Assembly: GCA_922989275.2 (NCBI GenBank)
Contig: OV277870.1
Span: 45,814,356-45,878,355, forward strand
DNA: 64,000 bases
Origin: Gari tellinella
Lineage: Eukaryota > Mollusca > Bivalvia > Cardiida > Psammobiidae
Reading direction: 5' to 3'
The translations under genes and the position numbers were made by a program. Positions 1-64,000 of this stretch are shown in pieces (position 1 is the first letter of the stretch; the number at the start of each line of letters is the position of its first letter). The notes beneath the pieces are model-generated. The model was not told the DNA's origin, made no database searches, and saw only the letters and a list, made by a program, of their open reading frames with translations.

Positions 1-1285
1 GTATTGATGGAGTACAGTGTTAAGGTTGTCACCTATAACTTGTTACCTACGTTCTGGACTTTTCGATTCTCTTTCGCTTTGACCCTTATTCTGCTAGTCT
101 TGCCTTGACTGGTATTTACCATGTTTGAATCCTTATTAAATGCCAAATATCTTTGCATCTTAACAAGATTCAGATTTGACGTTTAGTTTGAAGTTTATCT
201 ACAATGAAAAAGACATAAAATATAAAATGAAACCATATTTGCAAACTATAGTTTTGATCAAGATGAGTTGATAAGTAGATAAGGGTTAAGTTATTTCGTT
301 TGTTTCTGACACTACAGCATTATTTTTTACTGCTGTATGATGGTCTTAATATGTTCAGAACTTGTGTTGAGGTGATATGTACTGTTAAAGTCTGTCAGCT
401 GTTATGTTGTAAAGTCGTATTGTTTAAATGTTTCGCTATATGCACTGTTGATGACATATAAATCAGGAATTAATGGATGGACAAGGAATCAACCAACCTT
501 GTCTTCACTTTCATGAATTTGGTTCAAAATATGAGACCATGCTATAACCACAATTTTATTGTTTACAAGAATGCATTTGTTCATCTACTATTTTTCAACT
601 ATTACAAACGTTCAGAAAAAAATGTCAGTTTTGTTTTTTAGGACAGATGGCATTTTAAAATAGGATAAAAGTAAGCAAAAAGTCCCTGTAGGAGCTTTTT
701 ACTTTATGTTCATCCTGCTGTAGCAGCAATTAGCCTCACAGGTGGCCATAATATCTGTAGATGTTTTTCACATTAATTTTAACAATTTATTTTACTGATA
801 ATTGGAATTCAGGATACATTTAAATTAGCATAAATACAAGAGGTGTAGACCAAAATCACACTTCTTGGAGGAGTCGCCCATGACGAGTGTTTACATTGTA
901 TGTCGTAGGAAATAATGTTAATGTAATACTTCAAAGATTGTCCAGTTCTGAATGAAATAACTGTATAGAACATGAATTTATGTTTAAATTTGTATAGAAC
1001 AAGAATTTATGTTTAACTTGTTAAGAGTATGGTAGATACCTAAGTATGGTGGGTTTTCATGCTAGACTGTAGTACCTTTGTATAGACAAAGAATGTCTTT
1101 CAGGCAACCCACAATATTTGCATTTTATACTGGATTGATATACGAAGGATCTCTAGTACCATATTTCTGAATTGTTCATAGAAGATAGATTAGAGGTATT
1201 GTTTGACTGTATTGAAGCTTAATGCAGGACACAAATAATGCAGGAAATCCCATTTCAGAGTTCTCTGCATTACTGTTGTTATGCA
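1..1285. other. AT-rich stretch without recognised gene
   Basis: No credible exon, RNA gene or bounded repeat was seen. It may be intron of the antistasin-like gene or intergenic. Short palindromic scraps such as AGTCCCTGTAGGAGCTTTTT near 681 resemble decayed hairpin cores. Confidence 0.5.
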
Positions 1286-1592
1286 TTAACCTATTACCCT
1301 ATAGCCTGTTTCTAGTTTTGAAGACATGTGACCACTTAAAGCAGGTTGAAAGTAAAGCAGAATGCACCTTAAGGTACATTCTGCTTTACTTTCAGCCTGC
1401 TTTAAGCTACCATTTGCCAGAATTAAGGTGCATTCTGCTTTACTTTCAGCCTGCTTTAAGCTACCATTTGCCAGAATATAAAAAATAATTCTGATGATAA
1501 ATATTTATGACTGTATAAATTGGAAATAATTTTTTCTGTGGAGTTGTAAATTAGAGGCGTAAAAAGGCGTATTTATTGGGGTAATAGGTTAA
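1286..1592. mobile_element. Family A hairpin element (TTAA-flanked), with duplicated arm
   Basis: Family A is defined here by TTAA followed by CCCATTACCCCATA-like ends, ending in its complement plus TTAA, about 250 bases long, with a central palindrome TTAAAGCAGGTTGAAAGTAA / GCAGAATGC. TTAA targets and CCC..GGG ends suggest piggyBac-type mobilisation. In this copy one palindrome arm plus its flank (about 54 bases) is tandemly duplicated, at 1371-1424 and 1425-1478. Confidence 0.85.
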
Positions 1593-1656
1593 ACTGCTCT
1601 CTTGAATACCAGTGCATCTACCTTTAAAAGAGTGTCTGTATCCATGGTAATGACCG

Positions 1657-3155
1657 CAGGGCACGACAAATCCTGTGCCTGGAGCCCGGCGGGCAACCAA
1701 ATGTTTAGCTTGGGCAACCATATTTTTCAAACTGCTGCCCGGCGGGCAACCCTTTAATTCCATTTTAAGATGCCCGGATTATTTCACTTTTGGAAAATTT
1801 CAATATGTCAGAATAATGCCGTGCGAGTCATCTACTAGTTGCATTTCGTAACAGTAAGACCTTGTGTCTACTACTGTCTAGCGGTACTGCATCTACATGG
1901 ACTGAAGTATCAGACTAAAGCCATAAATATTGAAAGTGTGCAACAAATTTGCCGATTAATTAAGCCCCTGTGGACACTTATCTTTATCTGTAGGGTAGAA
2001 CGGTTACAAAGGATTCTTGTGGATTAGCAATAACACACCCCAATTAGCAGTTCACGCTTGATCAAACACCATGCTGAGCTTGTCATTTTGTGTAAACAAT
2101 CTCGTGGATACATTCGGCATACTTCTAAACACAGACTGGTACACTTAGTTAACTTTTTGTGAACCAGTCATTAAATTCAGCGATAACACCTGGGGAGCTC
2201 TGAATGATATGAAAGATGAATATAGGATTTCCTATAAAAATGAAAGTACAATGAAACACTGTTAAATAAGATTAAACATTGTGCTGGCAATAAATATGTT
2301 TTACCAGCGATTTTCAAGTCTTAATAAAAACTTTCAAAGGTAGGTGCAGTAATTATGGACTTTAACATAGTTTTGTTCGCAAATGAAATGTTGGACTTGG
2401 GTTGTCTTCCTCGAAGTTTGTAAAGTAAAAAACTTGTTTGGTGAATTTTCGGAAAGCAAATAATAATGACAAAAAACCGGATCCGATCACTCGAGAGTGT
2501 AATAATATGGGCAGAAAAACGTGAACTTTTATTTTATTTTTTAAGTGTAGTTACTTCAGTCAAACTGAAAGTCACTTTCAGAAAATGTGGATATGAATAA
2601 ACCATGAGCCCCTGCCCCCGTGCGGGATGTAAGAACACAGAAAACTTACATCTTAGTTCTCCTATGAAATTCCCTGATACTGTCAATTAATAAATTTGAA
2701 GGGTGAGACTGAGATAGATTTTTAAAATTACAATGCTACTGCTACAGCTGTTGAAAGAAAAGGTGTGAAAGATATATAGAGATGTTAAGAAATAGTAACT
2801 AAATTTCAAATTTAAGAATGAAAAAACATGAATAATATAAACCAAAAAAAATGTGACAGCCTATCAGTATCAGGAGATGATGATCTGTATTATCTATGTC
2901 TATGTATTATCCAATGCTAATAATTTCACCTGCCTGATGAGATCCAGGGAGAGGTGTTGCATATTTCCTTTTGAGTATTCTAAAAGCTGTGAATTAAGGG
3001 TTTTAATTAAAAAGGTTAATCTGGTACATCTGTGAAGGGTTTGAATTAAACGGGTTAATTTGGGACATCTTTTGTGTGATAGATTCAGGGCAACCAGAAA
3101 ATAATTTTGATTGCCCTGTGGGCAACCAGCTTTTCATGAAATTTGTCGTGCCCTG
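1657..3155. mobile_element. hAT-like non-autonomous element, 1.5 kb
   Basis: Perfect 15-base inverted ends CAGGGCACGACAAAT. They are flanked by AATGACCG (1649-1656) and AATGACCT (3156-3163), an 8-base duplication with one mismatch. Subterminal GGGCAACC motifs recur at both ends. No transposase frame is present. CAGGG ends with 8-base duplications are typical of hAT. Confidence 0.85.
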
Positions 3156-3319
3156 AATGACCTAGTTGTGATATTTATGCCAGTGTATTTATGGTACTAT
3201 TCTGTGTATTTAATACTATGATTAAGTGTACTTTTATGAACAAAATGCTTTTGGGTGATAAATGTTTTATTACAGTCCCACGAATACCATTCACCAGAAT
3301 GCTTTTCTTCTGTACTAGA

Positions 3320-3634
3320 AGCAGGTGGTTGCTTATTGCAAGTTGAAATTAAAGCAGAAAGCTCAGTCAGGAGCTTTTTGCTTTACTTTCATTTTGCTTT
3401 ACCCCATAGCCTCTTTCCAGTGTCAAAGACCGGTTAATAAAATAAAGCAGACTGAAAGTATAGCAGAATGTGCCTTAAGGCTTATTCTGCTTTACTTCCA
3501 GCCTGCTTTAAGCTACCATCTATGTTTAGGTCTTATGGTGCATATTTAGTACTATAAATTTGGATTATTTTCTTCAGTAGAGGAATAAATTAAATGCATA
3601 AAAAGGTGTATACAAGAGTAATGGGATAATCTGC
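3320..3634. mobile_element. Degenerate tandem pair of hairpin cores (family E-like and family A)
   Basis: A core with AAAGCAGAAAGCTCAGTCAGG (3352) abuts a family A copy whose left end reads TTTACCCCATAGCC and whose right end reads GTAATGGGATAA. Confidence 0.6.
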
Positions 3635-4019
3635 TATTTGTCATAAACACCATACGATTGAGCAGTAGTACTTAGTGGGGCTTTGCTATAGTGTGTTTCT
3701 TTTATTTTAAAGTTATCATAGCCTTTGCTTCACTGTATAATTTGTTGCAAAAGAATAGTTATGGGCTAAGTGCTCATGGATATATTTCTTAGGCAATATG
3801 TTTTATGTTGCATTTATTTATTACTAACAATGTAGATTCTCACGGTAATTGTGAAATTACATTGAAAAAGCAAGAAGTTTGCTTTAATTAGCAAACAGCA
3901 AACTAATGAAATTATTGTTTAATGATTCAGTTTAAGAAAAATAAAAGCAGTCAATCTTGTAGTTAGTGCCCACTAATTGAAGTAGATTCAGTGGATTGGA
4001 GAATGCTGTGGACGTATTT

Positions 4020-4212
4020 AATTAAAGCAGGCTGGAAGTAAAGCAGAATGCACCATAATTCACATTTTGCTACTTTCTACCTGCTTTAGTGGTCACCTGT
4101 ATTCAATAATCTAGAACCAAGCTATGTGGTATAGGGTTAATGCAGTATGAAATTAATGCAGAAAGCTCCTGTAAGAGCATTCTGCATTATTTTCATTAGC
4201 ATTAAGCCAAAA
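4020..4212. mobile_element. Family A remnant joined to a second hairpin
   Basis: A family A palindrome ends at TTAA 4137-4140. It is followed at once by another palindrome, GCAGAAAGCTCCTGTAAGAG inside ATGAAATTAATGCAG / CTGCATTATTTTCATT arms. Confidence 0.6.
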
Positions 4213-4699
4213 CCTGCATTTAAGACTACTATACTCATGGTTCTTCTACTGAGTGGTTGCTTACTACAAGATTGACCCTACAGCCATATGAATGATTTTA
4301 TTTGCCTAAAAGGTATATTGTTAAGACATTTTGTTGTGATTTGATATGTTCTCAATGTTCTTAATGCTGACAAATAAAAGTGAGCTCACTACATTGTGTT
4401 GATTATTCTCTGTTTGCCTCTGTCACCCCACTTTATTCTTCATCTTCACTGAAAGAGGGAAAAGACTATCTTTGCACGATAGCGGTAGATTTGTCATGTG
4501 CAGTTTGGATCCTCATCAGAATCCAAACTGTTCGCAAAACAGGACAAAAAGTCAAAATAGATTAGATTGAATTGGGAACTTGGATTATCTATTGGAAATT
4601 TCAAGTGTAAATGAAATCTTACCTTTTTAGCTCGCTAGACAAAAGTTGTCATCCAGTTGTTGGTTTTGGCATTACCGTTTGCGTAGGCAGTTTCAATAA

Positions 4700-4990
4700 A
4701 GTGTGAAAAAACTGCTATGCCCTTTGACCTACAACTTTTGTACTTGCAGCATATATACCTTTGGACAAAACCTTTCCATCCATGTGAATTTTTTTACCCC
4801 TGACATTGATCTTGTTCTCAGCCCCTGCCTTTTATATTTCGAAATGTGTGTTAAAGATTTGAAAATGCTTACAGCTGCTCTATTCTTTGACCTACAGCTT
4901 TCATACTTGCAGCACACATACTTTTAGACAATACCTTTCCATTCATGTGAAAAGTTTTACCCTGTGACCTTGACATCAGTTCATTCTTTT
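4700..4990. repeat. Two diverged direct repeats of about 180 bases
   Basis: CTATGCCCTTTGACCTACAA with TACTTGCAGCATATATACCT (4715) recurs as CTATTCTTTGACCTACAG with TACTTGCAGCACACATACTT (4880). Confidence 0.65.
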
Positions 4991-5201
4991 AAATTGTGAA
5001 ACGATCACCGGCTACTCTTGTTGTCATCCAACAACTCTTATTGATTGCTTAATCGTTTTGAAATTCTAGTACATGTATCTTGAGTATACTCATCTTTTAC
5101 AAGCAATGTACCTATGAAAATTGTCCATTGCAAACAGTAAAGTCTAATTAGGGTCTGTACTGTTTGTAATGTTGCAATAAATTATGAAACGACCACAGCA
5201 A

Positions 5202-5457
5202 CAGGGTTGCCATACGTTGACATAAAAAAATCCTAAGATTTCCAAATTTGCATTTTTCAAGTGCGATTTTACGAATCGTACCTTTACCCAATCGCCTGTG
5301 TCTAGTTTTGTTGACACGTGGTTGCTTAAAGCAGGCTGGCAGTAAAGCAGAATGAGCATAAAGGCGCATTCTGCTTTACTTTCAGCCTACTTTAAGTTAC
5401 CATGTACTAGAAAAAAATCCGAAGATTTAGGAAAAATCCGGAGAAATGGCAGCCCTG
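5202..5457. mobile_element. Family G hairpin element with 6-base duplication CAGCAA
   Basis: Family G has ends CAGGGCTGCCATTTCTCC or close variants. This copy starts CAGGGTTGCC and ends GGCAGCCCTG, flanked on both sides by CAGCAA. Its centre is a family A-type palindrome (GCTTAAAGCAGGCTGGCAGT). Confidence 0.85.
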
Positions 5458-5567
5458 CAGCAACAAATCCCTATATTTTGAAATATGGTCGACATTATTG
5501 GAAGCTGCAATTGTCCAGTTGAAGTTTATGGGGTAAATGAGTTGCAATGCGATGATCAATCATTGTA

Positions 5568-5814
5568 CAGTGGAGAATCTGCTATTCTTTCCCGTTTAAA
5601 CGCAAACGTACGCAAACGCAAAGCACTAAAACGTAGAAAAGAACAACTTTTGGACAATTCTGATATTTCATGTTTATCTTGGTGGCAAACAGTTTGGAGC
5701 CTGATCAGACGCCGGGTTACCCGGCGTCTGATATGGCTCCAAACTGTTTGTAAAAGAAAAAAATAGTTATAGCGTAAACACGTTTATCGGGAAAGAATAA
5801 CAGATTCTCCACTG
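5568..5814. mobile_element. Family C element (TA-flanked) with GACGCCGGG hairpin
   Basis: Inverted ends CAGTGGAGAATCTG(C/T)TATT, with TA on both sides (5566-5567, 5815-5816). The core CAAACAGTTTGGAGCC with CAGACGCCGGGTTACCCGG sits at 5687-5752. Tc1/mariner-type target choice. Confidence 0.9.
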
Positions 5815-5841
5815 TACCCTGATGAAATCATCATCATCATA

Positions 5842-6284
5842 CAGTAAGACCTCTCTATTACTGAATTGTGTTAATGGGTATTTAGTACAGATGACTGCTT
5901 AACCCTTTCCCTTATAGAAGCGACCTTTAGCACATTCATTTTATTCATCCGCTGAAGAAAATAGTTCCACATTATACCGTAATGAATATGTGTCATATTT
6001 AATACTTTCCTTATTCTAGCAGTTAATAGCTTAAAGCAGGCTGAAAGTAAGGCACATTCTGCTTTACTTTCAACCTGCTTTAAGTGGTTACCTGTCTTCA
6101 AAACAAGAAACGGGCTATGAGGTAAAGGGTTAAAGCAATGGGACAGTAAAACAGAAAGATCACTCGGGAGCTTTTCTGTTTTACTGTCACCTAGCTAGGC
6201 TAGCTTTGAGTTGTCACATGTCATTTATACAATCAACTGAGCCTTCGTTTAGTGATCGAAATAGATTCTAGAGAGGATTTACTG
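5842..6284. mobile_element. Family E element (TA-flanked) interrupted by family A
   Basis: Family E ends are CAGTAAAACCTCTCTATTA-like and TA-flanked, like pogo/Tigger ends. The core GACAGTAAAACAGAAAG is split from its left half by the TTAA element at 5899-6133. Confidence 0.88.
5899..6133. mobile_element. Family A element inserted at TTAA within the family E core
   Basis: TTAA occurs at 5899-5902 and 6130-6133. Deleting one copy with the element restores ATGACTGCTTAAAGCAATGG, the sequence seen in uninterrupted family E copies. Confidence 0.92.
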
Positions 6285-6674
6285 TATACTCAATTCACAA
6301 CTTCATTATCATACAACAGTGTACTTATTGTTACCACCGGGTCAGTTGCTCAGTAACTAGGATCCAAAATGTTCGACATTTATATCGAGTTTTCTTCAGT
6401 CAAAATTCTAAAGAATCTAAATTGCAAGCAGACAGCAGGCCCCAAGCTTTGGAGTTGGGTATGAGGTTGTTCTCAGTCAGGCATTTGATTGATCAGATTT
6501 CAACTTTTGCTGAGATTGAGATCGTTCTCAAGCATTTGAATGGTCAGATTTGGGCTTTTGCTCAGAAATTTAAGAACGATCTCGGACTCAACTCGAAAGT
6601 TGCATCTAACAGTCCTGGCTGAGGCTCTGAAATTTCACTAGCAAAAGTTAACTAGAACCAGACATTTTAGAAGC

Positions 6675-6925
6675 CAGGGGCCCGTTTCATAAAACTTCGT
6701 ACAACAAAAACGGTCGTAGCCTAAGTCAGATTATAAAAGTCACAATTATTATTTATTTCTCCATTTAATCCTATCTTGTGACATTTCTTTTGAATCGTCT
6801 TGAAAAGACGATTCCAAAGAAATGTCACAAGACAAGATTAGATGGTGAAATTGAAAATTAAATGTATTTTAAAGATTTGACTTACGACCATTTTTGTCGA
6901 ACGAAGCTTTATGAAACGGGCCCCA
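6675..6925. mobile_element. Family I element with GAATCGTCTT hairpin
   Basis: Ends GGGGCCCGTTTCATAAA and its complement. The central palindrome GAATCGTCTTGAAAAGACG resembles the family F core, not the core of the other family I copy at 17408. Confidence 0.85.
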
Positions 6926-6977
6926 GTATTCTAAATGATAAAGGTTAGTTTTAACAGGAACGTTTTAACAATTTCTT

Positions 6978-7530
6978 TAACCCATTGAAACCTAGTGAAA
7001 AGTATTCTCGTCATTTTCAAAATGTGTTCCAATGAAAAGTAAACTTACAGTGGAGAATCTGTTATTCTTTCCCGTTTAAACGCAAACGTACGCAAAGCAC
7101 TAAAACGTAGAAAAGAACAACTTTTGGACAATTCTGATAATTCAGGTTTATCATGGTGGCAAACAGTTTGGAGTCTGATCAGACACCGGGTTACCCGGCG
7201 TCTGATCTGGCTCCAAACTGTTTGCACTGCAAATAATAGTTTTAGCGTAAACGCGTTTATTGGGAAAGAATAACAGATTCTCCACTGTACCATATGCAAA
7301 CAATGTTTATCCTGATCAGGGGGATCTTATGGGAACTCTCTGATCAGGGTCTGCACTGTTTGTCATATTTTGCAATATATTGTAAAACAACCCTGTTTTG
7401 GTAAAAAAAAAGAAAAAAAAGGACTAGATTTGTTTTGAAACTTCACAGAATTATACACTGTGTATAATTCCGCGGAAACTTGAATTGCTTATTTAAAATG
7501 TCAGTGGTGAATGAGTAATTTTACAACGAA
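6978..7530. mobile_element. Family B element interrupted by family C at 7048-7287
   Basis: Family B is TTAA-flanked with the core CAAACAGTGAAGACCCTGAT / CAGAGGGCTCC. Here it starts TTAACCCATTGAAACCTAG, and its core (CCTGATCAGG, CTCTGATCAGGGTC) follows the inserted element. The right end is degenerate. Confidence 0.7.
7048..7287. mobile_element. Family C element (TA-flanked)
   Basis: Ends CAGTGGAGAATCTGTTATTC and complement. TA at 7046-7047 and 7288-7289. Core CAGACACCGGGTTACCCGG with one arm mismatch. Confidence 0.9.
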
Positions 7531-8298
7531 GTTAATTTTACATTCTTGGTCTCTAGTAGTGAGTTATCAACTGGTCATTCGAAGTCGGCAGGTGCAGGTC
7601 AACAAGAGAGATAAAGTGTTGGTCAGGTGTATGTGACCATGGAACCCAGATAAGAACTAGACATTTTCCCGTTTGGCTCGTTTTCAATGTATCAGGTGTT
7701 TGAAAGCAGGTTGAAAATAAAGCATAAACACAACAACCCACAAATAAGGAAGTTGCTCTTTGTCAGAAAATCAGGCATTTATATGCAGATTTTTTTTAAA
7801 TGCGAAACATTTTGGAACCAGATCAGACACCACATTTATGGGGCATGATCTGGGCTCAAAATATTGCAAACTTTATCTAAAAATGAAAATCCATCTTCAG
7901 CTTGCGAAGAGATAACGAAACATTGAATTTAAACATTAGGTAAATTTACAATCTGTTTGAGGATACGAGTTTGATACTAAAATATTGTTCAATTACTTCA
8001 TATCGTGGCCAGTTTTAAAATGTCAATAAGTGTTGCTCAAGTTTCCGAAAAGGTTACCAGAGTGATAGGATGTCATGAGGTATATCAGTTGCCATAGTAA
8101 TCTAGATTACTTCAAATACTCCTTACACTTTAGTTTTGTTGTTGATGTGAACGCCGTTAGTAAACTAATAACGATGCAAATCCAGGAAGGTTGTCTAATT
8201 TTCGCTTTGCTTTGGGGATTTTCTCTGGGTATGTTTTATTTTGCTCTGTGTATATTTTCCCTTGGTTTACGGTAAAACCTCGGTAATTTGAACTCAGC

Positions 8299-8552
8299 TT
8301 AACTCTTTGAACCCTAGTCGCGCACATATGCGTCATGTGCAAACAGTGTACCTTTGATGAGTACACTTGTCCTATGCAAGCAATGTAGACCCTGATCAGA
8401 GGGCTCCTGAAGGAGCCCTATGATCAGGGTATACACTGTTAATTGTCATTTGGCATATATTTAAAAATAAACCCTAAAAAGGTCAAAAATGGACTAGACT
8501 AAATTGAAAATTAGAAATTATCCATTTGAGGTTTCAGGGAGGAAAGGGTTAA
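8299..8552. mobile_element. Family B element inserted at TTAA in a pogo/Tigger-like element
   Basis: TTAA at 8299-8302 and 8549-8552. The flanks join to GGTAAAACCTCGGTAATTTG, AACTCAGC, TTAA, GTCGAAC, a pogo-like terminus. Core AGGGCTCCTGAAGGAGCCCT. Confidence 0.85.
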
Positions 8553-8677
8553 GTCGAACTAATCCGCTTTTCAAAGTTTAAACGTTGCTCTAAGCCAAGT
8601 TTTAACTTTGAAATAAGGGTAAGTTCGACTGAAATGAGCTCGAGGTACGAACTTAAACTTAAGAAATCAGGGTTGAC

Positions 8678-8939
8678 TTAACCATTTACTCTATAACCTG
8701 TTTCAAGTATGGAAATTAGTTGACCACTTAAAGCAGGTTGATAGTAAAGTAGGATGCGCCTTATAACGCACTCTGCTTTTTTAGTCTGTTTTAATTCAGC
8801 TTGTAACCATCTGCTAGAAAAAAGAAAACAGTTCTTATGATACATATTCATCACTACACGTATATAAATTGGAACTATTTTCTTCGCTGGAGGAGTACAT
8901 TAAATGCGCAAAAATACGTATCTAAGAGTAAAGGTTTAA
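8678..8939. mobile_element. Family A element
   Basis: TTAA at both ends and a decayed palindrome (GGATGCGCCTTATAACGCAC). It lies in the same pogo-like host element as the family B copy at 8299. Confidence 0.78.
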
Positions 8940-9029
8940 AAGTGAGTTGTTAAAGCTCCACTGCATTTTGTTTTGTGTAGACTTTCAGTTTCTATGATAT
9001 GAATGCTGGAGAGGAGTTTCAATACCCTC

Positions 9030-9322
9030 TAAAAGGTTTAGATCCCGACCAAACACCAAGTAACTTGGCATCTGACCAGGATCAAATCTATTTGTCACCT
9101 GGATTGTATAAATAAGTAATAATAATTTTCAGAATTTACCCCTTCATTGCCTTGTCCCGAGTTAATACTAGTTATGAGGGATGCTGTTTTTATCATAGTT
9201 TTCCGTCCGCCCGTCCTGCACATTTTTTGTCCGGAAGATATCTGTTGAAAACAGTTTAGATCCAGAAGATACACCCAGTAACTCGGTGTATCATCTGGAT
9301 CCAATCTGTTTAACACTCTGAT
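9030..9322. mobile_element. Two decayed GAT-rich hairpins of the family C/D core type
   Basis: At 9048 CCAAGTAACTTGG sits between GATCCCGACCAAACA and its imperfect complement. At 9258 GATCCAGAAGATACACCCAG pairs with GGTGTATCATCTGGATC, flanked by AACAGTTTA and TCTGTTTAA. Confidence 0.65.
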
Positions 9323-9385
9323 TATTTATTCTGAACTAAAATCCAAATAGATTAACTCTCAGAATCATCGCAGGTGACAACACAT

Positions 9386-9611
9386 TTAACTCTTTGCATG
9401 CTGGGTAAATTATTTCGTCTGCAACAATTGTCGTCTGCGACTGTTCTAAAATTAGAATTTTAAAAAAAATCTTTTAAATTCAGGGTCAGAATAGCAAACA
9501 GTTTGGATCCTGTTGAGACGCCGCGTCACGCGGCGTCTCATCTGGATCCAAACTGTTTGCAAAGGTAATAAGTGTGGCGGATATATCTGCCGCTAGCATG
9601 TAAAGAGTTAA
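9386..9611. mobile_element. Family D element (TTAA-flanked) with GACGCCGCG hairpin
   Basis: Ends TTAACTCTTTGCATGCTGG and complement. Core CAAACAGTTTGGATCC enclosing GAGACGCCGCGTCACGCGG. It also contains repeated GTCGTCTGC motifs. Confidence 0.88.
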
Positions 9612-10170
9612 TTACCCAAAAGTCAGTAACACTATGAGACGATATTGGAGACAACAATATTGTAGCAGACGACAATATTGCGGTGAGAGGGTAAAAACCT
9701 CACGATACATTTGGCGTTGAAATAATTAGTGTAAAACATAGTACATGTATATACAGCTCATATGAATAGATGTGCAAATGTTTTGTTGTTTGAATAATTG
9801 ATACTATAAACGCTACTACAGCGCTCCTTCTCTACAACGACACCCAAAGGGAGACAAAAAATGTGTGCGTTGTTCGGATGGAGTCTTAAATAGGGAGGGA
9901 AAATGGCTTATATTTGCAAACAGCTTGAAATTAGATCTGAATTAAATATGCGTGTCACTCCTTATTACGGGTTTTTGGGTAAAATTGTCCATTACGCAAC
10001 TTTGAGAAAAACAGCAGACGACAATATCAAGCAGACGACATTGCAGCCGTGAATAATTTGGACATAATTGTCTTGCTTTTGGGAAGAGCGGCAAACGTTG
10101 TTTTAAGGAGGGGGTCGTTGTTTGGAGGGCCGTTGTAGGGAGAGAGCACTGTATTATCATTAAGAGCGTA

Positions 10171-10214
10171 TTATTATTATTATTATATGTATTATTATTA
10201 TTATTATTATTATT
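10171..10214. repeat. TTA trinucleotide microsatellite
   Basis: (TTA) run interrupted once by TATG, directly upstream of antistasin-like exon a. Confidence 0.95.
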
Positions 10215-10252
10215 ACAATCATAATCGTCGATATAATTTAAACATTGTAAAG

Positions 10253-10408
10253 CCCAATTCGGGAGCATGTTCAGTAGTATGATGAACATGGGACCTGGTG
10301 GGACGACCAACACTGGGCAGAACTGTACCGCAGCCCAGTCATGTTACCCCTGGTGTGCCAGACAACTGGACAACAACGGATGTCTCCAGTGCAAGTGCTC
10401 CACCTCAG
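10253..10408 (+). CDS. Antistasin-like gene, exon a
   Basis: It encodes FSSMMNMGPGGT, then the repeat NCTAAQSCYPWC with NGCLQCKC, ending in TCAG before GTTAG. The acceptor TTGTAAAG is weak, so the left edge is less certain than the right. Frame and phase match exon b. Confidence 0.72.
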
Positions 10409-13400
10409 GTTAGTTCACTCCATGAGCCCATTGCCTGCTGTTGGCACCACTGAGCTCCATGTATAGTCAAACGGTTAACTCATTCTCCCCTGAAACTTTA
10501 AATGGACAATTCCAGTTTACAATTAAGTTTAGTCCATTTTCGAATAATTATGGTGATTTTTAACAATATTTTACAAAATGACAAACTGTGTAGACCGTGA
10601 TCAGAGGGCTCCTTAAGGAGTCCTCTGATCACGGTCTACACTGTTTGCATAGGACAAGTATACTCTTGATAGGTGTGTGCTTTTTTCATGACGAGTATAC
10701 TCGTCGCTAGGGTTCAATGTGTTAATGGAACTGTTGATACCAAGGGCGCCATTAGCTGACCGTTGGTACCACTGGTCCCCGACGGAATTTAGTTTAAACT
10801 CAGAACGTACCTAATGTCTTAAAAAATACAGATCAGATAAATTGCCTTTTACTCGCGAAGTGCCTGATATAGTATCCTCTTTATATAAAGTGCAGCATTT
10901 AGAGTTAAATTTAATTTTAGAGTTTAATTTTTGTAAAAGAACTTGTAACAACATTTAGCAACCACGTTTTAGCAGTCTTTAAGATGCAGATTAAATGCAT
11001 AATGAATATTGTCTTTTGAGATATATACCGGTATGCGTCTTAAACTCATTCAGCCCTGAAAACTTTAATGGACAATTATAGTTTCCAATGAAGTCTATAT
11101 ATATGTCCATTTATGAATATTTAGAATTGTTTTCTGCAATGTATGGCAAAAAGTGCATGCCCTGATCTGCACTGTTTGCCAAGGACAAGTGCACAGGCAC
11201 ACTGTTAATAACGAGAATACTCGTCGCTAGGGATGAATGCTTTAAATGGAGGAAGTCGTAGGCAATTTTGACTGTATTCACAGGGGGAAGTGCTATGTCT
11301 GGTGTTAACCCAATGCATGGCATGAATCCCATGAGACAACCAGGAACCCAAGGGCTTAACCCAATGGCCAAACTATTTTCTGGGCTCAACGGTGGGATGT
11401 CACCAATGCAGGCACCAATGACGGGAGGAAACATGAATCTACAGCCCCAGGCCAAAGGATGTGGCCAGGCGCCAACCACGTGCCCTGTACCACAGCCCTG
11501 GTGCGAGAGGATTGTGGGTAAAGACGGCTGTGTGAGATGTATTTGTGGCAAAGGTAACCTCTTAACCATTTCCTTGTTGCAGTTTTTTAATAGACTTCCG
11601 TTTGTTTGAACTAAAATAACCAATAGTGAACTGGAGCGTATGTGCGTCATTTACAAATTGTGTACTAGTGAAGAGTAGTCTACACTTGTCATATGCAAAC
11701 AGCACAGACCCGTGATCAGAGGGCAACATTTACAATCTCAGAAGACACATGCCCTACTACCAGAAAAAGGAGAAGATGCTCCCCCACGCTGTTTGTCATT
11801 TGCAATGCATGAACACTGTTAAAAGCAACACTAATTATCCAAACACAGACAATACTTAATAAGAAACTGGAGAATGTCAGTGGTAAATGAGTCAACAAGT
11901 TGTATTCTCGAGAAATGCTGTATTCTATATAACTGAGAACTTGGTAGAACCACCGACCTTCCGCAAGCCAGTTGGAAGGCTTCCCCACATGAAAAATCCG
12001 AATGCCCAGACCGGGATTTGAATCCTCAGCGGTGGAAGCTTATTGGTGTAATTCACAGTGACTATATCACTAGGCCACGGAGACCCCCTTGAAAAAAATC
12101 GGTGATTTATCGCTTTCACAAGTAGATACAAGAGACCCATTTCCTATCATAAACATTCGAAGTGAAATAATAACTTAAAAAGATATGAGTTTCACCATTT
12201 AATGGTTCTGTTTGTGTGTATGCATGTATCTGTTTCAGACCTCATAGCATATGTTGATTCACTTAATGCCAAAGCATCTGCGACTTCAAAATTACCACCA
12301 CCAACAACCACAGCGACGTCACAATCAATTGTGTCCTCTACAACAATCGCTCCAACGACAACATCGTCTTTTGGATCATGTGTTACTAATTTTCAATGTA
12401 CCAAAATCTGTAACGATGGTTACAAGACGGATACAGCTGGATGTCCTTTGTGCGCATGTGAACAGTCTACTTTGAAATATACACCAGGTGACTCTTGCTC
12501 TATTAACCATCTCCGTAAACACATTCAACCCTACCCACGAGTATACTCGTCCTTTACAAGGATTGTATCTGTGAACAATTGTCCTACGCAAATAGTGAAG
12601 ACCCTGATCAGAAGGCTCCTTAAGGAACCTTCTGATCATGGTCTGCATCGCTTTTCATTTTGCAATATATAAGAACTATTGTTAGTAGCAAACCGGAATG
12701 TTAAAATGGACTAGACTTAATTGTAAATTGGAATTGTTCATTTGAAGTCCCAATTATGAATTAGTTAAAGAAGTATCTTTTTACACTTTTAACATTTCCT
12801 CACAGAAAGGTCTTTTCATATTCCAAATCTGTCTTAAAAGGAATCATTCACTACATCCCGACAGGCGACTGCTTACAGAATTTACAACCAAATCCAACGC
12901 AAAGTCTTGTATATAAATATTCCTTTTTTTCTTTACTTGTGCAGCCATGGATCAAAAACAAAAGAAAATTATGGGCAAAAGGTTTACAATATTATAATAT
13001 ACTTAAATACAGTAAGCTTTGTCACACAATGGATTTGAAACCTTCGACCTTGTATGCCCTCGGTGTCAAAAAGATCTAGTATATACCTTCAGACTAATTT
13101 ATGCTTTCAAAACTGAATTTAAGTTGCATCTCCAGACAATGATCTTTGGGCGTGTAATCAGTGCAGACTAGGATCAACACTGCAAACTTTCCAACTAAAT
13201 GTATGTGTGCTACCGCAACTGATGTGAATTGCTACAAAGTGGAGATCAGACGCCGAACATTTGGCTTCTGGTTTAAGTTTGAAACTGTTTGATAAGCAGA
13301 CGCTTCAAGTATCAGTTAACCATTTCAAGAAACTGATCTCTTTATACATGTATTAGTTTTGAAATAGGGATTTGTTCGACTAAAACAGGGAATTATATGC

Positions 13401-13830
13401 AGGTGTGGTATAATAATCGAAACTCGATTTAAAATAAAATGGGAAAATCAACTTCAGAACCCACGGTTACAGAGTTTGAATTAAGTCTGAGATCATTATC
13501 GAGCATTTACTTGGTCAGATTTGTGCAAAGGCTCAAATATGACCAATTGTTTGAAAAATATCTGACTCACCCCACACTCTTTATAACCCTGGGTACAACA
13601 ATCTCGGATTATCGCGACTTCTCCGAGTATACTCATGCACAGCTATTTTATGTTTTACAGTTGATGCAACAGACTCGCTTGGAAAACATTCCCATACAAC
13701 CCTCTCTACGCATGCGCCGATTGTAACCAGTCAAGTGATATCATGTCCAGGTATCTTTGACTGCGCGCTTGCTTGTAATAGTGGGTACAAAACCAGCAAG
13801 AATGGATGCCCGATTTGTGACTGTGTATAA
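10253..13830 (+). CDS. Antistasin-like cysteine-repeat protein, 3' part of gene (four exons)
   Basis: Four exons (10253-10408, 11284-11553, 12239-12487, 13661-13830) join in frame, giving about 280 residues ending in a TAA stop. Each carries one antistasin-like repeat with the pattern C, C-x3-C, GC-x2-C-x-C; examples are SCYPWC with GCLQCKC, and CTKICNDGYK with GCPLCAC. Family members are small secreted serine-protease inhibitors (antistasin, hirustasin), but many multi-repeat invertebrate proteins are uncharacterised. Repeats are separated by Met/Gly/Asn/Pro-rich and Thr/Ser/Pro-rich linkers, the latter plausibly O-glycosylated. All internal introns are phase 1. No signal peptide or start exon was found, so the 5' end is probably upstream of the window or in a short exon I missed. 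Confidence 0.8.
10475..10725. mobile_element. Family B element in an antistasin-gene intron
   Basis: TTAA at 10475 and 10722. Near-perfect core GATCAGAGGGCTCCTTAAGG / AGTCCTCTGATCACGGTC. Confidence 0.88.
11040..11245. mobile_element. Family B element lacking one hairpin arm
   Basis: Ends match the copy at 10475 (CTCATTCAGCCCTGAAAACT; CGTCGCTAGGGATGAATG). The palindrome is reduced to CCTGATCTGCACTGTTTGCC. Confidence 0.75.
11284..11553 (+). CDS. Antistasin-like gene, exon b
   Basis: A Met/Gly/Asn/Pro-rich linker (GVNPMHGMNPM, LNGGMSPMQAPM) is followed by the repeat CPVPQPWCERIVGKDGC with VRCICGKG. Acceptor TATTCACAG; donor AAAG before GTAACC. Two-base entry, one-base exit. Confidence 0.82.
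11618..11893. mobile_element. Degenerate family B element
   Basis: GTCATATGCAAACAGCACAG with CCCGTGATCAGAGGG and, later, GCTGTTTGTCATTTGCAAT. The centre is replaced by unrelated sequence. Confidence 0.5.
11938..12088 (-). mobile_element. tRNA-derived SINE (partial)
   Basis: On the minus strand a tRNA-like head (TGGCCTAGTGATATAGTC, box B-like GGATTCAAATCCC) is followed by a conserved part with GGGGAAGCCTTCC and GGAAGGTCGGTGGTTC. The same element occurs at 31369-31648. It resembles conserved-core bivalve SINEs from memory. Confidence 0.82.
12239..12487 (+). CDS. Antistasin-like gene, exon c
   Basis: A Thr/Ser/Pro-rich linker is followed by the repeat CVTNFQCTKICNDGYKTDTA with GCPLCACE. Acceptor TGTTTCAG; donor CCAG before GTGACT. 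It has the same phase as exon b. Confidence 0.84.
12503..12768. mobile_element. Family B element with symmetric arm change
   Basis: TTAA at 12503 and 12765. The core reads AGAAGGCTCC / AACCTTCT where most copies read AGAGGGCTCC / AGCCCTCT: both arms changed at the matching position. It starts 15 bases after exon c of the antistasin-like gene. Confidence 0.82.
13661..13830 (+). CDS. Antistasin-like gene, terminal exon d
   Basis: A linker is followed by the repeat SCPGIFDCALACNSGYK with NGCPICDCV and stop. I chose the acceptor TGTTTTACAG at 13660 because it gives the two-base entry required by exon c and leaves the linker open. An AATAAA lies directly after the stop (13832-13837), unusually close for the only poly(A) signal. 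Confidence 0.82.
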
Positions 13831-14119
13831 CAATAAAACAAAATACTTTTACACACCAGTGTATTTGTACTTGGATTGCAATATTAAGCGTTGTCAAGGA
13901 CAGTATTTAATAACATATGTTGTAATTTGTGAACATAATGATACACCCCTTAAATATCAGGTTGATCTTATTTAAATCAAATAATTTTTAATATTTCAAA
14001 TACAGCTAGATCTATGACAATGGAACATTATGATCAGGTTAGAATTTTGCCCAAACACCAGGTCAATGATAGCTGTATATAGTTTAACTGGTCCAAGGAG
14101 CAAATACATACATTATGTA

Positions 14120-14230
14120 CAGTTAAACCTCTCTATTATGGCCACTAATGCTATTTGATTGTACAAGATTTGTGTCAGCTTAAAGCAATGTGATAGTAAA
14201 ACAGAAAGTAATAATAGGGAGGTTTTACTG
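14120..14230. mobile_element. Short family E element
   Basis: Ends CAGTTAAACCTCTCTATTA and AGGGAGGTTTTACTG. Only half of the palindrome remains (GCAATGTGATAGTAAAACAG). Confidence 0.75.
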
Positions 14231-14730
14231 CATGTTTATGGTAATCAGGCCAGATGTTTCAGATGGAACGACTTTTTACTAAAGCCTGGGAATATAAGAT
14301 AAACTTGCCCTACCCACAATGTCTGGTGCAAGGTCAGTCAATGATTACTAGTATATTGCATGAATGGTTAAATTAAACAAGAGACAACATAATAAGCAGT
14401 TTCACATTTAATACAATTCTTAATAACAGCATAAAATCTGGCACTTATTTCACATAAACTCATTTCTCAGAATTAGCAACCTTTTTAACTCATTATCATG
14501 ACATAATAGAAATTCACAAATTGAAATACAGTAAATCTCTAAAATGACCACACAAAAAGGAGCTCATTTTTAAGGCAGGTAATTGCTTAAAGCAGGGTGG
14601 AAGTAAAGCAGAAAGATTATGTAGGAAACTATGGCTATATATATTTTCCCTTGGTATTTTCTACCAGTGAACTAGTTATTTTCTGCATATCTTTTGTACA
14701 ATCTGCAGTAGTGCTGAAACAATTACCCTG

Positions 14731-14991
14731 TTAACCCATTACCCCATAGCCAGTTTCTAGTCTTGAAGACAGGTTACCACTTAAAGCAGGTTGAAAGTAA
14801 AGCAGAATGCGCCTTAGGGCGCATTCTGCTTTACTTTCTGCCTGCTTTAAGCTATCATCTGCTAGGATATAGAAACTTTTTCTTCCAATACATATTCATG
14901 ACTGTTTATAGTGGGATTTTCTTCTTCAGTGGAGGAATAAATCAAGGGCGCAAAAATGGTGTATTTATGGGAATCCAGGGATAATGGGTAA
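14731..14991. mobile_element. Family A element
   Basis: Left end TTAACCCATTACCCCATAGC. Palindrome GAATGCGCCTTAGGGCGCAT. Right TTAA decayed to GTAA. Confidence 0.88.
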
Positions 14992-15261
14992 ATCAGTAAT
15001 GGTTTGATTCTGTCAGACTGTTCACCTAAGTTCAATCCTTTACAAGAAGTTAGGAGCTCAACCAGAACCCTAGCTACACAGGGTCTGATATGGCTCTAAA
15101 CTGTTTGAAAGTGACAATGTGAGATGAGATTGATTGCATATTTGGAAATTTCTGAAACTGTAAAAGAATGACACTCTTAGAATGGTTGCTAGGTAACGTG
15201 TGATAGTAATGAGTGCTATGTTGATTTTCTTTTTTCCCTCACATAAAAAATACAAAGATTC

Positions 15262-15513
15262 TTAACCCATAACCCCATAAATACGCCTTTTTAAGCCTCT
15301 TATTTATTCCTCCAATGTTAAAAACAGTTCTACTTTATACAGTCATGAATATGTACCATAATTAATATTTTATAGATTCTAGTACATAATAGCTTAAAGC
15401 AGGCTGAAAGTTAAGCAGAATGTGCCTTAAGGCACATTCTGCTTTACTTTCAACCTGCTTTAAGTAGTAAATTGTCTTCAAAACTAGGAACAAGCTATAG
15501 GTTAATGGGTTAA
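15262..15513. mobile_element. Family A element with symmetric G-to-A change in the hairpin
   Basis: TTAA at 15262 and 15510. Centre GTGCCTTAAGGCAC in place of GCGCCTTAAGGCGC. Confidence 0.9.
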
Positions 15514-16077
15514 ACATACTGAGTGAACACTCAATAAACATGAATGACACATCATTGCAAGATTTCTGGCAGTATTTCATCTTTCCAAAATAACCTAATT
15601 TGTATAATACTGGTACATTCACATATAAATCTTTTTTGTTCACAAACGCCATACATTATTTGCTCTGCTTATATAAGTTCATGCAGTACTGGTATGTATT
15701 CTCGACATTAATATCAACCTGTACCCTTGTGTAATTTGTAATGTGGCAGCTGACCTGGGTCTAAACTGTTCTTTTTCATTTGATGTAAAAGTGTCAAACA
15801 GTTTGGAACTAGGTCAAATATTGAGTGTTTTTCAGGCCAAAACTGCCTCAAATCTAATTTTGATCTAATGAAAGCAGACAAAATTTTCAAGTAAACAATA
15901 TCCAGACACTGAATGAGTTGTTAACAACACATCTATATTTGTATAATTATTTATGCTGGCCCATAAATACAAAATTAAGGCATTCTAATAATTCCCATTT
16001 TATGGGTTGATAAATAATAACTCTATATTTGTGGTGTGTACATTGGTTACCAAATCTTGTAAAATGTAAAATCTTGT

Positions 16078-16147
16078 TAAACACAGACTGATAGTAAAGC
16101 AGAGAGCTCCTTCAGGAGCTTTCTGCTTTACTCTCAGTCTGCTTTAA
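16078..16147. repeat. Solitary hairpin core without recognised termini
   Basis: Palindrome CAGACTGATAGTAAAGCAGA / GAGCTCC TTCA GGAGCT with a near-complete second arm to 16147. I could not find flanking terminal repeats. Confidence 0.8.
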
Positions 16148-16253
16148 GCTCATGGTTCATTTATCTAATAAAGGAAAGGATTATTCCAGTAAAGATTAAT
16201 GTTTCTTTGATAGGGAAAATTATTACAAAATGTTGGACTTAAATTCGGAAATA

Positions 16254-16453
16254 CAGTAAAATCTCACTATTAAAACCACTTAAACGAAGGCTACTTGATT
16301 GTATAAAATACAGATGACAGCTTAAAGTAAGGTGACAGTAAAACAAAAAGCTCCTAAAAAGCTTTCTACTTTACAGTCACCTTGCTTTAAACAGTCAACT
16401 CTTGTTAATACCTAATAACACAATTAAGTGGTTGTAATAGAGAGGTTTTACTG
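16254..16453. mobile_element. Family E element, intact (200 bases, TA-flanked)
   Basis: TA at 16252-16253 and 16454-16455. Ends CAGTAAAATCTCACTATTA and complement, with CCACTTAAACGAAGG subterminally. Core GGTGACAGTAAAACAAAAAG. Confidence 0.9.
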
Positions 16454-16619
16454 TACAACATTTATTTGTATCCGACAATTAGTTGAGCAATGTACATGCA
16501 TAACACTTTATCACAGGTAATGATTGTCTCTATCTTATATGCAATACTGGCACGCTGATATACAGTCCAGTTATGATAACTAGTTTTCCTTTAGTTGAAA
16601 TGCGGTGACTCAAGCTAAT

Positions 16620-16871
16620 TTAACCCTTTGCCCAATAGTCTGTTTCTAGTTTTGAAGACAGGTGAGAACTTAAAGAAGGTTGAAAGTAAAGCAGAATGCG
16701 CCTTAAGGCGCATTCTGCTTTGCTTTCAACCTGCTTTAAGCTAGCCTCTGCTAGGATTTAGAAACCATTTATTTTGGTACATTTTCACGACTGTATAAAT
16801 TGGAACTATTTTCTTCAGTGGAGGAATAAATTTAATGCACTAAAAGGCGCTTCTATGTGGGAAAGGGTTAA
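16620..16871. mobile_element. Family A element
   Basis: TTAA at both ends and a palindrome with GAATGCGCCTTAAGGCGCAT. It is flanked by pogo-like sequence resembling that around 8560-8680. Confidence 0.9.
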
Positions 16872-17407
16872 GTCCAAAAGTAACTGTATTTCAAAGATAA
16901 ACTGTAGCTAAACTATTAGTTTTAACTCTGAAATGCTAGTATGTTCGACTTAACCTTTTCCTCCAGAGCTCTCTAAGCATCTTGGAGCAACTCTATCTAC
17001 TAATCCACTGAATGATCATTGATGGTGGCAGCTCATAGTAGGGGAACCGCACAGCATGACATTCAAATTAACAGGGCATCCCCTTTAGTATGTGCTCAAA
17101 TAATATATATAGAATATTGCAATACCGAAATACCTTATTGCAATATGTATCCCTAAGAAGCTTATTGCAATATGACAATATATTGCCATATTGTTACACC
17201 CCTAGCTCATAGCAATATGAAAGAAAAGCAGAAAGCTCATAAAGAAGCTTTCTGTTTTATTTTGCTTTAAGCAGTCATGTCCCCGAAGCAGTCAGATATT
17301 GGTGATTTGCTCATATGGCTATGAAGGAAAGAGGGAAGAGATCTTGACATGACCGAATATAGTTTCAATGGTATTTGCTCACAATCACTTTTACAAGCTG
17401 GTTAGAC

Positions 17408-17654
17408 CAGGGGCCCGTTTTACTAAACTACTTACGCAAATTTTTTGCGTAAGTCAAAATCGTTTTACTCTTATTTTTCGATCATAAACGTTTGCAAACA
17501 GCAAATAGCCAGATCAGAGGACGCGCTAAAAGCGCGTCCTCTGATCTGGCTATTTGCTGTTTGTAGCAAGTGATAATAAAATATCTAAATCAAAACTTAA
17601 AATTTTGACTTATGCAAAAAAGTGGCGTTAGTAGTTTAGTAAAACGGGCCCCTG
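17408..17654. mobile_element. Family I element carrying a CAAACAG-type hairpin
   Basis: Ends CAGGGGCCCGTTT and complement. Perfect palindrome from about 17493 to 17563 with GCAAACAGCAAATAGCCAG and GATCAGAGGACGCGC. The other family I copy (6675) has a different core. Confidence 0.9.
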
Positions 17655-17660
17655 GTATCT

Positions 17661-17880
17661 TTAACCCTTTCTATGGTGAATTTTTCATATTGATTATTGC
17701 GTTTTTGACCAGTCTATACTGGTGAAAAGGGCAGTTTTTTAAGAACATATTTAACAAGAATACAATTAAAACAAACAGTGCAGACCTTGATCAGAGAGCT
17801 CCTTAAGGAACCCTCTGATAATGGTCTGCATTACTTGCAAATAATACATATATTCGCTTTCAGCACAGGAAGGATTTAGG
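17661..17880. mobile_element. Degenerate family B element
   Basis: Starts TTAACCCTTTCTATGG, two bases after the family I copy. Core GATCAGAGAGCTCCTTAAGG. The right end is eroded. Confidence 0.65.
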
Positions 17881-18189
17881 ATATATGTATATTCAAAGCT
17901 CCAGGTCGAAACAAAGTACACTTTACACAACTTTTAGAACTTCTTAATGTCATTAGAATGAAATATTGTGACTATTCATTTAAATTGCTCAATGGTTCAA
18001 TTGCAATGTGTAAGTCACAAAGCGTGATTTTGTTGGCGACAAAAAATATTATGGAGCTGTTTCAAATTTGTATTTGTTAATAAGTTTAGTTAAACTTATT
18101 TTACTTAGACAATTATAATCAATCAAGATGGATTAATTGTAAAATATTAATTCCAAAGCTTAAAGCTTATTCAATATTGATATATTTTT

Positions 18190-18372
18190 TAATACAATAA
18201 ACTTATTTATTATGACCACTAAATTGTGTCAATTATGAGGTGTTTAAGGCAGATGGCTGTTTGAAGCAAAGTAAATGTAAAACAGAAAGTTCCTATAGGA
18301 GCTTTCTGTGTTACATTCATCTTGCTTTAAACTGTCACTTGTCTTTTACACAACCAACGCCTTTCTTTTGGG
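18190..18372. mobile_element. Family E element, ends eroded
   Basis: GACCACTAAATTGTGTC subterminal block. Hairpin GAAAGTTCCTATAGGAGCTT. Confidence 0.72.
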
Positions 18373-18547
18373 TGAAAGATTCTACTTTACTAAAAGGTTG
18401 CTAAAAACATGTTTTAATGTAATTTTTATAAAACCTAAAATCATTTTGATGGTAGCAAGCCTTGATGCTATTACAGTCAACACATGGGTGATGCTCTGTG
18501 ATTTTGAATCATAAAGTAGCACTAACAATCCAGGCAGTATCAAAGGT

Positions 18548-18780
18548 TTAACCCTTTACCCTATAAACACACCTATTTACGCTTCCAATCGCGGTCCTCA
18601 GATAAGAATTTCTGGACATTTAATGTGAAAGGCATATCAAGAATCTTTCTAGATAGGATTTTAAAGCCAGCTGAAAGTAAAGCAGAATGCTCCTTAAGGA
18701 GCATTCTACTTTACTCTCAACCTGGTTTTAGTGGTTATCTATTTTCAAAACAAGAAAAAGGCTCTGGGGTAATGGGTTAA
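18548..18780. mobile_element. Family A element in the presumed TTI1 3' UTR
   Basis: TTAA at 18548 and 18777. Hairpin GAATGCTCCTTAAGGAGCAT, symmetric and different from the common GCGCC form. It sits 61 bases beyond the TTI1 stop. On the minus strand it offers an ATTAAA (complement at about 18619). Confidence 0.87.
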
Positions 18781-18841
18781 GAAGGTAAAAACTTCAGGAG
18801 TGGTATGGACACTGGACAGGGTTGAATACATCAATGTCTTA

Positions 18842-18919
18842 TCACAGCAGACCAGTATCCTTCATCAGTCTTGAAACATTCACTGTGTAGTGGTTACTGG
18901 CACTTGTCCGATTCAAAGC
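18842..18919 (-). CDS. TTI1: TTI1 exon 24 (terminal, with TGA stop)
   Basis: Residues 1096-1120. The sequence NHYTVNVSRLMKDTGLL then stop corresponds to NPYTTNVLQLLKELQ at the end of vertebrate TTI1. A family A hairpin element begins 61 bases beyond the stop, inside the likely 3' UTR. Confidence 0.93.
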   Translation of the reverse strand, partial: ALNRTSASNHYTVNVSRLMKDTGLL

Positions 18920-21900
18920 CTGAAAAGGTAAATACATTGGGTTTTCTAATTTGCTAGGCGACTTCTTTTTAATCCTTTCTGACATAATCAAGCTCTATAG
19001 AAACGTAAAAAGATCAATTAAGTATCTGATCAGGATCCAAAACAGTTTGACACTTGGATTGTATTCAGGAAAGTAATTTTAGTAATTATTTATGTATTAG
19101 AATTTAAGTGTTTAAATCACTCAATACGGTCTGTCCAGTATTAGTCAACTGTAACATGAGTTGTATATGTAGTCACTGGTCTTACTTCTTACCTTGATAT
19201 CCACAAACCTATCATCGGGAGGCACATACTGCTTAGGACAATACAAGGCCACAAGTTTTAACCACATCAAGTCAGAATCAATCTCAATTAACTTCTTACA
19301 GCAGTCTATACAATCCTGAAATATACGAAATTTGATCTCAATTGGTAAAGAAATGTAAAAGTGGTTGGCATAAGTGAAAACAAGAACAATAACTCTGTCC
19401 TTCTTGGGACAACTCACATGAAAAGTATAAATGTGTACTTCATTATAAATGTATATGCATAGTTTGATGTGAATCAGTAAAGAAATGTAGAAGTAGTTTG
19501 TGTTACAAGCTTTATTCAGTTGAAAAATTTGTTCAGATTATACAGGGCTCCAGATAAGGGGGGTATTTCAAAAATTAAAATCTTTATTTCTGCATTTAAC
19601 CCTATAGTGTCACTACTCATTAGAATCGTCTCAAAGAGACGATTCTAATAAGTTGTAACACCATACGATTTGGTGCTGAAATGAGTGAGAAAATGTTGAT
19701 TTTGTTCAGTTCACTCACTCTTATCTGGAGCCCTGAGATAATGATTGAGCATAAATCAAATACATGTGTTTACATCTGGAGATGTTGTTGTGTATGTAAG
19801 ACATACATTATTTATGCCTCCTATTTGCATTTTTCATATATGCAATTAGATGACATTTGTTCTTTAACTCATTGAACTCTTGTGATGCATATATGTATCT
19901 TTTACCAAAAGTGTACCTGAGAAGAGTACACTTATCCTATGCAAACAGTGAAGACCCTGATCAGAGGGCTCCTGCAGGAGCCCTCTGATCAGGGTATTCA
20001 CTGTTTGTCATTTTGTAAAACATTTAAATAAACAAGCCTAAATAGTTGAAAATGGACCAGCCTTAATTGCAAACTGGACTTGTCCATTGGAAGTTTCAGG
20101 GGATAATGAGTTAAAGCAGATGCGGAATGAAAATAAAGGTGCTTTCTGATCTTTTCCAATTATTCAACAGGTGTTCGCTTATCAACTTTTGTATATATGT
20201 GAAGAAAGCCAATGTCTTCAATAAATAAACAAGATATCCTGTACATATGTACTCACACTTTGTAATTGCACTGGTTGCTTACTATGGAGATATGGCACAC
20301 AGGAACTCGTTATAAGGTCAAGGTCACTGCCTTGGATACTGCTCTAAAATTAAAACAGAAATCTCTGGAATTAGATGTCTCCAAGCAACAAAGAAACAAA
20401 AGGGAGACACGGTATTGCAATAAAGGGGTGTAAAACTGAATGGTTAACCCTGCAGCTAAATCTAAAAGTATGAGATCTCCAATGCCGCCTCAGCTGACTG
20501 AAATAAAAACTTCTTTTTACGTCTTCCTTGCAACAAGATAACATATTTGAAACTCTTTACAACTCTTCAAATGCAGAAGTTTGATGGGTATACAAGGTTC
20601 CAGATAAGGGGAGTATTTCAAAAATTAAAATCTTTATTTCTGCTTTAAACCCTATGGTGTCACTACTCATTAGAATCATCACGAAGAGACGATTCTAATG
20701 AGTAGTAGCCCTATAGGATTTGGTGATGAAATAAGTGAGAAAATGCTAGATTTGTTCAGTTTACTCCCCCTTATCTGGAACCCTGGGTATATATAGTGGA
20801 GGAAGAGGAAACAATAATGAAATAAACAATCAACAAAGTCATTGCCTTACCTGGAGTCCACTAGTTATTTGAAAACAGTTTGGATGACACTGTGCAAGAC
20901 AGCATCTGATCAAGATTCAACAGCTTGATCCTCATTTCAGTATTTCTTTGGTCAATTTACCTAGAACAGGGCTCCAGATAAGGGGGTTATTTCAAAAACT
21001 AAAATCTTTATTTCTGCTTTAAACCCTATGGTGTCACTACTCATTAGAATCGTCTCGAAGAGACGATTCTAATGAGTAGTAACATCATAGGATTTGGTGC
21101 TAAAATATTTGAGAAAATGTTGGATTTGTGCAGTTTACGCCCTCTTATCCGGAGCTCTGCTAGAATTTAAATATGAGCAATAAAAGCAGACAACAATTGT
21201 TTTAAGTAGATGAAGAGATAGCAGTGAAATCATTAGTACATGTACTTACTGTTTCCACTATGGCACCAATGTTGTTCAGAATGGCTCTCTGAAGTTTATA
21301 GTTGACAGTGAACTGATAAGCTGACCCAGCATGAACACTGAAAAATAGTGGATTCAAACTTGTGTTAACCCATTACCCAATAAAAATGCCTTTTTACGCC
21401 TTTAATATATTCATCCACTGAAGTAAATAGTACCATTTTATACAGTCATGAATATGTGCAATAAGAAATATTTTCTATATCCTATCCCTTAATAGCTTAA
21501 AGCAGGCTGAAAGTAAAGCAGAATGCGCCTTAAGGCGCATTCTGCTTTGCTTTTAACCTGCTTTAAGTTGTCAACTATTTTCAAAACTAGAAACAGGCTA
21601 TGGAGTAATGGGTTAACTCACTGACTCCTGAAACTTCCAATTCCAGTTTCCGATTATGTCTAGTTCACCCATGACTGGGAAGTATTTCACAAAATATTGC
21701 AAAATTACCAACTGTACAGACCCTGGCCAGAAGGCTCCTGTATGAGCCCTCTGATCAGATTCATCACTGTTTGCATACACCAAGTGTACTTTTCACAGGT
21801 AAATGATGAATAAACTTAGGGTTTAAGGGTTGAATGTGTTAATCTTATCCTTTAACCCTTTGAACCCTAGTCCCGCATATAGGCGTCATTTTTAAAAGTA

Positions 21901-24900
21901 TACATGTGAAAAGTGCATTTGTCCTATGCAAACAGTGAATACCCAGATCAGAGGGTTCCTTACGGAGCCCTCTGATCTGGGTCTTCACTGTTTGTCATAA
22001 TGCAAAACATTGACCAAAACAACCCTTAAAAGTTAGAAATGGACTAGACTAAAATGGAAACTGGGATTGTCCATTTAAAGTTTCAGGGAGGAAAGAGTTA
22101 AAGTAACAATGTTCATGTCTTTATCTTTTCCCCATAAAAATGCCTCTTCATGCTTCAATCCTGTCCTGATAAAATCCATGACACCTTTCCAATATCTCAG
22201 CATGTAACTGTTTAAATCAGACTGAGCGCAAAGCTGAAATATCCTTAACCCTTAGCCCGCCAAATAAATTGTCGTCTGCTACATTTCTCGTCTGCTTCAA
22301 GTTTCACAGTGCTTTAAAGTTGCTCAAAATTGCTGAAAATGTTGTCCGAGTGTCAAACAGCATGGATCCGGATGAGACGCCGAGTTACTCGGCGTCTCAT
22401 CCGGATCCAAGCTGTTTGCATATGGAGCTATAGTCGTGAGTGGCAGGCTAAGGGTTAAGAAGCTTTCTGTGCACTCTTGTCCTTCTTTCAGCAAACCAGT
22501 CTTAACCCTTTCCCCCATATAAGCGCATTAAATTTATTCCTCCACTGAAGAAAATAGATCCATTTTATACCATCATGAACATGTACCATAAAAATACTTC
22601 CTATGTTATAGCTGACTGTAGCTTAAAGCAGGTTGAAAGTAAAGCAGAATGTGCCTTAAGGCGCATTCTGCTTTACTTTCAACCTGCTTTAAGTGGTCTC
22701 TTATCTTCAAAACTAGAAACAGGCTATGGCGTACAGGGTTAAACACTGAAAACAGAGCCACCAAAGAATGAATTAAATATTTACTGTCAATGGCAACTTC
22801 ACTGGCTCCATGGTTATAAAGCTTTTCATTTAGAGTGTGTTCTCAAGCATTTGATTGGTCAGATTTGAGCCTAGGCTCAAATCTGACCAATCAAATGCTT
22901 GAGAACACACTCAGACTCAGCTCGAACGCTTTATAACCTTGGACCCTGGTGGTTTTTTTTACAGCAAAAATGTGAAGTTCAAATTTTTAAGGTAACACTA
23001 CAGTGGACAACTTTTAAACAGAAGATAATATTAAAACAATTACATGGTTTTCGAAAGAAGAATTTTGGAGTTGCAGTCCAACCTGTATTAAGCTCCCTTT
23101 CTTTGAAATACATGAAATCAAAGACAGTTGAATTCTAGAAGCAGGAGAATATTAATGAAGAAAGCTCGTTTTATGCATTATATTTACCCTGCATTTAACA
23201 ACCACCTGTATAATAAACTGCTAATGGCCATTGTATTGAAACCTTGCTTAATACAGGTTCTACTGTATCTAACACGTGACTATTAAAGGCATAGCACAAG
23301 TATAAAGAAAGCACACTCATGAGTGTGCTGTCTGAATTATTTTGTCAAGTATAACAACTAATTTGAAGACTATCTAAAGATTTTTTTCACCAACAAAAGG
23401 TTAGTTTAGGGTTTATACCGAATACGGTAAGAAAATGTTTACCTAATTTCTGCTTGACTAAGGAGGAAGGTAGAGAACTTAGGAAGCACATCTTTAGCAA
23501 CCCTGTGTCTCATGAAATCTCTGGCTACCTTGGTAACTGTTCTCAATACATCTATGGCCTGAAACCAATGCAATAAACACATGTCAACTAAGGCAAATTA
23601 TCATCATGTACAAGTATACAGTAAAACTAGTGGTACCATTAGACACCATCATAATAAATAATTACCATAGAACCTTGTTTCAGTATCCATTCAATATAGA
23701 AGCATGAAAATCTCTTAAGACACATTATTGCTTAATGCATAACAAAAGTAATGCAGGCGTTTTCTGCATTACTTTTGTTCTGCATTAACTCATTACCCCA
23801 TAACCTATTTCCAGTTTTGATGACAAGTGATTACATCAACAAGTGACAAGTGATTACTTAAAGCATGTTGAAAGTAAAGCAGAATGCGCCATTCTGCTTA
23901 ACTTTCAGCCTGCTTTAAGCTAGTATCTCCTAGGATATAGAAAATGTTTTTTATGGTATATACTCATCACTGAATAAAGGGTAACTATTTTCATCAATGG
24001 AGGAATGAGAGTAATAAAAAGGCATATTTATGGGGTAATGGGTCAAGCTGCCACATCCTCTGTAAGACTGCCACTTTGCCATCTTTTGAGTGGCTGCTTA
24101 ACATAAAATTTACTGTCATATCATTAAGATATATTGCAAACAGGGTAAACCCAAACAAACAACTGTTTCTTTTGTGATCAGAGTCTACATTGTCAATCTT
24201 CACTCTGACAGCAGCATTTGTCAAATATTGACGGATCAATATCAAAACTGCTTGTATATATTATAGCATTTAAGCCAAGGCCATGGAAAACTACCTTTAG
24301 CAGTGAATTCTAACCAAGAGTTAAAATACTACCTTTAAAGTTAATTCATAATTGTAAAACAAGAGTTGGTAGATACCTTTATCGTTACCATTTTCTCTTC
24401 ATCCATAAAACTAAGGCTGAATGCTGACCACACCTGGTGAATCATAGGCAGCAGCTCATCTGTAAATGTGATAGATGAGAAATAATATGAGTAGACAAAT
24501 AAACAGTGCAGATCTAGTAGTAAAGTCCTAACAGTCCTAAATGTAGTACCTGACAATTTTCACTCTTCAAGACAATTAGTAGCTTAACCCTTTGAACCCT
24601 AGTCCCGCATATTGGCGTCCTTTGCAAACAGTGAACATGTGAATAGTACACTTGTCCTATGCAAACAGTGAAGACCCAGATCAGAGGGCTCCAAAAGGAG
24701 CCCTCTGATCAGGGTCTTCACTGTTTGTCATAATGCCGAACATTGACAAAATCAACCCTTAAAAGTCAGAAATGGACTAGACTAAAATGGAAACTGGAAT
24801 TGTCGATTTAAAGTTTAAGGGAGGAAAGAGTTAAAGATCCTTATTTCTCCTTGCTGATTGGACAGTCAAAAGAGGCTATTTGTAATCAGTTATAAATTAA

Positions 24901-27900
24901 GATATGAAGAAGTTGATAAAATTAGCTGAGCTCCACATAAGGGGAGTATTTCAAAAATTAGAATCTTCATTTCTGCATCATCTGTATGGTATTACTACAT
25001 GTACTCATTAGAATAGTCAGGTCAAGATGATTCTAATGAGTAGTAACACAATAGGATTTGATGATGAAATGAGTGAGAAAATGTCGAGTTTTGTTTAATT
25101 TACTCACTTTTATCTTAAGCCCTGAATTACAGCAGAAACAAAAATACTAGTATACTGTCAAACTGGTAACAAAATTCCCACAAAAGAAGATTAAATTATG
25201 TCTTCTACACGTGTACAGCTTAATGCAGGACAGAATTAAAGCAGACAGCTCTTATAAAAGCTTTCTCTTTTCCCAGCATAAAACTACTATATGTCTTTAG
25301 AAAGATTGATCTGTTTAACCCATTACCCCATAAATACAAATGTAACTATTTTAACACCATCTCATTTATTCCTCCACTGAAGAAAATAGTTTACTTTAAA
25401 CAGTCATGAATATGTGAAATATTGCTTATTTCATAGCTGATGGTAGCTTTAAGCAGGCTGAAAGTAAAGCAGAATGCACCTTAATGCGCATTGCCACATT
25501 CTGCTTAATTTTCAACCTGCTCTAAGTGCTATTGCCTCCAAATTATAATCAGTCTTAATTGTTTGGGAGTATTCTGTTGATGTTGTGTTCCCATATCTTC
25601 ACAACTAGAAACAGACTATGGAGCAAAGGGTTAAAAAAAACTTAAGCTTCTTCATAGAATGGCTTCTTAACCCTTTGCACCCTAGTCCCGCATAAAGGCG
25701 TCCTTTTCAAACAGTGTACATGCGAATAGAACACTTGTCCTATGAAAACAGTGAAGGCCCAGATCAGAGGGCTCCGAAAGGAGCCCTCTGATCAGGGTCT
25801 TCACTGTTTGTCATAATGCCAAACATTGACAAAAACGACCCTTAAAAGTCAGAAATGGACTAGCCTCAAATGGAAACTGGGATTGTCCATTTAAGTTTCA
25901 GGGAGAAAGAGTTAACACAAGTGTGGAATTATGACTATTTCTCACCTTGATGAGGTTTGAGTGCAATAAGAGAATGCTGTAAAGTGTCCAGTACAAGGAG
26001 TCGTAGACGGGGGTTTCTGGAAGACAATATGTGTTTACACCGGGTCATGACTTCTTTGATAGCTACTACATGTTGAGGTGGAGGCTTCTTTATGTCCAAA
26101 TCCTCTTCTGCGTCCTCATACTGACCACCCTCATCCACCTCAGGCCTGAACAATGAAAACAAGAGACAATGGAGGACAGCATTCCTTGCCTAGGGCAAAT
26201 ATTTCTTACCTCTTTCTTTATATTAATGCCTTTTCACAAAATTAAATGTTACCTTTTCATGCCTCTAAAGATTTCTGCTTTATTTTTGTTCTGCATTAAG
26301 CAAAAAACCTAACAGATTAAGTCGCTACAAAGCCAAGCAATTTCAGTCAAGTGTCCTTGTATAGAATTAGAACTTAGAATTCCACAAAACCAATTGTGGT
26401 ATAGTCAGAATACAATCTGTCGGACCAAATTTACTTAAAGATTTCAAAATCTTAGTCAGCTTTTCAACAATGCAATGCTTACTACAACTTCAAACTTTAC
26501 CTGAAATTATCCAGATCTTCCTGCGTCATTTCACCTCTTGCTTCTCTTTCAAGCTTCAAAAGATTTGCAAAATATTCAGTCAATTTTTTAGCCTCTCTTA
26601 TATCAGCTTCATGTTTATCACTTTCTTCACACGCCACACCTTCTCCAGACTGACTAGAATCTGACAGAGTGTTGCCACGAGGAGAAGACACACTATCTGA
26701 TTTATTAATACTCGTAGTAGTAGCTTGTGAGGTATCAATGTTGTCGTCTGCGTTTGGGATTGTATTTACAGTATCAGTGGAGTCCTCAGGGCTGTCTGTT
26801 GTATCTTGTTCTGGAAACCATCTCACCACTGCTCGGGTCAGCTCTTTCAGAACTCCCATAAACACAACAGCATCCTCTTCAAAGTTGTCATCCAAAGATT
26901 CAAGAATCTATAGTAGAAAGCAAACACAAGCTCAAATCACCCCAAGCTGCTGCAAAATGTGTGAGTGTACAGCCCAACCTTTGTTTATTTGTCCTTAAAA
27001 ATAGGATGCAGAGGACAGTCATTAAGAGAAGTAACAGTTTAAGGCAAAACAGAAGGAATGTAGAAAGCTCCATTGGAACTTTTGTTCTGCATAAAACTTC
27101 CACTGATCTAAACTCTCATCTCTAATGACAAGTACTCATATAGCTTATATTAATAAGTCCAACTACAGTAAAATCTCCCTATAACAACCACTAAATTGTG
27201 TTTATTATTATGTGTTTACGACACATAGGATTAGAAGCTTTCAGTTTTACTGTTTCCTTGCTTTAAGCAGTCACCTGGCTTTTATACAATCAATTTGCCT
27301 TCATTGTAATAGAGAGGTTTTACTGTAGTCTGTATTTTTGGTTGACCTTAAAATGTTTTACCTCTTTTATTGTATCGTCTATCAGGGGCAGTAACTCTGC
27401 ACTACTATGCTGAAGCATAACTTTTAACACCAGAGGGCAGCGCTTGTTGAGGTGAAAATGACGAAGTCTCAGTGATATTGCATTCATGAGATAGTCAGCA
27501 TTGGCTCTGATCATCTCATCTAAAGATCTGTGAAAAATATTAATATATAATTAATATAAAAGTTTAAGTCTTTAGTGTATTTTATGTGGAACACAACTCT
27601 TACAATGCTGTATTTTATCTCTTTATCATGCTGAATTGTCATCTCCTTCAAAAACACTGTCTGCTAAAAAACTTAAAATTAGTTTTCTTTGCTATTGAAA
27701 CAGAAGAAAAGTTGAATATGAGAGACAAACAGTTGGGATCCAAACTGTTTGCAAATATTGGCCAAGTCTCACTTAGTATGACGAGGATTAAAACAGACGT
27801 TTCCATTTTCTGATAAATGACCAGAATACAGTGAAATCCCTCTAAACCAGAACCTCTAAATACCGGAATTCTCTCTAAACCGGACAAAAACATTGGTCCG

Positions 27901-30900
27901 TTTCCAACCCTCCTTAATTTTAACCAATTACACCATAAATATGCCTTTTTACTCCTATTTTCTATATTCTATAGCAGATGGCAGTTTAAAGTAGGTTGAA
28001 AGTAAAGCAGAATGCGCCTTGGCGCATTCTGATTTACTTTCAACCTGCTGTAAGTGATAAGCTATCTTCCATACAAGAAACAATATATGGGTTAAAACCG
28101 CTCTAAACCGGAAACCCCTCTAAACCGGACATTTATATTGTCCCCACACATGTCCGGTTTAGAGGGGTTTCACTGTACATAGACCTGAAGGGGTTAGTCC
28201 TAAGTGTACAGAAGAATGACAAAAACTGCAGCCCTGATCCATCTGGAGTCCTCTGATCTGGGTCTACACTGTGAAGGATGAAAGTAGTTGGGCCCTACAT
28301 TGCATTAATTAACTATAAGATATACATGTTCTAAATACAGGGGGTCCTATATTACATATGAGAAGCATTGAACGCTTTTAAACAATATGCCCTAGAAGTT
28401 GTGGATTCATCTTAGAGTGCAGTACAGTCAAACCTCTCTAAACCAGAAACTAATAAAACAACATTTTTGTTATCTAATCGAGTTGTAACTTATTGCAGGA
28501 TAAATAGTATGGCAGAACGTTCCCTTTCGGAGCTCTCTGCCTTACTTTTATCCAGCATTAAGGAGTCACATGTCTGTTATGGTCTATCTGCTTTTCCAAG
28601 GAGTGTCTTGTTTAGAGGGGTTTTACTGTACAAGGTGAGAAGAAACTGCCTAGTTTCAGCCGCCAAACTCACCTGTAACTGCAAGCCTCACAGACATCCC
28701 ACAAAGTTATAAACGCTGCATTGCTGATGTACGCCGTCTCATCTGCAAGTTTCTCTAGCACAGGATATAATACAGTCATAAGATATGGAGAGAAATCAAA
28801 CTTGAGAACCTGAAAAAATGGTAGAGATGTTACAGTTAAACCTCTCATATGACACTCAAACAATAAATTAATAACTATCGGTCTTTAAGACAGGAGACAC
28901 CATAACGTAGGATGAAAGTAAGGCTCCTTTAAGAGCTTTCCTGATTACTTTTGTACTCTTTAAGCAGCTATTTTCCTTTCAAGATGCCCTTTCTTTTTTA
29001 CTGGGTGGCCACTCAAGAGAAAATGAGCTGTATTATAGTTTTAGACTTTTTGTCCACTATGAAGCAATTAATTAGCTTCAATTATTGCTTCTGAACCTAA
29101 AGTATTCAATTTCTATTCTAAAATGAAACAATTCAAAGTGACTGTATGCTGCCATACAATAGATGTTCTGATTACAATTACATCATTCTGGGAAGGGACT
29201 CATGTACCACAAAATATCACTCAAGATTTCAATTGTTTCATACCTTTGCAAAATTCCCAAAGCCCTCAATGTAAAGGGATATCTGGAGTACATTTTTGTT
29301 CATCTTTGCTGCTGTGACATCTGTTCTCTGACTGGTAGCACTACTGACTGTCATCTCTCGCAATCTTTGCTCAACAGATCTGTCACTATCACTGGATGTC
29401 CGTACAGAGGTCACAAGGTCAAAGTTGGCAGGGTTCAAATACACATCAACAAGCATCCTAGCAACAAAACACACATTCAATACTACAATTTGTTTTTGAG
29501 AAAAACAGATGTCTCGGTGTCCCCCATCCCAAAATAGCAAAGTGAAATCGAAAATCTATTTTTAGTAACAGATCATGTGACTTTTGACCACCTGAAATGC
29601 AATCCCATACATCCCCTCTTCATAAGCAACCATTCCCCCCAAAAAATTGGTAGGATTGCCCCATGAAAACAAAAGTTATTGTCTGGAAACCAAAATGAAA
29701 TTGAAAATCTATTTTAAGTAACAGATGATGTGACCCTTGACCTACAGACCTGGAAACCAAAGTGTGACAGATGGACAGAAAAACAGATTGACAGAACAAA
29801 AACAATATGTCTCCCCACTAAAGTTTGGGAGACATAATTATTAACCCTCCTACTGCTAACAGTGTATAATGATGCTTTTTGAAAATAGTGTAGACCCAGA
29901 TCAGACAGCTCCTTTAGTATCATTTTCTTATTGGATTTGTTTGACATGAGTCTGCACTCTTTCCTCCGGAAAGAGTTCCTTCATTAATTTTCCAAAGTAA
30001 TAGTTCAGATGATATATGTTCATACTGGGCAGTTTTATAAAGGTATACTAGGAGGGAGACGGGTTAAAGGTATTTTTTCTCCCCTTCTGTTATTAGATGA
30101 ATATGACACCACCTTTGCTTTAACCCTTTTTTATGTGGATATTTCAATGGAGAGGCTGGATTTTAATAGATCTGGTAACTGCCTTGAATACAATATCGTT
30201 AACTCATTCAAACCAAGCAAAGAGTAAACTCGTTATTTTCTGTATCAGTATAAAGTAAACTTGTCCTTTGCAAACAGTGCAGAACCTGATCAGCAGGAGC
30301 CCTCCAATCAGGGTCTGCACTGTGTCATTTGGAAATATATTACAGAAAACTATCCTTAATAGTAATTAAACAAACTACAATTAATTGTAAATAGGAATTG
30401 TTCATAAAGGTGTGAAGGAGTTAACTTTTGATTTTTGACAAGCAATAGAGACAGATCAGATGGAATGGCAGTTGATCAGGGTTACGGTTACCCAACTGCT
30501 TGACAATTATAGTGATTTCACTTGGCAGGTTTAAGGTTCTTTACCTTACAACAGAGTCCAGTTCATCCTTACTGTGCTTGTGCCAACTTCTTCCATTCTT
30601 TGTATTGTTCAAACAGACTGAAAAACAAGTAAATGAATATCAGAACTACGTATCATCTGTTTAGAATATTATTTTTTATTTTCTTATAGCACTACAGCTA
30701 TAGTCACCTTATAAATATTTTTTAACTTATTTCCTATGACTTGATCTTTGTTTAAATAAATGATCTCATTCATTATAAAACAAATTTACAAAATTTCTAT
30801 ACTTCATTCATTACATAACTCTTCGCTTTTCTTAATCAATGCAAATTTGTAATCAACACAATTTAGTGGTCACACTAGAGAGGTTTTGCTGTACATCACT

Positions 30901-33900
30901 TTATCACTCTGTAAAACAAATTTGAATCATTCTAACCTGTTTCTCCAGTTGTTCCAAGCATGAGCTCATTGATAACCAAGGTGGCTTGAGGCTTAAAGAT
31001 GCTGCTCTCGTTGAAGATATCCAGGAAATGATCAACCAGCAGATTTATGTCACCATAGTAACCCAGTAGATGACACACTCCACAGACCTTCTCGAATATC
31101 TTCTCATTGTTAAAATGTTTGAAATACTTTCTGGGTCTCAAAATATTGTGATGTCGAGCTTCCTTTATAGCACTGCTCCCTGGAATGATTTTTTATTATC
31201 AAGATACATTGACTGACAAAAAAAAGGAAGCAGTCATAAGGCATGCACATCTATTCACTAAAGGAAACCTCAATGCATATATATCGTATATCCTATTTAA
31301 TGCAAATAGGATCAAACCCCCCCCCCCCCCCCCCCCCCTCCTAAAAATCAGCTTTACTAAAGTGAGTTTGAATTTGATTTGATTTGTTTTTACGTAGCTT
31401 TCAACAGTATTTCAGTCATATCGCGACGTCCAGCTAATTATAGGTGGAGGAAGTCCCCAGAAGTTATATTATGCACTGTTTCAGGCACAAATCGACAACT
31501 GGGTAGAACCACCGACCTTCCGCAAGCCAGCTGGAAGGCTTCCCCACATGAAAAATCCGAACGACCCTACTGGGATTCGAACTCACAGCGGTGAGGAGCT
31601 TAGTGATGTAAGTCACAGTGACTATACCACTAGGCCCTGGAGGCCCTAAAGTGACGTTGAAAGCAATTCAATTAAGAAAGTATGGTTTCCTGACAAATTT
31701 ATATAGACAGACAGGTGTACCAAGTAATTCCATATGGAGGCATAAAAACAATCTTGTACCTTACAACTTTTACAAAGGTTAACTAATAAACATAAAATCT
31801 GATCAGTCTTTGGTCGTTCAGGTTTCACCACCATTTTACTACTAATAAGTTTGTCTACTGTGAAATTTATCTAGTAAATTCAATGATGTGAGGATTTGTT
31901 ATGACGCCTACCATGTGTTGTCTGTTCCTCCACTATCTTGATGTCATTACAGTCCAGCTCTAGTATCTGTACCAGGGCTAGAGATAGACGCCGCAGGTGA
32001 GGCATGGACAGCAGAAAACTCTTCACCTTAGACCCTAGAAATATAACAAAGTTAGTACAATCTGACTTGGGTTAAACCGTTACTTCATAAATATGCCTTT
32101 AATTTATTCCTCCAATGAGGCAAGTACATGTACCTGTAGTTCCACTTTATATAGTCATGAACATTTATCATAAGAAATATTTTCTATTTCTAGCAGATGG
32201 TAACTTAAAGCAGGTTGAAAGTAAAGCAGAATGCACCTTAAGGCAAATTCTGCTTTTCTTTCAAACTGCTTTAAGTGGTCATTTATCTTCAAAAACTAGA
32301 AACAGGCAACTCACACGACAGTAATCTTCACTACTTAACACAGGTGACTGCTTGAGGCAGGACAAAAGTAAAGCAGAAAGCTTTTACAGCAGTTTCTGCT
32401 TTAATTTTGTTCTGGATAAAGCTGCAGCCTGTCTTTAAAGAACAATGTGCTTTTCGATAGAATAGCCACTCAAGTCAAGTTTTACTTTTATATGTACTTA
32501 ATATACTTATAATATACTTAATAAGCCTAACATTCACAACACACAGACTATCTGACAACCACTGCATTCAAGCAACTGTAACTAATATAACCCAGTAGAT
32601 ATTACATGTATCACCAGGGCTGTCATTTCTCCGGAATTTTTCCTAAATCTCCGGATTTTTCCCAGTACATGGTAGCTTAAAGCAGGCTGAAAGTAAAGCA
32701 GAATGCGCCCTAAGGCCTGCTTTAAGTAGTCGCATGTCAACAAAACAAGAAAAGGCTATGGGGTAAAGGTATGATTCGTAAAATTGCACTTGAAAAATGC
32801 AAATTTGGAAATCTTAGGATTTTTCATGTCAACTTATGGCAGCCCTGTATCACTCAGAAGACAGATTGTTCTCAAGGTTTAAGACAGGTGCTTATTAATT
32901 ATCCTATTAACCTCTAGTGAAGTATATAAGCAGCATTTACAAACAGTGCATTTGTAAAAGGAAGAATTGTCCTACTCAAACAGGGTAGACCCTGATTAGA
33001 AGGTTCCCATAGGATTCTGCACCATTTGTCATTTTGCAAAATACTGTTAAAACCAACCCTAAATATTAATAACAGGCACACCATCAACTGGTGCTGGACA
33101 TTTTACTTTCTTGTACTTGACAGTAAAATGACTGCAGCATGCAACATTTTAAGAATGAGAAATTTCATTTGAATCCAACTCTAACTCAAAAGAAGAAGGA
33201 CAAATAACTCTGGTTCCATTTAATTTAAATGAAATTCTAAGCTAAATCAAGGGGAATAACTCTGCAAAAACAAACAATCCGACTGCCTGCCTTGTAACAA
33301 AATACACTTTCGATAACAAAGACATATTTCAGGATAACCTGCCTTATTGTTATACTTTGCCCTTTTGATACTGAACAAGTTTTCACAGTTTCTAATGGAT
33401 ATCTTTCATAGCTTTTGAAAAATTATATTTTGGAAGTTTTACTCACCAAGCAAACTGAGGTAGCCAGATAACAAGCTAAGCAATGACAGTTTATCTTCTT
33501 CCTCTGAAAAAATTAGAAGAATATTTCAGTAAATATTTCTAAATTGTCCACAATGATCCTACAAACTTCTTTAAAGATTGACTGCATGACACAAATAACT
33601 GTAAAAATAAAATTTATTTCTTCATGTTGTAACAGATTCATGAGAATTGTCTCAAAGTACACATGTAGTTACACCATAGGGGTAAATGGAAACAGTCTCT
33701 ATAATGACCACTTATTTATTAAGTTAATAATATTGTTTAAGGCATGTGGCTGCTTAAAGAAAGGTGACAGTAAAACAGAAAGCTCCTTAGGAGTTTTCTG
33801 CTTTACTTTCACTTGCTTTAAGCTGCCACCTGTCTTCTATACCATCAATTGGCCTTTTTTCTTACGGTTGTAATAGAGAGGTTTTACCGTACTCTCTTTA

Positions 33901-36900
33901 TCTGGAGCTATATCCATGATACCATGCTCTCCATAAATTACACAATCAAACCTGCTGCCTTACCTGCTGTTTGTATTTGCCTTGGCAGGGAGGTTGCCAA
34001 TTTGTGTAGGTTTTCTTCGAGGATTTCTGTAAGATGGCGTTGCTGATCCCCAGATTGCGTCTGACTGAACAGCTCCAATGCATGACGACTTCCAGAAGCA
34101 ACTTTACTGTAATCATCTCCTATGAGGCTCACAAGGATTTCCAGGAAGGTGGGTACACAGTCCTTCATTGATCTGCAAGATTGTGATTGACAGTTAGACA
34201 ATGAATTTATAATTTCTGGTCAAGCTTTAACCAAATTTAATAGGAAAAATTGACAGACAGATAGATGGATGGATGGAGGAAAACACTACAGTTCACCTAG
34301 TTTCACCAGTAGGGGACTACTTATTGTATCAACTCAATTACAAAGTCAAATTTCTGTTGAAAAACATCCTGTTTTTGTCTTCGAAAACTTTGTAGGGAGG
34401 TGTATAAATTACAATCCAAGAAAATATCTACAGTGTTTGCATACATAGACAGAGAGAACAAGACGCTGTGTTTGATAAATTAGCATATGCCCCTTGAGGT
34501 ATTTTTGACAATAAATTGTGAATCTTTTGTCAAAATTAGGTCAAGATCAGATAGAAATTGAGATAAACTGTAATATCTCGCGAAAGCATGTATCAACAAA
34601 CAGTTCAATTACTACCTATATGCCTCTTGCAACAGTAGATGCAGGTGAAATAAATACAGTACTGAATTTTGACACTGTCTCATTATAGAAAAAAATCTGG
34701 TCTAAAACGTATTTTCTTAAATGAAATATCTAACACAAAGACTGCCACCATGTTATCATTATTTGGAATCACTGATTTGTGTTATTAGTTATGATGTTTA
34801 GACATTGTCAGGGCTGCCATTTCTCCAGATTTTTCCTAAATCTCTGGATTTTTTCCCACTCTATGATATCTTAAAGCAGGCTGAAAGTAAAACAGAATGT
34901 GCCCTAAGGCGCATTCTGCTTTACTTACAGCCTGCTTTAAGTAGTCGCATGTCAACAAAACAAGAAAAAGGCTATAGGGTAAACCGTAAAGGTATGATTC
35001 GTAAAATTGCACTTGAAAAATGCAAATTTGGAAATCTTAGTATTTTTTATGTCAACTTATGGCAGCCCTGCATTGTTACTCACCCTGTACAGTGAAGGAG
35101 CAGATGTTCAGCACATTCCACCAGTCCAAGCCGTACTCTCCAGTTGGAGTGACTACGTACTGTAGATAGTTGTTTGGCCAGCACAGCCAAATTCCCACCA
35201 GTTGTTGTAATCCACTTGGAATCCCGGGCCACCACAAGAACCTGCAGCCGTGGATCTAGGTCTTCTACAAAATGAGACAGCATGCATATACAGTAAAACC
35301 TCTCAATTATCAGCCACTAAATTATCTTCATTATTTAGTGTTTATGGTAGGTGGCTGCTTAAAGAAAGGTGGAAGTAAAACAGAACGCTCCTTCTGTTTT
35401 ACTTTCACCTTACTTTAAGCTGTCACCTGTCTTTTCTGAAATCTATTAGCCTTCTTGTAAGTGGTCATACTAGACAGGTTTTACTATAAGGTTTTATTTT
35501 TTCAATTTCAATGCACAGAAGAAAGTGATATCCAAATTCTATTACCAGGCTTTGCTGTAGTTGGAAATCTGGTTACAGAAAACAACTGCTATACTAAGCA
35601 CTCACAAGGCGACTCAATGATGAATTAAAGAAAGGTAGTGAGCTTAACCCTTTACCCTATAGAAACACATTTTTACTCCCTTTAATTCATTCCTCCACTT
35701 AAGAAATTGTTAAATAGTTCCACTTTATACAGTCATGAATATGCACCATAAGAGATATGTCCTATATCCTAGCAGATGGTAGCTTTTTGAAGCTTGAGTT
35801 AGCCTAAAGAGCTTCTTGAGTTGAGTACAAATGACAAATAAGAAGTCTCTGTCACATGTAATTCCAAAGTTGTGGCCAATATTAATTCAGCCTATTTGAC
35901 CTTTAATTGACCTCTACATGGCCTTGACATTTGTCAGACACGGGGAGAGGGTGAATAATACCAATATTTTAAGTCAAATCAATGTGGCAATGTTCTTACT
36001 CTGGGGTTTCTCCTGTTTGCCTTGTTTCTTTCTGTGTGTATCTAGGAGTTTGTCATCCATAACCAGACTCACTATCCTCATCCACACATAGATGGCTTTC
36101 TGTAAATACAAAAACACACCATCACTACAGTGTATAGTAAATATCTTCATATATAGTAAAACATCTCTTTTTGTTTGTTTTGTTTGTTAAAGTCCGTTTC
36201 TGCCATCTATGGTCTAATTGGACGCCAAAGAAAGAGAGGAGTAGATACAGAGGACCCGGGCGCAATGCCCTACTCTTATTATCGAAAGAATTCTCTGGTT
36301 CTTTTAGATGCCAAGTGTAAAGCACTCATACATCAGTCGTCGGTTTATAAAGTCTCATCCGAAGGACTTGGTCAGGCGGGGGATCGAAATCACAACCCCT
36401 GTCGTCGTATGCGGGTGCTTTACCCCTCGACTATGTCAGCCGGTAAACAAGACTGCGCGTTCAATAAACGCTTATGCCCCCGGTGACAATATATTCTGAT
36501 TTTTTTCTAAGTCCAAATTAGGTCAAGGTTAAGGTCAAATTGAGCTTGGGTATTATTGGTGAGTTGGTAATGGTCCAAGGCAATAAGTGTATAAGTATTG
36601 AAGCATTGTAGTAAACAGTGTTGATGCTAGACGAAACAGTAAAATCTAGTTAACCAAAAAAGAGCCCATTTACAATATAAGTTAAAATTAGGTCAAGGTC
36701 AAAGTCAAAATAAAAGTTTGATGATATTGGTGGATAGGGAATGGTCAAAGGCAACAACTGTATAAGTATCAAGCATTGTAGTCAGATGTGTTGATGCTAG
36801 ACGAAACGGTAAAATCTAGTTAACCAAGAAATAGCCTATTTAAAATATTCTAAGTCCAAAGTAGGTCAAGGTCAAAATCAAAGTATGGTGATATTGGTGG

Positions 36901-39900
36901 ATAGGGAATGGTCCAAGGCAACAACTGTATAAGTATCCAAGCATTTGGGTAAGCGGTGTTGATGCTAGACGAAACGGTAAATTCTACTTAACCTTGTTAC
37001 GGACGGACTGACGGAAGTTCTCACAGTTGGACATTTGTTGGGTATATTTTTTGTTTAAAAGTACCCAACAGTACACTAAAATACCCAACAATAACAATAG
37101 GGCAATCACGGAATGAATGGAATCTATTGTTCTCCCTACCCAACAAAGGACCTTTCGTGCGTTCGGACTGACTGACGGACAGGACGATTACTATATGCCT
37201 CCGCATCTTTCGATGCCGGGGGCATAAAAAACATCTCTATTTCGACCACTAAATTGTGTTAGTTGCTAGGTGTTTAAGACAGGTGCCTGCTTAAAGTAAG
37301 GTGAAAGTAAAACAGAAAGCTCCTTTGGGCTGTAACCTGTCTTTTATACATTAATTAGCCTTCTTTTTAGTGATTGTAATAGAGTTGTTTTACTACAATT
37401 AAATGGGCTGCAATATATGAACAAGAATTCTGCAAAATCATATATTTTATTGAGACATGGGATTCATTGACCAAAGTTAAGATAATGTAAAAAGAACTAT
37501 TAACATTACAAGAGCTGTCCGTAAGACAGCAATCTCGACTATCTGCTATTTTGTACTAAAAGCGGTTATGGAATAAAAACAGTAGTTGTAGAGATGTATG
37601 CTTTAAGTGGAGGGCATTTTCTAGAATACCATCTAGAATTATGCGCATCTAGTGTAGGACAAGTAATAATTACAGTGGAGAATCTGTTATTCTTTCCCAA
37701 TAAACGCGTTTACGCTAAAACTATTATTTGCAGTGCAAACAGTTTGGAGCCAGATCAGACGCCGGGTAACCCGGCGTCTGATCAGGCTCCAAACTGTTTG
37801 CCACCAAGATAAACAAGAATTATCAGAATTGTCCAAAAGTTGTTCTTTTCTACGTTTTAGTGCTTTGCGTTTGCGGTTAAACGGGAAAGAATAACAGATT
37901 CTCCACTGTATGTTTGAGGTGAAGCGATTATTGAATAAAAATATTAGTTGTAGTGATATATGCCTTAAGTGAAGGGCATTTTCTAGGTTGATCAAAAATC
38001 TTAACGTGGATGTCTAAGTCCAAAAGGAGAGATAATTCACCCAAAATACCATCTAGAACTGTCTTCTTTGATGATTGAGGGCAGGTTAAATGTGTATGGT
38101 AAAATTAAAATGCAACATAAGTGATATATGCTTTAAGAGGATGGCATTTTCTAGGTTGATCAAAAACCTTAACATGCAGTGCCCACGTCGTCGAAGGGTG
38201 ACTGTAATAGCTCTCCATATTCTTCGAATAGGAGAGCTAAAAATTTAATACTGGAGCTTAATCTAAAACCTTGGCATTGCAAATGCCCCTGTCATTGACA
38301 AGAAAGCATTACAATAGTCCCGTTTTTGCTTCATCAATGCCAATTCAGCTCTTCTGTGTTTTACATTTAGCCAACTTCAAGGAACCACCAGTCTTAAACA
38401 CTGAAATAGCTATGTACAAAGGATTAAAGAGCATTAAGATTATACATACTGAAATCACAGCGTAGCCTTGCTTTGTGTCACCCGTGATGATTTTACATAA
38501 GGCAACTGATATTCCTGGCAGGAAGGAAGCATATATACCTCCTATGTCTGCTTTTACACAAAGGCTATCTGGAAAAATAAATATGAGGGTATTCATATAA
38601 GACTTTTCTTTGGCAAGGTACAGTGGTAAATACGCTATTCCTACCCACTTTACGCGTTTCTTAAGCGTTTCTTATCCGTTTCGTTAAATGCCTTTCCTAG
38701 CCGTTTCTTTACGCGTTTAAAAGAGCCCGGATGAAAGGGTCATCACTTAGCCGACGGACCCCTTAGCTTCAGCGGTTTACACATCCACTTTATGACATGT
38801 GTATTACAGAACATTAGGTAGTATTGCCGATAACATGTTTTAGAATAAATACATATACCGGTGTCAGATCAAATTTGGACCCCCGTAAAAAATGGACCCG
38901 CGGGTCCATTTTTGATAGCGAAATATGGACCCCCCCTGTAAATTTTGGACCCCCCCCCAAAAAAGTTGGTAATGCTTCTCCCTAATGCAAAATATTGATA
39001 ACTCCTATCTTGAGATTGTTATGCCCATAAAAAAAATTAAATAAAAAAAAAAAAAAAAATTTGTTGGAGAGGGGGTCCAAATTTGATGGCATCAAAATTG
39101 GACCCCCCCCCCCCCCCTCGCTTGGCAACACCCAACCTTAAGTCATTTGATTTTCACATCAACTTTATTTCTTTTCCATTAGTTGTTTTGTTTAAGTAAT
39201 GTTTTACTCCTTTCCTTAAGTTACTATGCCCTGCAAATTATTTTGGTTGGAGGAAGGGGGGTCCAAATTTGATGGCGTAAAAAATGGACCCCCCCCCTTT
39301 TCAACACCCAACCATAAGTCATTTGATTTACACATCAACTTTAATTCTTTTCCATTAATTGTTAAGTTTAAGTGATGTTTTTCTCCTAATCTAAGGTTAC
39401 TATGCCCTGCAAATTATTTCAATTGGAGAGGGGGGTCCAAATTTGATGGCGTAAAAATTGGACCCCCCTCCCTCCCATTTCAGCACCCAACAATAAGTCA
39501 TTTGATTTACACATCAATTTTAATTATTTTCCATTATTTGTTTTGTTTAAGTAATGTTTTACTCCTTTCCTGAAGTTACTATGCCCTGCAAATTATTTTG
39601 GATGGAGAAGGGGGGGTGGGGTCCAAATTTGATGGCGTAAAAAATGGAACCCCCCCCCCCCCCCCCCCCTTTTCAACACCCAACCATAAGTCATTTGATT
39701 TACACATCAACTTTAATTCTTTTCCATTACTTGTTAAGTTTAAGTGATGTTTTTCTCCTAATTTGAGGTTACTATGCCCTGCAAATTATTTCAATTGGAG
39801 AGGGGGGTCCAAATTTGATGGCGTAAAAATTGGACCCCCCTCCCTCCCATTTCAGCACCCAACAATAAGTCATTTGATTTACACATCAATTTTAATTATT

Positions 39901-42900
39901 TTCCATTAGTTGTTTTGTTTAAGTAATGTTTTACTCCTTTCCTGAAGTTACTATGCCCTGCAAAATTATTTTGGTTGGAGAAGGGGGGGGGGGTCCAAAT
40001 TTGATGGCGTAAAAAATGGACCCCCCCCCCCCCCCCTTTTCAACACCCAACCATAAGTCATTTGATTTACACATCAACTTTAATTCTTTTCCATTACTTG
40101 TTAAGTTTAAGTGATGTTTTTCTCCTAATTTGAGGTTTAACTATGCCCTGCAAATTATTTCAATTGGAGAGGGGGGTCCAAATTTGATGGCGTAAAAATT
40201 GGACCCCCCTCCCTTAGGGCTGAAATGATTCAAAAACATTCGGTTCGATTCGATTTCGATTTTTTATAACACGATTCGATTATTTTCGATTCGATTCGAT
40301 TTTACATTGCAATAAATGAATGTACTAAGTAGATGACATCCTGCAATAACAGTTAATATTAAAAAACAATATATATGAACATTCAGGGCCAAAAAGTAGG
40401 GGTTAAAGTTTGGAAAACTGCATGGAAGGGTTTAATACATGTATCAATTTCTGACTTATAAGATTTTGATCATAACAATACACCTTATTTATTATGTGGA
40501 TGGTTTGCAGTATAGACATACCAATTCTTCTATGTTATTATGATTTTCTATGCGCAAGCAGCAGTGTAGACCATTGTCATCAACCATTTACAGCTGCCTG
40601 GTAACGGTCTACTCTGTTAGCAAGGTACAGAAGGGTGCAAAGGAGTGGATAGTTATTCATCTTAAATGAAGATTATAATAATCGATACATCTGAATATTA
40701 CTGTTCCTGAATTTCACTCACCGGTTTAAGTTCGTTAACAATGCTGTCAGTCGCCTTTGCTTTCGATTACGGAGCGGACTTTGATTGTTACTTGACATAT
40801 CGCGGGAATTCACCATACATTCTTACACCTATTATCCGGGTGTTGAAACATATGTCGGGCTGTATATTCGGTATCAAAAATAAATCACAATAGTTTATAA
40901 TTTAATTTTCTTACCTGGTTTGTACGTCTTTATTTTTTAAAGTAATGAGCGTATTAGGTTGACGATAATAAAATATCCAACGTTTACAGAATTATTAATT
41001 TATTTGAAATAGTCGAAGCAGTACCGAGATACGTAATGTGAACGAAGAATTACATCACAATTGAGACAAGCAATTGCTCACGCATGCGTAGAATGACACA
41101 GGAAACCGGCAAAGTAAACATAGACATACTCGTAACGGATGAAAAAGCCTGTGCGGGATCTCTAATCTTTCGAACTAATACTTTACCGTATAATAGAGGT
41201 ACATTTTAATTCGCTATTTATCACACAGAAGCGCAGCTGGACGTAATACTCATATGATGGTGTTGCAGTATGAAAAGATAGATAGATAGATAGTAGGGAT
41301 AGAAGCGAGTTTTCTACATATAAATCGAATCGAAAATGACATTTCCTAAATCGAATTGAATCAGATCGAATCGAGGGCATAAAATCGCGGTTCAATCCAG
41401 ATCGCGATTAATCGTTTCACCCTTACCCTCCCTCCCATTTCAGCACCCAACAATAAGTCATTTGATTTACACATCAATTTTAATTATTTTCCATTATTTG
41501 TTTTGTCAGTAAATCAAATGACTTATGGTTGGGTGTTGAAAAGGGAGGAGGGTCCAATTTTTACGCCATCAAATTTGGACCCCCCTCTCCAATTGAAATA
41601 ATTTGCAGCACATAGTAACCTCAGATTAGGAGAAAAACATCACTTAAACTTAACAAGTAATGGAAAAGAATTAAAGTTGATGTGTAAATCAAATGACTTA
41701 TGGTTGGGTGTTGAAAAGGGGGGGGGGGGGGGGGGGGGGGGGGGGGTCCATTTTTTTTACGCCATCAAATTTGGACCCCCCCCTTCTCCAACCAAAATAA
41801 TTTGCAGGGCATAGTAACTTCAGGAAAGGAGTAAAACATTACTTAAACAAAACAAATAATGGAAAAGAATTAAAATTGATGTGTAAATCAAATGACTTAT
41901 TGTTGGGTGCTGAAATGGGAGGGAGGGGGTCCAATTTTTACACCATCAAATTTGGACCCCCCTCTCCGACTGGAATAATTTGCAGAGAATAGTAACCTCA
42001 GGATAGGAGAAAAAACATCACTAAAATTTAAACAAGTAATGGAAAGGAATTAAAGATGATGTGTAAATCAAATGACTTATAGTTGGCTGTTGAAAAGGTA
42101 GGGGGGGGGGGGGGGGGGGGGGGGGGTCCAATTTTTACGCCATCAAATTTGCACCCCCCCCCCCCTTCTCCAACCAAAATAATTTGCAGAGCATAGTTAC
42201 TTCAGGAAAGGAGTAAAACATTACTTAAACAAAACAACTAATGGAAAAGATTGAAAATTGATGTGTAAATCAAATGACTTATAGTTGGGTGTTGAAAAGG
42301 GAGGGGGGTCCAATTTTAACGCCATCAAATTTGGACCCCCCTCTCCAATTGAAATAATTTGCAGGGCATAGTAACTTCAGGAAAGGAGTAAAACATTACT
42401 TAAACAAAACAAATAATGGAAAAGAATTAAAATTGATGTGTAAATCAAATGACTTATGGTTGGGTGTTGAAAAGGGGGGGGGGGGGGGGGTCCATTTTTT
42501 ACGCCATCAAATTTGGACCCCCCCCCCCTTCTCCAACCAAAATAATTTGCAGGGCATAGTAACTTCAGGAAAGGAGTAAAACATTACTTAAACAAAACAA
42601 ATAATTAAAATTGATGTGTAAATCAAATGACTTATGGTTGGGTGTTGAAATGGTAGGGGGGTCCAATTTTTACGCCATCAAATTTGGACCCCCCTCTCCA
42701 ATTGAAATAATTTGCAGCACATAGTAACCTCAGATTAGGAGAAAAACATCACTTAAACTTAACAAGTAATGGAAAAGAATTAAAGTTGATGTGTAAATCA
42801 AATGACTTATGGTTGGGTGTTGAAAAGGGGGGAGGGGGGTCCATTTTTTACGCCATCAAATTTGGACCCACCCCCCCCTTCTCCAACCAAAATAATTTGC

Positions 42901-45900
42901 AGGGCATAGTAACTTCAGGAAAGGAGTAAAACATTACTTAAACAAAACAAATAATGGAAAAGAATTAAAATTGATGTGTAAATCAAATGACTTATGGTTG
43001 GGTGTTGCCAAGGGAGGGGGGGGGGGGGGTCCAATTAAATTAAGGGCGTAAAAAGGCATATTTATTGGATACTGGGTTAAGCTACCATCTTCTAGGATAC
43101 ATAAAATATTTCTTATACAGTAAATGTTTGTGACTGTATAAAATGGAATTATTTTCTTCAATGTAAGAATACATTGTACAAAATGGAACTACTTTCTTCA
43201 GTGGAAGAATAAATTAAGGGCATAAAAAGGCATATTAGCTACCATCTTCTAGGATACATAAAATATTTCCTATACAGTAAATGTTTGTGACTGTATAAAA
43301 TGGAAATATTTTCTTCAATGTAGGAATACATGGTACAAAAAGGAACTACTTTCTTCAGTGGAAGAATAAATTAAGGGCGTAAAAAGGTATATTTATTGGG
43401 TAATTGGTAAAGCTACCATCTTCTAGGATACATGAAATATTTCCTATACAGTAAATGTTTGTGACTGAATAAATTGGGATTATTTTCTTCAGTGGAAGAA
43501 TAAATTAAGGGCGTAAAAAGGCATATTTATTGAGTAATGGGTTAAAATATTCATTGGTTTCTTGTTTCTTAACTTTTTATTATGTTTTTTTATCATTCTA
43601 AATTTTTACATGGGGGGGTCCATTTTTTACAGGGGGGGGGGTCCAAATTTGATAGCGAAATATGGACCCGCGGGTCCATATTTCGCTATCAAATTTGGAC
43701 CCGGTGTAACAGCCAATTCTTTCCCCCCTGCTAAAAGTTTCCCCGGGGAAAGAATTGGCTAGCCAAAACCTTCCCCGGGGAAAGAATTGGCTAGCCAAAA
43801 CCTTCCCCGGGGAAAGAATTGGCTAGCCAATTCTTTCCCCCCCTAGTCAAAAGTTTCCCCGGGGAAAGAATTGGCTAGCCAATTCTTTCCCCCCTAAAAA
43901 CTCATAATTGAGAATACTTTTAGCTAGCCAATTCTTTCCCCCCTAGTTGAAACTTTCCCCGGGGAAAGAATTGGCTAGCCAATTCTTTCCCCCCTCGCTA
44001 TATTTTCGCAATTCAGTGGGGGGGGAAAGTTTTGGCTAGCCAATTCTTTCCCCCCTATCTGACAGTGTGCAGATTGTATGCTTTGACTATCTTGGAGGGG
44101 GGAAAGTTTTGGCTAGCCAATTCTTTCCCCCCTATCTGACCGTGTGCAGATTGTATGCTTTGACTATCTCGGAGGGGGGAAAGTTTTGGCTAGCCAATTC
44201 TTTCCCCCCTATCTGTCAGTCTGCCGAATTGCATCCTTTCATTATCTTGGAGGGGGGAAAGTTTTGGCTAGCCAATTCTTTCCCTCCGATCTGACAGTGT
44301 GCATATTGTATGCTTTGACTATCTCGGAGGGGGGAAAGTTTTGGCTAGCCAATTCTTTCCCCCTTATGTGTCAGTCTGCGGAATTGCATCCTTTCATTAT
44401 CTTGGAGGGGGGAAAGTTTTGGCTAGCCAATTCTTTCCCCCCATATTTTGCAGTCTGTAGAATTGTATACTTGGACTATCTCGGAGGGGGGAAAGTTTTG
44501 GCTAGCCAATTCTTTCCCCCCTATATGACCGTGTGCAGATTGTATGCTTTGACTATCTCGGAGGGGGGAAAGTTTTGGCTAGCCAATTCTTTCCCCCCTA
44601 TCTGTCAGTTTGCGGAATTGCATCCTTTCATTATCTTGGAGGGGGGAAAGTTTTGGCTAGCCAAATCTTTCCCCCCTCCCATATCTTACAGTCTGTAGAA
44701 TTGTATACTTGGACTATCTCGGAGGGGGGAAAGTTTTGGCTAGCCAATTCTTTCCCCCCTATCTGACAGTGTGCAGATTGTATGCTTTGAATATCTCGGA
44801 GGGGGGAAAGTTTTGGCTAGCCAATTCTTTCCCCCCTATCTGACAGTGTGCAGATTGTATGCTTTGACTATCTTGGAGGGGGGAAAGTTTTGGCTAGCCA
44901 ATTCTTTCCCCCCTATCTTACAGTGTGCAGATTGTATGCTTTGACTATCTCGGAGGGGGGAAAGTTTTGGCTAGCCAATTCTTTCCCCCCTATCTGACAG
45001 TGTGCAGATTGTATGCTTTGACTATCTTGGAGGGGGGAAAGTTTTGGCTAGCCAATTCTTTCCCCCCTATCTGACAGTGTGCAGATTGTATGCTATGACT
45101 ATCTTGGAGGGGGGAAAGTTTTGGCTAGCCAATTCTTTCCCCCCTATCTTACAGTGTGCAGATTGTATGCTTTGACTATCTCGGAGGGGGGAAAGTTTTG
45201 GCTAGCTTATTCTTTCCCCCCTATCTGACAGTGTGCAGATTGTATGCTTTGACTATCTCGGAGGGGGGAAAGTTTTGGCTAGCCAATTCTTTCCCCCTCC
45301 CCTCTCTTTCAGTCTGTTGAACTGTATACTTGGACTATCTAGGAGGGGGGAAAGTTTTGGCTAGCCAATTCTTTCCCCCCTATCTGACAGTGTGCAGATT
45401 GTATGCTTTGACTATCTTGGAGGGGGGAAAGTTTTGGCTAGCCAATTCTTTCCCCCCCTATCTGACCTCGTGCAGATTGTATGCTATGACTATCTTGGAT
45501 GGGGGGAAAGTTTTGGCTAGCCAATTCTTTCCCCCCTATCTGACAGTGTGCAGATTGTATGCTTTGACTATCTCGGAGGGGGAAAGTTTTGGCTAGCCAA
45601 TTCTTTCCCCCCTATCTGACAGTGTGCAGATTGTATGCTATGACTATCTTGGAGGGGGGAAAGTTTTGGCTAGCCAATTCTTTCCCCCCTATCTTACAGT
45701 GTGCAGATTGTATGCTTTGACTATCTCGGAGGGGGGAAAGTTTTGGCTAGCCAATTCTTTCCCCCCTATCTTACAGTGTGCAGATTGTATGCTTTGACTA
45801 TCTCGGACTTTCCCCCCTCCAAGATAGTCAAATGTTGCAATTCTGCAGACTGGCAGATAGGGGGGAAAGAATTGGCTAGCCAAAACTTTCCCCCCACCGA

Positions 45901-48900
45901 GATAGTCAAAGTATACAATTCCACAGACTGTCAGATAGGGGGGAAAGAATTGGCTAGCCAAAACTTTCCCCCCTCCAAGATAGTCAAATGTTGCAATTCT
46001 GCAGACTGGCAGATAGGGGGGAAAGAATTGGCTAGCCAAAACTTTCCCCCCTCCGAGATATTCAAAGCATACAATTGCGCACACTGTCAGATAGGGGGGA
46101 AAGAATTGGCTAGCCAAAACTTTCCCCCCTCCGAGATAGTCAAAGCATACAATTTCGCACACTGTCAGATAGGGGGGAAAGAATTGGCTAGCCAAAACTT
46201 TCCCCCCTCCAAGATAGTCAAAGTATACAATTCCACAGACTGAAAGAGAGGGGGGAAAGAATTGGCTAGCCAAAACTTTCCCCCCTCCAAGATAGTCAAA
46301 TGATGCAATTCCGCAGACTGACAGATAGGGGGGAAAGAATTGGCTAGCCAAAACTTTCCCCCCTCCAAGATAGTCAAATGATGCAATTCCGCAGACTGAC
46401 AGATAGGGGGGAAAGAATTGGCTAGCCAAAACTTTCCCCCCACCGAGATAGTCAAAGTATACAATTCCACAGACTGTCAGATAGGGGGGAAAGAATTGGC
46501 TAGCCAAAACTTTCCCCCCTCCAAGATAGTCAAAGTATACAATTCCACAGACGGAAAGAGAGGGGGGAAAGAATTGGCTAGCCAAAACTTTCCCCCCTCC
46601 AAGATAGTCAAATGATGCAATTCCGCAGACTGACAGATAGGGGGGGAAAGAATTGGCTAGCCAAAACTTTCCCCCCTCCTAGATAGTCAAAGCATACAAT
46701 TTCGCACACTGTCAGATAGGGGGGAAAGAATTGGCTAGCCAAAACTTTCCCCCCTCCAAGATAGTCAAAGTATACAATTCCACAGACTGAAAGAGAGGGG
46801 GGAAAGAATTGGCTAGCCAAAACTTTCCCCCCTCCAAGATAGTCAAATGATGCAATTCCGCAGACTGACAGATAGGGGGGAAAGAATTGGCTAGCCAAAA
46901 CTTTCCCCCCACAGAGATAGTCAAAGTATACAATTCCACAGACTGACAGATAGGGGGGAAAGAATTGGCTAGCCAAAACTTTCCCCCCACCAACAAAGTC
47001 AAAGTATACAATTCCACAGACTTTCAGATAGGGGGGAAAGAATTGGCTAGCCAAAACTTTCCCCCCTCCAAGATAGTCAAAGTATACAATTCCACAGACT
47101 GAAAGAGAGGGGGGAAAGAATTGGCTAGCCAAAACTTTCCCCCCTCCAAGATAGTCAAATGATGCAATTCGGCAGACTGACAGATAGGGGGGAAAGAATT
47201 GGCTAGCCAAAACTTTCCCCCCACCGAGATAGTCAAAGTATACAATTCCACAGACTGACAGATAGGGGGGAAAGAATTGGCTAGCCAAAACTTTCCCCCC
47301 TCCAAGATAGTCAAAGTATACAATTCCACAGACGGAAAGAGAGGGGGGAAAGAATTGGCTAGCCAAAACTTTCCCCCCTCCAAGATAGTCAAATGATGCA
47401 ATTCCGCAGACTGACAGATAGGGGGGGAAAGAATTGGCTAGCCAAAACTTTCCCCCCTCCTAGATAGTCAAAGCATACAATTTCGCACACTGTCAGATAG
47501 GGGGGAAAGAATTGGCTAGCCAAAACTTTCCCCCCTCCAAGATAGTCAAAGTATACAATTCCACAGACTGAAAGAGAGGGGGGAAAGAATTGGCTAGCCA
47601 AAACTTTCCCCCCTCCAAGATAGTCAAATGATGCAATTCCGCAGACTGACAGATAGGGGGGAAAGAATTGGCTAGCCAAAACTTTCCCCCCACAGAGATA
47701 GTCAAAGTATACAATTCCACAGACTGACAGATAGGGGGGAAAGAATTGGCTAGCCAAAACTTTCCCCCCACCAACAAAGTCAAAGTATACAATTCCACAG
47801 ACTTTCAGATAGGGGGGAAAGAATTGGCTAGCCAAAACTTTCCCCCCTCCAAGATAGTCAAAGTATACAATTCCACAGACTGAAAGAGAGGGGGGAAAGA
47901 ATTGGCTAGCCAAAACTTTCCCCCCTCCAAGATAGTCAAATGATGCAATTCGGCAGACTGATAGATAGGGGGGAAAGAATTGGCTAGCCAAAACTTTCCC
48001 CCCACCGAGATAGTCAAAGTATACAATTCCACAGACTGACAGATAGGGGGGAAAGAATTGGCTAGCCAAAACTTTCCCCCCACCAACATAGTCAAAGTAT
48101 ACAATTCCACAGACTGTCAGATAGGGGGGAAAGAATTGGCTAGCCAAAACTTTCCCCCCTCCAAGATAGTCAAAGTATACAATTCCACAGACTGAAAGAG
48201 AGGGGGGAAAGAATTGGCTAGCCAAAACTTTCCCCCCTCCAAGATAGTCAAATGATGCAATTCCGCAGACTGACAGATAGGGGGGAAAGAATTGGCTAGC
48301 CAAAACTTTCCCCCCACCGAGATAGTCAAAGTATACAATTCCACAGACTGTCAGATAGGGGGGAAAGAATTGGCTAGCCAAAACTTTCCCCCCTCCAAGA
48401 TAGTCAAAGTATACAATTCCACAGACGGAAAGAGAGGGGGGAAAGAATTGGCTAGCCAAAACTTTCCCCCCTCCAAGATAGTCAAATGATGCAATTCCGC
48501 AGACTGACAGATAGGGGGGGAAAGAATTGGCTAGCCAAAACTTTCCCCCCTCCGAGATAGTCAAAGCATACAATTTCGCACACTGTCAGAAAGGGGGGAA
48601 AGAATTGGCTAGCCAAAACTTTCCCCCCTCCAAGATAGTCAAACCATACAATTCCGCCAGATAGTGAGAAAGAAATCCTACAGTGCGAAATTATAGGGGG
48701 GGAAAGAATTGGCTAGCCAATTCTTTCCCCGGGGAAAGTTTCAACTAAGGGGGGGAAAGAATTAGCTAGCTAAAAGTATCCCACTTTTGAAATTATAGGG
48801 GGGGGAAGTTTTTGACTAGGGGGGGAAAGAATTGGCTAGCCAATTCTTTCCCCGGGGGAAGAAATTGGCTAGCCAATTCTTTCCCCGGGGAAGGTTTTGG

Positions 48901-51900
48901 CTAGCCAATTCTTTCCCCGGGGAAACTTTTGAGGGGGGAAAGAATTGACTGCTACACCGGGTCCATTTTTTATGGGGGTCCAATTTTGATATGACACCGG
49001 TAGTTAAAAAAATAACAATAAACAAGATGTGTTGTGAAACACTATGCTCCCTGATGTAGCCATGACCCCTAAATGGCCATGACCTTTGTCTGATATTACC
49101 ATGTACTGGACTTGAAAGTTTTCTGATATGAGTACACATGAAAAATATGAAGTCTTTATACAAGTTTCTAATTGAGTACACATGCTTATTTTGAAGTCTC
49201 TATCACATGTAGCTCAAAAGTAATGGCAACAGATCTTATTCACGTGAAAACGTTAGCAACGTAACGTTCAAAATGGCCAACGTTCGATGAAGATGACGTC
49301 ATTTGGTTTCTATAACGGCCGCGCTTATGTAAACATTCAAACAATTTACATATTCGTTGATTTTGAACCAGGTACAGTGGAGAAAACGTTATTCTTTCCC
49401 TATAAACGCGTTTACGCTAAAACTAATATTTCCATTGCAAACAGTTTGGAGCCAGATCAGACGCCGGGTGACATGGCCTCTGATCAGGCTCCAAACTCTT
49501 TGTCACTTGTATAACAAGAGCCCCATGGGGCATATTCGCTCACCTGAGAATAATTGGAAAAATGGAGATATTGATTTATGTCCAGGACTGACCTAGATAT
49601 GCATCAGACCGGAACAATTTGAATAAAAAATGTAAAGTATATTTAAAAGTGTCACCATACAGAATATAAAAGCTCTGGCCTTATTAGAGTCAGAGAAGAA
49701 GATGTTTGAAATTTTCTTGATATAACTCTATGTAAAACAGTGACCCCCGGGGCGGGGCCAATTTTGACCCTAGGGGCATAATTTGAAGAAACTTAATAGA
49801 GGACCTGTAGGCGATGATATGTGCCATATATCTAAGCTCTGGCCCTTGTAGTTTTAGACAAGAAGCTTTTTTAAGTTTTCATTGTAAAAAATCTATTTTT
49901 AGCTCCTGTGACCTAGTTATGCAACGGACCAAAACCATTTGTACAATTTTGGTATAAGATATCTAGAAGTGTCACTATGCCAAATATCAAAGCTCTGGCC
50001 ATATTAGTTTTAGAGAAGAAGACGTATGAAAATTTCACTATATAACTCTATGTAAAACCGCGACCCCCGGGGCGGGGCCAATTTTGACCCCAGGGGCATA
50101 ATTTGAACAAACGTGATAGAGGACCTGTAGGCGATTCTATGTGCCAAATATCTAAGCTCTGGCCCTTGTAGTTTCAGACAAGAAGATTTTTTAAGTTTTC
50201 ATTGAAAAAATCTATTTTTAGCTCCTGTGACCTAGTTATGCAACCGACAACAACCATTTGAACAATTTTGGTAATGGACATCTAGAAGTGTCACCATGCA
50301 AAATATCAAAGCTCTGGCCACATTGGTTTCAGAGAAGAAGACGTTTGAAAATTTCACTATATAACTCTATGTAAAACTGTGATCTCAGGGACGGGGCCAA
50401 TTTTGACCCCAGGGGCATAATTTGAACAAACTTGATAGAGGACCTGTAGATGATGCTATCTGCCAAATATCTAAGCTCTGGCCCTTGCAGTTTTTGACAA
50501 GAAGATTTTTTAAGATTTCCTTATTTTTTCACTTTGGTTGCCATGGCAACCAGAGTTCTGCATTGTTTTTAATTCTTTGAACAAATTTGAAAGAGCTTGA
50601 CCCAAGGAACATTTCTGTAAAGTTTGGTCGAATTCTGTCAAGCGGTACAGGAGGAGATGTCATTTGAAGCAATTGTTAACGACGACGGACGACGGACAAC
50701 GCACGCCGCCGGACACAGGGCCATCCCAATAGCTCACCTTGAGCCTTTGGCTCAGGTGAGCTAAAAATGAATAGTCAGAGTTGTCAAAAAATTGTTATTT
50801 TTTTGTACATTTTATTACGATGTGTTTGCGTTTTGTTTGCGTTTAAGCGGTAAATAATAACATTTTCTCCACTGTATAAATAAATAAGACATTAAACGGT
50901 TGCTGATTCAGATGTATATGAACTGTATTTGGGCGGTAAACGTGACGTCACGCACTAATGTTTAGATAATGATGGATGACATGTTTTCATATTATATGAC
51001 AGTGACCGCCTTTAATCTCTTCCATCAAATAAAAGGTAGTCGGTAGGATAAAAACGTTACACAGTGTTCAGGTGACCTAATATGAAATATACACTGCCAG
51101 TAAATTCCATATGGAACTCGAGCTCTGCTCTCGTCCCATATGGAATTTACTGGCAGTGTAGGTCACCTGAAAACTGTGTAACTTATAATGCCTTGTACTA
51201 ATAAATGAATGTGTAGCTGAATATCATCTTGTGTACTTTCCAGACATATGCAAAAGCTGTTCTACATGCACACTGTGATAAACTTACATTTTGAGTCAGC
51301 TTGACTCAAGTCCAGTAAACACTCCATGGCTAAGATTCGCAGGTTCCTTGCTCGTTCCATTTCTGCTATGTTCAGTAACAAGGAAACAGCATGACCAAGT
51401 AAGGGAAGGCAAACCACTGTATACAAATGCTGGACAACACTTAAAAGTAACAAAAAGAACAACAAATACAGTAAAACCTCTCTAAATACAGTGGAGAATG
51501 TGTTATTCTTTCCCAATAAACGCGTTTACGCTAAAACGTTTATTTCCACTGCAAACAGTTTGGAGCCAGATCAGACGCCAGGTAACCCGGCGTCTGATCA
51601 GGCTTCAAACTGTTTGCCACCAAGATAAACATGAATTGTGAGAAATATCTAAACATTGACATTTTCTACGTTTTAGTGCTATGCTTTTGCATACGTTTGC
51701 GTTTAAACGGGAAAGAATAACAGATTCTCCACTGTATATACAACCACTTACACAAACACTAATTTATGTTTAAAAGACAGGTGATAGCTTAAAGCAAGGT
51801 CACAGTAAAACAGAAAGCCCCTAAAAGAGCTTTCTGTTTTTCTGTCACCTTGTTTTAAGCATTCACCTGTTGTAAATACCTGCTAATTAACACAATTTAG

Positions 51901-54900
51901 AGGTGATATTAGAGAGGTTTTACTGTATAAAAATTGGCATTTGTATGTAGAACATGAAGAAGAATTTTGCTGAATCAAATATCTCACTGCAAAAAAGAAG
52001 AGTAAGCAAGACAATGGTATTGCAATAACAAATAAGAGTAAAAAAAAAAAGTTGAAGCTAAATATAAAAGTTTTACATTTCCACTACTACCTCTGCCATT
52101 ATTGTCACCAGATTTAATTTGATTTGACCTGTTATGATTTTATGTCAATTTTAATACCGTAGAACATGTATTTCAGTCATATTACCGAGCTAATTAGATG
52201 TTGAGGAAGACTCCAGAGGCCCTTCATACATTGTTTTACATACAAATCGGTAACTAGGTAGGAAGGCTTCCTCATATGACCAATTCCCCCCCTATATTTC
52301 CCTGCCTTTTTTTAATCTCATCATCATCAGATTTTTTATTAATATGCAAGGGTGGGAGCATTGAGCATTGTCCACAACAGTGGGTTCCCTTCCAGCTAAC
52401 TGGCTAGCTGTGCGTGCATAAAGTCAGGTTTAACTCTATTCTTGGTTTCAGAAACAAGACTGCATTCAATAAACGCTTATGCCCCTGGTGGCATCCTTAC
52501 CTATATATTCTGGACTATTTCTAAACTGTCCAAATTAGGTCAAGGTCAATTCAAGGTTGGGTGAATTTGGAATGGTCCAAGGTATCAACTGTATAAGAAT
52601 TCAAGCATTCTAATGAGCAGTGTTGATGTCAAGCATGACAAAAAAATCTAGTTAGCCGGTAAAATCTAGTTAACCGAGGAAAAGCCCATTTAAAATATTC
52701 CAAGTCCATCAAAGGTCAAGGTCAAACTGATTATGGATGTACTGGGAATGGTCCAAAGCAACAAGTGTATAAGTATCCAAGCATTCCAGTTAGTGATGCT
52801 AGATGAAACAGTAAATTCTGGATTATAACCTTTACACACAGACAGGACAATCACTATAAGCCTCGAACAACCAAAGATGCTGGGGACGTAAATAAAATCA
52901 TTATGTTGACAGTTCCATACCTGTGCTCTGAATTTTTCACTAGGGTGCGCAGTGTCTGTATGATGGCAATCTTCAACTCTTCCGACAGCTTTGCAACTGT
53001 AGATAAAAGCAATTGAAATTAATGACATACATGTACATGTATATCTGTTTTCTGCTGAAACTTTAGCTGTTTTCTACAACATATCTTGTCTATTTAACTA
53101 AGAGTCAACTCCTTTTTCCTAAACCATGACTTAGGACACCTCTTCCTACTTTTAAAACCATCCTTATCTGGAGAACTGGGTAGGGTAAAAATGTTTTACC
53201 TAATAGTGTCTGATAAAACTAAATCTTATCAGGAGTGTCTCTTCCCTGTTTAAATTACCTTTACTCTGATCAGTTGGGCAAGAGAGCATGCTGGTAGCAG
53301 TATTGAAAATGTCATAGAACAGATCCCATCTGGTAATACTTGTGTGACCCAACACAAACTCCATACAGGTGAACAGGTCCAGGTACAAGTCTTGAGTGCT
53401 AAAACAGAAATACAGTCAAATGTGTGTTAAGCAATCATTTTTTGCAGACGACATCAATCTCTTTAACCAATCACTCGATAAGTACACCTTTTATTTTATC
53501 CCCCCACTAAAGAAAATAGTTCCAATTTATATAGACATTCTATTATACACTCAGGACAAAAAGAAACGCACATCGTGCTCAGGCGCATATTAAGAAACCT
53601 TTTTTTAGATACTAAGACCATATATCAAGATCAATTCAATACTGCAACAAGTTCAGAAAAACATATACTTAAAATTACTGTGCTGTCTTTTAACCCTTTC
53701 ACTCTTAATGACGTCAAAAGGCGCGTTTTCAAACAGTTTGGATCCTGATCAGACGCCGCGTTACGCGGCGTCTGATCAGGATCCAAACTGTTTGACACTC
53801 GTATAGATGTACTTTAAGTCATACTACTTTGAATCTTACTTTGAAACGATCTTGCAAACAACAAAATTGAAGCAGACGACAATGAAACGGTGGTGGGATA
53901 AAAATCTCACGATTAATTTGGCAGCGAAAGAGTTAACTAGTGCCTGTTGAAAACACCGCACCGATTTGTGCATGTTGTGATGATACCAATTCAATGATAA
54001 ACCTCCCATTTTCAACATTGATAGCCCAAGACGGAACTACTGGCTGTAATGAAAAGATTATTTCACAAATACGTTCCTTCTACATATAGATAATATTGTA
54101 ATAAAAGTGTGCGTTTCTTTTTGCACTGAGTGTATATATACAATTATAAATAGTTTCCATATCCTAGTATATATAACTAGGATAGAGAAAATATTTCTTG
54201 TATTGCAAATCAATGACTATATTAAGTTGAATGATTTTCTATATTGGAGGAATAAATTGAAGGCAATTATGGACTAGTGAGTTAAAGCAGGCTGAAAGTA
54301 AAGCAGAATGTGCCTTCAGGCACGTTCTGCTTTACTTTTAACCTGCTTTAAATGATCAACTATTTTCTTTACTACTAGAAACAGGCTACTAAGTAATGGG
54401 TTCAAGACAGCTGGCAGCGTAATACAGGAAGGAAGAAAGCTTCCACGGGACCTTTCTCGATTACTTTTGCCCTGCACAAATAACTTTTTTTCTTACTTTT
54501 AATTTTCTCTTAATAAAGATTGTAAAAGCAGGCCACATAAATAATTCTATAACAAGGTTACCATTTCTTTGGGTGCTTCAGGATCACCCTGAGTGGAAAA
54601 ATGACATATTCTTGTAAGTCTTGCAGCACCCTGGCATCAACAGACTGTAGAGCAGTGAATAGACTGGCTATATTAGTTCTTGTATGCTCCTTAGTCAACT
54701 GGACACAGAAGGGCTTAAGGCTGGAGAAAGCCTCAGACCTTAGTGTCTCCCTGGAAATAGAATTTATTAAATATTAACATACAAGTTTTTATTCTCATTG
54801 TTATGTGAATGTCATCAAATCAGGTTGGCAAACAGTTTGCAGTGTATAAATAAAATCTAATTTGATATGGACCATGAATTTAAAATGTAGATTAATTCAG

Positions 54901-57900
54901 TGCAAGGTGTATTCCATTCAGGTCTTCGATATATTTGTTACTGTTGTGACTAGTATTTGGGCGTTTCAGTTAAACTGTGACCCAATTGAATTGAAAGGCC
55001 TGATTAGTCCCTTCAATAACAACTATGCAACCAACCAGAACCATTTGAACAATTTTGGTATATGGCATCTAGAAATGTCACCATGCCAAATATCAAAGCT
55101 CTGGCCACATTAGTTTCAGAGAAGAAGACGTTTGAAAATTTCACTATATAACTCTATGTAAAACTGTGACCCCCGGGGCGGAGCCAATTTTGACCCCAGG
55201 GGCATAATTTGAACAAACTTGATAAAGGACCTGTATATGATGCTTTGTGACAAATATCTAAGCTCTGGCCCTTGCAGTTTTTGACAAGAAGATTTTTTAA
55301 GATTTCCTTATATTTTCACTTTGGTTGCCATGGCAACCAGAGTTCTGCATTGTTTTTAATTCTTTGAACAAATTTGAAAGAGCTTGACCCAAGGAACATT
55401 TCTGTAAAGTTTGGTTGAATTCTGTCCAGCGGTATAGGAGGAGATGTCATTTGAAGCAATTGTTAACGACGACGCACATAGACGGACACAGGGCCATCCC
55501 AATAGCTCACCTTGAACCTTGAACTCGTCAAAAAGGAATTATAGCACAAAAGAGGAAGTCAACTCGTCAAAAAGGAATTATAGTACAAAAGGATAGTCAA
55601 CTCGTCCAAAAGGTTTTTGTATACTGATTCAATATCACGATATTCCAGATAGGGAATTAAAATAGTATTAATATATAAACTTCTCTTTTCTAATATATTC
55701 GATCTCTAAGGGCAAACTTTCATTTAAAATTGTGTACGTAGACCCTGATCATAATTAAGGCTTCGGCGCAATCAGATATAAGGTACACAATATAATCGTG
55801 CAAAATGACAATGTATTAATCTATATTATAGAGCAATCAAACACTGCCGGGAGCCCTTTGGTTCTGGTCTTCGCTGTTAACAAACTAAATGTTTATCATC
55901 TACAGATTTACATTATGGTGCAAACTGCCAGACAGTGTAGACCATGATCATTTATGGCTTTGCGCTATCAGATAAGTTCTTATCAGTATCCAAACTGTTC
56001 GACACATGTTTGATCACTGAGCAATTCATTTCAGTGTACTTTTGCCTATGATGGTTACATTAATTGGTTTGTTGTTTTAACAGTTTAATACCAGTGCAGA
56101 TATAACAAGTTGAGTAATTGCCAATCGATCAACTTTTCACACCAGATTAACAACAATGCCCAGCCAATTAAAGTTATTTGCACGTGGCGCTAGAGATCTA
56201 CCATTTCTTATTAAAGCATTGCTTCTGTGTTAATTTTAGCATAAGATCAGGGTATTAACCATATATATCCAGACTCAATTTTTTAAATGATTTTTAAATA
56301 ACACATTCTATCAAGGATAAGGCACGGGATATTTGCTTAATGTATGGACGAGGGCATAGCTGATGTCTGCATTACTATTGTCCTGATTTAAGGCTTAATT
56401 TAGGAAATAACCGAAACTTCCGGAGCGAAGATAGATCTCTTCTCTGATTGGTTAAAAACAACTTATGAATATTTATAGCGCCAAAATAATCCGCACAAAG
56501 GTCACGCGATGTACATGCAGAAATTTCATGTACAAATTTGCCGATTACGCAAAACTGGAAAAATCGGCGATCCACAGTGGATTTAACTTGTGATAACATC
56601 ACTATAGCTTATACTACAGAATTTTTAACCACACCATTACATAGCTTGTTTAATTCCGATTCATATGGTATATAATTTTATGCACTTTAGAAATATTGGA
56701 TAATAGAAAAATGAAGTTTTGTACAGGTGGTATCGATTTTTACCTAAATTCTTAAGTGGCTAGGCTTATCAGCTGGGGTTGCTATTTAAGCCTAACCTTT
56801 CTCTTGTATATCAATTATACTTAAACACTAAATAAAATGCACACTCTATATAAAAGTTTAAATTTTATTTGGACAAATCGACATCAATATTTATCTTACA
56901 TACATTTAGATCCGAGAAGTCGTTTAGTGAAGTTTGGAGATAGAAGTTTCATGCATGCAGCCCCAAAGCTCTGGAACTCTCTACCATCAGACATCAGAGA
57001 TGCGAGCTCAGTTGCAGTCTTCAAAAAAACGTCTGAAAACACACTTCTTTAATATTTATTATTAGAACACATTAGGAAATGGATGACTGCTACCTCCGGG
57101 CCATGTTCTTGCTGTAGATATTGTGGGTCTAAATGGGAGTTCTGGAATTGTACCGTTTGCCCATGCCTGTTCGGTGGATCTTGATGGTAGGGATTGCCCC
57201 TGATCTCTTTGAAACCGACTGGCTTGGGGTTTGCGGTATAATTCAAGGACAGCTTCTTATCTTGATGTTTTATAAAGTAAGGGTGTAATTTCAGCCATGG
57301 AACATGTAGGTCCCGCGGGTGTGGGGTGGAGAGGGTAGATGACTGCTACAGTAGACTGTACTGCTCCTGCTCCTGTTTCCGCTGTCTTGTGGGTACCCTT
57401 TGGGTGGGGAAAGGCTATGGGAGTAAACCCAGACAGAAAATCAAACTGCTACAATCTGGGTAGTAGTTTTTGGCCTCCAGGGCGGACATCAATGTACTGG
57501 TGTTACTTGGCCTGGGGCCAGCGCGGCTCGACGGAGGATCCTGCATGTTTCGGGACAACGGCGAGGCGCACTGCCCAAGTGAGGGAACGACGGAAGTCTC
57601 TGGCGCCGCAAAGATTCAGAGTTGGACGTCAGCAAGGACATGCGGTCCGGAAAACCTTTGTTCCAGCAATCATGGCTAGTACAACGACACGTAACCAGCT
57701 AGATGGTGCCGGCAGGCGACATAGTTCTGTCGGTAACATCTCGGGCTTAGCCGACTCTCGGGTGCGGGAGGCGGGGTCCGGCCCTTGTGGCAAATCAAGC
57801 GAGCACCCGACCAAGTTTAGGGCCGCCACATGGAATGTGGGAACCCTAAAAAGGAGAGGAAGCGAAGTTGTGGAGACCCTCACCAGGAGGGGGGTGGATC

Positions 57901-60900
57901 TATGTGCTGTGCAGGAGCACAGATGGGCAGGCAGTACATCAGCCAACCAGACTCGCCAAATCCATGGAAAGGATTCTATCTACAAGTTCTTCTGGAGTGG
58001 CAACAGTAAGGGCCAAGGTGGAGCTGGTGTGTTGCTTGCAGAGAAATGGACGGACAAGGTATTCGCTGTCGAGCGGGTCTCTGACAGGATCATCCTCATT
58101 AGATTGGTTCTTGGCAAGGTGGTCTTCACTTTCATCTCTGTGTATGTGCCACAGTGCGGCTTACCGGAAGCTGTAAAGGATAAGTTCTATGATCAACTAC
58201 AGAGTTTGGTCACCAAAATCCCAGCATCTGAGACCCTCATACCCCTTGGGGACTGGAACGGTCATGTGGGGGCTGAAGGATGTGGTTTTGAGGAGGTGCA
58301 CGGTGGGCGAGGATTCGGTATTCGTAATACCGAAGGAGAGAGAGTGTTAGAGTTTGCTCTGGCAAACGACCTAGTTGTCGGCAACACCTGTTTCCTGAAG
58401 AGAGAGAGTCACCTTATCACCTACTGCTCGGGAAGCCACAGGTCACAGATAGACCTCATACTCTATAAGAAGAGTCTTCAAAAAGCAGTAACAAACGTGA
58501 AGGTCATCCCTACAGAGGAGTGCGTGCAGCAACACAACCTTGTAGTGTGCGACTTCAATGTACACATTCCCACAGTTAAGAAGCGCAAGTTCTCCCCACG
58601 TATACGAACCTGGAAGCTGAGGGACCAAACTGTGGCGAATGAATTCCATGCAACCTTCGCAGGAAAAGTATCTGCTTCTGCAAATGATGAGTCTACTGGA
58701 ACTGCGGAAGAGGTGTGGGCGAGACTGAAGCGACCTCTCTTAACAACAGCCACAGAGGTGTGTGGACTCTCCAAAAACCACCAGTGGAAGCGCCAAACCT
58801 GGTGGTGGGACAAGAAAGTTGAGGATGCGGTAAAGACGAAACGATCCTGTTTCAAGAACTACAAAGCCCTATTAAAGACTGGCCCTAGCAGCGAAGTTTC
58901 TACAGCCAAAGCTATTTACCATGAGGCTAGACGCATTGCCAAGCATGCTGTTTGGCATGCGAAATCAGAGGCTGAAAAGGACAGGTTCGTGAACGTCTCT
59001 CCAAATGATGGAACCATCTTCAAGCTTGCAAAGCAAATGGACAGGCAAAATCAGGATGTTGTGGGAGAGAAGTGTGTTAAGAATGACAAAGGTGAACTAT
59101 CGCTCAGTGACGAGGAGAAGATGAAGGCGTGGGTGGAGCATTACTCTAAACTGCTTAATGTTGAGTTCGAGTGGCAGAGTGACCTTCTTCCAGAAGTCAA
59201 CCCAACAGAGGGTCCTCCCCCTCCAATTACTTCGAATTTAATTCGTGAGGCTCTCGGTAAAATGAAGGATGGGAAAGCTGCAGGTCCTTCGGGCATCATT
59301 GCCGAGATGTTGAAAGCAGCAGGGGAGGAGGGAGTTGAGTTGCTGAGACAACTGACGGAGGCAGTCTTCACTAGTGGTGTAATACCCAATGATTGGGAGG
59401 AGAGCTACATCCTTAACCTGTACAAGGGTAAAGGTGATGCTCTTGAGCGTGGGAACTACCGTGGCCTCAAGCTAACGGACCAAGTGATGAAGTTACTGGA
59501 GCGGGTACTGGACACTTTTGTACGAAGGATGGTTGACATTGACTCTATGCAGTTCGGCTTTGTTCCTGGGCGTGGCACCACTGATGCGATCTTCATCATC
59601 CGCCAGCTACAGGAAAAGTACATTGCAGCCAACAAGCCACTATATCTTGCCTTTGTGGACCTTGAGAAGGCCTTTGACAGAGTGCCTAGGAAAGTCCTAT
59701 GGTGGGCATTAAGAAGTCTTGGGGTTGACGAGTGGGCTGTGCGTGTCATTCAAGGAATGTACACTGATGTCAGAAGTCGAGTGCGCATCAACGGGCAGTA
59801 CAGCAACGAGTTTGGAGTCGGAGTTGGAGTGCATCAGGGTTCGGTCCTCAGCCCTCTGCTTTTCATCCTTGTACTTGAGGCGCTTTCACGCGAGTTTCGT
59901 ACCGGCGTCCCTTGGGAGCTTCTATACGCGGATGATCTCGCCGTGGTTGCAGACTCACTTGAGGAGTGCATTTCCAAGCTGACAGCTTGGAAAGCAGGTA
60001 TGGAAGGTAAAGGGCTGAGGGTCAACATGAAGAAGACCAAGCTCATGGTATCTGGCCCAGGGCTGGATCTTCTTCGTGACTCGGGGGCATTTCCTTGTGC
60101 TGTGTGCCGGACTGGAGTTGGGGTGAATTCCATCAAATGTTCCCAATGCATGCTGTGGGTGCACAAGAAATGCTGTGGCATCAAAGGCAGAATTGCTGAC
60201 GACCCGGACTATGTGTGCCCCAGGTGTCGAGATATGGCGCGCCCTATTGATGGTAGGCCAGTCACCCAAGTTGTCGTGGATGGTGTTCAACTCGAGGTGG
60301 AAGCCAGTTTCTGCTATCTAGGTGATACGCTGTGTGCAGGGGGAGGATGTGAGCTCGCCATCATCTCCAGATGCGGTACGGCCTGGGGAAGGTTCAAGAA
60401 ACTCCTGCCTCTTCTTTCATCTAGGCATGTGTCCCTCAAGGCTCGTGGGAGAGTTTTTGATGCTTGTGTGCGCTCTTCGCTACTACATGGAAGTGAAACC
60501 TGGGCACCATCTGCCTCAGATTTGCAGCGTCTACGTCGGAATGACAGAGCCATGGTCCGTTGGATCTGTGGTGTCAAGTCCCAAGACGACATCACTACAG
60601 ATGCACTGTATGCAATGCTGGGGATTCAGGAAGTGACAACGGCCCTACGCACAAGGCGTCTGAGATGGTTCGGACATGTATCCCGTGCACAATCATGTAT
60701 CAACTCGATGATGAGTATGGAAGTGCCGGGATCCAGAGGGCGAGGGAGGCCAAAGAAGACTTGGTTGGAATGTGTCGAGGCTGACATTAGGACAAGCAGC
60801 CTCGACGGCATTGATCCGCAAAATAGAGAAGCCTGGAGGTTAGGTGTGGGAATCTCTAGCCGCCTGCTGCCTACCCCTGTAGGGACACCCGCAGCAGTTG

Positions 60901-62638
60901 AAAAATAAACTCAGGATTTAGTTAGTTAGTACCCTAGGGCTGTGTTCATTCTGTATATGTTATGGGTCTAATTTTTAGTTCTGGGGTTGTACTGTTGACC
61001 AATGCCTGTCTGGTGGATCTTTGATGGTAGGGATACAACTCTGATCTCTTTTGAAACCAGCTGGCGTGGTCTGTGGTACAATTCGTGGACAGCTTTCACC
61101 ATTTTTAATAATGTTATTGATCTTCTATAGAGTTTTTAGTTATGGTCGCATGCTATTATTCCTAGTTATGTTACATTAGATGGCCTGCATTAGGCGCTCT
61201 GTTATTATTTCTATTGGTCGGCAATCTTTAGCCGGTTGGTTCATTGCTGATTGATGGGGGTAGTGTGATTGCCGTTTTGGGGGCTGTCTTTTGTATGTTT
61301 ATTCTTATTTATTTTAGATCTAATTATAGTTATTTGTGTTTTGTCGATGGCCTGCATTGGGCGCTCTACCATTATTTATATCAGTCGGCAATACTTAGCC
61401 GGTCGGTTCATTGCTGATTGATGGGGGTAATGTGATCGCCGTTTTGGGGGACTGTCTTTTATATGTTTATTCATGTTTTATTTCAGATCTAATTGTAGTT
61501 ATTTTGTCTTTTCACGATTTATAGGTACATAAGTGTTATTTCATGTAAAGCGCTTTTGAACGCACAATCCCTGTGTGAAAAGAGCGCTATATAAATCTGG
61601 TATAATAATAATAATAATAATAATCTAGTAATTTATGTTACAACTTTAAATGCTAGAAAATCCATATCAACTTCTCGATAATTGCAAATTTTACCAATAT
61701 AAACCTAAACATTTAACAAAAAAGTATTATTTTATATATATTTAACAGGTTAGTATATACCCAACACAAAATCCTTTTTGACGAATCGTCTTTTGCCATT
61801 ACTATATATTGCCTTTTTGACGAGTTTGCACTTTGACGAATCGTCCGTAATTCTATAAAATCAATTTACCGAACTGGTCATTTATTATATGCCTTCGAGT
61901 GATATCGAGCGTTTCCGCGTGTATTTGCAGAGTAATATACAAGAGTCTGTATCAGCCACCTTGTATTTTACTCTGACCTCGCTTTCGATTAGACGTGACG
62001 TCATTTACGTACATGTACGAGTGCCGCGTTATTCTTTGTGACATACAAAAAATCTTGTTCTGCTTCAAATAACTAATAAATTTTGGATATAAAATGATTT
62101 AAACAACTATTTAGTTGTTTCTGGTTTGTATTCAAGGCATATAATAAACACATCACCAGTTGGCAGTGCGCAACAGAGTGTTGCATTTAGCTCTCGACGT
62201 TTTTGGCGGAAACAACCGATCAGACTCGCGCCAAGGCGCTCGTCAGATTGGCCATTTCCGCCAAAAACGTCTCGAGCTAAATACATCACTCTGTATCGCA
62301 CTGTCAACTGGTAATGTGTATTTACCGAAACGTCTGTAAATCGACAAGCGACATGCATCCGTTTATACCCCCACTTATCTAATTTCAAAGAACAGTTGAA
62401 TTATAAAACTAAAAGGTTTGAATAAATCAAATTTTATATTAAGATAAAAAGGAATATGTTTGTTTCCGTTATTTCGGAATCAATTTACCTGACAATAATT
62501 TAAGTCAAGTGAACTTAGTTCATAAACTTGTGCAAGAAAACAACAACCGCGAAAACCTATGACAGAAAATCAACACTGAATATTGAACATGTCGTTGAGT
62601 TTTCATATTTCAACGTTTAACAGAAGAAGAGACTTACA
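18842..62638 (-). CDS. TTI1: TELO2-interacting protein 1 (TTI1), complete 24-exon gene
   Basis: TTI1 is the HEAT-repeat scaffold that joins TELO2 and TTI2 in the TTT complex, an HSP90-linked co-chaperone that stabilises PI3K-like kinases such as mTOR, ATM, ATR and SMG1 (family knowledge). I joined 23 coding exons plus a two-base start contribution. Every junction has a GT donor and AG acceptor, and all phases agree. The CDS is 3363 bases, or 1120 residues; I remember human TTI1 as 1089. Conserved blocks appear in the expected order: the N-terminal FCVQLT segment, a GISVALCKIITGD block, YLMTVLYPVLEK, NADYLMNAISLRLRH, the LVLDTL helix and a C-terminal ELYCP-like block (VALYCPKQYVPP). An acidic Ser/Thr/Asp-rich linker lies at about residues 745-860. 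Introns are filled with hairpin elements. It converges on the antistasin-like gene. Identity is secure; the exact start is an inference. Confidence 0.93.
19193..19315 (-). CDS. TTI1: TTI1 exon 23
   Basis: Residues 1055-1095, with LMWLKLVALYCPKQYVPPDD, matching STWLLLNELYCPVQFTPP near the C-terminus. Confidence 0.95.
19543..19735. mobile_element. Family F element in a TTI1 intron
   Basis: Family F ends are CAGGGCTCCAGATAAGGGG with the core GAATCGTCTCAAAGAGACG. No clear target duplication in this copy. Confidence 0.85.
19864..20114. mobile_element. Family B element
   Basis: TTAA at both ends. Perfect core GATCAGAGGGCTCC TGCA GGAGCC, with the centre changed symmetrically to TGCA. Confidence 0.9.
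20257..20343 (-). CDS. TTI1: TTI1 exon 22 (87 bases)
   Basis: Residues 1026-1054, with CVPYLHSKQPVQLQS, matching the CLIYLSVKQPVKLQE block. It is a phase 0-0 exon with acceptor TAATTTTAG and donor AAAGT before GTGAGTAC. It was found by searching for the segment missing between exons 21 and 23. Confidence 0.9.
20593..20785. mobile_element. Family F element with 6-base duplication GGTATA
   Basis: Starts CAAGGTTCCAGATAAGGGG and ends GGAACCCTG; both ends share the same AC/GT change. Flanked by GGTATA on each side. Confidence 0.88.
20967..21159. mobile_element. Family F element with 6-base duplication CTAGAA
   Basis: CAGGGCTCCAGATAAGGGG to GGAGCTCTG. CTAGAA directly precedes and follows. Core GAATCGTCTCGAAGAGACG. 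Confidence 0.9.
21250..21337 (-). CDS. TTI1: TTI1 exon 21
   Basis: Residues 996-1025, with HAGSAYQFTVNYKLQRAIL, matching RAGPVYSHTLAFKLQLAVL. Confidence 0.92.
21365..21616. mobile_element. Family A element
   Basis: Left end TTAACCCATTACCCAATA, 28 bases from TTI1 exon 21. Core GCGCCTTAAGGCGC. Its right TTAA is shared with the next element. Confidence 0.9.
21613..21842. mobile_element. Family B element, inverted, sharing TTAA with its neighbour
   Basis: Starts at TTAA 21613-21616, which also ends the family A copy, and finishes TTAA 21839. Decayed core CCAGAAGGCTCC. Confidence 0.75.
21852..22101. mobile_element. Family B element
   Basis: TTAACCCTTTGAACCCTAG to GAGGAAAGAGTTAA. Core GATCAGAGGGTTCC / GGAGCCCTCTGATC. 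Confidence 0.9.
22245..22458. mobile_element. Family D element with GACGCCGAG hairpin
   Basis: TTAACCCTTAGCCCGCCA to TGGCAGGCTAAGGGTTAA. Core GAGACGCCGAGTTACTCGG, a symmetric variant of the CGCGT form at 9386. Confidence 0.88.
22502..22742. mobile_element. Family A element
   Basis: TTAA at both ends. Core GTGCCTTAAGGCGC, one arm changed only. Confidence 0.9.
22806..22945. repeat. Element with an 80-base perfect palindrome
   Basis: GGTTATAAAGC at the left and GCTTTATAACC at the right bracket a perfect palindrome at 22833-22912 (40-base arms, centre GAGCCTAGGCTC). Related decayed sequence (GCATTTGAATGGTCAGATTT, GAGCATTTACTTGGTCAGAT) occurs near 6532 and 13501. Confidence 0.9.
23443..23558 (-). 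CDS. TTI1: TTI1 exon 20
   Basis: Residues 958-996, with AIDVLRTVTKVARDFMRHR and AKDVLPKFSTFLL, matching the [22 protein letters not shown] region. Confidence 0.93.
23785..24045. mobile_element. Family A element inserted in another hairpin
   Basis: It follows TTCTGCATTAA of a separate palindrome (AAAAGTAATGCAGGCG / TTTTCTGCATTACTTTTG). Right TTAA decayed to TCAA. Confidence 0.78.
24377..24459 (-). CDS. TTI1: TTI1 exon 19
   Basis: Residues 930-957, with DELLPMIHQVWSAFSLSF, equivalent to NQLLPLAHQAWPSLVHRL. Confidence 0.92.
24584..24834. mobile_element. Family B element
   Basis: TTAA at both ends. Core GGGCTCC AAAA GGAGCCC. Confidence 0.9.
24925..25125. mobile_element. Family F element with 6-base duplication AATTAG/AATTAC
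   Basis: CTGAGCTCCACATAAGGGG to TTAAGCCCTG. Flanks agree at five of six positions. Confidence 0.78.
25315..25634. mobile_element. Family A element with internal extra sequence
   Basis: TTAA at both ends. The palindrome centre is expanded (GCGCATTGCCACATTCTGC), and unrelated sequence has been added to the right arm. Confidence 0.82.
25667..25915. mobile_element. Family B element next to TTI1 exon 18
   Basis: TTAACCCTTTGCACCCTAG to GGGAGAAAGAGTTAA. Core GGGCTCC GAAA GGAGCCC. Ends 30 bases from the exon. Confidence 0.9.
25946..26145 (-). CDS. TTI1: TTI1 exon 18
   Basis: Residues 863-930. An acidic segment precedes PPPQHVVAIKEVMTRC and HILSSRNPRLRLLVLDTL, the start of the C-terminal HEAT block. 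Confidence 0.94.
26501..26907 (-). CDS. TTI1: TTI1 exon 17 (acidic linker)
   Basis: Residues 728-863. VRWFPEQD ends the folded part (compare AQWFPDT in vertebrates). A Ser/Thr/Asp/Glu-rich, probably disordered linker and a charged helix (LLKLEREARGEMTQEDL) follow. It is the longest exon. Confidence 0.92.
27166..27325. mobile_element. Short family E element (160 bases)
   Basis: TA-flanked. CAGTAAAATCTCCCTATAA to AATAGAGAGGTTTTACTG. One hairpin arm is partly deleted. Ends 36 bases from TTI1 exon 16. Confidence 0.85.
27362..27527 (-). CDS. TTI1: TTI1 exon 16
   Basis: Residues 672-727, with NADYLMNAISLRLRHFHLNK and ELLPLIDDTIKE, matching NSDYLVNGISLNLRH and NLLPLVADVV. Confidence 0.95.
27829..28175. 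mobile_element. pogo/Tigger-like element with nested family A
   Basis: TA-flanked ends CAGTGAAATCCCTCTAAACC and GGTTTAGAGGGGTTTCACTG, with repeated CTCTAAACCGGA motifs. A family A copy occupies 27920-28095. Confidence 0.9.
27920..28095. mobile_element. Family A element (shortened) inside the pogo-like element
   Basis: TTAACCAATTACACCATA to ATATGGGTTAA. Palindrome GAATGCGCCTTGGCGCATTC. The subterminal A/T-rich part is deleted. Confidence 0.85.
28425..28628. mobile_element. pogo/Tigger-like element with GCAGGATAAATAGTATGG hairpin
   Basis: TA-flanked ends CAGTCAAACCTCTCTAAACC and GTTTAGAGGGGTTTTACTG. Imperfect central palindrome near TTCCCTTTCGGAGCTCTCTG. Confidence 0.85.
28673..28809 (-). CDS. 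TTI1: TTI1 exon 15
   Basis: Residues 627-672, with FSPYLMTVLYPVLEKLADET and a DVCEACSY motif, matching ALYPVLEKAGDQT and DVCRACGY. Confidence 0.94.
28832..29045. mobile_element. Family E-like element, right end eroded
   Basis: Left end CAGTTAAACCTCTCATATGA. Hairpin AAGTAAGGCTCCTTTAAGAG. It starts 23 bases from TTI1 exon 15. Confidence 0.6.
29244..29457 (-). CDS. TTI1: TTI1 exon 14
   Basis: Residues 555-626. A Ser/Arg/Thr-rich stretch is followed by NVLQISLYIEGFGNFAK, corresponding to the IWQICIQLEGIGQFA segment. Confidence 0.91.
29535..29838 (+). repeat. Interspersed repeat with two internal units and a GACAGA-rich end
   Basis: AATCGAAAATCTATTTTTAG with CATGTGACTTTTGACC (29546) recurs as AATTGAAAATCTATTTTAAG with GATGTGACCCTTGACC. 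It ends in GGACAGAAAAACAGATTGAC and ACAATATGTCTCCCCACTAA, a type of 3' end common in molluscan repeats (from memory). Confidence 0.6.
30199..30424. mobile_element. Family B element with damaged core
   Basis: TTAA at both ends. CAAACAGTGCAGAACCTGAT CAGCAGGAGCC, with part of the first arm deleted. Confidence 0.8.
30545..30617 (-). CDS. TTI1: TTI1 exon 13
   Basis: Residues 531-555, a poorly conserved polar linker (NGRSWHKHSKDELDSVV). It is supported mainly by its splice sites and by exact phase agreement with exons 12 and 14. Confidence 0.8.
30937..31179 (-). CDS. TTI1: TTI1 exon 12
   Basis: Residues 450-531, with FEKVCGVCHLLGYYGDINLL and LVDHFLDIF. This matches the VCQLLGYYGN-LYLLVDHFM region. 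Confidence 0.94.
31318..31340. repeat. Poly-C tract
   Basis: An uninterrupted run of about 22 C, continuing as CCTCC. Confidence 0.95.
31369..31648 (-). mobile_element. tRNA-derived SINE, near full length
   Basis: On the minus strand: head GGCCTAGTGGTATAGTCACT, box B GAGTTCGAATCCC, conserved part CATGTGGGGAAGCCTTCCAG and GGAAGGTCGGTGGTTC, then GAAATACTGTTGAAAGCTAC and an AAATC-rich tail. Confidence 0.88.
31912..32034 (-). CDS. TTI1: TTI1 exon 11
   Basis: Residues 409-450, with LALVQILELDCNDIKIVEEQ, near-identical to the VLELDVADIKIVEE block of vertebrate TTI1. Confidence 0.94.
32072..32310. mobile_element. Family A element, right end truncated
   Basis: Starts TTAAACCGTTACTTCATAA, 38 bases from TTI1 exon 11. 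Palindrome GAATGCACCTTAAGGCAAAT. It stops at ACTAGAAACAGGC. Confidence 0.8.
32615..32847. mobile_element. Family G element with 6-base duplication TATCAC
   Basis: CAGGGCTGTCATTTCTCCGG to GGCAGCCCTG. TATCAC precedes and follows. The centre is a family A-type half palindrome (AAAGCAGGCTGAAAGTAAAG). Confidence 0.9.
33447..33503 (-). CDS. TTI1: TTI1 exon 10 (57 bases)
   Basis: Residues 390-409, LSLLSLLSGYLSLLG, equivalent to the LLLGYLKLLG segment of the family. It is the shortest internal exon and phase-consistent on both sides. Confidence 0.88.
33690..33892. mobile_element. Family E element
   Basis: Hairpin GACAGTAAAACAGAAAGCTC C TTAGGAG. Right end TAATAGAGAGGTTTTACCG. Confidence 0.78.
33964..34172 (-). 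CDS. TTI1: TTI1 exon 9
   Basis: Residues 320-390, including LHKLATSLPRQIQ, which matches the LHSLATSLPR signature of TTI1. Confidence 0.93.
34809..35070. mobile_element. Family G element with 6-base duplication CATTGT
   Basis: CAGGGCTGCCATTTCTCCAG to GGCAGCCCTG, with CATTGT on both sides. The core includes AAAGCAGGCTGAAAGTAAAA. Its right end is 14 bases from TTI1 exon 8. Confidence 0.92.
35084..35264 (-). CDS. TTI1: TTI1 exon 8
   Basis: Residues 260-320, with a W-x-TTTGGNLAVL segment and NWRVRLGLVECAEHLLLHC, a typical HEAT helix pair of TTI1. Donor ACAGG before GTGAGT. A hairpin element (family G) ends 14 bases from this exon. Confidence 0.92.
35291..35487. mobile_element. Family E element next to TTI1 exon 8
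   Basis: CAGTAAAACCTCTCAATTAT to TAGACAGGTTTTACTATA. Half-deleted hairpin (AAAACAGAACGCTCCTTCTG). Confidence 0.82.
36000..36099 (-). CDS. TTI1: TTI1 exon 7
   Basis: Residues 227-260, helix IYVWMRIVSLVMDDKLLD followed by a lysine/glutamine-rich linker. Donor CCAGA before GTAAGAAC. Confidence 0.87.
36155..37394. mobile_element. Family E element split by a 1.06-kb retroposon-like insertion
   Basis: The left terminus at 36155 and the body from about 37229 share AAACATCTCT (36159-36168, 37229-37238). The hairpin half AAAACAGAAAGCTCCTTTGG is at 37311. Confidence 0.78.
36169..37228 (-). mobile_element. Composite retroposon: tRNA-like SINE segment plus tandem GTCAAGGTCAA units
   Basis: 10-base target duplication AAACATCTCT. 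The part at 36190-36435 on the minus strand has a tRNA-like start (GCTGACATAGTCGAGGGGTA) and a box B-like TTTCGATCCCCC. The rest has three units of about 185 bases (AGGTCAAGGTCAAAGTCAA, GATGCTAGACGAAACGGTAA). A truncated relative lies at 52430-52895. The strand is inferred only from the tRNA-like boxes. Confidence 0.65.
37673..37908. mobile_element. Family C element (TA-flanked)
   Basis: CAGTGGAGAATCTGTTATTC and complement. TA on both sides. Perfect core CAGACGCCGGGTAACCCGG. Confidence 0.92.
38450..38568 (-). CDS. TTI1: TTI1 exon 6
   Basis: Residues 187-226, with ASFLPGISVALCKIITGD, one of the most conserved TTI1 stretches. The intron upstream of it (38569-51287, 12.7 kb) carries the whole fold-back satellite composite. 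Confidence 0.93.
38960..40214 (+). repeat. Left array of GGGTCCAAATTTGATGGC repeats
   Basis: About seven units spaced 178-190 bases apart. Each carries GGGTCCAAATTTGATGGCGT followed by a C-tract and AGTCATTTGATTTACACATC. Two subtypes alternate (TTCAATTGGAGAG and TTTTGGTTGGAGAAG), making a dimer of about 370 bases. Confidence 0.88.
40215..41429. mobile_element. hAT-like element with 8-base duplication CCCTCCCT
   Basis: TAGGGCTGAAATGATT at the left; TAAGGGTGAAACGATT as complement at the right (13 of 16 match). CCCTCCCT lies directly outside both ends. Subterminal TCGATTCGATT repeats occur at both ends. Confidence 0.85.
40722..40798 (-). CDS. Possible first coding exon inside the hAT-like element
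   Basis: On the minus strand an ATG opens 25 codons rich in Asn, Arg and Lys (MSSNNQSPLRNRKQRRLTAL), ending at a consensus donor CCG before GTGAGTGA. It lies inside a hAT-like insertion, so it may be the 5' exon of a degraded transposase or a captured host exon. I found no downstream exon in the element. Family unknown. Confidence 0.35.
41430..43036 (-). repeat. Right, inverted array of the same G/C-tract repeats
   Basis: The first about 80 bases keep the left orientation. From about 41508 (TTGTTTTG then TCAGTAAATCAAATGAC) eight units run in the opposite direction. G-tracts exceed 25 bases at 41718 and 42101. Confidence 0.88.
43037..43555. repeat. Triplicated fragment of family A inside the composite
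   Basis: The subterminal part of family A (GGGCGTAAAAAGGCATATTT, TTCTTCAGTGGAAGAATAAA, GCTACCATCTTCTAGGATAC) is repeated three times without the hairpin. Confidence 0.8.
44060..45812 (+). repeat. 78-bp satellite, left block (about 22 units)
   Basis: Unit: AAAGTTTTGGCTAGCCAATT, C-run, TATCTGACAGTGTGCAGATT, GTATGCTTTGACTATCTCGG, G-run. Spacing of GGCTAGCC is 77-78 bases. Confidence 0.93.
45813..48650 (-). repeat. 78-bp satellite, right block, inverted (about 36 units) with 781-bp higher order
   Basis: The complement of the left unit starts at the switch GGACTTTCCCCCCTCCAAGA. Unit types (for example with the diagnostic ACCAACAAAGTCAAAG) recur at a distance of 781 bases: 46989 and 47770. This indicates amplification in blocks of ten units. 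Confidence 0.9.
49375..50874. mobile_element. Family C element interrupted by a 1.25-kb element
   Basis: TA-flanked ends CAGTGGAGAAAACGTTATTC and AATAACATTTTCTCCACTG. Core CAGACGCCGGGTGACATGG near 49459. The insertion occupies about 49512-50766. Confidence 0.85.
49512..50766 (+). mobile_element. Element with about three tandem 310-base units and GCTCACCTGAG ends
   Basis: AAGAGCCCCATGGGGC, then CGCTCACCTGAG at the left and CTCAGGTGAGC at the right. Internal units share AATATCAAAGCTCTGGCC, GACCCCCGGGGCGGGGCC and GAGGACCTGTAGGCGAT. A 5'-truncated copy lies at 55019. Confidence 0.82.
51056..51182. repeat. Long inverted repeat beside TTI1 exon 5
   Basis: GTTACACAGT, CAGGTGACCTA and CACTGCCAGTAAATTCCATA are mirrored to the right of a 21-base loop (AACTCGAGCTCTGCTCTCGTC, split 10+11). 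The left arm has a 14-base interruption. Confidence 0.88.
51288..51439 (-). CDS. TTI1: TTI1 exon 5
   Basis: Residues 136-187, with LPLLGHAVSLLLNIAEMERA. I chose the acceptor TTACTTTTAAG at 51440 over a nearer CAG at 51417 because only this one keeps phase with exon 4 and restores the expected spacing to the GHAVSLLL block. Confidence 0.86.
51472..51925. mobile_element. Family E element with family C inserted in its terminus
   Basis: TA-flanked. CAGTAAAACCTCTCTAAATA is followed at once by family C; the family E core GGTCACAGTAAAACAGAAAG follows. Right end AGAGAGGTTTTACTG. Confidence 0.9.
51489..51734. mobile_element. Family C element nested in family E
   Basis: TA at 51487-51488 and 51735-51736. 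Core CAGACGCCAGGTAACCCGG. Confidence 0.92.
52112..52290 (-). mobile_element. Degenerate SINE fragment
   Basis: TTTCAGTCATATTACCGAGC, GAGGAAGACTCCAGAGG and GGTAGGAAGGCTTCCTCATA match parts of the SINE at 31369-31648. Confidence 0.65.
52430..52895. repeat. Truncated copy of the 36.2-37.2-kb retroposon
   Basis: CAATAAACGCTTATGCCCC, AAATTAGGTCAAGGTCAA, AAAATCTAGTTAACC and GGACAATCACTATAAGCCTC correspond in order to 36461-37226. It ends 26 bases before TTI1 exon 4. Confidence 0.72.
52921..52996 (-). CDS. TTI1: TTI1 exon 4
   Basis: Residues 111-136, with KLSEELKIAIIQTLRTLV, matching the SEELK-AVIQ block of TTI1. It is a 76-base exon entered and left with two-base overhangs. Confidence 0.9.
53259..53398 (-). 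CDS. TTI1: TTI1 exon 3
   Basis: Residues 64-111, with the helix DLYLDLFTCMEFVLGH. Donor AAAG before GTAATT; acceptor TTTTAG. It continues the alpha-helical HEAT region without gap. Confidence 0.88.
53548..54132. mobile_element. Tc1/mariner-like non-autonomous element with nested family D
   Basis: TA-flanked. CACTCAGGACAAAAAGAAAC and (complement) CACTCAGTGCAAAAAGAAAC, both continuing GCAC. 585 bases, of which 53690-53936 is a family D insertion. It seems inserted in a family A-like sequence (53464-53545 and 54134-54410). Confidence 0.88.
53690..53936. mobile_element. Family D element nested in the mariner-like element
   Basis: TTAACCCTTTCACTCTTAAT to GCAGCGAAAGAGTTAA. Perfect core CAGACGCCGCGTTACGCGG. 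Confidence 0.9.
54277..54412. mobile_element. Right half of a family A element with symmetric hairpin
   Basis: Palindrome GAATGTGCCTTCAGGCACGT. Right end ACTAAGTAATGGGTTCAA. The left half appears displaced by the mariner-like insertion. Confidence 0.7.
54562..54750 (-). CDS. TTI1: TTI1 exon 2
   Basis: Residues 1-64. It starts with the G that completes the split ATG and ends in phase 2 at AAATG before GTAACC. It encodes the N-terminal FCVQLTKEHT and EYVIFPLRVIL segments, the best-conserved part of the TTI1 N-terminus. Confidence 0.9.
55019..55515 (+). mobile_element. Truncated copy of the 49.5-kb tandem-unit element
   Basis: It matches the last unit and 3' end of the element at 49512-50766 (ATGCAACC, AAGCTCTGGCC, GACCCCAGGGGCATAATTT, GGTTGCCATGGCAACCAGAG, CAATAGCTCACCTTGA). 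The 5' side is missing. Confidence 0.8.
55620..56836. other. TTI1 intron 1, left part: no gene recognised
   Basis: It holds degenerate hairpin-core fragments (GTAGACCCTGATCATAAT near 55738, GTGTAGACCATGATCA near 55936) and otherwise AT-rich sequence without a recognisable coding region. Confidence 0.5.
56837..57052 (+). pseudogene. C-terminal remnant of a second LINE (CR1/jockey-like reverse transcriptase end)
   Basis: A 71-codon frame reading RSRLVKFGDRSFMHAAPKL, WNSLPSDIR and VAVFKKTSENTLL, the characteristic last residues of CR1/L2/jockey-type polyproteins (compare the P-LWN-LP...FK-LK pattern). The upstream RT is missing, so this is a 5'-truncated remnant. Its 3' UTR continues to 57252 and seems to resume after the intact LINE. 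Confidence 0.78.
57095..57252 (+). repeat. Direct repeat flanking the intact LINE, left copy
   Basis: About 160 bases (TGTGGGTCTAAATGG through ATTCAAGGACAGCTT) recur diverged at 60933-61092. Both copies look like LINE 3' UTR. Confidence 0.75.
57339..60908 (+). CDS. Non-LTR retrotransposon polyprotein: endonuclease, reverse transcriptase, zinc finger (intact)
   Basis: An uninterrupted 1189-codon frame. From about residue 161 an APE-like endonuclease begins (AATWNVGTLKRRG, then QEHRW at about 192-196, GDWNGHVG from 304). A reverse transcriptase follows: GKAAGPSGI near 644, FVDLEKAFDRVPR from 772 with catalytic Asp774, and YADD at 863-866 with Asp865 and Asp866. Between the RT and the C-terminus lies a PHD/RING-like cluster, CAVC from residue 920 to CPRC near 966. 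The tail has RRLRWFGHV and a GRGRPKKTW motif, typical of this LINE type. It copies its own RNA by target-primed reverse transcription (family knowledge). An RTE-like lineage is my guess. No stop codon or frameshift breaks it, so it may be young. The true start could be further upstream. It lies in TTI1 intron 1, opposite to that gene. Confidence 0.93.
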   Translation: MTATVDCTAPAPVSAVLWVPFGWGKAMGVNPDRKSNCYNLGSSFWPPGRTSMYWCYLAWGQRGSTEDPACFGTTARRTAQVRERRKSLAPQRFRVGRQQGHAVRKTFVPAIMASTTTRNQLDGAGRRHSSVGNISGLADSRVREAGSGPCGKSSEHPTKFRAATWNVGTLKRRGSEVVETLTRRGVDLCAVQEHRWAGSTSANQTRQIHGKDSIYKFFWSGNSKGQGGAGVLLAEKWTDKVFAVERVSDRIILIRLVLGKVVFTFISVYVPQCGLPEAVKDKFYDQLQSLVTKIPASETLIPLGDWNGHVGAEGCGFEEVHGGRGFGIRNTEGERVLEFALANDLVVGNTCFLKRESHLITYCSGSHRSQIDLILYKKSLQKAVTNVKVIPTEECVQQHNLVVCDFNVHIPTVKKRKFSPRIRTWKLRDQTVANEFHATFAGKVSASANDESTGTAEEVWARLKRPLLTTATEVCGLSKNHQWKRQTWWWDKKVEDAVKTKRSCFKNYKALLKTGPSSEVSTAKAIYHEARRIAKHAVWHAKSEAEKDRFVNVSPNDGTIFKLAKQMDRQNQDVVGEKCVKNDKGELSLSDEEKMKAWVEHYSKLLNVEFEWQSDLLPEVNPTEGPPPPITSNLIREALGKMKDGKAAGPSGIIAEMLKAAGEEGVELLRQLTEAVFTSGVIPNDWEESYILNLYKGKGDALERGNYRGLKLTDQVMKLLERVLDTFVRRMVDIDSMQFGFVPGRGTTDAIFIIRQLQEKYIAANKPLYLAFVDLEKAFDRVPRKVLWWALRSLGVDEWAVRVIQGMYTDVRSRVRINGQYSNEFGVGVGVHQGSVLSPLLFILVLEALSREFRTGVPWELLYADDLAVVADSLEECISKLTAWKAGMEGKGLRVNMKKTKLMVSGPGLDLLRDSGAFPCAVCRTGVGVNSIKCSQCMLWVHKKCCGIKGRIADDPDYVCPRCRDMARPIDGRPVTQVVVDGVQLEVEASFCYLGDTLCAGGGCELAIISRCGTAWGRFKKLLPLLSSRHVSLKARGRVFDACVRSSLLHGSETWAPSASDLQRLRRNDRAMVRWICGVKSQDDITTDALYAMLGIQEVTTALRTRRLRWFGHVSRAQSCINSMMSMEVPGSRGRGRPKKTWLECVEADIRTSSLDGIDPQNREAWRLGVGISSRLLPTPVGTPAAVEK
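60933..61092 (+). repeat. Direct repeat flanking the intact LINE, right copy
   Basis: The partner of 57095-57252, recognisable by shared blocks such as GGTGGATC, TGATGGTAGGGAT, CTGATCTC and GGACAGCTT. It starts just after a short TTAG-rich tail (TTAGTTAGTTAG at 60918) that probably marks the 3' end of the intact LINE. Confidence 0.72.
61180..61510 (+). repeat. Tandem duplication of about 166 bases in a LINE 3' UTR
   Basis: GATGGCCTGCATTAGGCGCT at about 61180 recurs as GATGGCCTGCATTGGGCGCT at about 61348. Both copies continue through TCGGCAAT, GATTGATGGGGGTA and TGCCGTTTT- or CGCCGTTTT-containing sequence, ending in TTAGATCTAATT or CAGATCTAATT. Confidence 0.85.
61540..61622 (+). repeat. LINE/SINE-type 3' tail with AGCGC palindrome and ATA microsatellite
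   Basis: AAAGCGCTTTTGAACGC, then AGAGCGCTATATAAAT and an (ATA) run ending at about 61622. This AGCGCTATATAAAT plus trinucleotide ending is common at 3' ends of marine invertebrate non-LTR elements (from memory). Confidence 0.7.
62148..62319. repeat. Long inverted repeat in TTI1 intron 1
   Basis: ACACATCACCAGTTG and CGACGTTTTTGGCGGAAA are mirrored by TTTCCGCCAAAAACGTCTCG and CAACTGGTAATGTGT. Spacer CAACCGATCAGACTCGCGCC and onward contains a second small inversion (GACTCGCGCC...GGCGC). Confidence 0.88.
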
Positions 62639-62760
62639 TCGAAATTACGTTAGGTTGCTTGAATAACAGCAAACATCTGGAAGCTGTTGATAAAACTTGA
62701 TTTTATATTAGAATCTCCGCGTTCTAAATCAAGATAGGAAAGATAACTCTTGATGGACAA
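62638..62760 (-). other. TTI1: TTI1 exon 1: 5' UTR with first two bases of the start codon (right edge unknown)
   Basis: On the minus strand the sequence reads TTTCGAT, then a strong donor GTAAGTCTC, with the boundary at 62638. Exon 2 begins with G followed by an open frame, so the terminal AT plus that G would form ATG. The resulting start MET-LRSEAF lines up with the known TTI1 N-terminus. The right end is approximate because no transcription start can be seen. A different short first coding exon inside the 7.9-kb intron is possible. Confidence 0.5.
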
Positions 62761-62937
62761 GTATAAACCACGGACCAAAGTCTGGGAAAGCCGGACTGGG
62801 TAAAATGCTATAAAATTGATAATTAGTGAATTAAAATATTGAATAAAATAGTCACATTCAATTTGATCTATTCCATTCTTTAAACGAATATTTTATAGAG
62901 ACTAAAAACCAAACTAAAAACTTTTTTTTTTTGTTAA
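62640..62937 (-). promoter_or_regulatory. Presumed TTI1 promoter region
   Basis: By position only: it lies between the proposed first exon and the TTAA element. No TATA box at a convincing distance, CpG cluster or initiator could be identified. Confidence 0.3.
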
Positions 62938-63876
62938 GGGTGTATCAATTTGTCATGAATTTAAGAAATTTTCAAAGTATATGAAAACACTTTATGATGG
63001 TTTTGTATTGAAGAGCTATTTAAGATGAATGAAAAAATAGAAAAAGTGTACATTTTGGTGAACAACAGTTGGCTCCATGGCCATGTAAAATTAACCCCAC
63101 CCACTCTCTCTTCTTATGTCCTTTTCAAACAGCCCGCTTCAATAAAATCCATTTTAAATGAAAACAAATATGATAATTTGGTTTTGTGTTATTTATTTCC
63201 TTTCTATGGTAGTATTTCTTCATACAAAAACTAATTTAAGAAGAAACAGGCACCACATGTGAAATTTATAAAGCTCTAAATATCATCAATATGGTACTTT
63301 TTTGTAAATTTTGTAAGGGGAGATAACTCTTTTTACTTTAATAACTCAAAATTTTCAACACTGACCTTTCAATTTCTTTTCATATTTTGAACGGCCTTAG
63401 CATTGGCTTTCATTTGGTAGAATATAAGAAAAAGTTTAATACTAGAACTATTTTATTTTCAAACTTTTTTACTTTTTTTTTCATAAAATAAAAAATCTAA
63501 TAAAATCATGCCCTATAAAAAGCATATTTTGATATTCGAGGATCGATATTGTTCAAACCTAGTGCCTGCTTTGTCTAAATTTGGTTTCTATATGTGAAAA
63601 TACCACCATAGACATGAAATAAATAATGAAAACCCAAATTACTATGTTTGTTTTGAAATAGATTTTACTGAAGCTTGTACTGACTGAATGGGTAAAATTT
63701 GAGAGAAAAAGTCCAAATTTGACATACCTTTTTCAAATCGCTGTAGCTCAAAAACAAGGACACCATATATTTTTTTTTCCATTTTTTTCATTTATCATAA
63801 ATAGCTCTTCCAAAAATACAATGATAGAAAAAAAGTTTGATACTTTGAAAAAATCGCTTATGGGTTGGATACACCC
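62938..63876. mobile_element. TTAA-flanked 939-bp element with GGGTGTATC ends
   Basis: GGGTGTATC at the left and GATACACCC at the right, with TTAA directly outside (62934-62937, 63877-63880). Consistent with a piggyBac-type non-autonomous element. No conserved protein seen in it. Confidence 0.82.
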
Positions 63877-64000
63877 TTAACTGAGTGCCAGTCACCTATA
63901 TAGATCTATAAACAGGTAAATATTAGCATAAGAAAAGAATTTAAGTAAATAAAACTCAAACAAATTTCAAGAAGAAATTGAATTTGGTCAGGATTCGAAC

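Follow-up and report, generated by a model that had tools for sequence, protein, structure and literature searches.

Four published descriptions come closest to the elements described here. The MER6/MER6A MITE carries a V-SINE domain and is a composite formed by nested insertion (PMC6887750), and chimeric copies of Galileo in Drosophila mojavensis are attributed to ectopic recombination or conversion (PMC3573991). Our elements resemble MER6/MER6A in that a conserved internal domain of one class is nested in, and amplified by, a MITE of another class, but there a SINE domain sits in a Tc1/mariner MITE, whereas here palindromic MITE cores are found in several terminus classes of one genome (PMC6887750). 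They resemble Galileo in the presence of chimeras, including those in which the internal region comes from a different subfamily than the ends, but the Galileo chimeras join subfamilies of a single transposon, whereas those here join different terminus classes (PMC3573991). The MITE-like consensus sequence 1 of Lucina pectinata is a bivalve MITE with inverted ends of ~30 bp and a 77-bp central palindrome; unlike our elements it is one family, and the accessible text does not describe core sharing between termini (PMC4732748). MITEs fill a considerable share of bivalve genomes, and that survey, in contrast to the present analysis, treats them without further classification (PMC10294476). Composite MITEs and ectopic-exchange chimeras are thus both published, and both kinds of product are seen here singly, so the statement in the initial annotation that no known mechanism makes such sharing routine was too strong.

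The genome is crowded with short non-autonomous elements from several unrelated transposon systems that have related hairpin middles. In the window (the whole 64-kb stretch of DNA that was analysed), the previously annotated hairpins were found at their positions, and the copies are as follows.

5202..5457, + strand: G copy, CAGGG...CCCTG ends, 6-bp duplication CAGCAA; hairpin 5325-5396; contains a family A segment (most of the A left end, left flank and hairpin)
34809..35070, - strand: G copy, duplication CATTGT; A-type hairpin 34870-34941
32615..32847, - strand: G copy, duplication TATCAC; hairpin 32675-32726, shortened by internal deletion
16620..16871, + strand: A copy, TTAA at both ends; hairpin 16669-16740
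21365..21616, - strand: A copy, TTAA at both ends; hairpin 21496-21567; TTAA in common with the B copy 21613-21842
5840..6286, + strand: E copy, TA ends; A copy 5899-6133 inserted at the TTAA of the E hairpin edge
16252..16455, + strand: E copy, TACAGTAAAATC ends; hairpin 16321-16391
24584..24834, + strand: B copy, TTAA; hairpin 24662-24727
6977..7362, + strand: B copy, right end undelimited; C copy 7046-7289 inserted at TA; B hairpin 7297-7362
5566..5816, + strand: C copy, TACAGTGGAGAA ends, TA; hairpin 5686-5750
37671..37910, - strand: C copy; hairpin 37736-37800
51467..51927, + strand: E copy with C copy 51487-51736 nested at TA; E hairpin 51788-51859
9386..9611, + strand: D copy, TTAA; hairpin 9495-9559
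22245..22458, + strand: D copy, TTAA; hairpin 22354-22418
53690..53936, - strand: D copy, TTAA; hairpin 53730-53794
6677..6924, + strand: I1 copy, GGGGCCCG ends; element bases 76-175 align gap-free to family F
17410..17652, + strand: I2 copy, GGGGCCCG ends; B-related core 17495-17563; family found genome-wide
19543..19735, + strand: F copy, CAGGGCTCC ends, no clear duplication; hairpin 19604-19664
20967..21159, + strand: F copy, duplication CTAGAA; hairpin 21027-21089
9817..10153, + strand: K copy, TACAGCGCTCCTTCTCTAC ends; only half of a D-type core left, with a D-like flank on one side

Among the listed window copies, with degraded copies excluded, TTAA is present at both ends in 8/9 copies of family A, 8/8 of family B (two of which had been listed a few bases off) and 3/3 of family D, and TA is present at both ends in 5/5 copies of family C and 6/7 of family E. 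The three G copies all have an exact 6-bp duplication; among the four F copies such a duplication is exact in two, has one mismatch in one and is absent in one, and neither I copy in the window shows a clear target duplication. A further TA class with a second-type core, K (ends TACAGTG...CACTGTA), was found in a 200-kb random genome sample. The elements have the properties of MITEs, namely a length of ~190-400 bp, inverted ends, target duplications (except I) and a high estimated copy number, and the best explanation is that they are MITE-like and moved by several unrelated DNA-transposon systems. From the likeness of their ends, A, B and D are presumably piggyBac-like, which the TTAA duplication fits, although they may belong to another TTAA superfamily, and C, E and K are presumably Tc1/mariner-pogo-like, which the TA duplications of C and E fit. 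The CAGGG ends of G are presumably hAT-like, but the 6-bp duplications of F and G do not match the 8-bp duplication of hAT. A search of the 64 kb with Rfam gathering scores gave no matches, and a known structured RNA family was rejected.

As the initial annotation had proposed, cores are common to elements with unrelated ends and duplications, three core types being distributed across TTAA, TA and 6-bp elements. When the alignment score of the best pair for each pair of families was compared with the maximum of 300 shuffles, all named cross-family pairs beat all 300 shuffles. Five do so strongly, A-G (170 vs 26), C-D (107 vs 27), A-E (84 vs 28), F-I1 (70 vs 28) and B-I2 (59 vs 25), and B-D (40 vs 26) and B-C (38 vs 29) do so modestly. 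The second core group of the annotation (B, D, C and one I copy) is therefore real, but the likeness of B to C and D within it is only modest. These two modest scores, and an F-I1 hairpin match that by itself covers only ~9 bp per arm, are what could speak for chance or convergence of short motifs; however, F and I1 align without a gap over 100 bp in all, convergence is rejected for the strong pairs by the shuffle test, and we give it practically no credence. The two I copies align over their ends only, barely above shuffles (30 vs 29). I1 and I2 are two families: the 40 I2 genome matches that were scored (of 1234 first-look candidates, and including the copy in the window) all cover 243 or more of the 247 bases, with identities of 94-100%.

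In several pairs the shared tract reaches past the palindrome. The A-G tract extends beyond it by 41 bp on the left and 7 bp on the right, with G retaining most of the A left end; the F-I1 tract extends by 21 and 18 bp and the A-E tract by 17 and 6 bp, and the D-K tract comprises the core and a gapped stretch of up to ~95 bp to one side of it. The C-D and B-I2 sharing ends 0-5 bp from the palindrome edge, as does the weaker B-C and B-D sharing. The inclusion of non-palindromic flank in the A-G, F-I1, A-E and D-K tracts argues against movement of the palindrome by itself. The idea that the palindrome is a module moving on its own, as a small mobile hairpin able to enter any element class, draws on the C-D and B-I2 tracts that end at the palindrome and on the TTAA that borders both sides of many A and E hairpins, but besides the tracts that overrun the palindrome, it conflicts with the finding of one core subtype per terminus class (except the A core, which is in both A and G), and no duplications around cores were noticed by eye in the flanks inspected. 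We consider such a module very unlikely.

The relation of core type to terminus class was examined in the 200-kb sample, which contains 173 two-armed cores, half-cores excluded. The first terminus test required a perfect TTAA motif and missed 8/9 of the B cores in the sample; it was relaxed afterwards and rerun, and the relaxed test found both ends in 16/600 random-position controls. Both ends belong to one class for 96 cores; 4 are mixed, 41 have one end, 30 have none and 2 lie at the end of a stretch. Cross-tabulated by core and terminus, the 96 cores give a near block-diagonal table, and on the core tree the number of terminus changes is the minimum (4 of 4), which was matched by 0/200 shuffles. 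G cores nest inside the A clade, I2 cores fall within B, and C cores form a single uniform clade within the diversity of D. The palindrome as a separately spreading module, as first annotated, is not supported by these results, the core subtype tracking the terminus class almost perfectly; of its proposed spread across at least three transposase types, what stands is the presence of related palindromes in elements with four or more types of end (TTAA, TA, 6-bp and GGGGCCC), while free movement lacks support. Among the cores with one end, a K end flanks one C core and a C end flanks one D3 core.

We consider it likely that the middles were captured a few times by nesting and rare core-centred exchange and then amplified. 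Each terminus class would have taken up its central hairpin segment on about one occasion, the source being a different hairpin MITE that was already abundant, and the composite would then have amplified in fixed form. By one route, hairpin MITEs would insert into each other, often in or beside the hairpin, and later deletion would remove an end of the nested element and leave its core inside the host termini. Within the window, A is nested in E, and C in both B and E, and a single-copy product of this route is present at L027:7715-8120, an element with TTAA ends whose core arm is interrupted by an I2 insertion lacking the right end of I2. Replacement of termini around old, vertically inherited cores would give the same end product as capture and is in keeping with diverse D and uniform C cores; however, G and L027 retain donor pieces beyond the core, which capture into a host fits better, and we regard replacement as quite unlikely. 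In 4/15 cases, A lies at the E-hairpin TTAA, a preference noted post hoc (P=0.0038), and the A hairpins might themselves be nested TTAA units.

By the other route of capture, a break or template switch in the homologous palindrome would join the halves of two elements. At L033:7759-7823 a C end with its C arm continues into a D3 arm with a K end, and genome-wide searches with exact patterns, for which the reversed-pattern control gave zero every time, yielded eight matches with a C half joined within the core to another half (five C-K and three C-D), against a background of ~150,000 C long-flank sites extrapolated genome-wide. The C-K matches are five of the six from one exact pattern, three of them ~22 kb apart on contig 19, and the sixth (L034) is C-D on inspection; a second exact pattern gave two matches, both C-D. 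These C-D chimeras, among them L042 and L043, each of which has a C (TA) end on one side and a D (TTAA) end on the other, show that TA and TTAA elements can exchange halves within the core. All eight matches are on one strand, while ordinary C long-flank sites are 10 forward and 9 reverse in 200 kb, and small numbers are the only explanation that we can offer. The C long-flank word occurs on both sides at 13 loci genome-wide by exact pattern, the reversed-pattern control again giving zero; of these loci two were inspected and one (L040) is a short patch only. With these 13 loci and no symmetric element among 35 two-sided C copies, frequent inverted exchange is rejected.

We infer that G, I1/F, K, C and I2 were founded by these routes, and which route applied to each family. 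Half-and-half chimeras are probably unable to transpose, their two ends being unlike, so a second step, which was not seen, would be needed to give a founder whose ends match. The C-D and B-I2 tract ends at the palindrome edge, which resemble a palindrome-sized module, and the slower divergence of cores also count against capture.

Selection on the cores is a further possibility, in which a perfect palindrome aids amplification (through a cruciform or hairpin, replication pausing or a host factor) and many transposase families keep or regain one. Over 31 bp, the two arms of the majority core match perfectly in D1, D2, D3 and I2 and show a single mismatch each in C and B, even though both arms vary from one core subtype to the next; 12/29 and 9/33 of the pairs are changed on both sides. 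Cores diverge more slowly than flanks in the three families measured, an effect that is inflated by similarity-based core detection, and a hairpin is present in 60/77 paired-end elements of six non-TTAA classes (one E/K element entered twice) compared with 43/300 random windows. However, arms are barely more alike within than between copies (P=0.097 for A, 0.044 for B, 1.0 for C and 0.16 for D), which points away from strong ongoing upkeep, the B2 majority core has three arm mismatches (n=4), and young founders are palindromic anyway. Selection of this kind seems to us unlikely, and strong continuous arm-to-arm correction within copies is rejected by the comparison of arms.

Core copies and fragments number ~1.7 million in the 1.6-Gb genome (the sum of nine estimates with wide intervals, all of them scaled up from 200 kb), which suggests that the core lineage, rather than the termini, is the longer-lived unit. 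Tentatively, and at rather low probability, the core could be a selected amplification cassette common to unrelated transposon systems, in which capture of a core would give rise to the most abundant MITEs, arm exchange or copying would renew the palindrome at founding, and the core lineage would outlive any transposase. Classification of MITEs by ends only conceals the core lineage, and the visible intermediates of composite formation make it possible to measure rates and breakpoints, as well as any advantage in amplification that a hairpin core may give.

Viral contigs were scanned with four core patterns; three of the patterns gave no hits and the fourth gave three, none of which shows such a hairpin. 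A scan of bacterial genomes gave two hits; one (L001) has no such hairpin by eye, and the other (L002), at the contig end of a spirochaete MAG, matches most of a core that is cut off by the contig end.

The source genome measures 1.598 Gb in 80 contigs, a eukaryotic size, and is probably that of a bivalve; the window is on contig 15. In the window, the hairpins are located inside elements about 190-400 bp long, and the ends and target duplications of each family match the initial annotation: TTAA for A, B and D, TA for C and E, and 6 bp for F and G. The three core types are common to families as stated there, with the best alignment of a family pair always exceeding the best of 300 shuffles. 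Core sharing across terminus classes is confirmed and extends to the genome sample. The accompanying proposal, that the cores are a separate module spread across transposase types, survives in part: the sharing is real for all the named pairs, but free movement reduces to core captures that we judge to be few, historical and due to known kinds of event, on an unusual scale.

The palindrome is not always the shared unit between families. The best A-G alignment (120 bp, gap-free) begins at base 9 of family A's left terminus (TTACCC...) and takes in 41 bp on the left of the hairpin and 7 bp on its right. The gap-free F-I1 alignment (100 bp) includes 21 and 18 bp outside the hairpin, and the A-E alignment (95 columns) includes 17 and 6 bp. 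The C-D (69 bp) and B-I2 (72 columns) homologies end near the palindrome edges, and the B-C and B-D alignments are weaker than those of other pairs, still above the best of 300 shuffles. D-copy flanks align poorly among themselves (0.58-0.62 identity), so the lack of shared flank in that case lends little support to a unit of palindrome size. The random sample also yielded a further TA class, K, with TACAGTGTTCCCTCTCTAC ends, whose elements carry a D-type core and D flank, the flank on one side only.

Twenty random 10-kb stretches and the window contain 173 two-armed cores, and both ends were found, with relaxed end patterns, for 96 of them, compared with 16 of 600 random control positions.

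Cores with both ends found, by core type and end class
A core: TTAA ends, 15; G ends, 4
B core: TTAA ends, 12
C core: TA ends, 35
D core: TTAA ends, 11
D3 core (a D subtype): K ends, 4
E core: TA ends, 5
F core: F ends, 6
I1 core: I1 ends, 3
I2 core: I2 ends, 1

Mixed ends occur in four of the 173 cores, namely the loci L027 and L033 and two A copies in which one of the two ends is E-like; we read these two copies as nested. On a tree of 109 cores, 79 of them labelled from their flanks independently of the core, terminus labels change four times, which is as few as possible; shuffled labels gave 31.6 changes on average, and 0 of 200 shuffles went that low. Two window-only trees agree, with three changes (minimum 3) and four (minimum 2), the second being above its minimum because G falls within A; all of these trees use about 65 columns and are poorly resolved, with unsettled bootstraps.

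Nested insertions are seen directly in the window.

Nested copies
5899 (within 5840-6286): family A inside E, at the TTAA bordering the E hairpin
7046: family C in a B copy, at TA
51487 (within 51467-51927): family C in E

The TTAA at E-like hairpin edges hosts 4 of 15 family A copies (window 1286, 4137, 6130, 23785; P=0.0038, post hoc). At 49373-50876, a repeat with ACAAGAGCCCCATGGGGC at its start and GGTGAGCTAAAAA at its end splits a family C copy just outside its core. In L027 (7715-8120; ends TTAACTCTTT...GAAAGAGTTAA), the element's own D core arm is broken at 7883 by an I2 element that has lost its last 26 bp and is joined to a D-type right end; L027 is a TTAA element now bearing an I2 core.

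Exchange also occurs inside the core. L033:7759-7823 consists of a C end and C arm fused to a D3 arm and K end. A genome-wide pattern search gave six matches, five C-K and one C-D. Three lie on contig 19, spaced about 22 kb; L033 is one of them, so its appearance in the sample was luck. These three loci (L037-L039, 22.155-22.199 Mb) carry one and the same C-K recombinant, which looks like a tandem duplication. The contig 14 match shares its K half and downstream sequence with this trio and differs in its C half; that on contig 12 (L035) has an incomplete C half and K flank on both sides; and in the contig 1 match (L034) C is fused to D's other flank, which scores 39 against D and 14-15 against K. 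The C-D pattern gave two further genome-wide matches, L042 and L043, with a C end at one side, a D end with TTAA at the other, and intact hairpins. The C long-flank word flanks both sides at 13 loci genome-wide; of the two inspected, L041 holds an element that is symmetric throughout, and L040 just a short patch. At equal stringency, 19 C-long sites in 200 kb extrapolate to about 152,000 genome-wide, and against this number the few matches indicate that core-internal exchange is real but rare.

Breakpoints at or in the palindrome were found by eye, for these cases only, in E (14118-14232, 27164-27327), A (5899, 23785) and the locus L022 (103-311), and a direct duplication in A (1286-1592) begins exactly at the hairpin centre. 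At 43063-43545, family A right halves lie head to tail, with the junction at or near the TTAA normally bordering the hairpin. Over 31 bp, the two arms of the majority core match perfectly in D1, D2, D3 and I2, with one mismatch each in C and B and three in B2 (n=4 copies). Subtypes nevertheless differ from one another in both arms, with double changes at 12 of 29 pairs among B, C, D and I2 and at 9 of 33 among A, E and G, and the arms of a single copy are hardly more alike than arms across copies. New families thus seem to set out afresh from near-perfect palindromes instead of undergoing continuous correction. Inverted exchange of the L041 kind could be a source of renewed palindromes. Core identity exceeds flank identity in families C (0.956 vs 0.918 and 0.901), D (0.890 vs 0.580 and 0.619) and B (0.866 vs 0.749 and 0.753), a difference inflated by similarity-based core detection.

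Homology, nesting and chimeras are thus all observed, and we infer that such events founded the present families and that a second step yielded matched ends. Abundant hairpin MITEs would jump into one another, deletion or core-centred template switching would leave one element's core inside another's ends, and a composite with two matching ends, rarely formed, would amplify. As described in the accessible parts of the sources, MER6, a MITE with a nested SINE domain (PMC6887750), resembles the captured cores, the chimeras of Galileo (PMC3573991) resemble the core chimeras, and the hairpin-core MITEs have a counterpart in a MITE of Lucina whose central palindrome measures 77 bp (PMC4732748). A keyword search of open-licence literature found, among the matches listed, no report of palindromic cores common to MITEs of different terminus classes.

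A partial second-type core (41.7 bits; inner arm C/D-like, outer arm B-like) lies at L002:1-47, cut by the end of a spirochaete MAG contig (MUIB01000095.1). The contig's label is similar to the P3 Spirochaeta-like bin of 2014 which, in the accessible part of the source, appears in a study of Phacoides pectinatus gills (PMC6461927); by this link of our own, the core is probably animal-host contamination. The window also contains a long ORF, a putative LINE, that matches a reverse transcriptase strongly; its PHD-finger match lies just over the Pfam cut-off and its endonuclease match just under it. At 38888-48918, short palindromic G-rich units (AGGGGGGAAAGTTTTGGCTAGCCAA..., GGGTCCAAATTTGATGGC...) form satellite-like arrays, often at a spacing of about 78 bp, and the unit orientation switches between blocks. 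A far longer hairpin of another family (85-89 bp arms) is present at 62148-62319 and L025:108-287, and an unrelated perfect 80-bp palindrome (GAGTGTGTTCTCAAGC...) at 22833-22912 has a decayed copy at L019:7668-7735.
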